NCBI GenBank assembly: GCA_002478885.1 | Contig: DLKC01000084.1 | Location: 1 to 64,000 of the forward strand | Direction of reading: 5' to 3' | Source: Chitinophagaceae bacterium UBA7600 | Lineage (GTDB): Bacteria > Bacteroidota > Bacteroidia > Chitinophagales > Chitinophagaceae | DNA: 64,000 bases | In this document: one piece after another, positions 1-64,000 of the stretch | Layout: each line of letters opens with the position of its first letter | Position numbering within the stretch: position 1 is the stretch's first letter | Notes under the pieces: generated by a model | Told to the model about the DNA's origin: nothing | The model's input: the letters and a program-made list of their open reading frames with translations, nothing else | The model's database searches: none | Translations under genes and position numbers: made by a program

Positions 1-1142
1 CGATTTTCAGGGGAGCTTACAACCGAAATAGAAAAACTTGCAGGTACCGAATCCTTTACTTCAAATAAAATTGAGTTGTGGCCTCCCGGCTGGTTATTTA
101 ATGTGTCAACACGCATGAAACCATTGATCGTGGATCGACTGTTATTGATAAAAATTTGTCGTTCGCAGAGGGGCTTATCATTTGCATCAAAAAGAGTAAC
201 CTGCAAAATACCGGGTCTGAAACTACCTACCGGTAGTATTCCGGAGATCGTTTCAGTTGTCTCAGGGTGTGCAGTCGCCCTGTATAAAATCAGGCCGTTC
301 ATTTGAGCAATTATTTTTATGTTTTTCCATTCTTGCGGAATGCTCTCCGTTCTTTGAATATGGAATTTCCGATCAAATATGCCAGGCTCAATAATCAGAC
401 TAATTCCCATTTCCTTTGCATCAGGAAGAGTTGCCCGCTGTGTTTTTCCTTCTATATCTTTCCACTCGGCTATATAACTTTCTCCTGGCAAGGGCACATA
501 GTAAAACTTGCCCATTCCATCATGGTCTGAATGAAATTCAGTCACAACCGATCCTGTTTTATCTTTTATTTCACCATCTATGCTTTGGGGCAATCCCAGC
601 CAGTTAACTGACTTAAAAGCGACAACACTTGCCTTATTAACGAGGGCGTTTCCTGATTCGGGCAGAAATTGAACGGTATTTTCTGATTGAACCGGAGCCC
701 TTTTGGCGATTTTTTTGGGTAAAGAAAAAACACCAAGGCTTTTTTGAAAGAAAAAAGCCGGGTCGAAGTTTCGCATCCATGTTGTGTAGCCAACAGCATA
801 AATGTTTGTTCCGGCGTAGGTTCCAGGTATATCAAAACTCCCGATTGAAAAACCATACGTGATAGGAGTAACTGTGGATGCGATAAACGTTCCACTGTCA
901 CTATACCAATCAACGTAAAAATTTTTTGACAGGGAATCGAGCCTGCCTGATGATGACAGGTAGGCTTTATAGAATATTGTTTGCCCGGTAAAATAATTGT
1001 TATTGTCGAACTGTATGTAAACATTTTCAACCGGGGCCAGCTCATAAAATTTCCGCAGCGCAGCATCCAATCGTTGCCCAAATATTACATTACAGGCAGT
1101 GACCGAAAGGCAGACAAAAAACAGTATTTTTTTAAGGAACAT
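1..1142 (-). CDS. MG2-domain-like secreted surface protein, 5' part only
   Basis: A frame without a stop runs from an ATG at 1142 on the minus strand to the window edge (380 codons), so only the N-terminal part is visible. The first 22 residues (MFLKKILFFVCLSV..., ending FGQ) look like a signal peptide. Next comes a segment around VYIQFDNNNYFTGQTIFYKA, which resembles the macroglobulin-like MG2 fold common in large secreted Bacteroidota proteins that often end in a TonB plug-like domain. The rest of the visible part is beta-rich and has no catalytic motif I recognise. Family assignment rests on this pattern alone. The C-terminal domains that would decide its role are outside the window. Confidence 0.8.
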   Translation of the reverse strand, partial: MFLKKILFFVCLSVTACNVIFGQRLDAALRKFYELAPVENVYIQFDNNNYFTGQTIFYKAYLSSSGRLDSLSKNFYVDWYSDSGTFIASTVTPITYGFSIGSFDIPGTYAGTNIYAVGYTTWMRNFDPAFFFQKSLGVFSLPKKIAKRAPVQSENTVQFLPESGNALVNKASVVAFKSVNWLGLPQSIDGEIKDKTGSVVTEFHSDHDGMGKFYYVPLPGESYIAEWKDIEGKTQRATLPDAKEMGISLIIEPGIFDRKFHIQRTESIPQEWKNIKIIAQMNGLILYRATAHPETTETISGILPVGSFRPGILQVTLFDANDKPLCERQIFINNSRSTINGFMRVDTLNNQPGGHNSILFEVKDSVPASFSISVVSSPEN

Positions 1143-1494
1143 AGAAGGGCAAGTGACGATGGTAGGTACAATATAAATATCCCGCCGGCAATTTAATTCA
1201 TTTATGATGGCAATGTGTTATTGCAATAGCAGTTTTTTTTGACCGTTTTGCACGTGTGGCAACCGGTGCTTGCTGGATTGGGTTATTCACAGCCGTTCGT
1301 CAATTGCTGAATGGCGAATCGTGAATGGATTTAGGAGATTTTGCCATTGCTCAGCTCTTATTTACAGTACAAGAGTGCGACGCAACGGAACTTGAGTAGC
1401 GTGATGACACCTGGTGCCTGAAAATCTTTTTTCTTCTTGTGCAGCAAAAGCATAATTATACCCGATATTTGACAGCAAGGGTAAATTTTTTTTT
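1143..1494. other. intergenic region between divergent surface-protein gene and ruvA
   Basis: This 352-bp gap separates two divergently transcribed genes, so it should hold both promoters. The one clear feature is a repeat core at 1367-1386. I saw no tRNA or hairpin terminator. An ATATTTG string about 25 bp before ruvA is close to, but not exactly, the Bacteroidota -7 box. Confidence 0.5.
1367..1386 (+). repeat. dispersed repeat core, single arm
   Basis: This is an exact copy of the 20-bp core GTACAAGAGTGCGACGCAAC. The downstream part (GATGACACCTGGTGCC near 1404) is a degenerate arm. No clear inverted partner lies upstream. Confidence 0.9.
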
Positions 1495-2082
1495 ATGATC
1501 GCATTTGTTCGAGGAAAATTTGCAAAGAAATCTCCCTCATTGGTAATTGTTGACGTAAATGGGGTAGGATATGAACTGCAGATTAGCCTGAATACTTACA
1601 CTTTTGTCAGCAATAAAGAGGAGGGCCAATTGCTTACTTATCTGCACATAACCGAGAATGGGCAGACGCTTTTTGGTTTTTTCGACCAGGAGGAAAAAGA
1701 CTTGTTTTTGCACCTGATAAGTGTGTCGGGCGTAGGCGCGTCAACTGCCAGGATGATGTTGAGCGGTCTAAGGCCGGAGGAAATAATAAAAGCCATAGTT
1801 CAGGGCAATACAAAACAACTGGAAAGCGTTAAGGGTATCGGCCGTAAAACCGGTGAGCGGCTTATTGTGGAATTAAGGGATAAACTGGGTAAAATAACCA
1901 TGGAAAACATTAGTGCCAGCGACGTAAATATACACTCTGCCGAGAAGGACGCAATTGCCGCTTTAACAGGCCTTGGAATAGCCAAGCCAATGGCAGAATC
2001 AGCGGTAAAAAAAGTTTCACAGTCTGCTAAAGAAATACTTTCTTTGGAAGAAATTATTAAACAAGCACTCAAAAACCTTTAA
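1495..2082 (+). CDS. ruvA: Holliday junction branch migration protein RuvA
   Basis: RuvA binds four-way DNA junctions as a tetramer and loads the RuvB motor during recombination and repair. The 195-residue length fits the family. The N-terminal OB-fold starts MIAFVRGKF, followed by DVNGVGYEL. Two helix-hairpin-helix motifs are visible, SVSGVGAST near residue 77 and SVKGIGRKTGERL near 112. The C-terminal third helical domain (DAIAALTGLGI...) is the RuvB-contacting part. The ATG at 1495 follows a T-rich stretch with no Shine-Dalgarno sequence, as is usual in this phylum. sprA begins 40 bp downstream on the same strand, an arrangement I recall from related genomes. Confidence 0.97.
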   Translation: MIAFVRGKFAKKSPSLVIVDVNGVGYELQISLNTYTFVSNKEEGQLLTYLHITENGQTLFGFFDQEEKDLFLHLISVSGVGASTARMMLSGLRPEEIIKAIVQGNTKQLESVKGIGRKTGERLIVELRDKLGKITMENISASDVNIHSAEKDAIAALTGLGIAKPMAESAVKKVSQSAKEILSLEEIIKQALKNL

Positions 2083-2122
2083 CCTATAGAATAGACTTCT
2101 ACTTAACCAGAGCTTTCTGAAA

Positions 2123-5100
2123 TTGACGCATTTTTTTCGTTTAATTGTAATCATCCTTTTTACTGTTTCAGGCAGCCTCTTTGTTGTAAGCGTAAAGGCT
2201 CAGAAAAAGGACAGCAAAAAAGATACTACAACACTGCATTATCCTCTAAAAGACCGCCGGGGCGACCGGTATAGCTGGCGGTATAATAATCCTTTTGACT
2301 TAACAGATACAAGCCTCATAAAACAAAATATTCAGTATGATCCTGTAACAAAGCAGTATTATATTGAAGAAAAGATCGGTGATATTGTTTACCGCAAACC
2401 TACTTACCTCTCCTTCGACGAATTTTATAAGCTTCAGACCGAGCAATCGGAGAAAGATTATTTCAATTCAAGGGCGAAAACTTTATATGACCTGAACCGG
2501 AAGATCAAGCGCCCTCCGCCGAGGGTTTACGACCAGCTGTTTGATCGCATTTTTGGTGTTGGGCCTAAAGGGCTTAAGGTTGATATTAAGCCAGAAGGAA
2601 ATGTAAATCTTACAGCCGGTTACCAGGGCCAGAACATTCAGAACCCTACGTTACCGGAAGCTGCCAGGAAAAACGGAGGTTTTGATTTTAAGGAAGATGC
2701 CAACATAAACGTAAACGGGAATATCGGTGACAAGTTAAAGTTGCCTATCAGTTACAACACGCAGGCCAACTTTGGTTTTGAAAACCAGCTAAAGCTCGAC
2801 TATAAGGGTCACGATGATGAAATAATTAAATCAGTTGAGGCCGGAAATATTTCCTTCCAGGCAAAGGGAACACTGATGGCGAGCGTGCAAAGTCTTTTTG
2901 GCGTGAAGACACAATTGCAGTTCGGCAAATTATTTATTACGGCTGCTATTGCCAACCAGAATTCTCAGCGACAGTCGATAACACTCGAAGGGGGCGGTTT
3001 AAATCAAACCATCAATAAGCGGATGGATGATTATGAAGAGAACAAGCACTTTTTGCTCGCTCAGTATTTTAGAAATAACTATAATAAAACCATGAAGAAC
3101 CTGCCGGTTGTGCAAACCCAGGTTCAGATATTAAGAATGGAGGTTTGGGTTACTAACCGCAATGGCGCTACTACCAATGTGAGAAGTATTGTTGGTCTGA
3201 TGGACCTGGCCGAGACACATCCATACAATGACACTGTTCATAGCTTAACATCGGGCGAGCTTCCTCAAAACGGTGCAAACGATCTTTATCCTTTTCTTGC
3301 GTCAAAAGATACACTGTCGAGAAACCCTTCCTACATCAATACCAGGCTGCTTCTGCGGGGCTTAAAGCCTGTAACAGATTTCGAGAAAACCTTTGCGCGC
3401 AAACTTGAGCCAAGCGAATTTTATTTTAACCCGCAAGTGGGTTTTTTATCATTAAACCAGCAATTGCAACCCGATGACGTACTGGCCGTCGCCTATCAGT
3501 ATACTTATAACGGAAAGGTTTACCAGGTCGGCGAATTTTCGCAGGACGTGACCGTTGATTCAACACAGGGTGTGCAGAAAGTTATATTCCTTAAATTGCT
3601 TAAAGCAACTTCTCAACGGCCGACGCTTCCCATATGGGGACTTATGATGAAAAACGTTTATTCTCTTGATGTAACCGGCATGCAGCGCGATGGATTTGCC
3701 ATGAACGTTTTATACCAGGAGCCGAGTGGCGGTTTGAAAAGATATCTACCGGAAACCAATGAAGCCTACTCCGGTAAACCTTTATTGACTATACTCAACG
3801 CTGATCGCCTTAATAATCGAAACGATCCATTTCCGGATGGTCAATATGATTATGTTGATAGCTTTACTGTTCTTTCGCAACAAGGCAAGATCATCTTTCC
3901 TGTACTTGAGCCGTTCGGCTCCTTTCTTGATACAACCGCTTTTAAAGGGGTTGATTCAGCTATAAAATCAAAGTATTTATACAATCAATTGTATGATTCC
4001 ATAAAAGCAATAGCGCAGACCTATGCTAACCTCGACAGGTTTTATATACAGGGCAAGATAAAAGGTAGTTCCTCTTCAGATATTTACCTTGGGGGATTTA
4101 ATATTCCACCAGGGTCGGTTAAGGTTACTGCCGGGGGGCAGCAATTACAGGAAAATGTTGATTATATAATCGATTATAACCTTGGAACATTAAAGGTAAT
4201 TAACCAGGCTATTCTTAACTCCGGGCTGCCGGTTAATGTTCAATATGAAAACAACGCCACTTATGGTATTCAGCAGCGGAGCTTTATGGGCTTGAGATTA
4301 GATTATCTCGCCAATAAGAAACTTACTGTGGGTGCTACCATGCAGCGACTAACAGAACGCCCCTATTTTACAAAAGTCAACTATGGGGAGGATCCAATTA
4401 ATAACAGGATGTATGGGGTGGACTTCAATTACCATTCTGAATTACCGGGATTAACAAGGCTACTAAATAAACTGCCTAACTATGAATCGAAGACCGTAAG
4501 TAATATCAATACATACGGAGAGGCGGCGCTAATGGATCCTGGACATCCAAGCCAAATAGGGAAAGGAAATAATGGATTAATATATATTGACGATTTTGAA
4601 GGCTCAACAAGCAGTATTGATCTTCGGTTTCCATTTGTAGCCTGGTCGCTTGCTTCAACGCCAAAAACATTTAAGGAATCTGACTCGCTGAATAGTCTTA
4701 TTTATGGTAAAAACAGGGCGAAAATTGCATGGTACAATATAGAACCCACGCTGCAGGACAAGGCGAGCCCAAATAATCCGTTGAAAAATAATTTAAAAGA
4801 ATTAAGTGATCCAAGGGTTAGAGCCGTTTACACAACCGAACTATTTCCTCAGCGAACAACAAATATAGTAGATGTACTTAATGCAACTTTTGATTTAGCC
4901 TATTATCCCACTGATCCAGGACCATACAATTTTACTTCAGATAAAGTTAATATAAACGACAAGGGTAAGCTTTCAGATCCAAAAAGCCGCTGGGGCGGTA
5001 TAATGAGAAGCATTGATCAAACTGATTTTGAAACCGGCAATATTGAATACATAGAATTTTGGGCGCAAGATCCTTTTCTGACAAACCCCAACAGCGGCGG

Positions 5101-8100
5101 AGGTAAATTAGTAGTCAATCTTGGAAATATCAGTGAAGACGTTTTAAAAGACGGGCAACGTTTTTATGAGAATGGCCTGAATACGCCGAACCAAGCAGCA
5201 GCGGTTGATACCTCAAGCGTTTGGGGCCGTGTACCGGTAAACCCGATACAAATAACACAGGCATTTAGCAATGATCCGGCAGACAGGCCTTATCAGGATG
5301 TTGGCTTTGACGGCAACAACGATGACACTGAAAGAATAAAAAGCGCTCCGTATTTGAACAGTCTTGCGACAAATTTCGGGACTGACAAAGACGTTTACAA
5401 GAATGCACAATCGGACCCCTCTCACGATAACTATAAATGGTACCGTGACGCGGCGTACGATGCAGCAGGTACTGGAATACTTGGACGCTATAAAGATTTC
5501 AACAATCCCCAGGGCAACTCGCCTGTGTCAACTGGCAATTCACCTTATTCTCCGGCTGCAACTTTATACCCCGACAACGAGGATCTTAATAGAGATAATA
5601 CGCTCAATGAAACTGAGGAGTATTATGAGTATGATATCAATTTGAAGAATAACATGAATGTGGGCGAGAATTATATCGTAGAGAAGAAGCTGATAACGCC
5701 CAGGCTTGCTGATGGAAGTGGAGGAGATCATCCTGAGTGGTGGTATCTTTTCCGGATACCAATAAAAGGGTATACCAGGAAAGAGGGCCAGATTCCCGAC
5801 TTTAAATCCATACGTTTTATCAGGATGTATATGACAGGCTTCGAGGATTCATTGGTAATGCGTTTTGCATCTTTGAACCTAGTACGAAACCAGTGGAGGA
5901 CATTTACTTATAAGTTAGATACCACCGGATCTTACACCATTGTCGATCCAGGTAAAATAAATGTTCAGGCGGTGAATATTGAGCAAAACAGTAAGCGCAC
6001 GCCTATTCCTTACAAAATCCCGCCCGGCATCGAAAGGGTGCAGTTGTTAGGAAATAATGGGGTTAATCTTTTGCAGAATGAACAATCTATGAGTTTAAAA
6101 CTCAGCAATCTGGCAAAAGGTGAATCTAGAGCTGTTTTTAAAACATTGAATCTTGACCTGCGGCAATTTGGGCAGATGTCTATGTTTATTCACGCCGAAT
6201 CAGTTGACTCATTGGCACAGCAACCTATTCAGGATAACGAAATGACCGCCGTTATAAGGATTGGACAGGATTTTTTGAATAATTACTACGAAATAAGAAT
6301 CCCTCTAAAAGTCACTCTTCCGAAAACAACGGCGACTGCTGCGGAGATATGGCCGGTCGAAAATAATCTCGATATAGTGTTAAATGATCTTGTGCAATTA
6401 AAACTGAGACGAAATACTGCTGGAAGCTCAATTAGTACTATTTACCGCGAATCACAAGGAAAAAATACCATCTCAGTATTGGGTAACCCAAATCTTGGCG
6501 AAGTTCAGGGGTTCCTGATCGGCATTGAAAATACCAACAAGAATTCGCCTGCCTATGCGGAGGTTTGGGTTAACGAACTGAGGCTGTCGAGGATAGATGA
6601 GAAAGGCGGATGGGCTGCGCTTGGCAGAGCGGATATTCAATTGGCTGATCTTGGTACTTTATCCATATCGGCCAACACCTATACGCAGGGCTTCGGCACT
6701 ATTGAACAACGTGCCAATGAAAGAGCAAGAGATAATATGTTGCAATTTGATGCAGCACTTACACTTGATCTTGGAAAGTTGATGCCTAAAAAAGCAGGTG
6801 CTACTATTCCGGTATATGCAAGTATAAATAAGACTTTACTTACGCCTGAATATGATCCTTATGATCTGGACGTAAAATATAAATACAAATTGTCAACAGG
6901 GGGCGATAAGAAGGATTCAATCAGAAATGTGGCCAGGGACGAAACCACCATTAAAACAATTAACTTCACAAACGTGCGCTTTGGCCAAACCGGTTCAAAG
7001 CCTAAGCTGTGGAGCCTTAGCAATTTTGATTTTACCTATTCCTTTACTCAATTCGAGCAAACGACTCCTTTAATCCTGCTTAATAAGGTGGCAAAACACA
7101 GGGCTGGCATGGGTTATACCTATTCAAGCAATTCGAAGTTTATTGAGCCGATGAAAAATATAAGGAACAAAAGCCCATGGCTTACCTGGTTGCGTGATTT
7201 TAATGTAAATCCGGTTCCCTCCTTATTGAGTTTCAGGGCAGATATCAACAGGCAGTTTGGCCGATTTACACCACGCATTGTAAATACTTTCGACAGCAAA
7301 GTTGAACGCGTTGATACCACTTACGATAAGTATTTCACTTTCGACAGGTATTATAATCTTCGTTGGGATCTGACACGGAGCCTGAACTTCGACTTTAGTG
7401 CTACTAATTTCGGTCGTGTGGATGAACCGTATGGGTTACTCAATACCAAATCGAAAAAAGACACCGTGCGAAGTAATTTTTTCAAAGGTGGCCGGCCTAC
7501 TTTGTATCAGCAAAGAGCGGTGTTTAGTTACAATGTACCCTTGGCAAAGCTTCCGGCCACCGACTGGATCAATATGCGGTATAGCTATACCACAACCTAT
7601 AATTGGATTGGCGCCAGCCAGCTTGCACGTGAACTCGGCAATATTGTTGAAAACAGTCAGCAGAATGCATTTAACACAGAGTTCGATTTTACGCGGTTGT
7701 ATTCAAAATCAAAATGGCTTGACAAAGCAATGCAGCCAAGGATCAGGGATGATGCTGAGGACAGCAGCGGCAACAACAATCTTGATCAGAACAGGCCTAA
7801 CGACACCACTATTGTTGTCAAGCCGCGTTCAGAGGTAGTAAAAGGTCTGTCAGGCAGTAAAAAGAAAGATGCACTGCGTAAATGGAGAAAACAAAAACGC
7901 CTTGCACGTAAACAAAAACGCGACAACAAGCAGATAGAAGGCCCGGGAGGTGCTGTAAAAGCAGCCGTTGGCGTGGTTACAATGGTTAAAAGAGTGTCGG
8001 TGAATTACAGCGCGAATTTCAACAGCCGGGTTCCGGGTTATACCGATAGTTCAAAGATTCTGGGGTCAAATTTCAAAAGTATGCAGCCCGGCCTCGATTA

Positions 8101-9376
8101 TGTTTTCGGCAAGCAGCCAGATACAGCGTGGCTTAACAAGAAAGCCGCCCAGGGTGTAATAACAAGAGACAGCAATTTTAACCTGCTTTACACTCAGGAT
8201 TTTGAACAGCGCATGAGCATCACTGCACAGTTGGAACCATTCAAAGAATTTGTAATCGATCTTAACCTCGATAAATCGTTTACCAAAAACTATTCTGAAT
8301 TATTTAAAGACACGCTTGGCCGGGGGGACTTCAATCACCTTAGCCCATTGGCAGGTGGCGGGTTCAGCGTTTCCTATATCAGTTTCCAAACACTGTTTAC
8401 AAAAACAAAGGCAACCGAAGTTTCGGAGACATTTAAAAAATTCCAGGATAGCAGGTTGTTGATCGCTCAAAGGCTATCGAAACTTAACCCGTATTACACC
8501 GGTGGAACATCTGCAGACGGCTTTCCGCTAGGCTATGGTCGCTATGCGCAAGACGTGCTTATACCTGCATTCCTTTCTGCGTACACTAACAAAGATCCAA
8601 ACAGTGTAAGTCTCATTAACCAGTCGAACCCGAACATTACATCAAATCCGTTTAGCGGTATAAAACCATTACCTAATTGGCGCGTAACTTTCACGGGTTT
8701 AACAAAAATACCGGCGGTTGCAGACGTGTTCAGTAATGTTACATTGTCGCATAGCTATAGCTCTACACTCAGTATGAACACATTTGCAAGTGCACTGCTT
8801 TATTACGACCCGTTCCATTATGGTGCGCCTGCATTTATTGATACCATCTCAGGCAACTACGTGCCGTTCTATCTTGTGCCTAACCTCACTATTCAGGAGC
8901 AGTTTGCGCCTTTGTTTGGCATCGATGTAACCACCACCAATCAAACCAGTTTAAGATTCGAATACAAGAAAAGCCGGCAGTTAAGCTTAAGCCTTATCGA
9001 TTACCAGTTGAGTGAAGTAAGAAGCACAGAATGGTCATTTGGTGGAAGCCTTCGCCAGCGTGGGGTGCATTTGCCATTCAAGTTCCCATTTGTAAAAGAA
9101 ACCGAAGCGGGTAACGATATCAACTTCAATCTCGACCTTTCCATGCGCGACGATGTGCAAAGCAACAGCCGCCTCGATCAGGCAAATGCTTATGGAACCG
9201 GTGGACAGAAAGTCACCGTAATTCAGCCGTCGATCGATATGGTGTTAAGCAATCGGGTAAACTTGAAACTATATTTCGATCAGCAGCGCGTAAAACCATA
9301 CATATCTACATCGGCGCCGGTTACCAGTACAAGAGCGGGTTTGCAGATTCGTATTTCACTTGCACCAAATCCATAA
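2123..9376 (+). CDS. sprA: SprA, type IX secretion outer-membrane translocon
   Basis: SprA (Sov in Porphyromonas) forms the very large beta-barrel through which type IX secretion substrates leave the periplasm, and it is needed for gliding in motile relatives. The 2417-residue length is typical. The product starts with a signal peptide of about 26 residues ending VKAQ. It contains the family's repeated blocks, such as NVNLTAGYQGQ, a YIDDFEGS segment, and AEVWVNELRLS. It ends in a beta strand (LQIRISLAPNP). The only in-frame start compatible with the signal peptide is TTG at 2123, since no in-frame ATG was found upstream. A basic Lys/Arg-rich stretch (near residues 1910-1940) is typical of an extracellular or periplasmic loop. 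A Plug-like partner is encoded at 60022. Confidence 0.96.
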   Translation: MTHFFRLIVIILFTVSGSLFVVSVKAQKKDSKKDTTTLHYPLKDRRGDRYSWRYNNPFDLTDTSLIKQNIQYDPVTKQYYIEEKIGDIVYRKPTYLSFDEFYKLQTEQSEKDYFNSRAKTLYDLNRKIKRPPPRVYDQLFDRIFGVGPKGLKVDIKPEGNVNLTAGYQGQNIQNPTLPEAARKNGGFDFKEDANINVNGNIGDKLKLPISYNTQANFGFENQLKLDYKGHDDEIIKSVEAGNISFQAKGTLMASVQSLFGVKTQLQFGKLFITAAIANQNSQRQSITLEGGGLNQTINKRMDDYEENKHFLLAQYFRNNYNKTMKNLPVVQTQVQILRMEVWVTNRNGATTNVRSIVGLMDLAETHPYNDTVHSLTSGELPQNGANDLYPFLASKDTLSRNPSYINTRLLLRGLKPVTDFEKTFARKLEPSEFYFNPQVGFLSLNQQLQPDDVLAVAYQYTYNGKVYQVGEFSQDVTVDSTQGVQKVIFLKLLKATSQRPTLPIWGLMMKNVYSLDVTGMQRDGFAMNVLYQEPSGGLKRYLPETNEAYSGKPLLTILNADRLNNRNDPFPDGQYDYVDSFTVLSQQGKIIFPVLEPFGSFLDTTAFKGVDSAIKSKYLYNQLYDSIKAIAQTYANLDRFYIQGKIKGSSSSDIYLGGFNIPPGSVKVTAGGQQLQENVDYIIDYNLGTLKVINQAILNSGLPVNVQYENNATYGIQQRSFMGLRLDYLANKKLTVGATMQRLTERPYFTKVNYGEDPINNRMYGVDFNYHSELPGLTRLLNKLPNYESKTVSNINTYGEAALMDPGHPSQIGKGNNGLIYIDDFEGSTSSIDLRFPFVAWSLASTPKTFKESDSLNSLIYGKNRAKIAWYNIEPTLQDKASPNNPLKNNLKELSDPRVRAVYTTELFPQRTTNIVDVLNATFDLAYYPTDPGPYNFTSDKVNINDKGKLSDPKSRWGGIMRSIDQTDFETGNIEYIEFWAQDPFLTNPNSGGGKLVVNLGNISEDVLKDGQRFYENGLNTPNQAAAVDTSSVWGRVPVNPIQITQAFSNDPADRPYQDVGFDGNNDDTERIKSAPYLNSLATNFGTDKDVYKNAQSDPSHDNYKWYRDAAYDAAGTGILGRYKDFNNPQGNSPVSTGNSPYSPAATLYPDNEDLNRDNTLNETEEYYEYDINLKNNMNVGENYIVEKKLITPRLADGSGGDHPEWWYLFRIPIKGYTRKEGQIPDFKSIRFIRMYMTGFEDSLVMRFASLNLVRNQWRTFTYKLDTTGSYTIVDPGKINVQAVNIEQNSKRTPIPYKIPPGIERVQLLGNNGVNLLQNEQSMSLKLSNLAKGESRAVFKTLNLDLRQFGQMSMFIHAESVDSLAQQPIQDNEMTAVIRIGQDFLNNYYEIRIPLKVTLPKTTATAAEIWPVENNLDIVLNDLVQLKLRRNTAGSSISTIYRESQGKNTISVLGNPNLGEVQGFLIGIENTNKNSPAYAEVWVNELRLSRIDEKGGWAALGRADIQLADLGTLSISANTYTQGFGTIEQRANERARDNMLQFDAALTLDLGKLMPKKAGATIPVYASINKTLLTPEYDPYDLDVKYKYKLSTGGDKKDSIRNVARDETTIKTINFTNVRFGQTGSKPKLWSLSNFDFTYSFTQFEQTTPLILLNKVAKHRAGMGYTYSSNSKFIEPMKNIRNKSPWLTWLRDFNVNPVPSLLSFRADINRQFGRFTPRIVNTFDSKVERVDTTYDKYFTFDRYYNLRWDLTRSLNFDFSATNFGRVDEPYGLLNTKSKKDTVRSNFFKGGRPTLYQQRAVFSYNVPLAKLPATDWINMRYSYTTTYNWIGASQLARELGNIVENSQQNAFNTEFDFTRLYSKSKWLDKAMQPRIRDDAEDSSGNNNLDQNRPNDTTIVVKPRSEVVKGLSGSKKKDALRKWRKQKRLARKQKRDNKQIEGPGGAVKAAVGVVTMVKRVSVNYSANFNSRVPGYTDSSKILGSNFKSMQPGLDYVFGKQPDTAWLNKKAAQGVITRDSNFNLLYTQDFEQRMSITAQLEPFKEFVIDLNLDKSFTKNYSELFKDTLGRGDFNHLSPLAGGGFSVSYISFQTLFTKTKATEVSETFKKFQDSRLLIAQRLSKLNPYYTGGTSADGFPLGYGRYAQDVLIPAFLSAYTNKDPNSVSLINQSNPNITSNPFSGIKPLPNWRVTFTGLTKIPAVADVFSNVTLSHSYSSTLSMNTFASALLYYDPFHYGAPAFIDTISGNYVPFYLVPNLTIQEQFAPLFGIDVTTTNQTSLRFEYKKSRQLSLSLIDYQLSEVRSTEWSFGGSLRQRGVHLPFKFPFVKETEAGNDINFNLDLSMRDDVQSNSRLDQANAYGTGGQKVTVIQPSIDMVLSNRVNLKLYFDQQRVKPYISTSAPVTSTRAGLQIRISLAPNP

Positions 9377-9402
9377 AACTTTCTGTTAAGAATTTTTTGT
9401 CG

Positions 9403-9598
9403 CCGGCTTTTATTGCCAATGGCATCATCGTTGCGTCGCACACTTGTGCTGCAAATCATTGCGCGGCTATTAAGATTTTTGCCAATGATTCACCAGGTAA
9501 GCAGTCGAAGAAACGGTTAAACAAGTATATTGCTGCATAAAGAATCAAACGTACAAGAGTGCGACGCAACAAAAGCAACATAGTATTGATATGCCGGG
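9403..9598. repeat. paired inverted-repeat element between sprA and mbnP-like gene
   Basis: The left arm has its outer end CCGGCTTTTATTGCC at 9403 and its core at 9430-9449 (minus orientation). The right arm has an exact core at 9551-9570 (plus orientation) and ends GCCGGG near 9598. The arms enclose about 100 bp of unrelated sequence. The right arm overlaps the 5' end of the next reading frame. Confidence 0.88.
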
Positions 9599-10320
9599 TA
9601 CATAAAAGCATCGCTATAGCCAAAGCGCTTTTATGTTTTGCGTGCATGGTTCTTTCTGGTGCAACTTTTGCTCAACATTCGATTAGCATAAAATTTGAAA
9701 ATTATGCGGGCACAGAATTATTACACGTTCAGCAGACCTATATTAATGGAGCTGGCGAGCAGTTTACAGTGCGCAATTTCCGCTACTATATTTCGAACAT
9801 TGTTTTGAAAAATAAACTGCAGAGCGAAACTCATGAAGGGTATTTTCTTATTGACCAATCGGATGATGCTTCAAAGGAAATTATACTGCAAACAAATTTA
9901 GACAGTGTTTCTGCTATTCAATTCCTGCTTGGTGTTGATAGTTTAAGAAACGTTACCGGCGTTCAAACCGGAGCGCTCGACCCTGCGATGGATATGTATT
10001 GGACCTGGAATACGGGTTATGTAATGGCTAAACTCGAAGGCAGCTCAACAGGCGCTAATACGCCGAGGCACATCTTTAGTTATCATGTCGGCGGTTATAA
10101 AGAAGGCGAGCAAACTACAAGAAACATTAAACTTTCTTTCAATACGGTTGACTTTGTAAGGCCAAAAAAAATTATTTATATAAGCGCTGATATATTAAAA
10201 TGGTTTGATGGCAAAAACAAAATAAGCATTGCCGCAACACCGCTTTGTCATGAACCCGGGAAACTAGCGGTAATGCTTGCTGATAATTATGCTGCAATGT
10301 TTAGCATGCAAAAGGAATGA
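9586..10320 (+). CDS. MbnP-like copper-binding periplasmic protein
   Basis: The product resembles the MbnP family: a secreted beta-rich protein with the motif MYWTWNTGYV, then HIFSYHVGGY, and a C-terminal CHEPGKLA region. In characterised MbnP a tryptophan is oxidised to kynurenine by the di-haem partner MbnH and helps bind copper. The next gene overlaps by 4 bp (ATGA) and encodes such a partner, which supports the assignment. The frame is open from a GTG at 9559 that lies inside a repeat core. TTG at 9586 gives a shorter, conventional signal peptide (MICRVHKSIAIAKALL...FAQ) and is the start used here, but it is uncertain. No methanobactin precursor or biosynthesis gene was seen. Confidence 0.82.
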   Translation: MICRVHKSIAIAKALLCFACMVLSGATFAQHSISIKFENYAGTELLHVQQTYINGAGEQFTVRNFRYYISNIVLKNKLQSETHEGYFLIDQSDDASKEIILQTNLDSVSAIQFLLGVDSLRNVTGVQTGALDPAMDMYWTWNTGYVMAKLEGSSTGANTPRHIFSYHVGGYKEGEQTTRNIKLSFNTVDFVRPKKIIYISADILKWFDGKNKISIAATPLCHEPGKLAVMLADNYAAMFSMQKE

Positions 10321-11390
10321 AGTGGATAAGCACTATATTATTTGTTGCATTGATTTTGCTGGTTGCCATTTCATGGCATGATCGGAAACCTGCGGTTCAT
10401 TCAATTAGCTTTACTGTGCCGAAAGGCTGGCCGCAACCCGTGTACGATTTTAAAAGCAATCCAATAACAGAAGAAGGCTTTCAACTTGGAAGAAAATTGT
10501 TCTATGACGGCCGCTTAAGTAAAGATGGCAATTTCGCCTGCGCATCCTGTCACCAGCAGTTTGCAGCATTTGCAACCTATGACCATGAATTGAGCCACGG
10601 CAACAATAACTCGTTTACAAGACGCAATGCACCTGCGCTGTTCAATCTTGCATGGCAGCCCGAATTTATGTGGGATGGCGGCATCAACCACCTGGACGCC
10701 CAACCGTTGGCGCCCATTACAGATACCAATGAAATGGCTGAGACAATTGGGAATGTAATTTCAAAACTAAAAGCCGATACCGGGTATAGAAGAATGTTCA
10801 AGGCTGCCTTTGGCGATGAGACCATCAATACGCAGCGCATGACCAAAGCAATCAGCCAATTTGTGGTCATGTTGGTAAGTAACAACAGCAAATACGACCG
10901 GGTAAAAAGGGGAGAAGACAGTTTTAATTTGCCACAGCGGCTGGGCTACCAGATTTTCCAGAAAAAATGTATTGGCTGCCACACCGAGCCATTATTCACC
11001 GATTATAGTTACCGCAATATTGGCTTGCCCGAAGATGATTTTCTGCATGATAAAGGAAGAATGAAAATCACCAGCAAATCATCAGACTCCCTGAAATTTA
11101 AAGTGCCTAGTCTTCGCAACGTGGCGCTCAGTTTTCCTTATTCGCACGATGGAAGATTTTATACACTGCTTGATGTAATGGAGTTTTACAGGCACAGTAA
11201 TCCTGCAGGCGCTTCTGTTGATTCATCCGTTAAACATGGAATTCCACTCAGTAATTTTGAGATAGGACAATTAACCGCATTTATGAAATCGCTGACGGAT
11301 TCAGCCTTTATCAATAATCCGCGATTTGCCCCACCAGGCTTCGAAACAAGAATGCCGGCGGCCCAGCCTGATATACATAAATCGAACTAA
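10317..11390 (+). CDS. MbnH/MauG-like di-haem cytochrome c peroxidase family protein
   Basis: This is a 357-residue protein with an N-terminal membrane or signal segment and two haem c attachment sites, CASCH at residues 75-79 and CIGCH at 218-222, the hallmark of the CcpA/MauG/MbnH superfamily. The start codon overlaps the stop codon of the MbnP-like gene (ATGA), so the two are probably translationally coupled. By analogy with MbnH it would oxidise a tryptophan in its partner. Ordinary hydrogen-peroxide reduction cannot be excluded. The segment TRRNAPALFNLAWQPEFMWD (about residues 101-120) is a conserved family stretch. It acts in the periplasm and depends on cytochrome c maturation genes outside the window. 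Confidence 0.9.
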   Translation: MKWISTILFVALILLVAISWHDRKPAVHSISFTVPKGWPQPVYDFKSNPITEEGFQLGRKLFYDGRLSKDGNFACASCHQQFAAFATYDHELSHGNNNSFTRRNAPALFNLAWQPEFMWDGGINHLDAQPLAPITDTNEMAETIGNVISKLKADTGYRRMFKAAFGDETINTQRMTKAISQFVVMLVSNNSKYDRVKRGEDSFNLPQRLGYQIFQKKCIGCHTEPLFTDYSYRNIGLPEDDFLHDKGRMKITSKSSDSLKFKVPSLRNVALSFPYSHDGRFYTLLDVMEFYRHSNPAGASVDSSVKHGIPLSNFEIGQLTAFMKSLTDSAFINNPRFAPPGFETRMPAAQPDIHKSN

Positions 11391-11406
11391 TCTTTTAAGG
11401 CCAGAA

Positions 11407-12165
11407 TTATCCTTTAAAAGTGAATAAAGAATTTGCCTGCGAGGTACAGGTTATTACAAGGTCGTTAATGCAAACATGGGCCGGAAGTGTGGCGCAATAA
11501 TAACATACGTCGGCAATGTCAGTTGCATGCAGCGGTTCGTAACCGGCGTATACAGCCTCGGCTTTTGCATTATCGCCTTTAAAACGCACGATGGAAAACT
11601 CGGTGTCAACAGCGCCGGGATGCAATGCAGTCACTTTTATTTTATATGGTAACAGGTCTATACGCTGCGCTTTGCTGATAGCTTCAACCGCAGACTTCGA
11701 TGCACAATACACGTTACCATTCGGGTAAACTTCTTTCGCCGCAGTAGAACCCATATTGATGATGTGGCCACTTCCTTTTTTTACCAGGTAAGGCAATACG
11801 GCTTTTGACACATAAAGCAAACCTTTTACATTGGTATCGATCATTGTTTCCCAGTCAGCGAGCGATGCTGCATCGAATGGATCGCGGCCCAGCGCAAGCC
11901 CTGCATTGTTGACAAGCACGTCGATCGATTGCCACTCATCAGGCAGGTTACCCAGTTCTTGAAATACGGCATCTTTATCCTGCACATCAAAAACAAGTGG
12001 TAATATCTTCACTTCGTGTTCACTCTGCAATGTTGAGGCAAGTTGCATAAGCCGGTCTGCTCTTCGGCCGGTAATTATACAGTTCCATCCGTTGACTGCA
12101 AATTTTTCAGCGATCGCTTTTCCAAACCCTGATGTTGCGCCGGTAACTAAAATAATTTTCTCCAT
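11407..12165 (-). CDS. short-chain dehydrogenase/reductase, YdfG-like
   Basis: This is a classical SDR of 252 residues. The NAD(P)-binding motif is TGATSGFG at residues 7-14, followed by NNAG near residue 89 and the active-site YxxxK as YCASK near 152. A basic GRRADR turn after the second strand suggests NADP preference. The closest named relatives by motif are the YdfG/3-hydroxy acid dehydrogenases, but the substrate cannot be read from sequence. It ends 17 bp from the convergent MbnH-like gene. The intergenic sequence around 11393-11418 has an inverted repeat CTTTTAAGG/CCTTTAAAAG that could serve both genes as a terminator. Confidence 0.92.
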   Translation of the reverse strand: MEKIILVTGATSGFGKAIAEKFAVNGWNCIITGRRADRLMQLASTLQSEHEVKILPLVFDVQDKDAVFQELGNLPDEWQSIDVLVNNAGLALGRDPFDAASLADWETMIDTNVKGLLYVSKAVLPYLVKKGSGHIINMGSTAAKEVYPNGNVYCASKSAVEAISKAQRIDLLPYKIKVTALHPGAVDTEFSIVRFKGDNAKAEAVYAGYEPLHATDIADVCYYCATLPAHVCINDLVITCTSQANSLFTFKG

Positions 12166-12227
12166 GCGGTAAAGATAAAGAGGAGCTTATTATGCTATAT
12201 TTTTAAGAAGGCAAAAATATTAATTGG

Positions 12228-12440
12228 GTCGGCTGTATATTTTCATAGCGTCGCCTGTTGTGTCACTCACTTGTGCTGTAAAACTTTGGGCGGCAAACAG
12301 TAATTTTAGCGCGGTAAAATAAAACATCAAAGCTTTTGAAAATAGTGCTGCTACTTGCAACACGCCGCTGGCAGCTCATATTTATTCTGCAGTACAAGAG
12401 TGCGACGCAACTAAATTTAACAAACGATTTGGTGTCGGGT
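12228..12440. repeat. paired inverted-repeat element with one variant arm
   Basis: The left arm core at 12257-12276 is the variant form GTTGTGTCACTCACTTGTGC. The right arm core at 12392-12411 is the standard form. The outer ends are TCGGC near 12229 and GTCGGG near 12439. The element fills most of the 301-bp gap between the SDR gene and the adhesin gene, and nothing else was seen there. Confidence 0.85.
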
Positions 12441-12466
12441 AACAAGAGAAAAGGTACCTGAATTAC

Positions 12467-15124
12467 TTACCTGATCAAAACAAAAGAGCCTTTTTTGGTA
12501 ACCAGTTTGCCATTGTAATCTACCGCCTGGGCGATGAACACATAAGTGCCCGCGGCTTGCTGTTCGCCGGCAAAATTGCCATCCCAGCCCTGGCCTTCCT
12601 GGCTGGTGCTATACAACATATTACCCCACCGGTTGAACACCCTGAAATAATTAAATTGCTTCATGCCAACGGGCTTCGGCCGAAGAATATCGTTGAGACC
12701 ATCACTGTTTGGCGTGAACGCAGTTGGTATGAATATATCGGGCGTTGATTTGTAAACAATCACTTTCATGTTGTCTTTCGCGGAGCATCCTTCCGGCGTA
12801 CTTACCGTAACAGTATAAATAATGGAGTCGATCTCAGGGCCAAGCGTAACCACCGGGTTTGCAATTTGCGTGTTGTTCATACCTGTTGAAGGAGACCAGG
12901 CGTACAACGAACCACCTGTCGCATTTAGTTGCAACGGCTCATTTATGACGATGGTTGTATCATGGCCTGCAAAGGCTTGCACCGGGGGAATTACGGTAAC
13001 CGTTATTGTGTCGCTTACTGGTTTTGGGCAACCTTTATCATCCGTGACAGTAAGTATGTATGAAGTGGTGCTTTGCGGCCCTGCAACCGGGCTAAGCGTT
13101 GTCGCTTTTATAAGAGAATTAAGAGGTGACCATGCAAAGTTTGTTGCCACAATACTGGCTTGCAGCAGCGTTGTTTTGCCAAAACATATACTTACATCGG
13201 GGCCTGCATTTGCCTGTGGATATGGAACTGCTGTGATATTTATGGCATCGGTAGCCGAACAGCCGCCAATAAAAGCCTGGAGCTTGTATTGGGAATTTGA
13301 CAGCGGTGTTATAATGGGGTTTAGCGCGGTAACGTCGCTAACGCCTTGCGATGGCGACCATAAAAATTTTAATCCGTTCGTGCTTGGGTTTAATCGAATA
13401 CCGTCGGTAAGGCAAATGGTTGTATCTGCTCCAATATTTAAAGATACCGCCGATACCACGTTCACGGTTACTGTGTCGGAATTGATACAGCCCTTTTCAT
13501 TCACCGCTACGATATAATTGGTTGTTGACACCGGGTAAACAAATGGATCTGGTATATTGGGATTGTCGATTGAAGACAATGGCGACCACGAAAATGTACC
13601 TGTACCTGTAACAGTTGACGCATGCAATTGCAAGGTGTCTTTTACGCAAATAAGTGTATCGCTGAACGGAAGCAAAATGGCTGGTTTATCTGAGATGGTT
13701 ACCTGTTTGGCAATGGTGTCGGTGCAGCCTTTGCTGTTTGTTACGATCAACTGCACATCTACGTCCTGGGCGGATGGATACAAATAGGTCGCATTTCTTA
13801 AAATGGAGGTGTCACTGGTGGTTGAAATATCACCGAAATTCCAATGCCAGCTGTCAACGAAACCATATTTCGATGTAGTAAGGTCAATAAACGTATACGG
13901 GTTAATAGAACAACTTCCGGTTACTTTAAAATCGGGAATAAAACCCGGGTAAACCTTTGCAAGGGTAGAAGCGGTATCAGAGCACTGCTGCCCCCTGTTG
14001 GTAATAAGCGTAACCTTGTAAGTGCCGGAATCTGAAAAAGAATATTCGGGTGTTGGGTCAATTGATGTGTCAGCCGCATTTTTTGGGTCGCCGAAATCCC
14101 AGTAATAAGAAGTTATGTTGTCAAGTGGCGACTCGTTTTGAAAAGTTAGATTAAACCCATCGCAGGTTTGATAGCTAGGTTTTAATTGTGCCTGCGGAAC
14201 TTTGCATTGTTCGACCCGCATAATAAAGTCCTTCTGGTGCACAGATATTTTTGTCCCGTTTCTCCATTCATTTACTAAAACATTCACTACATATCGGCCG
14301 GCTATTGCAGGGCTTAGCCCGCTGATGAGGCCTGTTTTTGAATTAATGGTCACATTTTTTCCGAGTGGCTGAATACCAGAAAATCCGTTATTAAAATTAT
14401 AATCGACGTCGTTGTATATAGGGGGGCCTGCAGCCTGCCCGTCGAGTGAAGAAATAAAGTTGCCGCCATCGTAAGCCGGGGCGAATTCGTACGATAATGA
14501 ATCCCCATCCGGATCAACGGCGCTGAAATCGATGGTGAAATTGCTTTGGTAGCAAACAAGGCTGGTGTCTTTCAAATTAAAAACAGCACTTGAGTTGTAA
14601 CCGCTGGCAAGGCTTTGTGTGCCGGGAATTGTGGCTGTATAGGTAGCGCCGGGAACCCCATTGAGCGTGGAAGCATTTGACAACACATTCTGCGATACAG
14701 CCCTGCAGCAATTCTGGTAGCTCAGCACATAGCCGGCTGTATTATCAGCCAACTCCACGGTATTGGCGTAAGTTTTTATTTCATAACAAACAGAAGGCCT
14801 CGTTGAAATACAGGCAGGGTAAGTAGATAAACTGATTGTTTCTTCATGGTCGAATGGCATGGGCAGGTCGATCGTGTTGTCATAAGGGTCTTCATTAACA
14901 AATATTCCGATCATGGCGGTCAGTGGCAGACAGGCAACATTGGTGCTTCCGCCGCATTGAACATTGCAATCTCTGAATAATCTCAAAAAGACGCGGTATT
15001 TACTTTTACCGGGAGTCGACCCTGCTCCGAGATAGGTATAATAAACTTCACCCCCGACTATGTGTGACGCGTAACTGTCAAGTATTAAGAACGATAATAA
15101 AAAAATCAAAAAAGCCTTTCTCAT
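12467..15124 (-). CDS. PKD-domain adhesin-like protein with type IX secretion type B sorting domain
   Basis: This is an 885-residue secreted protein. The signal peptide (MRKAFLIFLLSFLILDSYA) is followed by SHIVGGEVYY, a start common to large Bacteroidota surface proteins. PKD-type beta domains are recognisable by YYWDFGD near residue 340 and SWHWNFGD near 420, followed by several repeated immunoglobulin-like blocks with the pattern GxDTTIxxxxxxxLxxS. The last 91 residues form a gliding-motility-associated C-terminal domain, with FTPNSDGLND at 803-812 and VFNRWG at about 829-834. This marks it for export through SprA. It starts directly after the stop codon of the upstream hydrolase gene, with no intervening base. 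Confidence 0.93.
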   Translation of the reverse strand: MRKAFLIFLLSFLILDSYASHIVGGEVYYTYLGAGSTPGKSKYRVFLRLFRDCNVQCGGSTNVACLPLTAMIGIFVNEDPYDNTIDLPMPFDHEETISLSTYPACISTRPSVCYEIKTYANTVELADNTAGYVLSYQNCCRAVSQNVLSNASTLNGVPGATYTATIPGTQSLASGYNSSAVFNLKDTSLVCYQSNFTIDFSAVDPDGDSLSYEFAPAYDGGNFISSLDGQAAGPPIYNDVDYNFNNGFSGIQPLGKNVTINSKTGLISGLSPAIAGRYVVNVLVNEWRNGTKISVHQKDFIMRVEQCKVPQAQLKPSYQTCDGFNLTFQNESPLDNITSYYWDFGDPKNAADTSIDPTPEYSFSDSGTYKVTLITNRGQQCSDTASTLAKVYPGFIPDFKVTGSCSINPYTFIDLTTSKYGFVDSWHWNFGDISTTSDTSILRNATYLYPSAQDVDVQLIVTNSKGCTDTIAKQVTISDKPAILLPFSDTLICVKDTLQLHASTVTGTGTFSWSPLSSIDNPNIPDPFVYPVSTTNYIVAVNEKGCINSDTVTVNVVSAVSLNIGADTTICLTDGIRLNPSTNGLKFLWSPSQGVSDVTALNPIITPLSNSQYKLQAFIGGCSATDAINITAVPYPQANAGPDVSICFGKTTLLQASIVATNFAWSPLNSLIKATTLSPVAGPQSTTSYILTVTDDKGCPKPVSDTITVTVIPPVQAFAGHDTTIVINEPLQLNATGGSLYAWSPSTGMNNTQIANPVVTLGPEIDSIIYTVTVSTPEGCSAKDNMKVIVYKSTPDIFIPTAFTPNSDGLNDILRPKPVGMKQFNYFRVFNRWGNMLYSTSQEGQGWDGNFAGEQQAAGTYVFIAQAVDYNGKLVTKKGSFVLIR

Positions 15125-15931
15125 TTACGCTTTTATGTCTTTAATAAATTCAGATAATGCTGCGTTAACTTTTTCGGTTGCTTCCAACATGCCCATATGC
15201 CCGGTATTTTCAAGAATGTGCACGTACGACTTTTCCGGCAAGTGCACTTGCTGTAAAACGTCGCTCATCGGCGCGGCAATATCTTCAGAACCTATTATAA
15301 ATAAAACCGGCAGGCATGAAGTCGTCAATACAAAGCTTCTGTCCGGGCGGTTCATCATCGCAGTGTAATATTGTTGTAACGCCGGCACCGAAAATTTATT
15401 ACCCTGTTCTATCTGCGCGTCCACCTTTTCCGGATGCCTTTTTTTAAAGGCTGACCCAAACAGATTGGGGGTAACAGTTTTTAGAAAAGCATAAGCACCG
15501 TATTCTTCCATTAAAGCAATAGCCTTCTGCCTTGACTGCTTCTTTTCATTACTATCAGCGAAGGCGGTTGAATGAACCAGGCCAAATCCTGATAGGTTTT
15601 CTTTGTATTTTTCAGCAAAACTCAAAGTAATATATCCCCCCATGCTATGCCCCAACACTATGCAAGTACTTATATTTTCCTCTGCCAGAAGGGCTTTTAC
15701 ACAATCGGCATAATACTCAATTGTGTTTACAAAGAAATCATCCGAAACGGGCGATTTACCTGTGCCCGGCAGATCGGGTGTAATTACCCGGCAAATACGT
15801 TGCATAAACTCCACCTGGTCTTTCCAAATTGTTCGGTCCTCACCAAATCCATGAAGCAATATCACGGGAAGACCTTCACCAACCGAGTCATAGCAAATTG
15901 TCGCACTCTTATAAGCAAATTGTTTTTCCAT
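15125..15931 (-). CDS. alpha/beta hydrolase
   Basis: This is a 268-residue cytoplasmic alpha/beta hydrolase. The oxyanion region is LLHGFGED near residues 25-32, and the nucleophile elbow GHSMGG places the serine at 96. The probable catalytic histidine is in NTGHMGM near residue 240. No signal peptide is present. An upstream in-frame ATG at 15952 would add seven residues, but MEKQFAYKS is the usual sort of start for this family and is used here. The stop codon abuts the start of the adhesin gene, so the two are very likely cotranscribed. The substrate is unknown. A TAACTTTG box lies just upstream. Confidence 0.92.
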   Translation of the reverse strand: MEKQFAYKSATICYDSVGEGLPVILLHGFGEDRTIWKDQVEFMQRICRVITPDLPGTGKSPVSDDFFVNTIEYYADCVKALLAEENISTCIVLGHSMGGYITLSFAEKYKENLSGFGLVHSTAFADSNEKKQSRQKAIALMEEYGAYAFLKTVTPNLFGSAFKKRHPEKVDAQIEQGNKFSVPALQQYYTAMMNRPDRSFVLTTSCLPVLFIIGSEDIAAPMSDVLQQVHLPEKSYVHILENTGHMGMLEATEKVNAALSEFIKDIKA

Positions 15932-15949
15932 TTTCAATTTCAGACGCTG

Positions 15950-15957
15950 CAAAGTTA
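15950..15957 (-). promoter_or_regulatory. candidate -7 box for hydrolase-adhesin operon
   Basis: Read on the minus strand the sequence is TAACTTTG, which fits the Bacteroidota consensus TAnnTTTG, about 20 bp before the hydrolase start. No good -33 TTTG was seen at the expected distance. Confidence 0.35.
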
Positions 15958-16007
15958 CTTGTGTAATGTCTGTTTTTTAGTTGAATAAGTCAAAATACAT
16001 TTAAATA

Positions 16008-16203
16008 CCGGCTTTTAAGCCTTGATTAGGCTTTGTTGCGTCGCAATCCGTTCATCTGTATTGCACAGATTGAGCAAGATACTGTTCCTCCGTTAGCAAG
16101 TTTGCATATGTGCGGCTGGTTATATAAGTCAACATTGCTGAATTAAAAATGAAAGTACAAGAGTGCGACGCAATGGCTGTTGCTATTTGAGCTAAAGCTG
16201 GGT
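16008..16203. repeat. paired inverted-repeat element upstream of hydrolase operon
   Basis: The left arm starts CCGGCTTTTAAGCC at 16008 and has the core GTTGCGTCGCA at 16035. The right arm core at 16155-16174 ends AAT in place of AAC, and the arm ends AAAGCTGGGTT near 16203. The arms enclose about 110 bp. Confidence 0.86.
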
Positions 16204-16210
16204 TAAGAAA

Positions 16211-16258
16211 TAGAAAAAAAAAGTCTGGCATTGCCAGACTTTAAGTTTTTTTTGTTTT
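16211..16258. terminator. bidirectional terminator 3' of RRM gene
   Basis: A stem AAAGTCTGGCA/TGCCAGACTTT (16220-16242) is flanked by an A-run on the left and a T-run on the right, so it can stop transcription on either strand. It lies just after the RRM gene stop codon. Confidence 0.85.
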
Positions 16259-16264
16259 TCACTG

Positions 16265-16654
16265 TTAGTAACGGTTGTAACCTCCGCCACCTCCGCTTCC
16301 GCCACGGTTACGGTTGAAGCCACCGCCGCCGCTGCTTCCGCCACGGCTAAAGCCACCGCCGCCGCCAAAGCTTTTCTTTTTGTAGCCGCCACCACCACCT
16401 TCGCCTTCTTTGCGTGGTGCTGATTCGTTCACTACAATTTTGCGACCCAAAATTTCGGTATCATTCAGGTTGCTGATTGCGTTGCGGGCTGCCTCATCGT
16501 CACTCATTTCAACAAAACCAAAGCCCTTGCTGCGATTGTTGTTGAATTTGTCTGTTACGATTTTTGCAGAAACCACTTCGCCGTAGGGAGAGAAAAGGTT
16601 ACTGAGGTCCTCACTGGTCATTTTCCAGTTAAGATTGCCAATGTAAATGTTCAT
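16265..16654 (-). CDS. glycine-rich RRM RNA-binding protein
   Basis: This is a 129-residue single-RRM protein of the bacterial cold-inducible Rbp type. RNP2 is IYIGNL at residues 3-8 and RNP1 is KGFGFVEM at 43-50. After the RRM (to about residue 80) the tail is Gly/Arg/Ser/Asn-rich with repeated GGGG and FNR/YNR motifs, which usually binds RNA loosely and may help condense it. It probably acts as an RNA chaperone in the cytoplasm. The leader upstream has complementary segments that could fold, as often seen for cold-shock mRNAs. The gene is monocistronic, closed by a strong terminator. Confidence 0.95.
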   Translation of the reverse strand: MNIYIGNLNWKMTSEDLSNLFSPYGEVVSAKIVTDKFNNNRSKGFGFVEMSDDEAARNAISNLNDTEILGRKIVVNESAPRKEGEGGGGGYKKKSFGGGGGFSRGGSSGGGGFNRNRGGSGGGGGYNRY

Positions 16655-16691
16655 GGTTTATAAATTAAAATAAAAAAAGGGCCAAAAGCAG

Positions 16692-16757
16692 TTATCCAAA
16701 AACCAAAAACATTTACCCCTAAACGTTCAGGAATGGTAGCACTGTTCCTTTGGATAA
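16692..16757 (-). promoter_or_regulatory. structured 5' leader of the RRM gene
   Basis: A perfect 9-bp inverted repeat TTATCCAAA (16692-16700) and TTTGGATAA (16749-16757) encloses two smaller hairpins, TTTA-CCCC-TAAA (16713-16724) and GGAA...TTCC (16730-16748). All lie about 40-100 nt before the start codon, in the probable mRNA leader. A role in temperature response is inference. Confidence 0.5.
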
Positions 16758-16946
16758 ACGAAAATAATTAAAAAGTTATTAATCCGACAATTAAAATTTC
16801 AGCTCTGAAAATGTTTACAAAATAATGATAATTGCCCGTAGAACGTAGCTTTTGGCAGTTAATATTTACTGTAGTGTGCCAATGATGATTTTATGGTAAG
16901 TGTTTAATTAGCGGTTCGCAAATAGCGTTTTTTAACACGCATTGCC

Positions 16947-16954
16947 TACTTTTG
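16947..16954 (+). promoter_or_regulatory. -7 promoter box of efp
   Basis: TACTTTTG exactly matches the Bacteroidota -7 consensus TAnnTTTG and lies 25 bp before the efp start codon. The -33 region is T-rich (CGTTTTTTAA) but lacks a clear TTTG. Confidence 0.55.
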
Positions 16955-16978
16955 CGCCCTGATTAAAAAATTACCATT

Positions 16979-17545
16979 ATGGCAAATACCGCTGACATTA
17001 CCAGAGGAATGATTTTGAAACTCGATGGAAGCCTTTATTCTGTGGTGGAATTCGGGGAAAATAAAACTGCCCGTGCCGCTGCTAAAGTTTGGGCGAAATT
17101 AAAAGGGGTAGACAATAGCCGCACAATCGAAAAGACATGGAATAGCGGTGAAACTATTTACCCGGTAAGAGTTGAAAAAAAGGCATTTCAATATTTGTAT
17201 AAAGATGAGTCGGGTTTTAACCTGATGAACAACGAAACCTTTGAACAAATTGCATTAGCCGAGCAAATGATCGATGCCCCGCAATTTTTAAAAGATGGAA
17301 GCGAAGTTTTTGTTTACATTAATACAGAAACAGAATTACCGATAGGTGCCGAGTTGCCGGAAAAAATAAACTTATTAATTACCTATTGTGAACCCGGCGT
17401 GAGAGGGGATACCGCAACCCGCGCTCTTAAGCAGGCTACTGTTGAAACCGGCGCCTTTGTGAATGTGCCACTTTTTGTTAATGAGGGTGAAATAATAAAA
17501 GTAAATACCAAGACCGGCGAATATGTTGAAAGGGTAAAAGAATAG
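16979..17545 (+). CDS. efp: elongation factor P with non-canonical loop
   Basis: EF-P binds stalled ribosomes and promotes peptide-bond formation at proline runs. The 188-residue length and three beta-barrel domains fit. The C-terminal signature is recognisable in the run from GDTATRALKQATVETGA to VPLFVNEGEIIKV. The domain I loop is unusual: where typical EF-P has a PGKG tip carrying the modified lysine, this protein reads FGENKTARAAAKVWAKLKG (residues 25-43), two residues longer in my manual alignment. I recall similar loops in Chitinophagaceae but cannot check that here. No modification gene (epmA, epmB or earP) is nearby. A hairpin terminator follows the gene. Confidence 0.95.
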   Translation: MANTADITRGMILKLDGSLYSVVEFGENKTARAAAKVWAKLKGVDNSRTIEKTWNSGETIYPVRVEKKAFQYLYKDESGFNLMNNETFEQIALAEQMIDAPQFLKDGSEVFVYINTETELPIGAELPEKINLLITYCEPGVRGDTATRALKQATVETGAFVNVPLFVNEGEIIKVNTKTGEYVERVKE

Positions 17546-17568
17546 CATATTCAACATCAAATAAAGCT

Positions 17569-17600
17569 AAAAACAGGATACTTTTCATATCCTGTTTTTT
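17569..17600 (+). terminator. rho-independent terminator of efp
   Basis: The stem AAAAACAGGATA / TATCCTGTTTTT with a short CTTTTCA loop sits 24 bp after the efp stop codon and ends in TTTTTT. Confidence 0.85.
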
Positions 17601-17733
17601 GTATTTATAGAGACAAAAAAGAATATGCAACATTTTGAAAAAGTGACCATTTATTGTCAAAAAATGTCTATTTTGCCCCTCCTTTTAGGGTAAAATCTCT
17701 CAAAAATTTACGAAACCCCAAAAAAATTGAACT

Positions 17734-18204
17734 ATGGACTTTAAGCAGATTCAGGAGCTTATTAAGATAATTAATAAGAGCAATATCGGCGAGATAAGTG
17801 TAGAGGAGCCAGACTTTAAAATTACCATTAAACAGAAGGAAGAAAGTGTTCAAACCATAGTAGCCGCTGCACCTACCCCGCAAGTGTATGCACCCGCACC
17901 GGTTGCTGCGCCTACAGTCAATGGCCCTGCGGCACCCGCTCCCGCAAGTCCAAAACAAGATAATTTGCTTACTATTAAAAGCCCGATGATAGGTACATTT
18001 TACAGGAGATCTTCCCCGGAAAAACCGGCTTTTGCCGAAGTGGGGGATGAGGTATCTCCAGGTAAAACGGTTTGCATTATAGAAGCTATGAAACTGTTCA
18101 ACGAAATTGAAAGTGAAGTAAGTGGGAAAATAGTTAAGGTGCTTGTAGAAGATGCAAGCCCTGTTGAGTATGACCAGCCACTGTTTCTGGTAGAACCGGC
18201 TTAA
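17734..18204 (+). CDS. accB: acetyl-CoA carboxylase biotin carboxyl carrier protein (BCCP)
   Basis: BCCP carries the biotin that shuttles CO2 from biotin carboxylase to carboxyltransferase in the first step of fatty acid synthesis. The 156-residue protein has an N-terminal dimer segment, an Ala/Pro-rich linker (residues 43-73), and a biotinyl domain whose EAMK motif puts the biotinylated lysine at 120. The TFYRRSSPEKPAF segment includes the protruding thumb of the AccB subfamily, which separates it from other biotinyl domains. accC follows after 116 bp, separated by a hairpin. Confidence 0.97.
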   Translation: MDFKQIQELIKIINKSNIGEISVEEPDFKITIKQKEESVQTIVAAAPTPQVYAPAPVAAPTVNGPAAPAPASPKQDNLLTIKSPMIGTFYRRSSPEKPAFAEVGDEVSPGKTVCIIEAMKLFNEIESEVSGKIVKVLVEDASPVEYDQPLFLVEPA

Positions 18205-18216
18205 ATTGATAATGAG

Positions 18217-18275
18217 GCAATTTGAAATTAATAGATGTTCATAAGAGCATTGCTGTTTCAAATTGCTTTTTATTT
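18217..18275 (+). terminator. hairpin with T-tract between accB and accC
   Basis: A perfect 11-bp stem, GCAATTTGAAA (18217-18227) and TTTCAAATTGC (18256-18266), with a 28-nt loop is followed by TTTTTATTTT. It looks like a partial terminator or attenuator inside the acc operon. Confidence 0.6.
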
Positions 18276-18320
18276 TGGCCTAATCTCAAAGACCCAATTT
18301 TCAAATGCTAAATTGAAAAA

Positions 18321-19658
18321 ATGTTTAAAAAAGTATTAATAGCCAATCGTGGCGAAATAGCACTGAGAGTGATAAGAACCTGCCGTGAAATGGGGATTAA
18401 GACAGTAGCTGTGTACTCAACCGCCGATAAAGATAGCCTTCACGTAAAATTTGCCGACGAGGCCGTTTGTATTGGCAAACCTCAAAGCACAGATTCTTAC
18501 CTCAATATTCCGCATATTATGGCGGCGGCCGAAATTACCAATGCCGATGCCATTCATCCGGGTTATGGATTTCTTGCGGAAAATTCCAAGTTTTCGCAAA
18601 TATGTGCCGATCATGGAATAAAGTTTATCGGGCCTAATGCCGAAATGATCAACAGTATGGGTGATAAGATCACCGCTAAGGAGACGATGATTAAGGCAGG
18701 TGTTCCCGTAGTTCCGGGTGGTGAAGGTTTACTAGAGAGTGTGGAACACGCAAAAACGCTTGCAAAAGAAGTCGGTTACCCTGTGATATTAAAGGCAACT
18801 GCCGGCGGTGGTGGAAAAGGCATGCGTGTGGTTTGGGAAGAATCTGAAATTGAGCGCAACTACAATATGGCCAAAACCGAAGCAGCTGCTGCGTTTAAAA
18901 ATGATGGCATCTATATGGAAAAGTTCGTAGAGGAACCACGCCATATAGAAATACAGGTAGCCGGCGATCAATATGGAAATGTGTGCCACCTCAGTGAAAG
19001 AGATTGTTCTATCCAAAGAAGGCACCAGAAACTGGTAGAAGAGTCGCCTTCACCTTTTATGACACCCGAACTGCGGGAAAAGATGGGTGCCGCTGCCATT
19101 AAAGCAGCATCTGCCATTAATTATGAAAGCGTTGGCACAATCGAATTTCTTGTCGATAAGCACCGCAATTTTTATTTCATGGAGATGAATACCCGTATCC
19201 AGGTAGAACATTGCGTTACGGAAGAAGTAATTAACTTCGACCTTATAAAAGAGCAATTGAAAATCGCAATGGGCGAAAAGATCTCCGGTCAAAGTTACGC
19301 GCCACAGATGTGTGCTATTGAATGTCGCATTAATGCAGAAGATCCCTATAACGACTTCAGGCCATCGCCGGGCAAGATTACTACGTTGAACACCCCGGGT
19401 GGACATGGCGTGCGTGTGGATAGCCACGTGTATGCAGGTTATGTAATTCCTCCTTACTACGATTCCATGATAGGAAAACTCATTGCTATCGCACGTACAA
19501 GAGAAGAGGCGATTAATACCATGTATCGCGCTTTGAGCGAGTACGTGATTGAAGGAGTAAAGACCACCATCCCTTTCCACCTGCAACTGATGCAGAACGA
19601 AGATTTCCGAAAAGGGAACTTCACGACTAAGTTTCTCGAAAGTTTCAAAATGGTTTAG
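18321..19658 (+). CDS. accC: acetyl-CoA carboxylase biotin carboxylase subunit
   Basis: AccC carboxylates BCCP-biotin using ATP and bicarbonate. At 445 residues it is the standard stand-alone subunit. It begins [19 protein letters not shown], followed by the ATP-grasp glycine loop [11 protein letters not shown] near residue 158. The catalytic region [15 protein letters not shown] is near 288, and the C-terminal domain has FRPSPGKI. No biotinyl domain is fused, consistent with the separate accB upstream. A terminator lies 15 bp after the stop codon. Confidence 0.97.
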
Positions 19659-19669
19659 TAAGCATAGTA

Positions 19670-19695
19670 AGTCCCGCAACTGCGGGATTTTTTTA
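19670..19695 (+). terminator. rho-independent terminator of accC
   Basis: The stem TCCCGCA-AC-TGCGGGA is followed by TTTTTTT. Confidence 0.9.
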
Positions 19696-20271
19696 TTTTA
19701 TATGCCCAGCATTCGAATAAGTATTGAACGCTTATTACTCGATAGTGCCGGCTTATCCGGCATCGCACGCTTCGGAGTTCTGTAAACTATTCTTCAATAA
19801 ATAAGCCCTGTTATATTATTCGGGTACAAGGAAAACTGCCGATAGTTGATTTGAACGTACAAGAGTGCGACGCAACGAGGCTGAAGATAATTCAGGAGCC
19901 TGGCTCACCATTCATGCTTTATTTCCTGCGACCCGTTAAGACTTTCCATTTTAATGATATCATGTCTATTCCATTCGTCTGCGTAGGTATTAGAGTAGTC
20001 TTAAGAATTGCCAGCCGCGTTCTAATGATTTCCAAAAGCTGGCGTGAAAAAACGGTGACTTAAAATTGATATTCTTTGATTCAAAAATGAGATTGGCCTG
20101 GTCGTTAATAACGGAATTTGCAAACGTGAATTGCAAAAGGGCGTTGGCCAGGAATAGAATCTAATAGCACCTTTCTGTTCAGAGGCTGCTGTGGGTAGCA
20201 ACATAACAAGTAAAATAATTAACGGCAATATTGATATGGTTGCCCGTTACCTCCTCCAAAAATAATAACAT
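19696..20271. other. 576-bp region with no confident gene
   Basis: It holds a repeat element (19748-19905). On the minus strand near 19990-20228 short frames in two phases look like a broken secreted-protein gene: MPLIILLVMLLPTAASEQKG in one phase, then FANSVINDQANLIFESKN in another. Evidence for a pseudogene is weak. Confidence 0.4.
19748..19905. repeat. paired repeat element, left arm degenerate
   Basis: The right arm core at 19857-19876 is exact and is preceded by TTGAAC. A degenerate left arm (CCGGCTTATCCGGCATCGCA) starts at 19748. The right outer end is near GCCTGGCTC at 19899. Confidence 0.7.
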
Positions 20272-20718
20272 ATGAAAGCAATTATCACATTCCTGTTGCT
20301 ATGCTTTTGTTGCCTGCATGCTTTTGCACAAGACACTAATCAATATCATTATATCAGGGATTCGTTGCTTCACAAAAGCAGGAGTCAGAAAACAACTGCA
20401 TGGATTATGCTCGGGGCTGGTTCAGCCGTTGCTCTGGGCGGTTTGGTGTTGACAGCGGTAGATGCTACAACTGAACTGGTAGGAGCCGTTGTTGACGGAA
20501 CGGGGTCTACCTCTCCGCTTGGCCCGGTGTTGATGCTTTTAGGAACCGGAAGCGTGGCCGGAAGTATTCCACTCTTTATAGCTTCTGGTAAAAACAAACG
20601 CAAGGCAATGCAATTCTCAGCGATTACACAGGCCGTAGAAGTGCCGGTAACCGGTGGTTTTGCATATCGATATCAACCGGCAATCAGTGTGAGGTTTGTG
20701 TTGGGAAGCAGGAAGTAG
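20272..20718 (+). CDS. secreted or membrane protein of unknown function
   Basis: The product has 148 residues with a clear signal peptide (MKAIITFLLL...HAFAQ, 20 residues) and two hydrophobic stretches (about residues 43-62 and 84-103) separated by a Gly/Thr-rich turn. The C-terminus AISVRFVLGSRK resembles a closing beta strand. I recognise no family. The next gene begins 45 bp downstream on the same strand and also encodes an exported protein, so the two may be cotranscribed. Confidence 0.7.
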   Translation: MKAIITFLLLCFCCLHAFAQDTNQYHYIRDSLLHKSRSQKTTAWIMLGAGSAVALGGLVLTAVDATTELVGAVVDGTGSTSPLGPVLMLLGTGSVAGSIPLFIASGKNKRKAMQFSAITQAVEVPVTGGFAYRYQPAISVRFVLGSRK

Positions 20719-20763
20719 CTTGCCTTTTAATGACGAATTCCATAATCATCTAAACAGCTTAAA

Positions 20764-22455
20764 ATGAAAGCGAGCATTCTGTTGTTTACAGTAGCGTTAT
20801 TTATGCTGGCGGCTTTATTTATTACGCAGCAATCGTGTTACAGGAAGTTTTACAAGGTTGCTGATACGCCAGGCAACTCAGACCTTGCATCTGTTGTTAG
20901 CAACCAGCCCGAGAAATACTTTATTCTTCGTTTGGGTACCAGTGCGTTTCACATGCAGAATATCGTGCTTGATTCCGACAATAAAAAGATTACCTGCACA
21001 CTTGACCGTATATCGCCAGACCATCTTACTTATCTCATCGAAAGCAAAAAGCAAGGTATACATTATCTTCCCTCAAAAGAAGGCGAAGTATTGAACGAAG
21101 TCCATATTTACGCATTGCAGGATAATCAGCTACAGTATGGTTCCAGCTATGTACTCGACTTTAATAAAATATCAAAAATTGAAATACTGGAGAAAGACAA
21201 AGGCCGCACAACAACAAGCACCATCATCAGCACTGCTGGTATTGCCGTGACAGTTGGTCTATTTTTAGCCGCAATAGTTGGCTCAAGCAGTTCAACATCT
21301 GGTGGCGGAGGTTCAACACAGGGACAAGGCTCCTGCCCGTTCATTAGCGTTTATAATGGAAATGAATTTGTAACGCAAGGTGAGTTATGTGCGGGCTCGG
21401 TCTACCCGCAAATGGCGAGAAATGATTACCTGCAACTAAGTATGGAGCCTATAACTGAGGGAAAATTTCAACTAAAGATCAGTAATGACCAGCAGGAAGT
21501 TCAGAACACCGACCTTGCAGAGCTGATGGTGATTACCCATGACAAGAATGTGCAAATGCATGTTGACCAGGATGGCAGGCTCTATTCACTAAGTGATCCC
21601 GTAACACCGGTTGTTGCAACAACAAGCGGCCGGAATATTTTAAATGAGGTAGTAAAGCAAAATGATGACCTCGTTTATTCCTACGACGATACCTCTTCGG
21701 GCATGCATAATAACCCGGTTGAGCTAAGCTTTAATAAAAGCGCAAATGCAGGTAAGGCCAAACTTATCATCAACGTAAGAAATGGATTCTGGATGGATCT
21801 TGTATTCAACAAAATGTCTGAAGGTTATGGCACTTACTATCCGGAATTTGTAAAACAGCAACACGCAAAATCTGCCGACCAGTTAAAGGAATGGCGCAAC
21901 AGGCAGGATATTCCGCTAACGGTTTCCGTGCTAACCAAAAATGGCTGGCAGAAAATACAGGATATTGTTTCTGTCGGTCCGCTTGCATACCGCGACATCG
22001 TTGTGCCAATCGACTTGCAAAATATTCTGGGCGATAAGATACAAGTCAGGCTAAGCGCTGGTTTTATGTTTTGGGAACTTGATTATGCCGCCATGGATTT
22101 TTCAAATGATCAACAATACAGCATAGAGAAATTATTGCCGGAAAAGGCTACCGATGAAAAGGGGAATGACGTTACCCGCTTGCTGTCCGCAGCCGATGAG
22201 CAGTACCTCGTTCAAGCTGTGCCCGGCACGCTCACTACTGTTGATTATGCCTACGATAAAACATTGCCTGCAAACAAAACGCAAACATTTGTACTGCACT
22301 CAAAAGGCTACTATGAGTATGTGCGTGATTTTAAAAATAAACCCGACGTTGCTTTTCTGCAGCAGTTTAAAAACCCCGGCGCCTTGTCCAACTACAGCAT
22401 GAATTTATACAAGCAGGTCGTGAATGGCAATTTTAGCAGCATCGCAAAAAAGTAA
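20764..22455 (+). CDS. exported protein of unknown function with Cys-Pro-Phe motif
   Basis: The 563-residue product has an N-terminal membrane or signal segment ending QQSC, so it may be a lipoprotein, although the lipobox is imperfect. Residues 158-178 form a second hydrophobic stretch followed by a Ser/Gly-rich linker. After this comes SCPFISVYNGNEFVTQGE, resembling a motif in large extracellular Bacteroidota proteins where a CPF-V/I-Y-x-G turn precedes repeated beta structure. No enzyme motif was seen. It sits directly upstream of a repeat element and the lipid operon, but the 197-bp gap suggests a separate unit. Confidence 0.75.
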   Translation: MKASILLFTVALFMLAALFITQQSCYRKFYKVADTPGNSDLASVVSNQPEKYFILRLGTSAFHMQNIVLDSDNKKITCTLDRISPDHLTYLIESKKQGIHYLPSKEGEVLNEVHIYALQDNQLQYGSSYVLDFNKISKIEILEKDKGRTTTSTIISTAGIAVTVGLFLAAIVGSSSSTSGGGGSTQGQGSCPFISVYNGNEFVTQGELCAGSVYPQMARNDYLQLSMEPITEGKFQLKISNDQQEVQNTDLAELMVITHDKNVQMHVDQDGRLYSLSDPVTPVVATTSGRNILNEVVKQNDDLVYSYDDTSSGMHNNPVELSFNKSANAGKAKLIINVRNGFWMDLVFNKMSEGYGTYYPEFVKQQHAKSADQLKEWRNRQDIPLTVSVLTKNGWQKIQDIVSVGPLAYRDIVVPIDLQNILGDKIQVRLSAGFMFWELDYAAMDFSNDQQYSIEKLLPEKATDEKGNDVTRLLSAADEQYLVQAVPGTLTTVDYAYDKTLPANKTQTFVLHSKGYYEYVRDFKNKPDVAFLQQFKNPGALSNYSMNLYKQVVNGNFSSIAKK

Positions 22456-22470
22456 AGCCAATATCATGTA

Positions 22471-22600
22471 CCCGGCCGTTGTTGCCTATGGCATCACCCG
22501 TTGCGTCGCACACTTGTACGGCAGATCAATTGCCAGCAAACCAACAGCCTGCTGAATAAAGTTCCGAACGTAGAAGTGAGTGACACAACAGGCGCCGGGT
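22471..22600. repeat. short paired repeat element with one variant arm
   Basis: The left arm core at 22500-22519 is standard (minus orientation). The right arm core at 22570-22589 is the GTGAGTGACACAAC variant. The outer ends are CCCGGCC at 22471 and GCCGGG at 22599. The inner spacer is only 50 bp, the shortest in this window. Confidence 0.88.
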
Positions 22601-22652
22601 AAAGAACCTGGTGCCGGTAAAAAATAATACACCTGCATAGAAGAATCATCGA

Positions 22653-23765
22653 ATGAAAACGCAACTCGCCGATATTAATTTTCTCTCAGTCAAGTACCAT
22701 GCTGCGCAGCCGAAGGATGAGTTTTTCCCCGTGTTGAAAAGAAGGGTCGATGCTTATTTTTCCTATAACCGGATCTCGAAATGCGGTAACCGGCTGGTGT
22801 GGTTTAAAATTGTACTAGTGCTTATGTTGTTTGCCGGAACGTACAGCCTGCTGGTATCGGATTATTTCTCCCCGGCGGCAGATCTTTTGCTCGGCATTCT
22901 ATGCGGCTTAAGCCATGTGCTGATCGTAATGAATATCGGCCACGATGCCGGGCATAATGCGCTGTCTCAAAATACAAAAGTTAATCACCTGGCATGCTGG
23001 GCCATTGAGTTTACCGGCCTCAGCCACTACATGTGGAAGCTCAATCATAATGTAATCCATCATCCATACCCGAATGTGCGGCCTGTTGATAGTGAGCTGA
23101 ACATGGCGTTACCTTATTTGCGCCTGGGCAGTATATATCCCAAGCGATGGTTTCATCGTTTTCAGCATATTTATGCGCCGTTTATTTACCTGTTCTTTAC
23201 CATCAATCTCATTTTTATCCGCGATATACAAGACTCCGGTATTCTCCCGAAAGAAAGCAGTCAACGCACGATCAGGCAGTTTCCGAAGCGGCATTATGTA
23301 TTGTTATTTTTTACAAAGCTTGTTTATATCGGTTACGCGCTTGTAATACCCATGCTTGTTTTAAGTATTGTATGGTGGAAGGTTTTGATAGGATTTGTTG
23401 TTGTTCATTTTGTAATGAGTATGGCGGAAATGTGTATCCAGCTTCCATTGCACATTAATGAAGAGACAGTAGTAACGGAGATCGATGAGAAAGGCGTTAT
23501 ACCAAATTGCTGGTACAGACAAATGCTGGAAGGGACAGTTGATTACTGGTGCGAAAGCAAGGTCGCCAATTTTTTGTTTGGCGGTATTAACACGCATACA
23601 ATACACCATATGTTTCCAGGCATATGTCATGTGCACTATGTTGCGTTAACAAAAATACTTGCAGATACTTCGCAGGAATTTGGCATGCCTTATCACAGGG
23701 CGTCGTGGCGGGCATCGATGAAGTCGCATTTTAGAAAGCTGCATCAACTTGCAATAGAACCATAA
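22653..23765 (+). CDS. membrane fatty acid desaturase
   Basis: The product is a 370-residue di-iron desaturase/hydroxylase of the membrane-bound class. The three histidine boxes are HDAGH (97-101), HNVIHH (132-137) and HTIHH (315-319), the last followed by MFP. Hydrophobic segments flank the boxes (about 50-95 and 215-260). It would insert a double bond or hydroxyl group into an acyl chain in the inner membrane. It is the first gene of a five-gene operon; the next gene begins 16 bp after its stop codon. That context suggests it acts on the lipid made by the operon, or on its acyl donor, but this is inference. Confidence 0.9.
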   Translation: MKTQLADINFLSVKYHAAQPKDEFFPVLKRRVDAYFSYNRISKCGNRLVWFKIVLVLMLFAGTYSLLVSDYFSPAADLLLGILCGLSHVLIVMNIGHDAGHNALSQNTKVNHLACWAIEFTGLSHYMWKLNHNVIHHPYPNVRPVDSELNMALPYLRLGSIYPKRWFHRFQHIYAPFIYLFFTINLIFIRDIQDSGILPKESSQRTIRQFPKRHYVLLFFTKLVYIGYALVIPMLVLSIVWWKVLIGFVVVHFVMSMAEMCIQLPLHINEETVVTEIDEKGVIPNCWYRQMLEGTVDYWCESKVANFLFGGINTHTIHHMFPGICHVHYVALTKILADTSQEFGMPYHRASWRASMKSHFRKLHQLAIEP

Positions 23766-23781
23766 TTGTAAAAAATATTTT

Positions 23782-25089
23782 ATGCATCCCGCAACGTTCA
23801 AAACAGGCCCGAAACAATTACTACAGGCAGATGAAGTCATCATCGACAATTACAACAAATATTACGCGGCCTTAAAAAGTCCGGCAGTACTTGCAGGTCT
23901 TTCCTTCGAGGAGAGGCTGTATACCGCCCATGAAATTGTGGAGGGCGTAAAGCGCGAGGACATGTATTTCTATCGCAGAACAAATGAAGATTTTAACATG
24001 CGTTGCGAGGGCAATAACGCCGTAGGGATAAATGCCCGACCGGTAAATCTTGCTTCCAATGATTACCTGGGGTTCACTAAACATCCCGTCGTTATTAAAG
24101 CGGCAACCAATGCCATTCAGCAATATGGTGCTGCATCTGGGAGTGTGCCGCTACTCGCGGGAACTACGGGTTTACATAAACGGTTTGAAAGCGAACTCGC
24201 TTCTTTTCTTGATTTTGAAAAGGCGATCACATACAATTCCGGGTACGCAGCTAACTACGGGCTACTCACCGCTTTGCTGACCGCGTCTGATGTGGCGATA
24301 CTCGATATGTCTGTGCATGCAAGTATCATCGACGGGTGTTGTAATACGAACAAGATTTATTTCAGTCACAATGATCCCACCTCGCTTAAGATCGCTTTGA
24401 TGAAAGCAACCGGTTATCAAAATAAGCTGGTGATTATTGATGGCGTTTATTCTATGGATGGGGACATCGCCCTGCTTGACGAAATTATGGCTATCACCAA
24501 AGAAGAACATGCCTGGTTGATGGTTGATGAGTCACATGCGACCGGGGTAGTCGGCGGACAAGGCAAAGGAACACACAGCCATTTTGGGCTAAGTGAAAAG
24601 GCAACAATACTTACAGGTTCACTCGGAAAAGCATTGGGTGGTTCGGGTGGATATGTGGCTGGTTCCTCAGAACTGGTCAGCTTCCTGGAAATTACCAGCC
24701 GGCCATTTATTTTTTCCACTTCCATACCTCAACACTGCGCTGCGCAGTTGTCAGCGGCGCTTTGTTTACTTAAAACCGGTGACGGTGCACTCGACAGGCT
24801 TTGGTCGAATATTAACTACTTCAAACGTGGAATGGACGAGATCGGTTTTGAGCCAAGCCAGGCTGCTTCAGCGATTATCCCGGTGATCATACGGGATGAA
24901 GTGAAACTGTTGAACTTCTGTAGTTTCCTGCATCACAACAATGTATTTGTGAACCCGGTATTTTACCCGGTTGTGTCAAAGAAGAAATCAAGGATAAGGA
25001 TTTCGGTTACGGCATTGCTCAAGGAGGATGAGTTGTCTTATTCCCTAGACCGGATTGAAACCGCGGCCAATAAATTTAATATTGTTTAA
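23782..25089 (+). CDS. alpha-oxoamine synthase (serine palmitoyltransferase-like)
   Basis: This PLP enzyme joins an acyl thioester to an amino acid with loss of CO2. The 435-residue protein has an N-terminal extension of about 60 residues, then NDYLGFTKHP (93-102), LLAGTTGLHKRFE, DMSVHASIIDG, and DESHATG (249-255). The PLP lysine is in SLGKALGGSGG at residue 283. Family members make sphingoid bases (serine), sulfonolipid bases (cysteate), KAPA (alanine) or aminoketobutyrate (glycine). Biotin genes are absent, and a GNAT acyltransferase gene follows after 3 bp, so a sphingoid or sulfonolipid base is the best reading. The amino acid substrate cannot be decided from sequence. Confidence 0.88.
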   Translation: MHPATFKTGPKQLLQADEVIIDNYNKYYAALKSPAVLAGLSFEERLYTAHEIVEGVKREDMYFYRRTNEDFNMRCEGNNAVGINARPVNLASNDYLGFTKHPVVIKAATNAIQQYGAASGSVPLLAGTTGLHKRFESELASFLDFEKAITYNSGYAANYGLLTALLTASDVAILDMSVHASIIDGCCNTNKIYFSHNDPTSLKIALMKATGYQNKLVIIDGVYSMDGDIALLDEIMAITKEEHAWLMVDESHATGVVGGQGKGTHSHFGLSEKATILTGSLGKALGGSGGYVAGSSELVSFLEITSRPFIFSTSIPQHCAAQLSAALCLLKTGDGALDRLWSNINYFKRGMDEIGFEPSQAASAIIPVIIRDEVKLLNFCSFLHHNNVFVNPVFYPVVSKKKSRIRISVTALLKEDELSYSLDRIETAANKFNIV

Positions 25090-25092
25090 ATC

Positions 25093-26289
25093 ATGCCGGT
25101 AAAGGAATTCACCATACGAGAGGTAAATTCAAAAGCTGACTGGAAGCGTTTTCTACGATTACCATGGCAATTGTACAAAAATGATCCGCTTTGGGTTCCA
25201 CCATTGTTGTATGACCTGAAACGACAATTGAATAAAAAGCTCAACCCTTTTTTTAAAGAGGCAGAAGCGAAATACTGGATTGCCTTTTCGGGTGATGAAT
25301 GTATCGGAAGAATTGCTGCCATTATCAACCATCAACACAATGAATACTATGATGAAGCAACCGGGTTCTTTGGCTTCTTTGAATGCATCAACGACGAAAA
25401 TGCCGCCGCTATGCTGTTAGGCACGGCCCATGAATGGCTCTTGCAAAACAGGATGAAAGAGGTGAGGGGGCCGGTGAATTTGTCGCTGAATAATGAGTGC
25501 GGCTTCCTGGTTGAAGGCTTTGACAGGTCACCTGTGTTGCAAATGAACTATAACCATCGTTATTACCCGGAATTACTCATTGCTTGTGGTTATAAAAAAG
25601 AACATGACCTGCTCGCATACTATATCACCGACAAAATATTCAGCAATGACCGGGTGATGAAGCGTCTTGAGCGAATAACTGAATTGGTTACAAGAAGTGA
25701 GCAGATACAATTCCGGAATTTCAGGCCTTTTGAAATGAATGACGAAGTGCAAAGGGTTAGGAAATTATTCAACGATTATATGGCTGATAACTGGGGCTTT
25801 TTGCCCATGACAAAACCAGCGTGCGCTTTTATGGCGGAGTCATTAAAACCGGTTCTGGTAAAGGAACTGGCGATATTTGCCGAGATCAATGGAGCACCTG
25901 TCGGTTCTTCGCTGGCGTTACCTGACCTTAATTATGTCGTAAAGAAAATGAATGGGAAGCTTTTTCCTTTTGGCATTTTTACATTCCTTTTTTACAAGCG
26001 GAAAATAAAAGACATCAGAGTAATGCTTATGGGCTTAAGCAAACCTTATCGTAAAAAAGGCCTTGAAGCAGTATTTATCTATAAAACCATCCTTGAGTGT
26101 TTTAAAAGAAATATAACCGGGGCGGAGTTGTCGTGGATATCGGAAGACAATACGGTACTGATTAACGAACTTGAAAAGATGGATGCAGCGCTATATAAAC
26201 GTTACAGGATTTATAGCATGCCACTGGTAGACAACATTACACGAAAAGTTAATGCGCTACATTATGAGCAAGCGGCAACGAACATATAA
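25093..26289 (+). CDS. GNAT-fold N-acyltransferase, possible bacterial ceramide synthase-type enzyme
   Basis: The product has 398 residues with no signal peptide. It begins with a block WQLYKNDPLWVPPL typical of the large YghO-like GNAT proteins, has REVRGP-like and NLSLNNECGFLVEGFD segments, and a second GNAT half with MLMGLSKPYRKKGLEAVFI (acyl-CoA binding loop). Bacterial ceramide synthases described in other Gram-negative bacteria belong to the GNAT superfamily and are encoded near serine palmitoyltransferase. The position 3 bp after the alpha-oxoamine synthase gene fits N-acylation of its product. Direct equivalence is inference. Confidence 0.82.
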   Translation: MPVKEFTIREVNSKADWKRFLRLPWQLYKNDPLWVPPLLYDLKRQLNKKLNPFFKEAEAKYWIAFSGDECIGRIAAIINHQHNEYYDEATGFFGFFECINDENAAAMLLGTAHEWLLQNRMKEVRGPVNLSLNNECGFLVEGFDRSPVLQMNYNHRYYPELLIACGYKKEHDLLAYYITDKIFSNDRVMKRLERITELVTRSEQIQFRNFRPFEMNDEVQRVRKLFNDYMADNWGFLPMTKPACAFMAESLKPVLVKELAIFAEINGAPVGSSLALPDLNYVVKKMNGKLFPFGIFTFLFYKRKIKDIRVMLMGLSKPYRKKGLEAVFIYKTILECFKRNITGAELSWISEDNTVLINELEKMDAALYKRYRIYSMPLVDNITRKVNALHYEQAATNI

Positions 26290-27478
26290 TTTTTCCCTGG
26301 CGGTCATGACTTCTTTTTGCCTTGAGTATGGAAATATATCGGCACGGGGTTTTATGATGCTGGCTGTTTATTCTCTCAAACTATTGATTGCAATTCCATT
26401 CGATTTACTGCAACGAATATTCTATGGACGAAAAATAAACACAACAAAAATTACCAAAGCGCCGATTTTCATCATCGGGCATTACAGGAGCGGAACAACC
26501 TATATGCACACACTTTTAGCCAAAGATGAACGATTTGCCAGTTTGAGTAATTACGATATGATCTGTCCCTGCTCAAGCCTTTTGTTCGGTGCCGGTTTGA
26601 AGCGATTCTTACAATCGGTCATAAACCTGTTTCAGATAAAGACTTCAATGTTTAATAATAAAATCCCTGACCTGGATGAACCGGCGGAAGAAGACCGGTT
26701 TTTAATAAACAAAGCCGCTGCCTGCACCGATTACTGGGGGTTTCTTTTCCCCAGTAACAAGGATGGCTTGCAGCAATGTAGTGCCGGTTTAGCAGACGAC
26801 AGAAACTTCAACGCGTGGAAAAGCGCATACCTTGAATTGCTGCAACTGATCACGTATAAACATCATGGAAAGCAACTTGTGCTAAAGAGCCCCGCGAATA
26901 CCATGCGTATAAAATACCTGCTCCGGATATTTCCCGACGCAAAATTTATCTACCTGTATCGAAACCCATACGATGTGTTTTATTCCATGCGCAACCTGTG
27001 GATGCGATCGATCCGCAAATACTGCCTGCAGCAGGTAAGTAAGGAAGCGATAGCGGAAATTGTGCTGACCCACTTTGCCGCAATGATGGAGCAGTACGAA
27101 AAAGATAAAGCTCTCATTCCACCGGAGAACCTGTTTGAACTGCAATATGAACAGTTTGAAAAAGACCCGTTTGCCTGTATAAAGGAAATATATGAAACGC
27201 TTGGATTGCCTTCTTTTGATGCGTTTAGCGAAAGCCTGGGTAAACAGGTTTGTAAAGAGAGAGCCTATCAAAAGTTCCGGCACAAGCGGGATGCCGGGAC
27301 GACGGAGGCGATTGGCATGAGATGGGAGAAATATATTAAACAGTGGAAAGAACACAACGACCGCAATATGAAGCTGCCGGGTGAGCTGAACGTACAAGCG
27401 TGCGACGCAAGGGACGATGCTATGAAAGCATATCGCCCGGATCAACAATTGCCTGCTTATTCTAACGCCATTTTATGA
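26252..27478 (+). CDS. PAPS-dependent sulfotransferase family protein
   Basis: The product has 408 residues. The PAPS 5'-phosphosulfate loop is GHYRSGTTYMH near residues 77-86, and the 3'-phosphate region is LYRNPYDVFYSMR near 231-243. An N-terminal hydrophobic segment (about 33-55) may anchor it to the membrane. It would transfer sulfate to a hydroxyl, plausibly on the operon's lipid. The start overlaps the GNAT gene by 38 bp (ATG 26252) or 26 bp (ATG 26264). The last about 30 codons are built from a dispersed repeat (27392-27443), so the C-terminus is probably an acquired tail. The radical SAM gene overlaps its stop codon. Confidence 0.88.
   Translation: MRYIMSKRQRTYNFSLAVMTSFCLEYGNISARGFMMLAVYSLKLLIAIPFDLLQRIFYGRKINTTKITKAPIFIIGHYRSGTTYMHTLLAKDERFASLSNYDMICPCSSLLFGAGLKRFLQSVINLFQIKTSMFNNKIPDLDEPAEEDRFLINKAAACTDYWGFLFPSNKDGLQQCSAGLADDRNFNAWKSAYLELLQLITYKHHGKQLVLKSPANTMRIKYLLRIFPDAKFIYLYRNPYDVFYSMRNLWMRSIRKYCLQQVSKEAIAEIVLTHFAAMMEQYEKDKALIPPENLFELQYEQFEKDPFACIKEIYETLGLPSFDAFSESLGKQVCKERAYQKFRHKRDAGTTEAIGMRWEKYIKQWKEHNDRNMKLPGELNVQACDARDDAMKAYRPDQQLPAYSNAIL
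27392..27443 (+). repeat. repeat arm inside the sulfotransferase reading frame
   Basis: The core GTACAAGCGTGCGACGCAAG differs from consensus by two bases and is preceded by TGAAC as in other copies. The arm runs on to CGCCCGG near 27440. It is read in frame as VQACDARDDAMKAYRPD at the protein C-terminus. Confidence 0.85.
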
Positions 27479-28698
27479 TATCGGAAAGTTTGTTACAAAA
27501 CACAGTAAGCAGAAAAACTTTGTCTGTCGGGCTACCTGTCAGAGCGGGTAGAGCTCCTGCAAAGCACACTATCGGGTTCGGGGAAAGAATGCTGGTACTC
27601 TTTTTTATGAACCTGCAGGCTGTATTTATCGTTTGCAAAGCGGTTAAAAGCCCCGCTTTGATTTGGAAAACGCTTGGCAAACTTATTAGGCTGAAACAAA
27701 ATCTCTGGGGCGGGAACCATCAGCGCATGCAAAAGATCAATGGCCGGTATCATTTGCATTTGTATGCACCGGCCTGGCCATCGAAAGCGCATGATGTGAT
27801 GATAAAAAACGAAGCATTGCACCAGGCTTTTCCTTTAACATACAACTCCAACAAAACTTTTATTTTTCTTGCGGTAACCCGCAAGTGCCCGCTTCGCTGC
27901 GAACACTGTTTTGAATGGGAAAACCTAAACCACAAAGAATCATTCAGCCGCGAAGAGTTGATGCAGGTTGTTGACCTGTACCAGCAGGAAGGCATTTTGC
28001 AAATACATTTAAGCGGTGGCGAACCCATGGTAAGACTGAACGATCTTGAAGCCATCATCGGCCATGCGAAAACCAAAAGCGACTGTTTTGTGCTTACTTC
28101 AGGATTTAATTGTACAACTGAAAATGCGCTTCGGTTGAAAGCCGCCGGGTGCAAAGGGGTTATCGTTAGCATCGATCATTACCTGCCTGAAATACACAAC
28201 GCGTTCCGGCATCATCCGGGCATTTTTCAACAAGCGGTTAATGCTGTAAATGCCTCGTTGCAGGCAGGCATGCTCACCGGCATTTCCGTTTGCACTACCC
28301 GCGAATTTATTAACGAAGGTCACCTGCTGCCTTATCTCGAGTTTGCCAAAAAGCTCGGGGTGCATTATGTACAGTTGCTTGAGCCGAGGGACGTTGGCCA
28401 CTATGCCGGAAAAAATGTTTTGCTTGATGAACCCCAATTAAAAGTGCTGGAGTCTTTTTTTATTGAGATCAACAGTAAACCGGCTTACAAGGAATATCCC
28501 ACGGTGTTGTATCATGGTTACCACCAGCGGCGAATGGGCTGTTATACCGGCTCCCACAGCGTTTATATTGACAGTGCCGGCGATGTTCACGCCTGCCCGT
28601 TTTGCCACACAAAATCCTACAATATAAGAGATATGCTGCAGGCGAGGCAACTCCCGGCCAACCTAAGCGTGTGCCCATCGTACGGTAATGCACGATGA
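27475..28698 (+). CDS. radical SAM protein with C-terminal Cys-rich (SPASM-like) region
   Basis: The product has 407 residues. The radical SAM cluster site is CPLRCEHC (Cys138, 142, 145), and the SAM-binding motif LSGGEP is near residue 177. C-terminal cysteines (GCYTG, ACPFC, VCPSYGNAR) suggest one auxiliary cluster, as in SPASM or twitch proteins. The N-terminal 130 residues are unusual, with a hydrophobic stretch near 40-65 that may dock it at the membrane. The start codon overlaps the sulfotransferase stop codon (ATGA), so the two are coupled. Candidates are modification of the operon's lipid or of a protein. An anSME role (sulfatase activation) is possible but not indicated by context. 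Confidence 0.88.
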   Translation: MISESLLQNTVSRKTLSVGLPVRAGRAPAKHTIGFGERMLVLFFMNLQAVFIVCKAVKSPALIWKTLGKLIRLKQNLWGGNHQRMQKINGRYHLHLYAPAWPSKAHDVMIKNEALHQAFPLTYNSNKTFIFLAVTRKCPLRCEHCFEWENLNHKESFSREELMQVVDLYQQEGILQIHLSGGEPMVRLNDLEAIIGHAKTKSDCFVLTSGFNCTTENALRLKAAGCKGVIVSIDHYLPEIHNAFRHHPGIFQQAVNAVNASLQAGMLTGISVCTTREFINEGHLLPYLEFAKKLGVHYVQLLEPRDVGHYAGKNVLLDEPQLKVLESFFIEINSKPAYKEYPTVLYHGYHQRRMGCYTGSHSVYIDSAGDVHACPFCHTKSYNIRDMLQARQLPANLSVCPSYGNAR

Positions 28699-29160
28699 TT
28701 TTTTTGTCCCCGGCTTTGGCAACACAGTGGCAGCTTCCGTTGCGTCGCACTCTTCAACTTTCTTATCGCAGTTCAGCCATACCAAAACATAAAAGGATAC
28801 CACTTTTCAGTGATATCCTTCCAGGAATTTTAAAACGGGGAATCAGTTTTCTGGGCTGAGATACTATTCGGAGTATCAACTTCCTCGTTTCCAAAGGGCT
28901 TCTTAAATTAACAATGGTATTCAGTCGGTTGATACATTCGCTAAAAATGCACCGGATATTGAACATTTATTGTATCAGTTCTTTATGCCTGCTATCGCTG
29001 CCTGCTTCTCAAATTTAAACAATCTTCCTTTCCTGAAACAGCTACCGCTCCAATATTTTATTTATTACTATATAAAAGTAAATGAATTGATACATCTGTC
29101 TTTTGCAAACTTATTCACACTGTTGTATAAGTTAAGTGGCTTGTATAGGAGAACCATCAA
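28699..29160. other. 462-bp gap after the lipid operon
   Basis: It contains one half repeat element (28708-28758) and an imperfect inverted repeat AAGGATACCACT / AGTGATATCCTT (28793-28820) that could be a terminator. Two short frames were judged non-coding. Confidence 0.5.
28708..28758 (-). repeat. single repeat arm after the lipid operon
   Basis: The arm has outer end CCCGGCTTTGGCAAC at 28708 and core GTTGCGTCGCACTCTTCAAC at 28739-28758. No right arm was found. Confidence 0.85.
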
Positions 29161-31101
29161 TTACAGTTGGGATTCCAGGTTCATGATTTCTTCGAAAAGC
29201 TTTTCATACTGGCCGGTGGCAGTATTTATTTTTTCCTGAGTGGTCTTATAGGCGGCTTCCAACTGCTGAAACTTGCTCACGTCAGCATAATTCTCCGGCC
29301 TTGCAAGGTCGGCTTCCACCTGCTCTTTGGTTGCATTGAGGGTATTGATCTGTTCTTCCAGCCTGGCAAATTGTTTCTGTAATCTCTGCAGGTCTTTTTT
29401 CTGTTCCCTGTTTTCGGCAACTATAGGGGCCGGCTTTGCTGCAGCCTGCACTGGTTCAGGTTTGGGTTCTGTTTTTTGTTTTGCCGCTTCCGCTTTCAGT
29501 TTTTCCGCTTTCTCCTTCCATTCGGCCCACTCATCATAACTGCCCTTAAACACCCTTATTTTATGGTCGTCGATTTCCCAGATCGTGTTTGCCAGTTTCG
29601 AAATAAAATACCTGTCGTGGCTTACAAAAATCAACGTGCCTTCATATTTTTTCAGTGCTTCCACCAGCAATTCCACGCTGTGCATGTCGAGGTGGTTGGT
29701 AGGCTCATCGAGCATCAGGAAATTGGCTTTGCTGGTAATTACTTTTGCGAGTGCCACCCTGGCTTTTTCCCCACCACTCAGTACCCTTATTTTTTTCTCT
29801 ACATCATCTCCGCTGAAAAGAAAACACCCCAGCAAAGACCGGAGTTCGAGCTCTGTCTTACCGCTGCCGCAAAGTTTCATTTCATCAAGTACGTTGTTGT
29901 TAATGTCAAGGGCCTCGAGCTGGTGCTGGGCGTAGAAGCTCTCTTCCACATTGTGTCCCCAGACCCGCTGTCCCTCGAAGGTCTCATGCCCGGCGATCAT
30001 ACGCAGCAGGGTAGACTTTCCCTTTCCGTTCGCACCGATCAACGCGATCTTATCACCGCGGTCTATTTCAGCTTCGGCGTTTTCGGTAATGGTGATGCTG
30101 CCAAACTTTTTGGTAGCATGTTTAAGTGTTGCCAGCACCCGTCCTGGCTGTTTGTCAACCTGGAAGTTAATGCGGAGATTGGGCCTTTCTATTTCAACCT
30201 GTTCCACCCGCTCAAGTTTGTCGAGCCGCTTCATGGCACTCTGCGCTGCGGCTGCCTTTGATGCTTTGGCTTTAAACCGCTCTATAAACCGTTCCTGTTG
30301 TCTTATATAGTCTTGCTGGTTTTCAAAAGCCCGTTGCTGCATTTCAATGCGTAACGCTTTTTCGGTTTCGTAGTAGGAATAGCTGCCGGAATAAATATGC
30401 AGTTCCTGCTGGTAAATCTCCACGATCTTGTTCACCATCCGGTCGAGAAAATACTTATCATGGCTTACGATCACCACGCTGCCTTTGTAATGCTGCAGGT
30501 ATTTTTCGAGCCATTCGATGGAGGGAAGGTCGAGGTGGTTGGTCGGTTCATCGAGCAGCAGCACATCGGGCTGCTGCAGGATCATTTTGGCCAGCAATAC
30601 GCGCATTCTCCATCCACCGCTGAACTGTTTGTAAGGCCGGGCCAGGTCTTCGTTGGCAAACCCGAGGCCCTGCAACACTTCTTCGGAGCGGTGGTGGATA
30701 CTGTAGCCGTCGAGCATGTCCATCTGGTGCAGCTTATCTGCATAGTCGTGTGCCAGTTTTTCATCGCCGGTTATTTCGAGCTCCCTGCCCATTTCTTCTA
30801 TTTCTTTCTCCAGCTTTTTCACCTGTTCAAAAGCACCCATGGCCACTTCGAGGATAGAGTCGTTGGTATCAAAGCTCAGAAGGTCCTGGTGGAGGTAACC
30901 GATGGTTGTATCGCGGCTTTTTTCCACGGTGCCGGCGGAGGGTTGGTATTCGCCCACCAGCAGTTTTAGCATGGTAGATTTGCCGGTTCCGTTATAACCG
31001 ATCAGGCCAATGCGGTCGCCCGGCTGGATATGCCAGGTAGCATCTGCTACAATTACCCTTGCGCCAAACTCAAACGTCACGTTATTTAAACCAATAAGCA
31101 T
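29161..31101 (-). CDS. ABC-F family ATPase
   Basis: The product has 646 residues with two ABC domains and no membrane segments, the ABC-F arrangement (EttA/Uup/YheS type) that acts on ribosomes. Walker A motifs are GYNGTGKST (35-43) and GANGKGKST in the second half. Signature motifs are FSGGWRMR and LSGGEKAR, and both halves carry LLDEPTNHLD or LMLDEPTNHLD. A charged interdomain linker follows the first domain. The C-terminal region (about 535-646) is coiled-coil with a Lys/Glu/Ala/Pro-rich hinge, as in Uup-like members. An antibiotic resistance role cannot be read from sequence. A candidate -7 box lies 20 bp upstream. Confidence 0.94.
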   Translation of the reverse strand: MLIGLNNVTFEFGARVIVADATWHIQPGDRIGLIGYNGTGKSTMLKLLVGEYQPSAGTVEKSRDTTIGYLHQDLLSFDTNDSILEVAMGAFEQVKKLEKEIEEMGRELEITGDEKLAHDYADKLHQMDMLDGYSIHHRSEEVLQGLGFANEDLARPYKQFSGGWRMRVLLAKMILQQPDVLLLDEPTNHLDLPSIEWLEKYLQHYKGSVVIVSHDKYFLDRMVNKIVEIYQQELHIYSGSYSYYETEKALRIEMQQRAFENQQDYIRQQERFIERFKAKASKAAAAQSAMKRLDKLERVEQVEIERPNLRINFQVDKQPGRVLATLKHATKKFGSITITENAEAEIDRGDKIALIGANGKGKSTLLRMIAGHETFEGQRVWGHNVEESFYAQHQLEALDINNNVLDEMKLCGSGKTELELRSLLGCFLFSGDDVEKKIRVLSGGEKARVALAKVITSKANFLMLDEPTNHLDMHSVELLVEALKKYEGTLIFVSHDRYFISKLANTIWEIDDHKIRVFKGSYDEWAEWKEKAEKLKAEAAKQKTEPKPEPVQAAAKPAPIVAENREQKKDLQRLQKQFARLEEQINTLNATKEQVEADLARPENYADVSKFQQLEAAYKTTQEKINTATGQYEKLFEEIMNLESQL

Positions 31102-31120
31102 GCTTCAAAAAATTGAAGCG

Positions 31121-31128
31121 CAAAACTA
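31121..31128 (-). promoter_or_regulatory. candidate -7 box of ABC-F gene
   Basis: The minus-strand sequence TAGTTTTG fits TAnnTTTG. A TTTG lies at 31146-31143, only 14 bp upstream, which is closer than usual. Confidence 0.4.
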
Positions 31129-31464
31129 CTTAAACGCAGCATCAAACAGGCGTATATTTTTGTTGGTTTTTTCCATTTATATCCGGCGGGAGTGAAGACC
31201 TGCTATTGCAGGAGGATAGCTGTTTACCAGTAGTATTGGCTTTAAAGGTATCCGGAAGAAAGGGGCAGTTGGTGGTTTATTTATGGATCAATGGATTCCA
31301 AATACCGGGGAAATGTTGCACTAATAATGGAAACGGTACTAAAAATTATTGGCAGCATTACTAATTGAGTGGGGTGATTTTTACCATCGAAACCTGAAAA
31401 AGGATTTCCAGACCGGGCAAAAGCGGTTTTTGCCGGGTAAAAAGGCCAATTCCTGAAAGGCCAA

Positions 31465-31519
31465 CTACCAACTCCCTACCAACCATCTACCAAGTATGTA
31501 CCAAGTATCTACCAAGTAA
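31465..31519 (+). repeat. five tandem 11-bp units, CTACCAAsTAt
   Basis: The units are CTACCAACTCC, CTACCAACCAT, CTACCAAGTAT, GTACCAAGTAT and CTACCAAGTAA, without gaps. A sixth degenerate unit GGCCTAAGTAA follows. The period of 11 bp is about one helical turn. Confidence 0.85.
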
Positions 31520-31678
31520 GGCCTAAGTAAGGGGCTCTCTTGTACTGAAAAAACCTTAAAGGCACTTTTTGTAAAAAGTGATTTGGCCCGGCACTCATAA
31601 GCGACGTTGCCGGTAAAGCTTCACACAGCATCATAATGATACCTTTTTAGCCTTACAATATTTACCCGGTTTCCTTTT

Positions 31679-33166
31679 TTATGGAGTAGTGTTCCTGTTA
31701 ATTGCTGTTCCTGGGGCCGTATGCTGGCCGCCCCGTGACACATAGATCGTGCATGCGTTATCGTCCCGGAGCTGGCATTTTGTGCGTCTGTTGACACAAT
31801 CCATGAACCTGGTGGTAATGAGTTTTGCGGCCACGTTGTTCATGACTGCGCTGAAGAATGTTGCGGTGCGGCCGGCAATATAATCATATACATCCCACTC
31901 AGATTTAAGGCCTGTGCCAAAGTCGCTTTTGAAAAAACTGTTGTCGCTACAGGTGTCGCATTTGTCCATCCCGTGCTTCATGTCGGTGTCGACGTATTCT
32001 TCGGTGGCAATGGCTTTTGACCGCAGGACCTGGTAGAGCGGATCGGCGCCGAGGCTGACAGCGTCTTCGGTGTTAATGTTATTATCGAGTGAGAAAGCAT
32101 TACCGAAAGCAAGACAATTTCTCTCTGTGTTATAATTGACGCGTCTTTTACCGCCAAGACTGTCGGCGGCGAAATAGAGGTATTGTTTCGCAAAGCTTAC
32201 AATGTTGTCGTTAAGCCCCTGGAACGAAATCAATGCGGGGATGTTGGTATTGGCAGCTAAGAAATCAGCCGGGTTACTCCAGCAGTTTTTAGGAATGGTA
32301 AGATTGCCCCACATATTGAGCACCCCCCTGATCTTGGAAAAGAAACTGATACCGGTATCCCCGATATAAAAAGGGGCATCGAGGTCGCCCAAGACACGGC
32401 TGGGGAACCCATAGGCAGAATCGACCTGCCCCTGTCTTTCGCAGTATGCGGCATTCATTGCCAGGATGCTTCCGGCACTTATGCCGGCAAGGAAAATCTT
32501 GGTTGTATCGATATTGAAATTACCGCCGTTTTTATTTACCTGCTGCCGGTAAATGATGGTACGCAACAGGCCTCTTACATCCTGCGAGCCGCGGTATATG
32601 GCGAGTGCCTGCTGGGCGGACAGGTAATTGTAACCGCTTGGCGCGATGCGGGGATCTTCCAACACACCTGTCCTGTATTCCGGATCGAACACAACAAAAC
32701 CTCTTTTGGCCAGTTCATGTGACAGGACGAGTATACCATGGTTGTCCTGCGAGGAGCATTCGTAAAATGAGCCGCCATGCAAAAGGACGATACAAGCCAG
32801 CGGGCAGGTAATCTTGTTGCCATTGAGGCTGTCGGGCCAGAATACGCTATAGGTTAAATTTTCGGGGTTGTCGGTGCAATAAACCGTTAACGGATCGAGT
32901 GTATCGCAGGACCTGTTGGGATCGTTTGCGTACAGGACATCTTTGTAATATAACGCCGCTTTGCTGTTTTTTCCATACACAAGCGACTTGTTGCCGGAAA
33001 GAGAATCCAATACAAGGTTGGGAATGGTATCGGAAAGATCGTTTTTACAATAAGCGCCGGCGAGATTTTTACAAAAGCCTGCTGGGCCTTCGGTCTGTGC
33101 ATATGATGTATTGATGATGAGCAATAACAGCATGTTGCAACCGGCAAGCGGGATTTTATGGTGCAT
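31679..33166 (-). CDS. secreted alpha/beta-hydrolase (carboxylesterase-like)
   Basis: The product has 495 residues with a signal peptide (ending TSYAQ, about residue 24). The oxyanion hole is HGGSFYE and the nucleophile elbow is GISAGS, both in the esterase/lipase order. A probable catalytic histidine is in DMKHGMDKC. The N-terminal part and the last 60 residues are rich in cysteine (for example FCKNLAGAYCKND and MDCVNRRTKCQLRDDNAC), suggesting disulfide-stabilised extracellular structure. No type IX sorting domain was recognised at the C-terminus. The gene stands alone on the minus strand. Confidence 0.88.
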   Translation of the reverse strand: MHHKIPLAGCNMLLLLIINTSYAQTEGPAGFCKNLAGAYCKNDLSDTIPNLVLDSLSGNKSLVYGKNSKAALYYKDVLYANDPNRSCDTLDPLTVYCTDNPENLTYSVFWPDSLNGNKITCPLACIVLLHGGSFYECSSQDNHGILVLSHELAKRGFVVFDPEYRTGVLEDPRIAPSGYNYLSAQQALAIYRGSQDVRGLLRTIIYRQQVNKNGGNFNIDTTKIFLAGISAGSILAMNAAYCERQGQVDSAYGFPSRVLGDLDAPFYIGDTGISFFSKIRGVLNMWGNLTIPKNCWSNPADFLAANTNIPALISFQGLNDNIVSFAKQYLYFAADSLGGKRRVNYNTERNCLAFGNAFSLDNNINTEDAVSLGADPLYQVLRSKAIATEEYVDTDMKHGMDKCDTCSDNSFFKSDFGTGLKSEWDVYDYIAGRTATFFSAVMNNVAAKLITTRFMDCVNRRTKCQLRDDNACTIYVSRGGQHTAPGTAINRNTTP

Positions 33167-33460
33167 AAAGACAGGTTAACAGGTGACGGAATATTTATTG
33201 TAAAACTATACAGTAGATAAATCCGTTGCCGCTACATAAGTATGTGGGTATATAAGCGCTAACACAATATGTCAACTATTCCAGGCGGTATGGCTGGTTT
33301 TTGAATAGTTGTTTTTATGGTGACCGCTTGATAAGCGGACAAAAAGCTAAACGGAGCGTCGCAAGCAAAGCTTAATGCTTGTACAGGCGCCGGCGACTAA
33401 ATAAATATTTCTTTATTCGTCTTTGCTATCGCAATATCTTAGCAGTTAAAAAATAGTAAC
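33167..33460. other. divergent promoter region
   Basis: This 294-bp gap between divergent genes has a hairpin CCGCTT-GAT-AAGCGG (33324-33338). A GCGTCGCAAGC string near 33357 faintly resembles the repeat core but was not counted as a copy. Confidence 0.4.
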
Positions 33461-34240
33461 ATGAGCATGCGCAAATTACCAATGGCGGTATTGTTCCAAC
33501 TGTTGTTCCTGGGCGCTTTCGCCAAAGCGGAGAACCGCGAGTATTACCAGATAACAGTATATCATTATAAGAGTGCTGCACAGGAAGCGGTTATCGACAA
33601 CTATCTCAAGGATGCTTTGTTGCCTGCGTTGCATAGGACGGGCATGCATAACATTGGTGTTTTTAAACCAGTTGCCAACGACACGGCTACAGATAAAATC
33701 ATTTATGTTTTTGAGACCATAAAAAGGCCGGAGGAGGTGCTTGACATACGCAAAAAGCTGGATGCTGACAAAGATTATCAAATGGCGGGTAAGGATTATA
33801 TAGACGCATCGTACAAAACACCACCTTATGTAAGGATGGAAAATATTTTGTTGTATGCTTTTCCACTGGCGGCGAGGATGGAAGCACCGAGATTGTCATC
33901 TCCTGTAAGCGATAAGATCTATGAACTGCGGAGTTACGAAGGCCCTACCGAAAAGCTGTACCGGAATAAAGTGACCATGTTTAACGCGGGTGATGAGGTC
34001 GGCCTGTTTAAACGGCTTGGTTTTAACGCAGTTTTTTATGCCGAAGTGATTGCGGGAAGCAAAATGCCCAACCTTATGTATATGACCTGCTTTGAGAACA
34101 TGCAGCAAAGGGAAGATCACTGGAAAGCTTTTGGAGATGACCCGCAGTGGAAAAAACTCGTTGCTGCGCCCGAATACCAGAACAATGTTTCGCATGCCGA
34201 CATTATTTTAATGAAGGCTACGGCTTATTCTGATTTCTGA
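33461..34240 (+). CDS. NIPSNAP family protein, secreted
   Basis: The product has 259 residues with a signal peptide (MSMRKLPMAVLFQLL...FAKA, about 22 residues) and two ferredoxin-like NIPSNAP domains, about residues 25-125 (YYQITVYHYK...IGVFKPV) and 145-259 (KIYELRSYEGP...DHWKAFGDDPQWKKL). The function of this family is not established. Secreted Bacteroidota members occur near oxidoreductases or sugar enzymes, but no such partner is adjacent here. A strong terminator shared with the convergent lpdA follows. Confidence 0.93.
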   Translation: MSMRKLPMAVLFQLLFLGAFAKAENREYYQITVYHYKSAAQEAVIDNYLKDALLPALHRTGMHNIGVFKPVANDTATDKIIYVFETIKRPEEVLDIRKKLDADKDYQMAGKDYIDASYKTPPYVRMENILLYAFPLAARMEAPRLSSPVSDKIYELRSYEGPTEKLYRNKVTMFNAGDEVGLFKRLGFNAVFYAEVIAGSKMPNLMYMTCFENMQQREDHWKAFGDDPQWKKLVAAPEYQNNVSHADIILMKATAYSDF

Positions 34241-34262
34241 TAAATATCAGCATTCATACAAT

Positions 34263-34294
34263 AAAAAAGGAGTTCAACAGAACTCCTTTTTTAT
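34263..34294. terminator. bidirectional terminator between NIPSNAP gene and lpdA
   Basis: The stem AAAAAAGGAGTTC-AACA-GAACTCCTTTTTT lies between convergent genes, with A- and T-runs on the two sides. Confidence 0.92.
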
Positions 34295-34314
34295 TATCGT
34301 AACTGAACTAAGCG

Positions 34315-35724
34315 TTAAATATCGATCGCTTCACCATACGCTGCGGCGGTAGCTTCTTTCAGGCCTTCGCTCATCGTGGGGTGGGGGTGAATGGCATTTA
34401 ATATTTCATGTGCCGTGGTTTCGAGTTTGCGGGCAACCACTGCTTCGGCAATCATTTCGGTTACGTTGAAACCGATCATATGGCAACCGAGGAACTCGCC
34501 ATATTTTGCATCGTAGATCACCTTTACAAAACCTTCGGTAGCACCGGCAGCGCTGGCCTTTCCGCTGGCCATAAAAGGAAACTTGCCCACTTTAATGTCG
34601 TAGCCTGCATCTTTTGCTGCTTTCTCCGTCATGCCAACACTAGCCACTTCGGGAACACAGTATGTGCAACCCGGCACGTTGCCATAGTCGATGCCTTCCG
34701 GCTGGTGATGGAATTTCTTTTCGAGGTAGCCGATGTATTCAGCCGCATTGATGCCTTCCTTGCTGGCTTTATGCGCCAGGGCCTGGTTTGGCGTGCAATC
34801 ACCAATGGCGAAGATGCCAGGCACATTTGTTTGCAGGTATTTATCGGTAACAATTCTCCCTTTTTCTGTTTTTATGCCGTTTTCTTCCAGGCCAATGTTT
34901 TCGATATTGGCGATTACACCCACAGCACTTAACACGATGTCGGCTTCAAGAGTAACCGTGCTGCCGTCCTGCTTTTTTACCAGTGCTTTTACGCCGGTGC
35001 CGCTGCCATCCACGCTTTCTACAGAAGCATTGGTCATAATGTCTATGCCCTGCTTTTTAAACTGCTTTTCCAGCTCTTTGGATATTTCTTCATCTTCCAC
35101 GGGCACCACCCTTGGCATAAATTCAACGATGGTAATTTTTGTGCCCATGGCATTGTAGAAATAGGCAAACTCAACACCGATAGCCCCGCTGCCCACAACG
35201 ATCATTGACTTAGGCTGCGTGGGAAGCACCATTGCTTCGCGGTAGCCAATCACTTTTTTGCCATCTTGTTTAAGGTTGGGCAGTTCACGGCTTCTGCCGC
35301 CTGTTGCTATAATAATGTATTTGCCTTCCACCAGTTTTTTGGTACCATCTGCGGCAGTTACTTCCACCTGGCCTTTGGCTTTTATTTTGCCATAGCCCAT
35401 GATCACGTCAATCTTGTTTTTCTTCATCAGAAATTGTACGCCCTTGCTCATTTTATCGGCAACGCCGCGGCTGCGTTTAACTACCGCGGGAAAATCCTGC
35501 TGCACGCCGCTGGCATTGATGCCATAAGCCGAACTGTGTTTCATATAATCGTAAACCTGTGCACTTTTCAACAATGCTTTGGTTGGAATACAACCCCAGT
35601 TAAGACAAATGCCGCCAAGGCTTTCCTTCTCAATAATAGCAACTGAGAAACCTAACTGCGATGCACGTATAGCGGCAGGGTATCCGCCCGGGCCGCTGCC
35701 TATTACAATAACGTCGTAAGCCAT
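34315..35724 (-). CDS. lpdA: dihydrolipoyl dehydrogenase (E3)
   Basis: E3 reoxidises dihydrolipoamide in 2-oxoacid dehydrogenase complexes and the glycine cleavage system. The 469-residue length is standard. The FAD motif GSGPGG is at residues 9-14. The redox-active disulfide is in GGICLNWGCIPTK (Cys40 and Cys45). The NAD motif is VVGSGAIGVEFA. The C-terminal catalytic pair is in HPHPTMSE (His448, Glu453). No E1 or E2 genes are adjacent, so it is a stand-alone copy, and the complex it serves cannot be told from this window. Confidence 0.97.
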   Translation of the reverse strand: MAYDVIVIGSGPGGYPAAIRASQLGFSVAIIEKESLGGICLNWGCIPTKALLKSAQVYDYMKHSSAYGINASGVQQDFPAVVKRSRGVADKMSKGVQFLMKKNKIDVIMGYGKIKAKGQVEVTAADGTKKLVEGKYIIIATGGRSRELPNLKQDGKKVIGYREAMVLPTQPKSMIVVGSGAIGVEFAYFYNAMGTKITIVEFMPRVVPVEDEEISKELEKQFKKQGIDIMTNASVESVDGSGTGVKALVKKQDGSTVTLEADIVLSAVGVIANIENIGLEENGIKTEKGRIVTDKYLQTNVPGIFAIGDCTPNQALAHKASKEGINAAEYIGYLEKKFHHQPEGIDYGNVPGCTYCVPEVASVGMTEKAAKDAGYDIKVGKFPFMASGKASAAGATEGFVKVIYDAKYGEFLGCHMIGFNVTEMIAEAVVARKLETTAHEILNAIHPHPTMSEGLKEATAAAYGEAIDI

Positions 35725-35844
35725 ATGTGTTGAATTATTTTGTGGTTATAAAGAAGGCCAGCGCTTCTTACAGTTGTACATACTGATCGAGCTTTGACCT
35801 TTTGATACAAGCGGCTGCGAAAATACTTTCAAAAACTCAAATAG

Positions 35845-35852
35845 CAAAAGTA
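35845..35852 (-). promoter_or_regulatory. candidate -7 box upstream of lpdA
   Basis: The minus-strand sequence TACTTTTG fits TAnnTTTG about 120 bp before the start codon. That distance implies a long leader, so the call is tentative. Confidence 0.3.
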
Positions 35853-35930
35853 TAGTCTGGTTGAAGCCGGCATTACCAGTTTACGAATCACCTATTTATC
35901 TACCCTTATCTACCCACAAATATCTTTTAG

Positions 35931-36096
35931 GCCCGGCAATGGTACAACATGGCGGCATTACTTGCGTCGCACACCCGCGCGGCTGGTTCACGAATGGGCT
36001 TTCAACAACAATAAAATGAAGGTTGCTGCATTTGTTCCGCAGCACAATTATTCGATACCAGTTAAGGCAGCATTGCCACGCAACAGCAGTCGCCGG
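35931..36096. repeat. repeat element, left arm clear and right arm degenerate
   Basis: The left arm starts GCCCGGCAATGG at 35931 and has core CTTGCGTCGCACAC at 35961-35974. The right arm is only suggested by CACGCAACAGCAG near 36077 and GCCGG at 36092. Confidence 0.6.
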
Positions 36097-36301
36097 ATTG
36101 CCAACAGCCAGCAATGAATTATGGCAACATGCAACTGACCGGTAAAAACAACATTGGCCCGGGTTGCTGCATGCGGACGATGCAGTAGCCCAGGCCAAGT
36201 GCTTATGATGTATGTGCCAGTAGTGGTGTTGCCCCGCTGAACAGGTAAGCGATTTAATAAACCGCTTTGCCGGGCAAGCAAACTGCCTACAGTTTGAAAA
36301 C

Positions 36302-36862
36302 TTATTTTTTAGCAGCAGGAGGGAAGTTGCTGAGAATTTTTGCAACAGCTTCTGCAATGTCGTGATCAGGATCTTTAGAAGGTTTGTCGATCTCTTTATT
36401 ACCTGTGCCCTGCCACAATAATTGTTTGTTGGAAGCAGCGACGATATCGATGATCAATGAACCGTCTTTGTAGTCGTACACATTGTATGTGGTGGTTCCG
36501 CTGAAGCCGGGGCCCCATGCATAAGGACGATAATAACCTCCATACCCGTAATAGTTGGTGTTTGACGAAACGGATTTTTTGTTTTCAAGAATGGTTGTGG
36601 CATTTACCAGCACATCGGGATTCTGATCATTCTCGGTAAGTCCCTTTTTTGTCAACTCGGCTTTGATGGCATTGATGATGCGGGTTTTATTGAGTTCGCT
36701 TACTGACTCGCTTTTATCTGAAAGCTGGTAAAAGCCAAAAGTTTTATATTTTGAAAAATCCGCCGTCCTGTCGTAATCGGAAGAAACCTTTACGACGCTG
36801 CCACAGGAAATGATCGATGAACATGCGATTGCCAAAATACAAATGGTTGCAATTGATTTCAT
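36302..36862 (-). CDS. DUF4136 lipoprotein
   Basis: The product has 186 residues. A lipobox SIISC places the lipidated cysteine at residue 20, so it is probably anchored in the outer membrane or periplasmic face. The family signature is seen in VSSDYDRTADFSKYKTFGFY and in the C-terminal DIVAASNKQLLWQGTG. A Tyr/Gly-rich insert lies at about 103-117. Function is unknown. It is the last gene in a minus-strand run of envelope proteins and starts 36 bp after the DUF4251 gene, so the two are probably cotranscribed. Confidence 0.92.
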   Translation of the reverse strand: MKSIATICILAIACSSIISCGSVVKVSSDYDRTADFSKYKTFGFYQLSDKSESVSELNKTRIINAIKAELTKKGLTENDQNPDVLVNATTILENKKSVSSNTNYYGYGGYYRPYAWGPGFSGTTTYNVYDYKDGSLIIDIVAASNKQLLWQGTGNKEIDKPSKDPDHDIAEAVAKILSNFPPAAKK

Positions 36863-36897
36863 AATGATTGATTTTTGATTTAAATGTATAAACGTGG

Positions 36898-37407
36898 TTA
36901 TTGTTTTTTGTCTGCAATATAACCGTTGTAGGTGATTGGCTGGCGGTCGCTCGAGTTTACGTCCAGATGTGCCGTGCCATTGTCAAAAATAGTGAGCAGC
37001 ATATTCTGCGCTGTATGAACATCTTTTGGTTTGATGGTAATATCCCAGCCGCCTTTTTTTCTTACCGCCGCGGTATAATCAAATTGTGTTGAGGTAAATT
37101 TCAGTCCGCCATCTGAACTAAGTGATGCCTGGTATGCCTGGCCGAAATAGGGAAGGTCGGCAACGACCGTATCTGCCGTCACGCGCAGCGTATTTCCCGG
37201 CGATAAATGCCTTGTGCCGCCTTTCATTGGCCTTACAGATTCCACATTGAAGACATAAGTTTTTGATTCTACCATGGCTTTTATTGCCTCGGCTTTTTCC
37301 GCTTCTTTACTTTTTTTAGAATCCTGTGCGTAGCAGGTGTGCGTATTGCCTAATACAACGACAAACATGCAGATCAGTGAAACGGATATTTTAGCCAAAG
37401 TTTTCAT
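36898..37407 (-). CDS. DUF4251 periplasmic protein
   Basis: The product has 169 residues with a signal peptide ending CYAQ (about residue 28). A charged helix (KSKEAEKAEAIKAMVESKTY) leads into a beta-rich domain with the family pattern FNVESVRPMKGGTRHLSPG and a central DLPYFGQAYQ, then FDYTA. This matches DUF4251, a Bacteroidota family of unknown function. Spacing to neighbours (65 bp upstream, 35 bp downstream) suggests an operon. Confidence 0.92.
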   Translation of the reverse strand: MKTLAKISVSLICMFVVVLGNTHTCYAQDSKKSKEAEKAEAIKAMVESKTYVFNVESVRPMKGGTRHLSPGNTLRVTADTVVADLPYFGQAYQASLSSDGGLKFTSTQFDYTAAVRKKGGWDITIKPKDVHTAQNMLLTIFDNGTAHLDVNSSDRQPITYNGYIADKKQ

Positions 37408-37472
37408 TTTATTTGTTTTTATTTTGAACTATTGAATGAAATAGAAGTGTTGGATGATGACCAACTTCCCGG

Positions 37473-39518
37473 TTATTGTTTTTTTGGTTTGGCGGGCGTG
37501 TTTGCAGGCCTGTTTGACTGGTTGAAATTCCTGTTTTGTTTGTCGCTTCTTTCCCTGCTTTGCATTTCTTTATTCAGGTTATTGCTGGAAGCGTTATTGG
37601 CAGGCCGCCATTCTTTGTTGTTCAGTTGCTGCCAACCACCTTCATTGTTGCGTTTGAACAGGTTGCCATCTTTATCAAGCACTACATTGTTCTTTTTGAT
37701 GTCGTTGGTTGCAGGCTTATTATTAGGGCCGGTTCTCTTGATGTCGCGTGTGCTTATGCCTTTGTGATTGTTATAGATATTTCCTGAGTGGCCGATGTTG
37801 ATATTTACATCGCCGCCAATATACACGGGCCCTCTGCCCCCGTACATGCCTCCATGGTAATGGGGATAGTATGGCGGCCTGTAGATGGGTGGCCCCCAGA
37901 AACCGTGGTAGCCACCGGTATAGTAATGGAAACTAAAGAAACCAACACTATAGTGGAAGCCGATGCTCCAGCCTGTATAGGGGTTATAGTGCATGCTGAA
38001 TCCATAAGTCACAGGACGGGGGTAATAGTAAATGCCATACCAGGGATTGTAGTAGAAACCGGTACCATAAATTACCACAGGCCCATAAACATAACAACCA
38101 AGATAGCCGGGCGTATACCCTACGTATACATATTGAGGGGTGGTTTCGTAAATATAAACGTACTTGGTGTTATAGGCTTCGCTGCTTGCGGGTATATTGT
38201 CAACATCTTTTGGACGTTCGTCGGAAACAGCCCATGGTCCGTTGGGGGTTGCTGATTTAAACCATACGGCATTTTCAACACAATAGTAGTTGTTCCCGGA
38301 TTTAAGCACTGTACTGCTGGTGTTTTTGGCCAGGTACAAACTTGTGCCTTCGATCTTTTCGAACTGAGGTTCGCCGTTATATTTAACAGTGCAGGTGGCG
38401 CTTGCGCGGTCTACCTTAGCAGTCTGCGGTATCTGGGCATCAACGACTGCATCATGCGCCTCTTCGGTTCCTGCCACGCTTGCCAGCACGGCATCTTTTT
38501 CTGAGCCTTTGGGGATTTTGGCAAAATCGGCCGGAAGCTGATCACTGGCAACAAAAGTCCATGCTCCTTTCAGCGAGCCGGATGTATACCAGCGGCCTGA
38601 CAACAGCACATAGTATTTGCTGGTGCTGATATCCATGAAAATATTATCGTCGCTGTTTGACACATACAAAAGGTTCGTGCCTGCAATATTTGTAAAGCTT
38701 GCAGCGCCTTTTGATTGTATCAGCTCTGCGGGTTCAGTTGACACAATTATAGCCGATGGCTGGCTTGTTGAGGTTGAGGCTGCAGTCTTTGCCTGCTCTT
38801 GTTGCTTTTCCTGTTCTTTTATCTGTTTGTTCAATTCCTGGATCTCTTTAGGCAATTTGGTTGCAGCTACCCAGCCATTGCTGATGTTGGCCGAACTGTA
38901 CCAAATATTGCCCCCATATAAATAAAACCTGTTGTCGCCAGGATATTGCACAATAAGGAAGGCGGAATTGATGACGCGTTTCATTTTTAGTTGATCATCC
39001 TGCTCCAGTTTTGGAGCACCATCGATCAGTACCAGGGTTGACGACTCCGTGGCGTAAATAATTTTTGGCGGATCGTTTTTAAAGTTGTCGGCAGCTGTGT
39101 TTTGTTCCTGTTCAACTGTAGCAGCCAGTTCATCGATGGTTGTTTTCAGTTGCCATTTCGGCACTTCTTTCTCAAGCAATGCTTTCATTTTATTGATCTT
39201 TACCGTATCATCTATTCCGGGCAACCTTAATTCATTGATCTTTATCTTTTCCAGCATCGCCATGCGATTGTCGCGGTTTGTTTCCAGGTTGGCAGTAAAC
39301 CATAACACCCCAAATACCGGTTCATCGGTCGTTTTCTGCTTTACAGAAATAGCCGTTCTGCCAGTAACAATGTTGCCGGTGAGTTTTTCCGGTTGAGGTT
39401 GATAGATGGTTATCTTGCCGCCTTCCTTTGTGTCAAGTGTTCGTGGCCAGTTTTCCTGGGCCAGCACAGACATTGCACAAAACAGCAGCAGTAAAAAACA
39501 GGAAAGTTTACTTGTCAT
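37473..39518 (-). CDS. large exported protein of the carbohydrate-binding family V/XII-like type
   Basis: The product has 681 residues with a signal peptide ending VLAQ. After a beta domain (residues 25-130) there are three similar modules, each with an aromatic W(Y/F)xS...GxW core: IWYSSANISNGW, RWYTSGSLKGAW and VWFKSATPNGPW. That layout matches proteins often annotated carbohydrate-binding family V/XII. A Tyr/Pro/Gly-rich region (about 490-590) suggests a surface-exposed flexible zone. The last about 90 residues are rich in Asn, Lys and Arg. The function is not established and sugar binding is only suggested by the aromatic modules. Confidence 0.85.
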   Translation of the reverse strand: MTSKLSCFLLLLFCAMSVLAQENWPRTLDTKEGGKITIYQPQPEKLTGNIVTGRTAISVKQKTTDEPVFGVLWFTANLETNRDNRMAMLEKIKINELRLPGIDDTVKINKMKALLEKEVPKWQLKTTIDELAATVEQEQNTAADNFKNDPPKIIYATESSTLVLIDGAPKLEQDDQLKMKRVINSAFLIVQYPGDNRFYLYGGNIWYSSANISNGWVAATKLPKEIQELNKQIKEQEKQQEQAKTAASTSTSQPSAIIVSTEPAELIQSKGAASFTNIAGTNLLYVSNSDDNIFMDISTSKYYVLLSGRWYTSGSLKGAWTFVASDQLPADFAKIPKGSEKDAVLASVAGTEEAHDAVVDAQIPQTAKVDRASATCTVKYNGEPQFEKIEGTSLYLAKNTSSTVLKSGNNYYCVENAVWFKSATPNGPWAVSDERPKDVDNIPASSEAYNTKYVYIYETTPQYVYVGYTPGYLGCYVYGPVVIYGTGFYYNPWYGIYYYPRPVTYGFSMHYNPYTGWSIGFHYSVGFFSFHYYTGGYHGFWGPPIYRPPYYPHYHGGMYGGRGPVYIGGDVNINIGHSGNIYNNHKGISTRDIKRTGPNNKPATNDIKKNNVVLDKDGNLFKRNNEGGWQQLNNKEWRPANNASSNNLNKEMQSRERSDKQNRNFNQSNRPANTPAKPKKQ

Positions 39519-39548
39519 ATTGAACGTAATTTTTGATTGTGTATTTTT

Positions 39549-40115
39549 TTAGCGAACTCGTTTGCTTATACCTATCCCAAAGAGCCAACTGTCATAGGCC
39601 TTAAACTTATTATCATACTGGAGGTTCAGGCTCAGTTCCCATGCTTTACGCAATTCGAATCCGTATTCCAGGCCAAGCTTGCACATGCCGAAGCTTTCGT
39701 TTTTTTCAAACTCTTTGCCCAGTCCACCAACGAATGAGAGGTGCTCAAAAGGTTTATAAATGCCTGTAACGCACATAGAGATCGGGTAACTTCTTTCCAC
39801 CACTGTGTGATTTTCCTCTTTTACTATTTTGTATTGCTGAAGAATAAGGTCGTTGTGAAGCCCAACCGCCCAACGCTTGTTAAACCAAAAGTCATAGTCA
39901 AATCCCCAGGCGGGCACCACGGAAAACTTATTCTGCCCTTCTACGCCGTCCATATTTGGAATGTGCACATTGGCCATCATAACAGAAAACCTGTGCCTGT
40001 AAAATTCTTCCTGCTCAGCTTTTTGCGCCGACGCAACAGTTGTGCAGCTGAAAAATATAAGCACTGTTATAAATAGTTGTAAAATGGCTCCTTGTTTTGT
40101 AACGATCGGTTTCAT
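39549..40115 (-). CDS. outer-membrane beta-barrel-like protein of unknown function
   Basis: The product has 188 residues from the ATG at 40115. An upstream in-frame ATG (40148) would add 11 residues before the signal peptide. The signal peptide ends ASAQ. Alternating hydrophobic strands such as FSVVPAWGFDYDFWF, RWAVGLHNDLILQ and FELRKAWELSLNLQYDN, and a terminal FGIGISKRVR, suggest a small porin-like barrel. No enzyme motif was seen. It starts a closely spaced group with the next gene on the same strand. Confidence 0.8.
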   Translation of the reverse strand: MKPIVTKQGAILQLFITVLIFFSCTTVASAQKAEQEEFYRHRFSVMMANVHIPNMDGVEGQNKFSVVPAWGFDYDFWFNKRWAVGLHNDLILQQYKIVKEENHTVVERSYPISMCVTGIYKPFEHLSFVGGLGKEFEKNESFGMCKLGLEYGFELRKAWELSLNLQYDNKFKAYDSWLFGIGISKRVR

Positions 40116-40247
40116 CGCAATGTGTTTATCGTGCTGAAGAAAATACATGGCTTATTAAAGGCTCTGTTAATTTTTAGCAACCCCGTTCATATGGGATTGC
40201 GCTGCATTCCCGCGTATAGAACCGGGCAGCAAGTACACATATGCCTG

Positions 40248-40688
40248 TTACTTCATTCCCCAGAGCACCAGCTTAGCTTTACCTTTGAAGCCAGGTTTTT
40301 GTGAGCGATACCAAAACTCCACTTTTTTTATTCGCCTGCTTCCGCCGACAAGATCAAGTACGCGGCTTTCGCCGCCGGCCGGGATAAGAAACCGCAGGTC
40401 TATGTTATCAAACGCTTCGTTTTCGTAAACCACGTGCATATTCAACATATTCACCGCTGCATCAAAAACATGGAATTTTAACTTACGAAAGTTGTCTGCA
40501 CCGGTAACGACGATCACATCCCTGTCTGTTTTAAAGTCGACGACTGTTAAACCGATTTGCTGCCATGTGCCGGGAGGGGCAGGGCGGGCTTTTGTTACCT
40601 GTTGAGCAAAGGCCTTTGGCTGGGCGAACAGGAACATAATTGCAAGCAGCATACAAACCAACCGCTGCTTTTTGATGATTAAGCGCAT
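40248..40688 (-). CDS. secreted DUF2541-like protein
   Basis: The product has 146 residues with a signal peptide ending AFAQ (about residue 29). The mature part has a repeated beta pattern: WQQIGLTVVDFKTDRDVIVV, FRKLKFHV, then RVLDLVGGSRRIKKVEFWY and LVLWG. This resembles the DUF2541/YaaI-like family of small periplasmic proteins. The assignment comes from pattern memory and should be treated as moderate. It sits between the arylsulfatase and the beta-barrel protein genes, on the same strand. Confidence 0.75.
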   Translation of the reverse strand: MRLIIKKQRLVCMLLAIMFLFAQPKAFAQQVTKARPAPPGTWQQIGLTVVDFKTDRDVIVVTGADNFRKLKFHVFDAAVNMLNMHVVYENEAFDNIDLRFLIPAGGESRVLDLVGGSRRIKKVEFWYRSQKPGFKGKAKLVLWGMK

Positions 40689-40825
40689 GTGTAAAAATTG
40701 TGGTTTTTAATCAGGTAATTCAATATTCCGGTAAAGGGCTATCGAATGTTGTTATTGCAGGGCTGTGAATTTTGCAGACCATTTGCTATTACCTGGCAAT
40801 CTTGTTGAAAATAGTTCAGGACCCT

Positions 40826-40872
40826 GAAGTGTGCGACGCAACAGGCCTTGAGCATTGTGCAAAAGCCGGGTT
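40826..40872 (+). repeat. single repeat arm
   Basis: The core GAAGTGTGCGACGCAAC is followed by a complete outer arm ending AAAGCCGGG at 40870. This is the best-preserved right arm in the window. No left partner was found. Confidence 0.85.
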
Positions 40873-40900
40873 CAGAAAAAGACCTAAATCTACAGGTTAA

Positions 40901-42607
40901 CTAATCATCGTCATCCACGCCATAACTTTTACGGTATACCGAATCAAAATGGCCTTTGTGATCGTACACATCATTTTGTTTGGCATAGGTTTCCCATGAC
41001 TGAATGAGCGAAGATTTTACGTCGGGATATTTTGCTGACAGATCAGTAGTTTCACCTGGATCTTTTTCAAGATCAAACAACTGCCACTGGCCGCTGCCAA
41101 ATGGTTGAGGCAGGCGAAGAATTTTCCAGTTGCCTTTTATGTAAGCCTTCATTTCGAAGAGTTCCCAACCCATACCGTCGTTGTTGTGAATGGCTGTTGA
41201 ATCGCCCTTTAGCACGGGTAACATTGACTTGCCGATAAGTGGGTGAATATCTTTCCCCTTGTTTTGTTTTGGATATGTTGAACCGGTGATATCCAGGATT
41301 GTAGGCATGATATCGGTAACATGGAAGAAGTTTTTGTTCCACTGTCCGGCATCTTTCATTTGTCCGGGCATTTTTACGATCAAAGGTGCTTTGATACCGC
41401 CTTCTGCAGCAAAACCTTTGAACATGCGGAAAGGAGATGAGGATGCCTGTGCCCAACCCGGACCCATTTCTATATAAGAATTCTGCAGGCCGCGGTTTTC
41501 CATTTTATTGTTGAAAGAGCCGAGGTATTTGCCATCGGCATTGCCCGGATAGGCAGTGGCCATGGCACCGTTTGCACCATTGTCTGACATGAATATGATC
41601 ATTGTGTTATCATACATGCCATTTTGTTTCAGGTAGTCGAAAACACGGCCAATACTCATGTCCATGTAATCCAGCATGGCTGCATATACTTCCATGTCCC
41701 TGGCGAAATCTTCTTTGTCGTGCTGGCTTAGTTTGTCCCACTTTGGAATTGCGGGGTTTTTGATAAAGTTGGCTGCATCTTTGGAAACGATACCAAGTGC
41801 CTGGAGGTTTTTCAGTCGCAAGGTCCATAATGAATCCCAACCCATATCAAATTTGCCTTTGTATTTGTCTATATACTCTTTTGGCGCATGGAGGGGATCG
41901 TGAACCGCGGTGAACGAGAGGAATGCCATGAAAGGCTTGCCATCGGTTTTATTCCTGTCGATAAACTGCAGCATGGAGTCGGTATAATTCCTGGAGGAAT
42001 AGAAATCCTGCGGCGGGTCAACAATCTTCCCATTTCTTGTATACTCCATGTGTTGAAGCAGCGACAATGCTTTGCGGTCATTAAAATGGCTTCCTCCACC
42101 TGTACCGAGGATAAATGTTTGTTCAAATCCACGGTCGAAAGGATCGTGACCGGGGCCTTCACCCAGGTGCCACTTGCCGGTCATATAAGTATGATAGCCA
42201 TTTGTTCTTAATACTTCGGGGATGGTAACCACCTGCTCGCTCAATTCAGCTGAGTAGCCGGGCAATTGCAGATGGTGTAATGCAGGATAGTCCATCTCAC
42301 CCATGATGCCTAAACCCGCAACGTGGTTATCGTTGCCCGAGAGCAGGGCAGAGCGGGTTGGAGAACAGGTAGGGAGCACGTGAAAATTGGAAAACAGCAT
42401 ACCCTGCTTTGCAAGGTCATTGATAATGGGGGTTTGAATATTGCCACCAAACGGGCCAATATCGCTGTACCCGAGGTCATCGGCAACAATGATAAGGACG
42501 TTTGGTTTTTTTTCGTTTGTTGTTTCAGCGTCGGCCTTTTTAGGCTGATCACACGATGCGAAGGTGGCTCCGAAGGCCATACCTAGAAGAATACGTTTCA
42601 TTTTCAT
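40901..42607 (-). CDS. type I arylsulfatase, lipoprotein
   Basis: The product has 568 residues. Sulfatases hydrolyse sulfate esters using a formylglycine made from cysteine in CxPxR. Here the motif is CSPTR with Cys81 and Arg85. Metal ligands are suggested by VADDLGY (41-47) and the later FMSDNGANG. A lipobox GATFASC suggests anchoring by Cys19. It needs a formylglycine-generating enzyme or an anaerobic maturase, neither of which was identified with confidence in the window. The neighbourhood (carbohydrate-binding-like protein, beta-barrel) suggests action on extracellular sulfated glycans, but the substrate is unknown. Confidence 0.95.
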   Translation of the reverse strand: MKMKRILLGMAFGATFASCDQPKKADAETTNEKKPNVLIIVADDLGYSDIGPFGGNIQTPIINDLAKQGMLFSNFHVLPTCSPTRSALLSGNDNHVAGLGIMGEMDYPALHHLQLPGYSAELSEQVVTIPEVLRTNGYHTYMTGKWHLGEGPGHDPFDRGFEQTFILGTGGGSHFNDRKALSLLQHMEYTRNGKIVDPPQDFYSSRNYTDSMLQFIDRNKTDGKPFMAFLSFTAVHDPLHAPKEYIDKYKGKFDMGWDSLWTLRLKNLQALGIVSKDAANFIKNPAIPKWDKLSQHDKEDFARDMEVYAAMLDYMDMSIGRVFDYLKQNGMYDNTMIIFMSDNGANGAMATAYPGNADGKYLGSFNNKMENRGLQNSYIEMGPGWAQASSSPFRMFKGFAAEGGIKAPLIVKMPGQMKDAGQWNKNFFHVTDIMPTILDITGSTYPKQNKGKDIHPLIGKSMLPVLKGDSTAIHNNDGMGWELFEMKAYIKGNWKILRLPQPFGSGQWQLFDLEKDPGETTDLSAKYPDVKSSLIQSWETYAKQNDVYDHKGHFDSVYRKSYGVDDDD

Positions 42608-42666
42608 GTTAATGTTTGCGACTGACGTTTAAAAGAAATTTGCTGGTTATAATTTTATGAAAATAC

Positions 42667-42900
42667 TCATATATTGAGAAAATGTAAAACTTCTTGTTCC
42701 AAATCAAGTCTTAACATTTTGTAGCTATTCTCCATACGGGCATGTTCAATTGAATTATCATTAAAGCGTGATGCGGTTTGGCTGCATTGCCAGTAATCAT
42801 CACACAGCGACCTGAAATCGTCATTTGAACTGAATAGCTCCATTAATTTACCCCTGTATTCGGGAAACCTGTTAATTATATAGTCTAACTCTTTTTGCAT
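42667..42900 (-). CDS. small conserved-looking protein of unknown function
   Basis: The product is a 77-residue acidic helical protein (MQKELDYIINRFPEYR...DYWQCSQTASRF...LDLEQEVLHFLNI). It resembles short Bacteroidota proteins of similar size with a central DDYWQC motif, as far as I recall. It has no signal peptide or membrane segment. It is 60 bp upstream of the arylsulfatase gene and divergent from the TolB/TPR gene. Small size limits confidence, but the composition is protein-like. Confidence 0.65.
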   Translation of the reverse strand: MQKELDYIINRFPEYRGKLMELFSSNDDFRSLCDDYWQCSQTASRFNDNSIEHARMENSYKMLRLDLEQEVLHFLNI

Positions 42901-43014
42901 TTTTATCTAAGCTTAAAAACATTCTCTATATTGCGATTTACTTACAATATTAAATGAACGTGCTGAAGCCGTGCAATTTAATACAGTAAAATACAGTAAA
43001 AGCAAACGTAAAAA

Positions 43015-44616
43015 GTGACCAAAAAGGAACTTAGCCCGGAGCTCGTAAACGCGCAGTTGGAAAGGGTGTTAATGACGGAGCCATTTCAAAACTCGGGGAC
43101 ATTATCACGTTTCCTGAGGTTTATAGTAGAAGAGACGCTGGCGGGTCGTGAGTCGGAATTGAAAGAATATATTATTGCCATAAAGGTACTTTCCCGAAGA
43201 AATGACTTTAACCCACAATCAGACCCGATTGTGCGGATACATGCGGGCAGGCTCCGGCGTGCGTTGAACGAGTATTACCAGGGCGCTGGAAAGGATGATA
43301 GCATTACTATTGGTATACCGAAGGGCGCGTACGTGCCGGCATTTTCTACCAATACAGGAGCCATACAGCAATCGACCCAGGAGCTGAAGAAGCAACAGCC
43401 TGCGTCACGTAAAAGAATTACAGTTGCCGTTCTGCCATTTAATAATGTTAGCAGCGATGCATCGGCAGTTGCTTTTGCCGATGGCCTGGCAGATCATATC
43501 AGCACAGCGCTTACACGGTACTCAGAACTGTCTGTTATCTCTTATTATTCCTGCCGCAATATTATTGGGAAAATAAATGATATTAAGGAAGCCGGGATGG
43601 TATTGGGTGCTATGTATATCCTTACAGGCACTGTTCAAAAGGATGACCGGCATTTAAGAATAAGGGTGCAATTAACGCGTACCGAAACGAGGGAACAGGT
43701 ATGGGCTAATTCTTACGAACGTGATTATACAGGTGCCAATCTTTTTGAAGTACAGGATGAGATTGTTTGGTATGTGGTGAGCCAGACTGCGGGTCACTAC
43801 GGTGCCATATCCCGCAGCATTGTAAGGATAACTGCGCACGGCAATATCCCGGATGCTACTTTTTATGATGCAATGTTTTGGTATTATAATTTTGTCGGCA
43901 ACCTTTCCGAAGAATTTTTTTATACTGCTGAAGCTGCCATGAATACGGCAATTGAGACCGATCCGGGTTATGCAATGGGCTGGGCAGTTTTGGGCGAAAT
44001 ATTTGTCGGCGGCCATTTCATGGGATTTAAAAGTAAGTTGGTAGAAAGCCAACTGGAAAAAGCGGTAGCTTTTGCAAGGACCGCCATACGAATTGATCCA
44101 ACCTGTCAGCATGCCTACCAAACAATTGCCATTGCCGGGATGTTCCTGCATAACAAAACAATCAGCTTAAAGGCCATTGAAGACTGGTCGCAAATAAAGC
44201 CATGGGAAGCGGGCATTATGGGCGCAATGGGTTTTGTACTTATCTGTTGCGGGGAATATGACAGAGGTTATGGAATATTGGAAGAGTCTGTTAAGCTGAA
44301 TCCCTATTACCAGTGGTTCTTTAACGCGGGTTTTGCCTTTTATTTTTTCAGCAGGGGTGAATATGAAAACGCCTTCTATTGGGCTGACAAAATGAACAGG
44401 CCTGAAGTTGCCTGGGAGCTTTTGATAAAAATTGCCTGTTATGTTGAGCAGGATAAAATGAATGAGGCCAGAAATAGTTATGCTGAGTTAATCCTAAGTT
44501 TTCCTTTTCTGCACGATGTAATGAGGCCTTACGTTGGGGCTTTCTTATCCGATGTAACGCTGGTTGATAAATTTTATGCTGCCTTATGCAAATCGGGTTT
44601 CGAAGAGCGGAAGTAG
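43015..44616 (+). CDS. TolB-like/TPR protein with N-terminal winged-helix-like domain
   Basis: The product has 533 residues with a GTG start at 43015. Residues 1-115 resemble the N-terminal domain seen in CadC/adenylate-cyclase-like regulators: LSRFLRFIVEETLAGR, DFNPQSDPIVRIHAGRLRRA and IPKGAYVP. Residues 130-240 match the TolB amino-terminal domain (ITVAVLPFNNVSSD). The rest consists of helical TPR-like repeats. Such proteins are often mislabelled adenylate cyclase, and no cyclase catalytic domain is present. A sensor or regulator role is suggested by architecture only. The divergent small-protein and arylsulfatase genes are candidate targets. Confidence 0.8.
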   Translation: MTKKELSPELVNAQLERVLMTEPFQNSGTLSRFLRFIVEETLAGRESELKEYIIAIKVLSRRNDFNPQSDPIVRIHAGRLRRALNEYYQGAGKDDSITIGIPKGAYVPAFSTNTGAIQQSTQELKKQQPASRKRITVAVLPFNNVSSDASAVAFADGLADHISTALTRYSELSVISYYSCRNIIGKINDIKEAGMVLGAMYILTGTVQKDDRHLRIRVQLTRTETREQVWANSYERDYTGANLFEVQDEIVWYVVSQTAGHYGAISRSIVRITAHGNIPDATFYDAMFWYYNFVGNLSEEFFYTAEAAMNTAIETDPGYAMGWAVLGEIFVGGHFMGFKSKLVESQLEKAVAFARTAIRIDPTCQHAYQTIAIAGMFLHNKTISLKAIEDWSQIKPWEAGIMGAMGFVLICCGEYDRGYGILEESVKLNPYYQWFFNAGFAFYFFSRGEYENAFYWADKMNRPEVAWELLIKIACYVEQDKMNEARNSYAELILSFPFLHDVMRPYVGAFLSDVTLVDKFYAALCKSGFEERK

Positions 44617-44706
44617 ATAACTGTAGCCGGAGTTTTACAAAACAAGCTTCGACATGGGTAAATCGAAAGCGGATGGCAGGGAGAGCTGCCATTCTCGTTG
44701 AACGAT

Positions 44707-44752
44707 GAAGTGTGCGATCCCGAATCGTCCCTCCCGGGACAGGCGCAACAGG
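44707..44752 (+). repeat. repeat arm interrupted by a 26-bp insert
   Basis: GAAGTGTGCGA (44707-44717) and CGCAACAGG (44744-44752) would join to the normal core if 44718-44743 were removed. The insert has inverted ends TCCCG and CGGGA. Confidence 0.6.
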
Positions 44753-44823
44753 TGCTGAACAGCGTTATAATGCTGGCGACAAAAAAATCGATCTTTTAAT
44801 AACCCGGGTATCAATTCCAGCAA

Positions 44824-45675
44824 ATGATTAAAAAAATATCTTCAACAGCCGCGCTGTTTATTGCAGTTTGTTTTTTTGCTACAGCACAAAATAATTCATC
44901 AGCCAAAGGCAATCTATTTATTATTGGTGGTGGAGACAGAACCGATGGCCTGGTAAAATCGCTGTTACAGACTGCGGGCCTTTCATCGAAAGACTATATT
45001 GCCATTTTGCCAATGTCGAGTGCAGAACCTGACTCTTCCTATTTCTATATAAAGTCTGACCTGGAGAAATGGTGCAGCAACTATATAGCGTTTCTGAATT
45101 TCACAAGAGCGCAAACGAGTGACAAAACAAGACTTGATTCTGTGAAAAATGCCAAGCTTATTTTTATTACCGGCGGAGACCAGGAGCGGTTTATGAAAGT
45201 TGTTTTGCATACACCGCTTTATAATGTCATTCATGAAGCGTATGAAAACGGCTCAACGATATCGGGCACGAGTGCCGGCGCCGCTGTGATGAGCAAGTAT
45301 ATGGTAACGGGCAACCAGTTGCGTGGTGATACGATTTATCATTCAACATTTGACAGGCTTTGGGATAAAAATGTGGAATTCCACGAAGGGCTTGGCCTGC
45401 TCGATTCGGTGATCATAGACCAGCATTTTATTGTCAGAAGCAGGTATAACAGGATGCTTTCTGCATTGGCTGCATTCCCCACGTTTACTTGTGTTGGTAT
45501 AGATGAAAGCACCGCAATTGTTGTGCATCACAAAGAAGTAAAGATAGTGGGAGAGAGCCAGGTAATCGTAATGCGTGAACCGGAACATTTGCAAATTGAC
45601 AATAAGGGCCTTATCAAATTCAGCGATGCAAAGATGAGTATCTACACTGCAGGAGATCATTTTAAAATACCATAA
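44824..45675 (+). CDS. cyanophycinase-like peptidase S51 family protein, secreted
   Basis: The product has 283 residues with a signal peptide (MIKKISSTAALFIAVCFFAT, then AQ). The S51 signature is present: IIGGGDR near residues 33-38, FITGGDQ at 114-120, the serine nucleophile in SGTSAGA (Ser150), and DQHFIVRSRYNRML. Cyanophycinases cut cyanophycin to beta-Asp-Arg dipeptides, while other family members are alpha-aspartyl or isoaspartyl peptidases. No cyanophycin synthetase gene is in the window, so the substrate is open. A TonB-type receptor gene follows on the same strand after 200 bp. Confidence 0.9.
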   Translation: MIKKISSTAALFIAVCFFATAQNNSSAKGNLFIIGGGDRTDGLVKSLLQTAGLSSKDYIAILPMSSAEPDSSYFYIKSDLEKWCSNYIAFLNFTRAQTSDKTRLDSVKNAKLIFITGGDQERFMKVVLHTPLYNVIHEAYENGSTISGTSAGAAVMSKYMVTGNQLRGDTIYHSTFDRLWDKNVEFHEGLGLLDSVIIDQHFIVRSRYNRMLSALAAFPTFTCVGIDESTAIVVHHKEVKIVGESQVIVMREPEHLQIDNKGLIKFSDAKMSIYTAGDHFKIP

Positions 45676-45731
45676 CCCCCCTTTCGTTTTTTATTTGCTT
45701 TAGTTTTTTTTCATTCGTCACCAGCTATTTT

Positions 45732-45791
45732 CCGTTTATCATTTCGGTTTGATAAACGGTATCCTTTAATACAAACAGTTCTCCGTTTATC
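45732..45791. promoter_or_regulatory. CCGTTTATC palindrome and third half-site before TonB receptor gene
   Basis: A perfect 10-bp inverted repeat, CCGTTTATCA (45732-45741) and TGATAAACGG (45750-45759), is followed by a third copy CCGTTTATC at 45783-45791. It resembles an operator. It lies 85-145 bp before the receptor start codon. Confidence 0.5.
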
Positions 45792-45875
45792 CATTTTTGC
45801 GTTTCCACACCGTTGCAGTCATTGAATTTAGCACTACGAAATTGAACGTAGTTTTTGAACCAACATTACTGCAAC

Positions 45876-48356
45876 ATGAAAAGTATCTACCAACGTTTTG
45901 TATTGCTGATTGCCTGCTCTGTACCGGTTGCAGCATTTGCACAACAAAACGCAAGAATAACAGGATCGGTAAGATCAACTGAAAATAAAATCGTTGAAGC
46001 CGCGACTGTGTACTTGCTGAATGCAAAAGATTCCACTGTTCAAAAGATGGCGATAACTGATAAGACCGGCCTTTTTGAAATTGATAAAATTAAGCCCGGC
46101 GATTTTCTTTTAAAGATTCAGGCTGTGGGCTATGAAACTTATATTACCGGTCATCTCAACATAGATGCAACGAAACAGTTTGCCGATGCAGGGACTATAC
46201 AATTGCACGCTGTTGCGCAATCTTTGAAAGCTGTAAGTGTTGCTGCACAACGGCCATTGGTAGAAACAAAAATCGACAAGACCGTTGTTAATGTTGACGC
46301 ATCGCCCACCAATACAGGCCTTTCGGCTTTGGAGATGTTGGAAAAATCACCCGGCGTTACGGTGGATAACGATGGTAATATCAGCCTGAAGGGAAAGCAG
46401 GGCGTAATGATTTTTATTGATGGGAAACCAGCTTACCTGAGTGGGCAAGACCTTACCAACTACCTTAAGAACATGCCGGCAAATCAACTTGACCAGATCG
46501 AAATCATGTCTCAGCCGCCGGCAAAATATGATGCATCGGGTAATTCCGGTATCATCAATTTCAAAACGAAGAAGAGTTCGGCCAATGGGTTTAATGCCAA
46601 TTTTTCAACTAGTGCCATCATTGCAAAATATTTTAAAAGCACCAGCAATATTAATTTCAACTGGAGAAAGGGAAAGGCCAACATTTACGGCAACTATGGC
46701 TATTCTCATTGGGAGGGGTTCAATGATATTACCATCAATCGCAGTCTTCGTGAAAGCAGGGAGTCAGCATTTAACAGGTATTCCGAACAGCATACATACG
46801 GTAAATTCAATGGCTACCCACACAACTTTAAAACAGGGATTGATTACTTCGCCAGTAAGAAAACCACTTTGGGTTTTGCCGTTAACGGGTTAGTCGATGA
46901 CAGGAAATTTACATCAAGCGGCACAGCAAATATTTACGACAGCATGCACAATTTTGTGCAATACAACAATGCGAGGTCGCAAACAAAAGACCCATGGACA
47001 AACCTTGGCTTCAATTTCAATATTCAACAAAAGCTCGATACTTCCGGCAAAGAGATATCAGCCGATCTCGATTATATTTTATACCGTACCAAAGGCAACC
47101 AGTATTCTGATAACTATTTATACAACGCGGATGGCAAGCCATCGGAAGAACCTTTTTTGCTAAAAGGTTACCTGCCCGGCAATATCGATATCTACAGTTT
47201 TAAAAGTGACTACAAGCAACCGATGAAAAATAACAGCACATTTGAAGCCGGTGTAAAATTGAGTTATGTAAAAACGGATAACGACGCCCAGTACAGCATT
47301 TATGAAACGGAAACAGGTTCGTGGGAAAAAGATGAATCGCGCAGCAATCACTTTATCTATAAAGAGAACATCAATGCAGCATACGTAAACCTTCAGCGGC
47401 AGATTAAAAAGTTCGGCCTGCAGTTAGGATTGCGCGCCGAGCAAACAATTGCCGAAGGCAACCAGGTAACAAAAGGCGAGTCGTTCAAAAAGAATTATAC
47501 CAAGTTGTTTCCAACCGCGTATATGAGTTACCAGGCTACGGATAACAACAGTTTCGCGGTATCATATGGCAGAAGAATTGAAAGGCCGGGTTACCAGGAT
47601 CTTAATCCTTTCCAGTACCAGCTCGATCGTTATACTTACCGGCAGGGAAATCCTAATCTTCAACCGCAGTTTAGCCATAATATCGAGGTTAGCTATAATT
47701 ACAAAGGGCAGTTGAATATCTCGGCGAACTACACAACGATTACCGACATTATAAACGATGTACTCATTACTACGAAAGAGCCCGGCGATTCCAATTACAC
47801 AACTTATCAAACCAAAGAAAATATTGCTTCAAATAAAAACATCGGATTGGCCGTTAGCTATAACCGCAAGTTTAATAAATGGTGGACACTAAATGTATTC
47901 GGCAATGTGTTTAACAACCATTATAAAGGCGTAATTGACAACGAACAAATAGATGTGAGCCTCACTTCGTTTGAAGCAAATCTCAGTAGCCAGTTTACTT
48001 TTAACAAAGGCTGGGCAGCAGAAGTCAGCGGGTTTTATAATTCAGAAAATCTTGCAAGCAGCAATATACTTGCACAACCGATGGGCATGTTCTCGCTGGG
48101 TGGAAGCAAGAAAATTTTAAAAGAGAAAGGTGCGGTGCGCATTAACGTAAGAGACCCCTTTTACCTCATGAGTTTCCGTGGAAGCACAGATCTCGACAAA
48201 GGCTATACACAAATTCACAGTTACTGGGACAACCGCCGCGTTATTCTCACCTTCACCTACCGTTTTGGGAAAACCAGCGGGCAACAGTCACGACGCAGGT
48301 CTACGGGAGCAGAAGATGAGCAGAACAGGATGAACCTGGGTAACGGTCAGCAATAA
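45876..48356 (+). CDS. TonB-dependent receptor-like outer-membrane protein (CarboxypepD_reg-like and OMP_b-brl_3)
   Basis: The product has 826 residues from the ATG at 45876. A TTG at 45855 would add seven residues before the signal peptide (MKSIYQRFVLLIACSVPVAAF) and is disfavoured. A carboxypeptidase regulatory-like domain follows (RITGSVRSTENKIVEAATVY). The plug region has ALEMLEKSPGVTVDNDGNIS and IFIDGKPAYLSGQDL. The rest is barrel (SYGRRIERPGYQDLNPFQYQ is a family mark). This subfamily is distinct from SusC, and no SusD partner was seen. The ligand is unknown. A hairpin terminator follows. Confidence 0.93.
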   Translation: MKSIYQRFVLLIACSVPVAAFAQQNARITGSVRSTENKIVEAATVYLLNAKDSTVQKMAITDKTGLFEIDKIKPGDFLLKIQAVGYETYITGHLNIDATKQFADAGTIQLHAVAQSLKAVSVAAQRPLVETKIDKTVVNVDASPTNTGLSALEMLEKSPGVTVDNDGNISLKGKQGVMIFIDGKPAYLSGQDLTNYLKNMPANQLDQIEIMSQPPAKYDASGNSGIINFKTKKSSANGFNANFSTSAIIAKYFKSTSNINFNWRKGKANIYGNYGYSHWEGFNDITINRSLRESRESAFNRYSEQHTYGKFNGYPHNFKTGIDYFASKKTTLGFAVNGLVDDRKFTSSGTANIYDSMHNFVQYNNARSQTKDPWTNLGFNFNIQQKLDTSGKEISADLDYILYRTKGNQYSDNYLYNADGKPSEEPFLLKGYLPGNIDIYSFKSDYKQPMKNNSTFEAGVKLSYVKTDNDAQYSIYETETGSWEKDESRSNHFIYKENINAAYVNLQRQIKKFGLQLGLRAEQTIAEGNQVTKGESFKKNYTKLFPTAYMSYQATDNNSFAVSYGRRIERPGYQDLNPFQYQLDRYTYRQGNPNLQPQFSHNIEVSYNYKGQLNISANYTTITDIINDVLITTKEPGDSNYTTYQTKENIASNKNIGLAVSYNRKFNKWWTLNVFGNVFNNHYKGVIDNEQIDVSLTSFEANLSSQFTFNKGWAAEVSGFYNSENLASSNILAQPMGMFSLGGSKKILKEKGAVRINVRDPFYLMSFRGSTDLDKGYTQIHSYWDNRRVILTFTYRFGKTSGQQSRRRSTGAEDEQNRMNLGNGQQ

Positions 48357-48380
48357 TTTTTTTCTCATGTGCATTATACC

Positions 48381-48407
48381 GGCCCTGGTTTCCACCGGGG
48401 CTTTTTT
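48381..48407 (+). terminator. terminator after TonB receptor gene
   Basis: The stem GCCCTGG-TTTCCA-CCGGGGC with one mismatch is followed by TTTTTT. Confidence 0.8.
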
Positions 48408-48417
48408 CTTTGTTTGC

Positions 48418-48462
48418 GGGCTGTAGCCTTTCATGGCATCGGCTCTTGCGTCGCACTCTTCG
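48418..48462 (-). repeat. single repeat arm
   Basis: The core CTTGCGTCGCACTCTT (48445-48460) is preceded by a left arm including TGGCATC. No right arm was found. Confidence 0.8.
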
Positions 48463-48511
48463 GCTTTGGTAACACTAAATAAAAGCCGCTATTTTATAAA
48501 ATGAACATTTG

Positions 48512-48519
48512 TATTTTTG
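48512..48519 (+). promoter_or_regulatory. candidate -7 box of yajQ
   Basis: TATTTTTG matches TAnnTTTG and lies 38 bp before the ATG at 48558. The -33 region is not clear. Confidence 0.4.
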
Positions 48520-48557
48520 TTACCTTACTTTTTAATACCGAACTCAAAAAACAATAT

Positions 48558-49049
48558 ATGCCATCATTCGATATTGCCAGCAAAGTTGATCTGCAAACGC
48601 TTGACAACGCCATTAACACCGTAAAGAAAGAAATAGCCAACCGGTTCGATTTTAAAAATTCGCCCGTCTCTATCGACCTGAATAAGAAAGACTTTAAAGT
48701 AAATATTGAAGTGGAAAGCGACATGAAGATGAAGCAGGTGATTGATGTTATCATCAGCCGCAGTATGAAGCAGGGGATAGACTCCAACGCTTTTGATTTT
48801 AGTAAAGATGCTTACCCAAGCGGGAAGGTGGTAAAAAAAGAAGTAAGTGTTCGAAATGGCCTTAAACAGGAAGATGCGAAAAAGATAGTCAAACTTATCA
48901 AGGATGCCGACCTGAAAGTGCAGGCCGCAATAATGGACGACGTTATTCGCGTTACCGGCAAAAAGATCGACGATCTTCAATCAGCGATTGCAGCCTGCCG
49001 TTCAGCCAATCTTGGTATTCCGTTACAGTTTATCAACATGAAATCATAA
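48558..49049 (+). CDS. yajQ: YajQ family nucleotide-binding protein
   Basis: The product has 163 residues from the ATG at 48558. The frame extends upstream to 48501, but MPSFDIASKVDLQ is the conserved family start. Two ferredoxin-like domains are recognisable, with KEIANRFDFKN and LKQEDAKKIVKLIKD. YajQ proteins bind nucleotides and RNA, and c-di-GMP in Xanthomonas, and can act as transcription partners. The function in Bacteroidota is unclear. A terminator follows 28 bp later. Confidence 0.95.
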   Translation: MPSFDIASKVDLQTLDNAINTVKKEIANRFDFKNSPVSIDLNKKDFKVNIEVESDMKMKQVIDVIISRSMKQGIDSNAFDFSKDAYPSGKVVKKEVSVRNGLKQEDAKKIVKLIKDADLKVQAAIMDDVIRVTGKKIDDLQSAIAACRSANLGIPLQFINMKS

Positions 49050-49076
49050 TTCCCGGTGTGTATACTTAATTTTTAA

Positions 49077-49109
49077 AAACAGCGAAGCAATATGTTTCGC
49101 TGTTTTTTT
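49077..49109 (+). terminator. rho-independent terminator of yajQ
   Basis: The stem AAACAGCGAA / TTCGCTGTTT is followed by a run of T. Confidence 0.88.
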
Positions 49110-49129
49110 ATGTTGCTGATAAAGTGAAC

Positions 49130-49142
49130 GTACACGAGTGCG
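49130..49142 (+). repeat. truncated repeat core
   Basis: GTACACGAGTGCG preceded by TGAAC matches the first 13 bases of the core with one change. The sequence then diverges (GTTCCAAAT). Confidence 0.6.
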
Positions 49143-49231
49143 GTTCCAAATAGTTCCTCGCTGACAGGCGACATATAAGATCAGCATTATGCTGTCGCCT
49201 GTAACATCACCATCCATATTGTGTTTAAAGA

Positions 49232-51625
49232 CTAAAAATTATAAGAGACTGTTGCGATCAATTGTCTTGGCGCAATCGGGTTAACGCTGTAATTCTCATG
49301 CACGATATAACTGAATGTGTTGCTGAGGTTTGAAAGCTTCGCCATGAAGGAAATGTGTTTAATACTGTAGCCGGCAGAAAGATCGATGGTTGTAAATCCA
49401 TCAACCGGTATAAGCCTTGAATATTGCTGCGTTTGACCAACAGTATTGTTGTATCCACCATAGCGTTTGCCGGTGTAAAAGACAGAGGCTCCAATCTTTA
49501 AACCTTTTACGGCGAAGCTGTTGAACGTGTAAAACACGCTTCCGTTAGCGGTATGTTGCGGAGTGTTCACGAGCCTTTCACCTTCGATAAAACTCCCTTT
49601 GGTATCGGGTGTTTTTGAATAACGCATGTCGTTATAACTGTACCCCGCTGTAATGCTTAGATTATTAACAGGGCGAACCGTAATGTCTAGTTCTGCACCT
49701 TTACTGTTGGTTTCTCCAACAAGTTCTTTAAGATTGATGTTGCTGTTTTCATTGCCGGCGCTGTCGAATTGCGCTGTTTGGGCAAGGTTGTTGTTTACGA
49801 TCATGTACAGCGTAAGGTTCGCACTTAATAATCCTTTGAAAAAGTCGTTCTTAACACCCAGTTCAAACTGGTCGATGATGGAAGGAGAAAGCGCCCGGTA
49901 ATAAATATCCGTTCCGGTATTGGGTGCAAAAGAATTGGAATAGCTCGCAAACAGCGCGGTGGATGCTGTTGGTTTGTAAACCAACCCAACCCTCGGCGAA
50001 AATGCCCGGTCAGCTTTGTAAACCCCTTTTGTTGAACTGTCTGAAAACAATAAATAATTTGTGGTGGCCGCAGGCGATTGTTGTATTGACCAGCGAATAC
50101 CTGCAAGTAAATTCAGCTTTGGCGAAATGGCAACCAGGTCCTGTACAAATACGCCAAACCTGTTGACGGGTGTTTTTACCAATGTCTTTTCAAGCGCCGC
50201 GGGAATATCTGTGCGTGCCTCGTATTTATCGTCGTCAAAAATATTAATAGTGTCGAAAGTTGTGGGATTTGTAAAGGCATATGTTGAGGTTAAGTAGTGC
50301 TCTGCGTCCATACCGCTTAGCAGCGTATGTTTCATATGCCATGTTCTGAATTTACCGGTTAGATTGGCCTGTGCCACATAATATTCTTCTTCTGATTTTA
50401 TCTTGTTCAACGGCCTGTAAAAATCGCCGTTGGTCTGTATTTGAACTCTTTCGGTGGCATAATAATCCCGATTGAATTGCTGGTAAGAAGCAATGGTGTT
50501 AATACTCCATGAATCATTGAATTTATGCCGTAATTCAACTGATGCTGTTGCCTGTTGTGCAATATTATACTGCCAGGGGGTGCCGAGGAATTTGCTGCGG
50601 CCAAGGTCTGCAAGTGTATTTGGTTCCGTTAATATTGACCCAGTACCAAAGTCTGGAGTGAACTTACTGTACAGGTAGTCACCCTGAACAATAATTTCTG
50701 TTTTGCCGCTTAGCTTAAACAGGAAAGAAGGATTTACATAGTATCTTTTTGAACTTACTTCATCGCGGTAGCTGTTCATCGATTCGAATGTTCCGTTAAC
50801 ACGATAAGCAACAGATTTCGAAATGGGCCCATATACATCAAAGGAGGGTTTGTAAAGATCATAGCTGCCGGCACGCATCGAAACCTCGCCACCAAAATTG
50901 AACCTGGGTTGTTTGGTCACCATATTGATGATGCCGCCGGGAGCAACGTTCCCATACAATATTGCTGCACTGCCTTTAAGTATTTCTACTTTTTCAAGCC
51001 CGCTTATTTCTGGCATTACACCCGTATTGATGCGCGACCCGTTCTTGAACATATTGTTAGCGCCGAGATTGTAACCACGCGCATAAAACGATTCCTGTAC
51101 GCTGCCACGGGTTGTGCCGAGATAAACACCGTTTACATTTTTAATCACATCGCTTAATCTTTGTGCCTGCTGGTTGCGCATCAGCACTTCGCCAATCACA
51201 GTGATGCTTTGCGGGATTTCTCTTGTCATCACAGGCAGCTTACCGAGGTTGGTGGTGCGGTTGTTAGGCCCTCTCGTTCCGGTAACGATCACTTCCTGGA
51301 GTTCTTCTGCGCTTTCTTTTAATGTAAAATCTATGTTCTTTGTTTCGCCGTTGGCAACCGCAATTTCAACAGATTGTGTTTGTAATCCAACATGAGCAGC
51401 GATCACACTATACCTGCCGTCTTCTACGTTGCTGAATACATAATTACCTTTTTCATCACTGAGCACTTTCAAGCGCGTATCTTTTAAAAAAACGGTAACA
51501 AACGCCGCGGGTTTTCCATCAACGGTGGTTAGCTTTCCTTTTACGGTGCCGTGACCGGCTTGTGCATTTACAGAGAAACTACAAAACATCGCCAGTATAA
51601 CACATGTCACTATTTTCATAAGCAT
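49232..51625 (-). CDS. TonB-dependent siderophore-type receptor
   Basis: The product has 797 residues from the ATG at 51625, with a further possible start at 51619. The frame extends to 51694, but the extension is basic and lies before the signal peptide (ending VNAQ). A carboxypeptidase regulatory-like domain (GTVKGKLTTVDGKPAAFVTV) is followed by a plug with EVIVTGTRG and LSDVIKNVNGVYLG. The barrel ends in a strand with terminal Phe (LIATVSYNF). The segment MPEISGLEKVEILKGSAAIL is typical of siderophore receptors such as FhuE/FoxA types. The ligand cannot be read. No siderophore synthesis genes are nearby. Confidence 0.93.
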   Translation of the reverse strand: MLMKIVTCVILAMFCSFSVNAQAGHGTVKGKLTTVDGKPAAFVTVFLKDTRLKVLSDEKGNYVFSNVEDGRYSVIAAHVGLQTQSVEIAVANGETKNIDFTLKESAEELQEVIVTGTRGPNNRTTNLGKLPVMTREIPQSITVIGEVLMRNQQAQRLSDVIKNVNGVYLGTTRGSVQESFYARGYNLGANNMFKNGSRINTGVMPEISGLEKVEILKGSAAILYGNVAPGGIINMVTKQPRFNFGGEVSMRAGSYDLYKPSFDVYGPISKSVAYRVNGTFESMNSYRDEVSSKRYYVNPSFLFKLSGKTEIIVQGDYLYSKFTPDFGTGSILTEPNTLADLGRSKFLGTPWQYNIAQQATASVELRHKFNDSWSINTIASYQQFNRDYYATERVQIQTNGDFYRPLNKIKSEEEYYVAQANLTGKFRTWHMKHTLLSGMDAEHYLTSTYAFTNPTTFDTINIFDDDKYEARTDIPAALEKTLVKTPVNRFGVFVQDLVAISPKLNLLAGIRWSIQQSPAATTNYLLFSDSSTKGVYKADRAFSPRVGLVYKPTASTALFASYSNSFAPNTGTDIYYRALSPSIIDQFELGVKNDFFKGLLSANLTLYMIVNNNLAQTAQFDSAGNENSNINLKELVGETNSKGAELDITVRPVNNLSITAGYSYNDMRYSKTPDTKGSFIEGERLVNTPQHTANGSVFYTFNSFAVKGLKIGASVFYTGKRYGGYNNTVGQTQQYSRLIPVDGFTTIDLSAGYSIKHISFMAKLSNLSNTFSYIVHENYSVNPIAPRQLIATVSYNF

Positions 51626-51757
51626 TTTTTCTGCTGCAAAAGAACTGCGCAATAAACGAGCATGCTTACGGAATCGGAAACGCTGTTTACGCAATCGGTA
51701 AATTGATTTTCAGAAAGCAGCAAACGTTGTTGAAGATAATGGAGCTGTTTTTTATGT

Positions 51758-51931
51758 ACCAGGCTTCACCACTTTGTGGGGCTGCTGTTGCGTCGCACAC
51801 TTCAGCTGCAGTGGTGCTGTGCCCGGTTTGGCTATGGTTAACAAGTATACTACGGAGTATTAGAAAAATGTTTTTGTTTTTGGTGACCTTTGCGCAAGGC
51901 GCACAAGAGTGTGATGCCTGATAATCCGGCA
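51758..51931. repeat. paired repeat element downstream of dnaE, right arm degenerate
   Basis: The left arm core is at 51787-51802, followed by CAG and later TGCTGTGC, as in the copy upstream of dnaE at 55725. The right arm core GCACAAGAGTGTGATGC (51901-51917) is degenerate. The element fills most of the gap between dnaE and the receptor gene. Confidence 0.8.
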
Positions 51932-51983
51932 CTGACGCATAACAAAAAACCTAAACATACAAAAAAAGGACCCAAAAATATCA

Positions 51984-54900
51984 TCACCCAACCAGTGCGA
52001 CGCTTATTTCCACATCAGGATTGTTCATGAGATAATATGCCATCTCTTCGTTCATAGAGAAGCCTTTTTCAAGCGTGTAAAGTGTTACGCGTAGATTTTC
52101 GTCGCTTTCGCTGATGTTGAAACGTAGCGAGGACTTGCCGGGGTTTTTGCGCACATTGTCATCGACAAATTCAACAAACTCCTGTGTGATGCGCGCTGAA
52201 GCAATATTGATGTCGAGTTGCCTGGTAAGATTTTGTTTGAGTGTCTCAAGCAAAGAAATACTCATTACTTTAAACTCATACTGATCGCTGTTAAATCGTT
52301 GCTTGAAAAATCCATTCACCACGAGGTTGTTGCCTTTCTCCATATAGTTTTGAAACTTCACATAATCATCGCTCCACAAAGCTATTTCGGCTTTTCCGCT
52401 AAAATCTTCAATGGTCAAAATGCCAAAGTTGCGGCCTGTTTTTGTAACGCGGTGCTGAGCATCAACCACCAGGCCGGCAATACGAAAATTGCGGTTGGCG
52501 TTGGCGGCTGTAAGCGTTGCTGAGTCTTTCACTTCGTTGAATTCGCTCAACTGCATAATACCGTAATATTTCAGCTCGAATTTGAAATGATCCAACGGGT
52601 GGCCGCTCATAAACATGCCGGTCACTTCTTTTTCAAAATCCAGTTTTTCGGTCAGCGTCCATTCTTCGCAGGAAGGAAGTTTAGGCGTAGCGATCTCGGG
52701 CATTATGCTGTCGCCAAACAAGCTGTTGCTGCTTTGTTGTTTATTGTTGTGAAACACGTTGCCAAAACGAATGATGCGTTCGATGCCGTTCATGGTCTCC
52801 CCGGAGGGGGTGTAAAAATATTGCGCACGGTGTATTTCTTTAAAACAATCGAAAGCGCCGGCATAAGCAAGACTTTCAATTGATTTTTTATTTACTGTTC
52901 GCTGGTTAACGCGTTTGATAAGGTCGAAAATATCTTTATAATGGCCGCCTTTGTTGCGTTCATCGATCAAACTCTCGATCGCTGCTTCACCAACACCTTT
53001 TAAACCGCCGAGGCCAAACCTGATCTCGCCTTTCAGGTTTACCGCAAAACCTTTCAACGATTCGTTTACATCGGGGCCGAGCACTTTTAGCCCCATGCGT
53101 TTACACTCTTCCATGAAGAAGGTGATCTTTTCAATAGCACCTGCATGGTTTAAAACGGCAGCCATATATTCGCTCGGGTAGTGGGCTTTTAAATATCCTG
53201 TTTGATAAGCCACCAGCCCGTAACAGGTGGAGTGCGATTTATTGAAAGCGTATTGAGCAAAGGCTTCCCAATCGGTCCACACTTTTTCGAGGGTTTCTTT
53301 TGCATGGCCTTTTGCTGTCGCGCCATCCATAAACTTGCCTTTCATTTTATCCAGCGTCTTGCGGTCTTTTTTACCCATTGCTTTACGCAACACGTCGGCA
53401 TCGCCTTTTGAGAAGCCTGCTATACTTTGGCTTAGCAGCATCACCTGTTCCTGGTACACCGTAATGCCGTATGTTTCTTCCAGGTATTCTTTCATTACAT
53501 CGAGGTCATACACCACTTCCTCCCGGCCATGTTTGCGGGCTACGTATTGCGGTATATAAGCCATCGGGCCGGGACGGTACAACGCGTTCATCGCAATAAG
53601 ATCGGCAAACTTGTCGGGCTTCAATTCACGCAGGTATTTTTGCATGCCCACACTTTCAAACTGAAAAGTGCCATTGGTTTCGCCGCGCTGATAAAGTTCA
53701 AAGGTCTTCTCATCATCGAGAGGGATATTATCCAGGTCAACATCAACTTTGTGGTTTTGCCTGATCAGTTCCAATGCGGTTTTTAAAATGGACAAGGTTT
53801 TTAAACCAAGAAAGTCCATCTTGATTACACCAGACTCTTCAATTACGCTCCCTTCGATTTGCGTTACCCAGAGGTCTGAGTCTTTCGCGGTAGCAACAGG
53901 AATTAGATCGGTGAGGTCTTTCGGCGCAATGATGATACCGGCTGCATGAATGCCGGTGTTGCGAACGGACCCTTCGAGTCGCTCTGCTTCTTTCAAAACC
54001 TGCGCACGAATATCTGTGCCATGATAAATTTCCCGCAGTTTTTTTATGTTCTCCAGTTCTTCGCCGCCATAACCTTCTTTATCTTCCAATGATTTTTGCC
54101 CGTCTTTTGATTCTTTTGCGGTCATTGGCGCAGTAAGTACACGGCCTAGGTCGGTACCAGGCCTGTCGGGAACCATTTTAGCCAGCGCATTACTTTCTGT
54201 TAAAGGAAGATCCATTACCCGTGCCACATCTTTAATACTCATCTTAGCAGCCATTGTGCCGTAGGTTATAATCTGCGCCACCTGGTTTTTGCCATATTTA
54301 TCAACAACATAGTTGATCACTTTCTGCCTGCCATCATCGTCAAAATCTGTATCAATATCGGGCATCGACTTTCTGTCAGGGTTTAAAAATCTTTCAAACA
54401 GCAACTTGTATTTTATCGGGTCAATGTTTGTGATGCCTATACAAAAAGCCACCACGCTACCGGCAGCAGAACCGCGGCCGGGGCCGACAAATACACCCAT
54501 ATCACGGCCTGCTTTAATAAAATCACTCACAATTAAGAAGTAACCGGCAAAGCCCATCGTTTTTATGGTGAACAATTCGAAGTCAAGCCTTTCCCGAATC
54601 TCTTCCGTTATTTCACTGTAGCGCTGCCTCGCTCCTTCATATGTCAGGTGATGCAGAAAATTCCATTGGTTTATATTGCTATCATCGCTGGTTTGAAATT
54701 CTTTTGGAATTGGGAAGGCGGGCAGCAGTATGTCTTTCTTCAGGTTGAGCACTTCCACTTTATCAACGATGGCATTGGTATTATCGAGCGCTTCTGGAAT
54801 ATCACTGAAGAGATCGTACATCTCTTCCTGTGTTTTAAAATAAAACTGGTTATTCGGAAACTTAAAGCGCCTGTTCTTTAAATGAATGTCGTCATTTACA

Positions 54901-55661
54901 AAATCGTCAAAGCCGGGTGTGCTCTGCTTTTCACCAGTGTTGATGCAAAGCAATATGTCGTGGGCATTGTAATCGTCTTTGTCTGTATAATGGCTATCAT
55001 TGGTTGCGATGACCGGCACATTGTGCTTCTTGGCAAACTTCAACAATGTGCTGTTGATGATTTCCTGCTCCTTTATATTATGGCGCTGTAGTTCTACATA
55101 ATAATCATCGCCAAACATATTGAGCCACCACCTGAATTCTTTTTCCGCTGCTTCTTCGCCATCGTGTAAAATTGTCTGCGGAACATATGCACCAATACAG
55201 CATGTTGTTGCAATAAGACCTTCGTGGTATTTTTCGATCAGCTCTTTATCTATGCGCGGGTATTTGCTATACATACCTTCAATAAAACCAAGCGAGGTAA
55301 GTTTTACCAGGTTGGCGTAACCTTTTTTGTTTTTTGCCAGCAATACCTGGTGGTAGCGTTCATCCTTTTGTTCTTTTGAGAAAGTTTTGCGATGGCGGTC
55401 CTGCACCACATAGAATTCGCAGCCGACAATAGGTTTTATTACCGGTTCAAGGATATCTTTCCCGTCTTCTGTTTTGCCAACAACCTTCGTATTGTTCCAT
55501 GCCTGTTTTACAAATTCAAAAACGCCAAACATGTTACCGTGGTCAGTTATCGCTACAGCGGGCATGTTTAGTTTCCCGGCTTTTTTATACAATGCTTCTA
55601 TCGATGCAGCTCCGTCGAGCAACGAATATTGTGTGTGTACATGCAGATGAGAAAACGTCAT
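51984..55661 (-). CDS. dnaE: DNA polymerase III alpha subunit
   Basis: This is the replicative polymerase, 1225 residues from the ATG at 55661. The frame continues to 55736 into a repeat core, but MTFSHLHVHTQYSLLDGA is the conserved start. The PHP domain (HLHVHTQYS, TDHGNMFG) is at the N-terminus. The palm catalytic aspartates are in PDIDTDFDDDGR near residue 455, preceded by GRGSAAGS. The beta-clamp, OB-fold (FRIAGLVVDAQHRVTKTGRNF) and C-terminal tau-binding regions follow. It is DnaE1-type by length. It is flanked on both sides by repeat arms of the same subtype. Confidence 0.97.
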   Translation of the reverse strand: MTFSHLHVHTQYSLLDGAASIEALYKKAGKLNMPAVAITDHGNMFGVFEFVKQAWNNTKVVGKTEDGKDILEPVIKPIVGCEFYVVQDRHRKTFSKEQKDERYHQVLLAKNKKGYANLVKLTSLGFIEGMYSKYPRIDKELIEKYHEGLIATTCCIGAYVPQTILHDGEEAAEKEFRWWLNMFGDDYYVELQRHNIKEQEIINSTLLKFAKKHNVPVIATNDSHYTDKDDYNAHDILLCINTGEKQSTPGFDDFVNDDIHLKNRRFKFPNNQFYFKTQEEMYDLFSDIPEALDNTNAIVDKVEVLNLKKDILLPAFPIPKEFQTSDDSNINQWNFLHHLTYEGARQRYSEITEEIRERLDFELFTIKTMGFAGYFLIVSDFIKAGRDMGVFVGPGRGSAAGSVVAFCIGITNIDPIKYKLLFERFLNPDRKSMPDIDTDFDDDGRQKVINYVVDKYGKNQVAQIITYGTMAAKMSIKDVARVMDLPLTESNALAKMVPDRPGTDLGRVLTAPMTAKESKDGQKSLEDKEGYGGEELENIKKLREIYHGTDIRAQVLKEAERLEGSVRNTGIHAAGIIIAPKDLTDLIPVATAKDSDLWVTQIEGSVIEESGVIKMDFLGLKTLSILKTALELIRQNHKVDVDLDNIPLDDEKTFELYQRGETNGTFQFESVGMQKYLRELKPDKFADLIAMNALYRPGPMAYIPQYVARKHGREEVVYDLDVMKEYLEETYGITVYQEQVMLLSQSIAGFSKGDADVLRKAMGKKDRKTLDKMKGKFMDGATAKGHAKETLEKVWTDWEAFAQYAFNKSHSTCYGLVAYQTGYLKAHYPSEYMAAVLNHAGAIEKITFFMEECKRMGLKVLGPDVNESLKGFAVNLKGEIRFGLGGLKGVGEAAIESLIDERNKGGHYKDIFDLIKRVNQRTVNKKSIESLAYAGAFDCFKEIHRAQYFYTPSGETMNGIERIIRFGNVFHNNKQQSSNSLFGDSIMPEIATPKLPSCEEWTLTEKLDFEKEVTGMFMSGHPLDHFKFELKYYGIMQLSEFNEVKDSATLTAANANRNFRIAGLVVDAQHRVTKTGRNFGILTIEDFSGKAEIALWSDDYVKFQNYMEKGNNLVVNGFFKQRFNSDQYEFKVMSISLLETLKQNLTRQLDINIASARITQEFVEFVDDNVRKNPGKSSLRFNISESDENLRVTLYTLEKGFSMNEEMAYYLMNNPDVEISVALVG

Positions 55662-55695
55662 ATCCTGGTTCCTCTGTATTTTATATTTTTTCGAG

Positions 55696-55742
55696 CCTGG
55701 CTTCAATATCAGTATTTGGCTGTTGTTGCGTCGCACACTTCA
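55696..55742 (-). repeat. single repeat arm upstream of dnaE
   Basis: The core GTTGCGTCGCACACTT is at 55725-55740, preceded by CCTGGCTTC at 55697. It lies 35-80 bp before the dnaE start, so it could sit in the promoter or leader. Confidence 0.85.
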
Positions 55743-55925
55743 GGTTCCGGGAATGCTGTGCGGACAACAAATGCCACAGGCTCAAGTCAATTTGCGAATT
55801 TCGCCATTTGCAGGCAGTGAAAGAAGCCAATATTTATCCACATCCTGCGTTTCCCTCGTAGAATTACCAAAAAGTTTTTCACTTCATTTGCCCTGAACGG
55901 CTGATGGGCTTAAATTGCAACGTTG

Positions 55926-56603
55926 ATGAACCGTTTATACTTACGATATGCATTGCTGTTGTCAGTTGCTTTTACCAGTTGTAAAAGCATGCAGCATCTT
56001 GCAGCGAAAGACAATTCCGGATCCTCAAAAAAAAGCAATACCAACAACGGCGAGAGTCCACGGTTTCTCGATGATATCAGCGTAACGCCGGGCACACAGC
56101 GGGTAAGCAAAATTGAAGGAACGAGCCCTGCAAAATCAATCCCTCCCAAACCATTCAATACAAAAAACCTTGAAGATGCAGCTTACATGCAAGTGAAGTA
56201 TGCGACCATTTTAGATATTCCGGTTGAATCGGTGTCTAACATGTTATTGTTTGAGAATATCGATTACTGGTGGGGTACAAAGTATTGTTTGGGTGGTTCT
56301 ACCGAGTCGTGTATCGATTGCTCTGCTTTTACACAAACGCTTATGAGCGAAGTTTATAAAACACATATTCCCCGTACTGCACAGCAACAATACGACAGCA
56401 GTGCCCATATCGACTCCTATGAATTAACGGAAGGTGACCTTGTTTTTTTTCAAACATCAGGCAGAGGTATCTCACACGTTGGCGTATATATTGCCAACAA
56501 TAAGTTTGCGCATGCTTCTGTAAGCAGTGGCGTAATCATCAGCGATCTCAACGAGTCTTACTGGAAAACGAAATACCGCGGTGCCGGAAGGGTATTGAAA
56601 TAA
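55926..56603 (+). CDS. NlpC/P60 (C40) peptidase lipoprotein
   Basis: The product has 225 residues from the ATG at 55926. A TTG just upstream is disfavoured. The lipobox VAFTSC places the lipidated cysteine at 19. After a disordered Ser/Asn-rich linker the NlpC/P60 domain has catalytic Cys132 in CIDCSAF, with His184 in ISHVGVY and His197 in FAHAS completing the usual triad. These enzymes cut peptide stems of peptidoglycan, probably from the outer or inner membrane surface. The gene is monocistronic. Confidence 0.93.
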   Translation: MNRLYLRYALLLSVAFTSCKSMQHLAAKDNSGSSKKSNTNNGESPRFLDDISVTPGTQRVSKIEGTSPAKSIPPKPFNTKNLEDAAYMQVKYATILDIPVESVSNMLLFENIDYWWGTKYCLGGSTESCIDCSAFTQTLMSEVYKTHIPRTAQQQYDSSAHIDSYELTEGDLVFFQTSGRGISHVGVYIANNKFAHASVSSGVIISDLNESYWKTKYRGAGRVLK

Positions 56604-56669
56604 CCAGCGCACGGTGTTCACTTGCGAGCTAGTCTGAGCAATTGCTTTTTGCCCCGTTCCGATAGAGGT

Positions 56670-56689
56670 GTACAAGTGAGTGACACAAC
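56670..56689 (+). repeat. variant repeat core
   Basis: GTACAAGTGAGTGACACAAC is the variant form with the paired base change. It is followed by an arm containing GCTGATAGCAGC. A possible left partner near 56613 (GTGTTCACTTGCG) is too degenerate to call. Confidence 0.8.
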
Positions 56690-56752
56690 AACTGCTGATA
56701 GCAGCACCGCAGCCCGCTCCATTATTGTCTTAGTATTTCAAACGAGCAACTG

Positions 56753-58300
56753 TTACGCAACTACAGCTTGTTTTGCAAGGGTCTTATTCAGGTAGGCATT
56801 CTGATCGTGTTGCATGGCTTCGGGCGGCAACCATTGCCACCAAATGCCCAGATCCTTTTGAACAATATCAGTATAAAACTTTGGCAACACATTGGTTTCA
56901 CCTTCAAAATAGGCCCTGAAATTGTGATCGTGTTTAAGGTTTTCACGAACCTTTCGATAGAAGCGAAGCCGGCCATAACCTTCGGACGAAATGGCACGCA
57001 TAACATTCATCCATTTGGAAATAAAATAGTTTGTTGCTCTAAACCTGTTATAGATGGCTCGTTTAGAGAAACTGTATTCCGTGAGATCGATCACTTTGTT
57101 GTAAAAGTCGATCCATTCATAATGCTTCGGCTTTATGTTCATTGCAAGGTGATTGTTGAGAAAATGAAAGGGGAAACCAAGCACGCGGCCTTCGCGTTGA
57201 TACCCGAGGTTAAGTGGCGCAGCCTCACCAAAGGCCGACAGCAAAGAATAACCCGGAAAGGCTGCAGGCGCCAAATCAACAAAACGCTTTGTCAGTTCGA
57301 ACGGAAGTTCGCCTTCATCATTATCCATACCCAACACGAAATTGGTTTGTACGTAAGGAATATATTTCAATATTGTATTCACGTGTTCAGCAATCTGCAT
57401 TAGCTTCTGTTGCCCGGCAATATGTTTTGTGCGTGACTTATTACCGAGGTCGAACCAGGATTCGATACCCGGCAGCATCGCGTCAAAGCCGTTGTGTTGC
57501 ATCACTTTCAGGTGTTCTTCTGTTAGGATAGACATGCTGCTTTCTGCAATAAACTTAAAGCTTTTTGCAGGCGCCACAGAGGCAATAGCTTCCATGTTAT
57601 CATTAAAACGAACACCAAAATTTGGATCGTGCCAAACGATCAGCGGGCGCTTGAATTTTGTGCGCAAAAAGCGAAGGTCATCTTTCATTACATCAAAATC
57701 AAGCGGCTGGTATGGCACGGTAGAATCGATGCAAAATGAGCAGGTATAGGGGCAACCCATGCTGCCGATCATGGCAACCATTTTAAGAAATGGTGCCTTC
57801 TTCAAAGTTGGTTCAATAAATTTCCAACGTTCTTTTACACCGGGCAGGGTTGCCGGTTGCCGGCCGGCTGAGAGCTGCATCCCCGTTGGCTTTTGTGGCA
57901 TGCAATTGTCCAGCACTTCCTGAATAGTCGATTTGTTGGTAAAGCCAAGCACATAGTCAAAATATTTAACGGCATCGTCGGGATAGCACCGTGCATGTGG
58001 TCCGCCGAGTACGGTCACAATGCCACGACTTCTGAAAAAATTACTCAGTGAATAGGCGAGCATCGCAGCTTGTGTAAAGGAGCAGACAAATACAAGATCA
58101 ACATCTTTGGGCACTTCATTGGGAAGATCTTCCAGGCCGGTGTAACAGATCATTTTCACGTCGTGGCCTTCCTGTTCGCACCAGGTGGCCACCACTTGCG
58201 GCATAACGCTGGCAAGGTTTGCGTGCATAATCTTTGCCCATAAAGTATTGGTCGGGCCTTTGCTTACCAGGTCGATAACGCCGATTTTTAATTTTGCCAT
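56753..58300 (-). CDS. B12-binding-type radical SAM protein of unknown function
   Basis: The product has 515 residues from the ATG at 58300. A further ATG at 58309 would add three residues. The N-terminal 130 residues resemble a cobalamin-binding Rossmann domain (VFVCSFTQAAMLAYSL, then VLGGPHARCYPDDAVKYFDYVLGF), although the DxHxxG motif is absent. The radical SAM site is CPYTCSFC (Cys183, 187, 190). The C-terminal 150 residues include FRATNYFISKWMNVMRAISSEGY. The class includes methylases, ring-formers and lipid enzymes. No partner genes are adjacent, so the substrate is unknown. Confidence 0.88.
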   Translation of the reverse strand: MAKLKIGVIDLVSKGPTNTLWAKIMHANLASVMPQVVATWCEQEGHDVKMICYTGLEDLPNEVPKDVDLVFVCSFTQAAMLAYSLSNFFRSRGIVTVLGGPHARCYPDDAVKYFDYVLGFTNKSTIQEVLDNCMPQKPTGMQLSAGRQPATLPGVKERWKFIEPTLKKAPFLKMVAMIGSMGCPYTCSFCIDSTVPYQPLDFDVMKDDLRFLRTKFKRPLIVWHDPNFGVRFNDNMEAIASVAPAKSFKFIAESSMSILTEEHLKVMQHNGFDAMLPGIESWFDLGNKSRTKHIAGQQKLMQIAEHVNTILKYIPYVQTNFVLGMDNDEGELPFELTKRFVDLAPAAFPGYSLLSAFGEAAPLNLGYQREGRVLGFPFHFLNNHLAMNIKPKHYEWIDFYNKVIDLTEYSFSKRAIYNRFRATNYFISKWMNVMRAISSEGYGRLRFYRKVRENLKHDHNFRAYFEGETNVLPKFYTDIVQKDLGIWWQWLPPEAMQHDQNAYLNKTLAKQAVVA

Positions 58301-58465
58301 AAAATGCATTTTTAGCCCGGCAACTTTTGTAAATCGTTGGGAACAGCTTTGCAGAAAATAAAAAGAAAGAGAAGTGAGTTGCGGTCTAACAAGTTAACCT
58401 ATATAAACTGAACGGTCAATTAAAATAAAAGGGCAACCTTTAAAGCAGGGCAATTGAATAGTGGG

Positions 58466-58598
58466 GCCGGCATTTCGCGTCCATCAGCTGCTGTTGCGTC
58501 GCACACATGTGCTGAATATCTTTTTTCGTCAAACGTGAAAGACATGCGTTAAATTCTGACTATCACCTTTTACATTTCACGACGCAACATATAGCGCC
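58466..58598. repeat. repeat element, right arm partial
   Basis: The left arm starts GGCCGGCATTT at 58466 with core GTTGCGTCGCACACATGT at 58493. A partial right core CACGACGCAAC is at 58578-58588. A further AGTGACACAA near 58611 resembles the variant core. The gap 58301-58666 contains nothing else I can support. Confidence 0.65.
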
Positions 58599-58666
58599 GA
58601 ACTATGCAAAGAGTGACACAATTCCGCACATGCGGGACCACGAAGTACAGCAGCCGGCTTTAAAAA

Positions 58667-59908
58667 TTATCTGAACTGGATAGCCTTTACCGGCCTGATT
58701 GTTCTTACGAAAAGCGTGGGTAAAATGAGTGAGAGAAAGCAAACCACAAGCGTGCTGATGCAAACAGCGAGCACTTGCCACCAAATAATTTGTACGGGTG
58801 CGCTTGAAACATAATAGGCAGCCTCGTCGAGTTTGATGAAGCCGGTATATTGCTCCAGCAATGCGATGCCTACGCCAAAGAAGAGGCCGTATAAAATTCC
58901 TTTCCCGGAGATGATGGATGCATGATATAAAAATATTTTTTGAATGCTCCAGTTGGTGCCGCCAATGGCTTTTAAAATGCCGACCATTCTTGTTCGTTCC
59001 AGTACGAGAATCAATAAGCAGGTTACGAGATTAATGATGGCAATGATGGACATAACGATAAAAATCACGTTACGGTTTACGTCCTGTATATTTAGCCAAT
59101 CGAAAATGAACGGGTAAATATCCCTGATAGAGCGGCTGATCCATGCGCCGGGCAGTTGGTGCGGGCCATCGTACAAAAGATTGTTTACGGAATCGATGCG
59201 CTTATAATCGTTGAGGAAAACCTCGTAGCCACCAATTTCATTGTTTCTCCAGTTGTTGATGCGGCGCAACAGCCTTATGTCACCAATGGCATAAGTTTTA
59301 TCAAACTCTTCGATGCCTGTTTTAAAGATACCGGTCACCTTTAATCTTCTTACACTTGACCCTGAGGTTTCAGGCGAAATAAAATAGATGTTGATGCTGT
59401 CGTTGACATTAATGAGCAGTTCATCGGCGACAGGCCTGGAAACAGCGATTTCCCGGCTGTAAAAAGTGTCGTTGAAAGTTGGCCACGAGCCCGCAACAAG
59501 AAAAGGTCTAATGCTGTTGAAATCATAGGTATCGTCAATTCCCTTGAACAGAACGCCTTCGATTTCTTTGTTCTTTTCGAGCACCGCTGATTTTGTGGCA
59601 AAAGGCTGAACCTGCTTTACGCCCGGCGTTGTCCTGAGAATTTGTAAAACAGTATCGTTATGTTTTAGCGGAGTATCTTCAGCATTCAGTGATTTATCGG
59701 GTTCATATTGCTGAACCCTTATATGCCCCCAAAAAGCAAAGACCTTTTGGCTCACCGCCTGTTGAAAGCCGTTCACAAATGCAAGGGTGATAATCATTGC
59801 GGCAACACTTAAAGCAGTAGCGGCAGTAGCAATTCTTATAATGAACCGGGAAAAGCTACGCTGGCTGTTAAATGCCACCCGTTTTGCTATGAAAGATGAT
59901 ACATTCAT
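58667..59908 (-). CDS. FtsX/LolC-like ABC transporter permease
   Basis: The product has 413 residues. An N-terminal membrane segment (about 26-48) is followed by a large periplasmic MacB-PCD-like domain (to about 270) and three C-terminal membrane segments with the FtsX mark ILKAIGGTNWSIQKIF. This matches the lipoprotein-releasing LolC/E type or other type VII ABC exporters. No ATPase gene is adjacent, so the partner is elsewhere. A conserved inner start RSFSRFIIRIATAA is typical of Bacteroidota LolC-like proteins. Confidence 0.92.
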   Translation of the reverse strand: MNVSSFIAKRVAFNSQRSFSRFIIRIATAATALSVAAMIITLAFVNGFQQAVSQKVFAFWGHIRVQQYEPDKSLNAEDTPLKHNDTVLQILRTTPGVKQVQPFATKSAVLEKNKEIEGVLFKGIDDTYDFNSIRPFLVAGSWPTFNDTFYSREIAVSRPVADELLINVNDSINIYFISPETSGSSVRRLKVTGIFKTGIEEFDKTYAIGDIRLLRRINNWRNNEIGGYEVFLNDYKRIDSVNNLLYDGPHQLPGAWISRSIRDIYPFIFDWLNIQDVNRNVIFIVMSIIAIINLVTCLLILVLERTRMVGILKAIGGTNWSIQKIFLYHASIISGKGILYGLFFGVGIALLEQYTGFIKLDEAAYYVSSAPVQIIWWQVLAVCISTLVVCFLSLILPTLFVRTIRPVKAIQFR

Positions 59909-60021
59909 GAAGGGCGTAAAACTACAATGCTAAGCGATGGCAGCAAAATATGCTTTGTTATAATTAAATCGTATGTTATACGTTTATTGCATAGTTTAGT
60001 TTCCTGTTTTAAACATGTCAC

Positions 60022-61302
60022 ATGAATCGTCTAATCGCCATTGTATTATTGTTTTCACTGTCTTTACCCGGCATTTCCCAACGTGAACCGGATAAAGTTT
60101 ATATGCCCAAAATAAATGGTATAAAATTCTTCCAACGCGGTAACCAGATGAGTTACCCGGTTATAAACTTAGGTGCAATTGGTGGGCTGGAACTGCATTT
60201 CGATGACCTCGATGCAAGAATAAAAAACTATAGTTACACATGGCAACTGTGCGATGCTGACTGGAATGTACTTGACCTCAATGCTCTCGATTATATTGAA
60301 GGATTTACCCAGAACAGGATTACCCAATATAGGGTTTCAGGAATAGCCAAAGTAAAGTATATTCATTACCAGGTAATGCTGCCTGAACAAAATTGCCAGA
60401 TAAGAAAATCTGGAAACTATCTTTTAAAAGTTTTCCTGAACGGCGACACCTCAAAACTTGCATTCACAAAAAGACTATTGGTCGTTGATAATAAAGTAAC
60501 CGTTGCTGTAAAAATACAGCAGCCTTATAACTCATCTGTCACCAACACAGATCATAAAGTGCAATTCTCCCTCGATAATTCAAAGTTGAACATACTTAAC
60601 CCGCAGCAACAACTGAAAGTAGTGGTGTTGCAGAATTTTCGCTGGGACAATGCCATTAAGGGTATGCAACCTTTATTTATGCGTGGCAACAATTACGAGT
60701 ACAACGGTGAGCGGGATTTTCTTTTCCCCGCCGGCAAAGAATTCCGGTGGCTTGATATGCGAAGTTTCCGGTACCAGAGCGAGCACATACAGGAAATAAA
60801 CAGGAATAATACACCGGAAGATGTTTATGTGCGGGGCGATATTCAGCGGAGCCATGAGAGATGGCTTGCCGTGCAGGACTACGACGGTTTTTTCAGTATC
60901 GATTGTACCGACGCCAATAATCCCTGGTGGCAGGGCGATTACGGCACTGTGCATTTTCATTTTATACCGTCCGGCAACAAGCCATACCCGGGTCAAGACG
61001 TTTATATTGTCGGGCAAATGACCAACTACGATCTTAACGACTTAACAAAACTTCATTTTAACGGCGAAACAGGGGAATATGAAATAAGCCTGTTGCTTAA
61101 ACAGGGATATTATAACTATACCTATGTTACAAAAGATGCCAGGAACAAATATGCAAAGGCAGAAACAGCCCTTACCGATGGCGATTATTGGGAAACGGAA
61201 AATCTTTACACGATACTCGTGTATTACCGTTCGCTGGGCAACCGGTACGATGAATTGGTGTCTGCTGTAACCGTAAATTCCCGAACCTACCAGCAACAAT
61301 AA
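60022..61302 (+). CDS. DUF5103 / type IX secretion Plug-like protein
   Basis: The product has 426 residues with a signal peptide ending GISQ (about residue 20). The family pattern is clear: INLGAIGGLELHFDDLDARI, YTWQLCDADW, DYIEGFTQNRI and NNYEYNGERDF (written with small changes here). In Flavobacterium a Plug protein binds SprA and closes the translocon in the resting state. DUF5103 is the Pfam domain for it as I recall. sprA is in the same window but 50 kb away and not in the operon. The SRP RNA follows after 48 bp. Confidence 0.9.
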   Translation: MNRLIAIVLLFSLSLPGISQREPDKVYMPKINGIKFFQRGNQMSYPVINLGAIGGLELHFDDLDARIKNYSYTWQLCDADWNVLDLNALDYIEGFTQNRITQYRVSGIAKVKYIHYQVMLPEQNCQIRKSGNYLLKVFLNGDTSKLAFTKRLLVVDNKVTVAVKIQQPYNSSVTNTDHKVQFSLDNSKLNILNPQQQLKVVVLQNFRWDNAIKGMQPLFMRGNNYEYNGERDFLFPAGKEFRWLDMRSFRYQSEHIQEINRNNTPEDVYVRGDIQRSHERWLAVQDYDGFFSIDCTDANNPWWQGDYGTVHFHFIPSGNKPYPGQDVYIVGQMTNYDLNDLTKLHFNGETGEYEISLLLKQGYYNYTYVTKDARNKYAKAETALTDGDYWETENLYTILVYYRSLGNRYDELVSAVTVNSRTYQQQ

Positions 61303-61315
61303 AAAAATAAACCTC

Positions 61316-61345
61316 TTTTGTTTTTCAATTCTACCACTATATTTG
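61316..61345 (+). promoter_or_regulatory. promoter of the SRP RNA
   Basis: A -33 element TTTTG (61316-61320) and a -7 element TATATTTG (61338-61345) are separated by 17 bp, matching the Bacteroidota consensus TTTG...TAnnTTTG. The RNA start is predicted 6 bp downstream. Confidence 0.75.
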
Positions 61346-61350
61346 CAGCG

Positions 61351-61442
61351 GCAGGTCTTACACGACCAGCTCCTGCTGAACCCTCCCAGGGCAGGAATGC
61401 AGCAAGAGTAGGCGGTTGAGCGGTGCGATGTAATAAGCCTGC
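61351..61442 (+). ncRNA. ffs: small signal recognition particle RNA (4.5S-like)
   Basis: This 92-nt RNA forms one long hairpin: 5' GCAGGTCTT pairs with 3' AAGCCTGC. The conserved SRP54-binding apical region is CAGGGCAGGAATGCAGCAAG, with a GGAA tetraloop closed by GCA/TGC. It is the small bacterial type without an Alu domain. It binds Ffh and targets inner-membrane proteins. A T-rich tail follows (ATTTTTTTATTTT). Confidence 0.93.
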
Positions 61443-61542
61443 CATTTTTTTATTTTACCCCCAAGTCTCCTGACGGGGTATATCAAATGCTCAGGATTAA
61501 CTAAACAAAAATTTTACCGCCACAGCAGCGGTTTCGTGCAGC

Positions 61543-62193
61543 ATGAAATTCTTCATCGACACAGCAAATCTCGCACAGATCAAAGAAGCAAATGACTTAG
61601 GTATCCTCGATGGTGTTACCACCAATCCTTCCTTAATGGCTAAAGAAGGCATCAAAGGAACAGAAGCGATCAACAATCATTATAAAACCATTTGCGAGTT
61701 GGTCGATGGCGACATCAGCGCAGAAGTGCTTTCTGTTACTTTTGAAGAAATAATCGCCGAGGGAAAAAAGCTCGCGGATATACACCCGAATATCATTGTA
61801 AAAGTTCCCATGATAAAAGACGGTGTAAAGGCCATCAAGTGGTTTACCGATAACGGTATTAAAACAAACTGTACGCTGGTGTTTTCTGCCGGCCAGGCCA
61901 TCCTGGCAGCAAAAGCTGGTGCAAAGTATGTTTCCCCGTTCATCGGGCGTATTGACGACAGCGGTTGGGATGGTACAGAACTCATCTCACAAATTGCGCA
62001 TATCTATTCTATACAAGGCTTTGAAACAGAAATATTAGCTGCATCGATCCGCAACCCGAACCACATTATCAAGTGTGCCGAATTGGGTGCCGATGTTTGC
62101 ACCTGCCCGCTCGATTCAATCCTGGGATTACTAAAACATCCACTTACCGATATTGGTCTTTCAAAGTTTCTGGAAGACGCAAAGAAGATGTAA
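61543..62193 (+). CDS. fsa: transaldolase-like fructose-6-phosphate aldolase
   Basis: The product is a 216-residue TIM-barrel of the small transaldolase (TalC/Fsa) group. It begins MKFFIDTANLAQIKEA and has DGVTTNPSL. The Schiff-base lysine is in IIVKVPM at residue 87, and YVSPFIGRIDD is conserved. Members are either true transaldolases or fructose-6-phosphate aldolases, and sequence motifs alone do not separate them. A terminator follows directly. Confidence 0.94.
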   Translation: MKFFIDTANLAQIKEANDLGILDGVTTNPSLMAKEGIKGTEAINNHYKTICELVDGDISAEVLSVTFEEIIAEGKKLADIHPNIIVKVPMIKDGVKAIKWFTDNGIKTNCTLVFSAGQAILAAKAGAKYVSPFIGRIDDSGWDGTELISQIAHIYSIQGFETEILAASIRNPNHIIKCAELGADVCTCPLDSILGLLKHPLTDIGLSKFLEDAKKM

Positions 62194-62198
62194 CAATG

Positions 62199-62227
62199 AT
62201 CCCCGCAGAAGCGGGGATTTTTTTTAA
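62199..62227 (+). terminator. terminator of fsa
   Basis: The stem ATCCCCGC-AGAA-GCGGGGAT is followed by TTTTTTT. Confidence 0.92.
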
Positions 62228-62884
62228 TATCTTTTTGAACCCGGCTTTAGTGCCGTTGGCAACTGCTGTTGCGTCGCACACTTGTGCAACAAAACTTTAC
62301 GCTGCTATGAAACTGCCCGGTTATGACTGATGAAACAGGCCACCTCTTTACATGCTTCCTTAAACAAGAATAACAACCAGGAATTTAATATCCCGGTTGT
62401 TACTAGTAATTCTTGTGCTTTTTCAAAAGCATTTTAGGGGTAAGGGGTCAAAAAAAGGGGCACACTAACACCGCAAATATTCAAACTTCTCTATGCCATT
62501 GAAACTGGAATAAAAGAACAGGCTGAACTACGGTTTGAAATACAACTACAAAAAATACTTAGCCGGTACACGTGCTCAGGCAGTATACCTATCTTGTGTA
62601 AAACAATAATCAGGGAAACGAAATAAAAACGGACGATCCGGTAAAAAGTCGCTGATACGGTTTGAGTCAGGCAAATAAATATTAGCAAGAAAAATCGAAG
62701 ATTTTCTCATAGCAAATATTGGATTGGAGGTTTTTATTTGGTCGTCAGAAGGTGCGGAATTAACGATTGGAATTTTTCAACTGGTCAGGAGTGATACTGT
62801 GTAAAGATAGGTGTTATCATTAAAAAAATCACTTTCGCAAAAAAAATTATTAACAAATATGGATAAATATTTTTTAACGGCTGT
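62228..62884. other. 657-bp region with repeat arm, long hairpin and possible HTH remnant
   Basis: After a repeat arm (62239-62287) there is an imperfect hairpin with AACAACC / GGTTGTT and flanking CAAGAAT / ATTCTTG (62365-62414). Beyond this, around 62645-62800, plus-strand frames read KKSLIRFESGK then, after a stop, ILARKIEDFLIANIG, which resembles a decayed XRE-type helix-turn-helix protein. No intact gene was found. Confidence 0.4.
62239..62287 (-). repeat. single repeat arm after fsa
   Basis: The outer end ACCCGGCTTTAGTGCC is at 62239 and the core GTTGCGTCGCACACTTGTGC at 62268-62287. The complete left arm is the closest to the inferred consensus. Confidence 0.88.
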
Positions 62885-63319
62885 TTAGTCGACATCGATA
62901 TGGAAAGATCCTTTGAAATTTTCATCGGTCAGCAATTCATATTGCGCGGTTAGACTAACCAAAATAGAAAAGGCACTTATAGATGCGATCATCACAGGTT
63001 CATCGTTAAAGCCGGCATATAGTCTCCCAGATTCCATGAAAAGGAGCACTGTGACTGTTATGCCAACAATCATGAGCATCCAGAATGTTTTCTCCTTTGA
63101 TGTTTTTTTTAAAATGATGGTAGTGAATAGCAATGCAACACAAACTGCAACGAAAAACGCAGCACTGATTGCAAGCGAATGAAAAACTACGCTCACGCTA
63201 TCTAAAAAATCATAATCATTTGCTGTTAAAATGTGCGCACTAATTACAACCGTATTTATGACCACTGCTGTAAAAAAAGCGTTTAGAAGAAAATTAGAGG
63301 TAAGAGACAAATTTTTCAT
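62885..63319 (-). CDS. four-helix membrane protein of unknown function
   Basis: The product has 144 residues with four predicted membrane segments (about 10-30, 45-70, 80-97 and 107-126) and a short acidic C-terminus. No motif or family was recognised. It diverges from the Dabb protein gene. Codon pattern and hydrophobicity support a real gene, but evidence is limited to that. Confidence 0.65.
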   Translation of the reverse strand: MKNLSLTSNFLLNAFFTAVVINTVVISAHILTANDYDFLDSVSVVFHSLAISAAFFVAVCVALLFTTIILKKTSKEKTFWMLMIVGITVTVLLFMESGRLYAGFNDEPVMIASISAFSILVSLTAQYELLTDENFKGSFHIDVD

Positions 63320-63511
63320 GTCAATTGTTTGTGGATTTGAATTGGTCGGGCAAAGTTGTGCTGTTATCTATGCAATAATAACATTTTTATTATTTTCTTT
63401 TCATTATTCTGTCCGCTTTGATGAGTGCCGCCATTTACCGGTAAAAGAAATAATATTTGGTAAATACTGCGATCAACAAATATGCAGGTTAATTTTACCA
63501 AAATAAAAGTC

Positions 63512-63895
63512 ATGAAAAAAATATTACTCACCTTACTCATCTTATTTTCGATTTTTATTATGGCAAATGCACAGAATAATAATCAGCAGCAGGTTCTTAG
63601 ACATGTGGTAATGTTTGGCTGGAAAGAAGGAACAGATTCTGCCTACATAGGAAAAATAGTAGAAGCCTTTAAGGCATTGCCGGGCAAAATTCCTTTGATC
63701 AAAGCATTTGAGTGGGGGACCAATAACAGCCCTGAAGGATTAAACCAGGGGCTGAAGTATTGCTTTTTTGTGACTTTCACCAGCGAGGCCGACAGAGATG
63801 CTTACCTGGTTGATCCGGCACATAAGGCATTTGTAGCTTTGTTGAAGCCGGCTCCGGAAAAAGTTACGGTACTCGATTATTGGGCACAACAATAA
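63512..63895 (+). CDS. secreted Dabb (stress-responsive A/B barrel) protein
   Basis: The product has 127 residues from the ATG at 63512. A further ATG at 63482 would add ten residues before the signal peptide and is disfavoured. The signal peptide ends NAQ. The mature part is a single ferredoxin-like A/B barrel: VLRHVVMFGWKEGTD, IKAFEWGTNNSPEG, and DPAHKAFVALLKP. Family members dimerise, and their role is usually unknown. Secretion is typical in Bacteroidota. Confidence 0.92.
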   Translation: MKKILLTLLILFSIFIMANAQNNNQQQVLRHVVMFGWKEGTDSAYIGKIVEAFKALPGKIPLIKAFEWGTNNSPEGLNQGLKYCFFVTFTSEADRDAYLVDPAHKAFVALLKPAPEKVTVLDYWAQQ

Positions 63896-63986
63896 ATTGA
63901 ATGTTTCGCTGCGGGAACGTTGTCTCGGGCGGTTTAAATAATGGTTGTTTATAGCGCGTCCGCTTTTGGTTCACCAGGGATATGTA

Positions 63987-64000
63987 GTACAAGTGTGCGA
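63987..64000 (+). repeat. repeat core cut by window end
   Basis: GTACAAGTGTGCGA matches the first 14 bases of the core and runs off the window edge. Confidence 0.75.

What the first reader, a model, noticed from the sequence alone, without database searches (positions are those of the whole stretch)
1..64000. Dense family of dispersed inverted-repeat arms with a 20-bp core
About 25 copies or part-copies of GTACAAGAGTGCGACGCAAC occur in 64 kb, nearly all between genes. Each belongs to an arm of about 45-50 bp with outer end CCGGCTTT...TGCC...GGCATC. Arms occur singly or as head-to-head pairs around 50-115 bp of unrelated sequence (9403-9598, 12228-12440, 16008-16203, 22471-22600, 51758-51931). 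This resembles REP/BIME or MITE families, but I cannot match it to a named one and no transposase is in the window. Function, mobility and host range are open.
Basis: partly seen in the sequence, partly recalled or inferred. Interest (0 to 1): 0.78.

Follow-up and report, generated by a model that had tools for sequence, protein, structure and literature searches.

The report
Conserved-core intergenic repeats of Chitinophagaceae
Some Chitinophagaceae bacteria carry a thousand or more copies of an apparently undescribed 75-letter DNA element packed into the gaps between genes; the element has come and gone between related species, yet its central 16-20 letters change little, which suggests that an unknown protein recognises them.

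Summary
The repeat is real and was under-described. A profile of the arm finds 21 clear copies in the window and 190 in 464 kb of its genome, none in the reversed control; the strict core occurs about 1,180 times in 5.47 Mb. The arm is about 76 bp (inner motif TGCTSA, core GTACAAG[A/T]GTGCGACGCAAC, outer end GCCGGGTACAAAAA), not 45-50. Cores were found in 204 of 394 Chitinophagaceae genomes (0 to 2,206 copies) and 0 of 23 genomes of other families. It is not a REP: single arms do not fold. Close pairs are inner-end to inner-end (43 of 43 here, 28 of 29 elsewhere). Outer ends hug genes (median 12 bp from stop codons). Related species show occupied and empty sites, without target duplications. 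At orthologous places in two species the core changes about ten times more slowly than its linkers (2 of 112 against 74 of 391 positions); over all pairs about four times. The core switches between two states with few intermediates. I read it as a once-mobile intergenic element whose core is now a maintained protein-binding site; protein and benefit are unknown. RAYT, terminator, cassette and uptake-sequence readings were tested and not supported. In other genomes short hairpins insert at the core's centre (30 of 30 inspected).

The parts
1348..1401 (+). arm, exact core at 1367-1386
   Evidence: E 3.3e-08
9394..9460 (-). left arm of a pair, 18 bp after a stop codon (gene 2123-9376)
   Evidence: E 6.3e-10
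9531..9605 (+). right arm of the pair, exact core 9551-9570
   Evidence: E 2.8e-12
12229..12295 (-). left arm of a pair, core of the GAGTGACACAAC type
   Evidence: E 1.1e-07
12374..12444 (+). right arm of the pair, exact core 12392-12411
   Evidence: E 7.8e-10
16006..16045 (-). partial left arm of a pair
   Evidence: E 6.8e-04
16136..16209 (+). right arm of the pair, core 16155-16174
   Evidence: E 1.1e-10
19837..19907 (+). arm, exact core 19857-19876; a faint match at 19698-19732 (E 4.9) may be chance
   Evidence: E 2.7e-11
22466..22538 (-). left arm of a pair, 11 bp after a stop codon, core 22500-22519
   Evidence: E 6.5e-12
22550..22623 (+). right arm of the pair, core of the GAGTGACACAAC type
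   Evidence: E 4.6e-10
27379..27445 (+). arm overlapping the 3' end of ORF 26354-27478
   Evidence: E 8.7e-08
28701..28777 (-). arm starting 3 bp after a stop codon (gene 27589-28698)
   Evidence: E 2.9e-11
33354..33400 (+). weak arm
   Evidence: E 0.014
35925..35974 (-). arm
   Evidence: E 1.3e-06
40804..40878 (+). arm, outer end 23 bp from the 3' end of the sulfatase-like gene 40901-42607
   Evidence: E 5.5e-11
44690..44785 (+). arm, longer than the model (96 bp matched)
   Evidence: E 1.5e-04
48410..48477 (-). arm
   Evidence: E 2e-07
51751..51811 (-). left arm of a pair between a TonB receptor gene and dnaE
   Evidence: E 1.3e-10
51890..51916 (+). faint right arm of the pair, 68 bp from the 3' end of dnaE
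   Evidence: E 1.2; weak
55689..55751 (-). arm between dnaE and an NlpC/P60 gene; it overlaps the called dnaE start, which may be about 26 codons too early (most relatives match from residue 26-28)
   Evidence: E 9.8e-09
56651..56722 (+). arm, core of the GAGTGACACAAC type, between convergent genes
   Evidence: E 7.2e-10
58462..58523 (-). arm, core 58493-58512
   Evidence: E 3.9e-07
62232..62298 (-). arm, core 62268-62287, after the transaldolase-family gene and a terminator-like hairpin
   Evidence: E 4.9e-14
63972..64000 (+). arm cut by the window end
   Evidence: E 0.12

Best explanation
A Chitinophagaceae-specific family of short non-coding DNA elements, built of a 76-bp arm that stands alone or as an inner-end-to-inner-end pair. 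Shown: the arms lie almost only in the gaps between genes, show no strand preference, and differ by presence and absence between related species, so they are gained or lost as units. Shown, in one genus and on few sites: at places shared by two related species the core is kept while its linkers drift like the flanks; and the core exists in two states that differ as a block of three bases. Inferred: the arm is the recognition site of a sequence-specific, probably dimeric, DNA-binding protein (dyad TTGYG-A-CRCAA) coded elsewhere; the family was spread by that protein (as transposon-end-like sites) or by a lost one, and the site has since been kept for a job at transcription-unit boundaries, most likely chromosome organisation or insulation.
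For: Copy number and host range. Profile and reversed control. Pair orientation 43 of 43, 28 of 29 in other genomes. Hugging of gene ends. Gaps of at least 100 bp with an arm: convergent 25 of 31, tandem 77 of 131, divergent 20 of 40. Occupied and empty sites. Core conserved at orthologous sites: G024-G212, 8 pairs, 2 of 112 core against 74 of 391 linker positions differ (Fisher P 4e-7); over the 22 accepted pairs 19 of 305 against 243 of 1,028 (nominal P 3e-13; some arms enter several pairs). Two-state core: own genome 137 TCG, 44 ATA, 5 other of 186, against 103 other expected if independent; all genomes pooled 281, 66, 20, against 179. Arms at like gene junctions in G092 and G171, whose aligned DNA is 71-78% identical. 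No folding of single arms, so recognition is more likely of DNA sequence.
Against: No protein was found, and no function was shown. 30 of the 49 genes lying between - and + arms were scanned: 22 have ordinary Pfam families, 8 none. No target duplication. The orthologous-pair test rests on few sites in one genus, on arms that the profile found in both species, on linker identity at least 0.6 and a first core with at most 5 mismatches; 4 of 26 pairs were dropped. Of 10 G024 arms with a matching G212 stretch, 2 had no G212 arm. Several accepted pairs differ at 2-3 of 14 core positions, partly as state switches. In G260 and G300 most of these places have a decayed arm or none, so the site is dispensable there.
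Confidence: 0.55

Rival explanations
1. Ordinary MITE: inner-facing pairs are the two ends of a non-autonomous transposon, single arms are remnants, and the transposase is lost or elsewhere; no function.
For: Pairs are always - then + with outer ends outside (43 of 43); occupied and empty sites; consecutive arms alternate across genes more than by chance (-gene+ 23 against 14.8 expected, p 0.003); at two junctions beside dnaE the window and UBA4407 have single arms of opposite orientation, as if each kept one half of a pair.
Against: No target duplication; core conserved at shared sites; 97 of 173 arms single; no transposase among 30 of 49 inner-flanked genes.
Confidence: 0.25
2. DNA-uptake sequence: the core is what a competence protein binds, and biased uptake keeps it intact.
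For: Copy number (about 1,180 per 5.47 Mb) and two 'dialects' resemble uptake sequences; core held at shared sites; decay in some species; 9- and 10-base pieces of core type B are somewhat commoner in coding DNA than reversed ones (28 against 15, 7 against 3).
Against: 6 of 175 placed arms lie in genes, against 65% of H. influenzae uptake sequences in ORFs as quoted in PMC2346458 (passages); pieces of type A show no surplus, no 12-base piece of either type occurs in 378 kb of coding DNA, and near-matches to the 16-mer are no commoner than reversed ones; arms come and go as units, not by point mutation.
Confidence: 0.07
3. REP/BIME-like element moved by a RAYT (Y1) transposase.
For: Dispersed, intergenic, near stop codons; some Y1 genes have arms within 1.5 kb.
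Against: Single arms do not fold; Y1_Tnp has no match in G163 with 1,570 copies or G024 with 265, and occurs in genomes without cores such as G021 and G063.
Confidence: 0.04
4. Bidirectional transcription terminator or roadblock.
For: Hugs stop codons; commonest between convergent genes.
Against: Half of the longer divergent gaps carry arms too (20 of 40); terminator-like hairpins are about as common with arms as without (convergent 14 of 30 against 7 of 13, tandem 22 of 85 against 25 of 103, divergent 7 of 20 against 3 of 24).
Confidence: 0.06

Closest known systems
Neisserial dRS3 / NIME elements
   Same: 20-bp repeats, hundreds per genome, intergenic, together with short stretches of other repeats; a dRS3 type is the integration target of a filamentous phage (PMC3898611, passages). 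Here too short hairpins insert at the core's centre.
   Different: Unrelated sequence (dRS3 is ATTCCC-N8-GGGAAT); the arm is 76 bp; orientation of pairs is fixed; at most two arms per gap in the sample, no long arrays.
MITEs (for example Correia elements, recalled)
   Same: Short, non-coding, inverted-repeat pairs, between genes.
   Different: No target duplication seen; more than half of arms single; core maintained at shared sites.
GTAG and CGTC REPs, BIMEs
   Same: High copy number, extragenic, dimers.
   Different: REPs are short palindromes (PMC3733652, passages); the single arm does not fold.
DNA uptake sequences (DUS, USS)
   Same: Copy number, conserved core with looser flanking motifs, two variants.
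   Different: Almost absent from genes; gained and lost as units.

Membership tests
REP/BIME | unit is a palindrome that folds into a hairpin | tested here: not met
   60 of 185 arms folded, mean z 0.00 (one strand) and 0.20 (other)
REP/BIME | RAYT (Y1) transposase gene in the genome (for GTAG REPs) | tested here: not met
   0 Y1_Tnp matches in G163 and G024, which carry arms; present in most other carriers searched
REP/BIME | GTAG or CGTC tag at the foot of the hairpin | tested here: not met
   no hairpin; core starts mostly GTAC, also GCAC, GTTG or GTAG
MITE | terminal inverted repeats at both ends | tested here: inconclusive
   pairs have them (43 of 43 in one orientation) but 97 gaps hold one arm and 38 hold two
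MITE | target-site duplication | tested here: not met
   longest shared word of the flanks 4.10 against 4.26 in re-paired controls, 41 pairs; old copies could have lost it
MITE | empty sites in relatives | tested here: met
   for example 71 bp in G024 against 8 bp in G143; direction of change not tested by a tree
MITE | related autonomous transposon | tested here: inconclusive
   none among 30 of 49 inner-flanked genes scanned; only parts of the genomes were read
DNA uptake sequence | raises DNA uptake | not testable with these tools
   needs a transformation assay
DNA uptake sequence | found in coding and non-coding DNA | tested here: not met
   6 of 175 in genes; no 12-base piece of the core in 378 kb coding, slight surplus of 9-10-base pieces of type B
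dRS3/NIME | ATTCCC-N8-GGGAAT 20-mer | tested here: not met
   core sequence differs
Rfam families | score above a curated threshold | tested here: not met
   only the small SRP RNA is hit in the window

The most novel reading that the evidence does not exclude
The arms are a genome-wide set of one to two thousand maintained DNA sites, seeded by a mobile element and kept because an unknown protein binds them at transcription-unit boundaries: a bacterial insulator or nucleoid-site system of a kind that I do not know to be described in Bacteroidota, with two interchangeable core codes.
Probability: 0.3. Interest if true: 0.85.

Novelty: new variant of a known kind. Interest (0 to 1): 0.62.

Why it matters
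If the core is really held by selection at hundreds of intergenic places, an unknown DNA-binding protein shapes the chromosomes of many Chitinophagaceae, and it can be fished out with a 20-bp bait. Panacibacter ginsenosidivorans, a named species with a one-contig genome and 1,570 core copies, gives a test organism. It would also be a clear bacterial case of a mobile element turned into a site kept genome-wide, with relatives (G260, G300) in which it is falling apart.

Tried and rejected
RNA structure: single arms fold no better than shuffles; real pairs fold no better than re-paired arms (z -2.83 against -3.68), so pairing between arms is not kept. RAYT: no correlation. Autonomous copy: 30 of the 49 genes lying between - and + arms (intervals under 4 kb) were scanned in Pfam: 22 ordinary, 8 without a family, no transposase. 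Terminator: no clear difference. Gene-cassette exchange at arms: arms at 8 of 30 gene-scale indel junctions against 11 of 33 other junctions (P 0.6, junctions not independent); against this, -gene+ order is above chance. Uptake sequence: longer partial cores not enriched in genes, 9-10-base pieces of type B slightly so. Target duplication: none seen. Protein-coding reading: the core reads V-Q-(E/V)-C-D-A-T in one frame, but the base profile shows little synonymous variation; rejected by inspection only. Papers: a search by core letters gave 0 papers; topic searches were seen as listings of 8-20 papers each, and none of the titles and abstract starts describes this repeat; the library holds only open-licence PMC papers, and only passages of PMC3733652, PMC3898611, PMC10969869 and PMC2346458 were read. 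Plasmids: no match of window 1-25000.

Limits: genes were called with a script of my own, so distances are approximate; 464 kb of 5.47 Mb of the own genome was read; loci L001-L030 were not used for counts; the profile was retrained on its own hits (162 hits at E<=1e-3 in the first round, 190 in the third, 0 in the control each time); 15 of 190 arms lacked a neighbour gene and were left out. In pooled counts related genomes share arms.
Full report
Observation. The 20-bp core occurs 11 times at up to 3 mismatches in the window, never in 100 shuffles, and 603 + 575 times in the 5.47-Mb genome against 0 for the reversed pattern. Around the core, 111 copies show further conserved pieces: an inner motif (T)TGCTSA about 14-20 bp before the core, G(A/C)TG(A/C) just after it, and an outer end AAAGCCGGGTACAAAAA, with loose linkers between. 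A profile of this arm (75-76 positions), retrained on its own hits, finds 190 arms at E<=1e-3 in 464 kb (window plus 20 stretches), none in the reversed sequence; 21 are in the window.

Layout. Successive arms under 400 bp apart are inner end to inner end in 43 of 43 cases (arms at E<=1); in other genomes, under 200 bp, 28 of 29. A gap never holds more than two arms in the sample: 97 gaps hold one, 38 hold two. Of 190 arms, 169 are intergenic, 6 in called genes and 15 not placeable; 93 outer ends face the 3' end of a gene, median 12 bp from the stop codon, and 76 face a 5' end, median 69 bp. Other genomes show the same tendency less sharply (g92 median 24 and 81 bp; G212 51 and 57; g120 43 and 74 with none within 15 bp). 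Arms make up about 17% of the non-coding bases of the sample. Neither strand is favoured, nor 3' over 5' facing in tandem gaps (56 against 50), so the signal is more likely read in DNA than in RNA.

Host range. With GTACAAGNGTGCGACGCAAC at up to 2 mismatches, 204 of 394 genomes of the family match, 74 of 101 genera; 0 of 23 genomes of other families of the order (rows). Counts run from 0 to 2,206 (G230); a count of one or two by this pattern need not be a whole arm. The family is Chitinophagaceae by the titles of the nearest dnaE loci and protein hits. G163 (1,570 copies, one contig of 5,528,026 bases) is Panacibacter ginsenosidivorans by an identical protein on a contig of that length. Of 80 named dnaE loci (pieces of 3.7-11.7 kb), only L089 (MAG UBA4407) and L129 carry an arm.

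Gain and loss. In genus g25 (G024, G212, G143, G260, G300; most aligned genes about 77-90% identical) arms are present in some species and absent in others at the same gene junction. At one convergent junction G024 has an arm within a 114-136-bp stretch where G143, G260 and G300 have at most 10 bp; at another an arm of about 70 bp faces 8 bp in G143 (G300 has 28 bp and G260 140 bp without an arm); G212 has a whole pair where G024 has 4 bp, while G260 and G300 have 113-118 bp of other sequence. Which state is older was not tested by a tree; insertion is the simpler reading for the first. I see no target duplication.

Maintenance. For arms at the same place in G024 and G212 (8 pairs) 2 of 112 invariant core positions differ, against 74 of 391 linker and 66 of 446 flank positions (P 4e-7); over the 22 accepted of 26 pairs 19 of 305 against 243 of 1,028. 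Dropped were three pairs with linker identity under 0.6 and one whose first core was broken by a hairpin. Both arms had to be found by the profile, so badly broken cores could be missed: of 10 G024 arms with a matching G212 stretch, 8 had a G212 arm and 2 did not. In G260 and G300 most of these places have no arm or a decayed one, with core identity no better than linker identity in G024-G260 and G143-G260 (0.58 against 0.54, 0.55 against 0.60). In G092 and G171 (71-78% identical) five of the six junctions between aligned blocks carry arms in both at like places; at the sixth both have an arm, but G171 has about 4 kb more. In G171 a gene lies between - and + arms at two of these junctions where G092 has no gene.

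Two-state core. Three core positions take TCG or ATA: 137 and 44 of 186 in the own genome, 5 other, against 103 expected if independent; pooled over genomes 281, 66 and 20, with 29 further arms broken. Two of the three positions mirror each other about the centre A of TTGYG-A-CRCAA, as in a dimer site. At one shared place (G024 and G212 against G143) the state differs while linkers are 77% alike.

Hairpins in the core. In G171, G230 and G125, 30 of 30 inspected copies of CCCCGAGTTCCGC (of 42 found in 11 genomes) sit inside an arm's core, 29 at its centre and one two bases before it; UBA4407 has one too, and other short palindromes lie at or within a few bases of the centre in G024, G143, G260, G212 and G383. 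Read on the other strand, many have CCTG before the hairpin, the anatomy of a tagged REP (inference). The window's genome has no CCCCGAGTTCCGC. So the core's centre is a preferred landing point in several genera.

Mechanism. Arms behave as units that come and go between genes, and as sites whose core is kept. The best reading is a transposon-end-like, multi-part binding site for a dimeric protein, once used for spreading and now retained. What the protein does is open; boundary marking or chromosome organisation fits the placing best. Against this stand the lack of a protein, and the decay of arms in close relatives.

What it is not. Not a REP (no fold; no Y1 match in two carriers). Not a proven MITE (no duplication, no transposase in what was scanned). 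Terminator and cassette tests gave nothing, apart from a surplus of -gene+ order (p 0.003). Uptake sequence: unlikely because arms avoid genes and come as blocks.

Noticed in passing
L239-L268 (centre of each locus); L089:9183; L174:7624; L185:18715; L187:11020; L083:7587: Short palindromes inserted at or close to the dyad centre of arm cores in several genera, many followed by CAGG (CCTG on the other strand); 30 of 30 inspected copies of one type lie in cores. Looks like REP-type elements that target the arm.
   Followed up: partly
L089:2885-2960 and 3849-3924 against window 56651-56722 and 55689-55751: At two junctions around the NlpC/P60 gene beside dnaE, the window's genome and UBA4407 each have one arm but in opposite orientation, as if each had kept a different half of a pair.
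   Followed up: no
L183:5402-5455, L176 about 7530-7630, L179 about 1380-1500: A GAGCTRYGAGC-type low-order repeat fills the gap at one junction; in G212 it lies between two arms.
   Followed up: no
L068:10611-10641 and 11342-11388: A second dispersed inverted repeat in genus g25, seemingly unrelated to the arm (many short matches).
   Followed up: no
L215:1413 and 2245; L219:1280: Y1 transposase genes preceded by hairpins of their own (AACCTTTTTGTAGAAAAGGTT; ATTCGACCCTGAAAGGGTCGAAT): possible RAYT/REP pairs in this family.
   Followed up: no
window 61342-61448: Bacteroidales small SRP RNA (Rfam RF04183).
   Followed up: no
window 51984-55736: dnaE; the called start may be about 26 codons upstream of the real one and overlaps an arm.
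   Followed up: partly
G396 (3 copies) among g120 genomes with 78-625 copies: Copy number collapses within a genus, useful for finding the missing factor by gene content.
   Followed up: no
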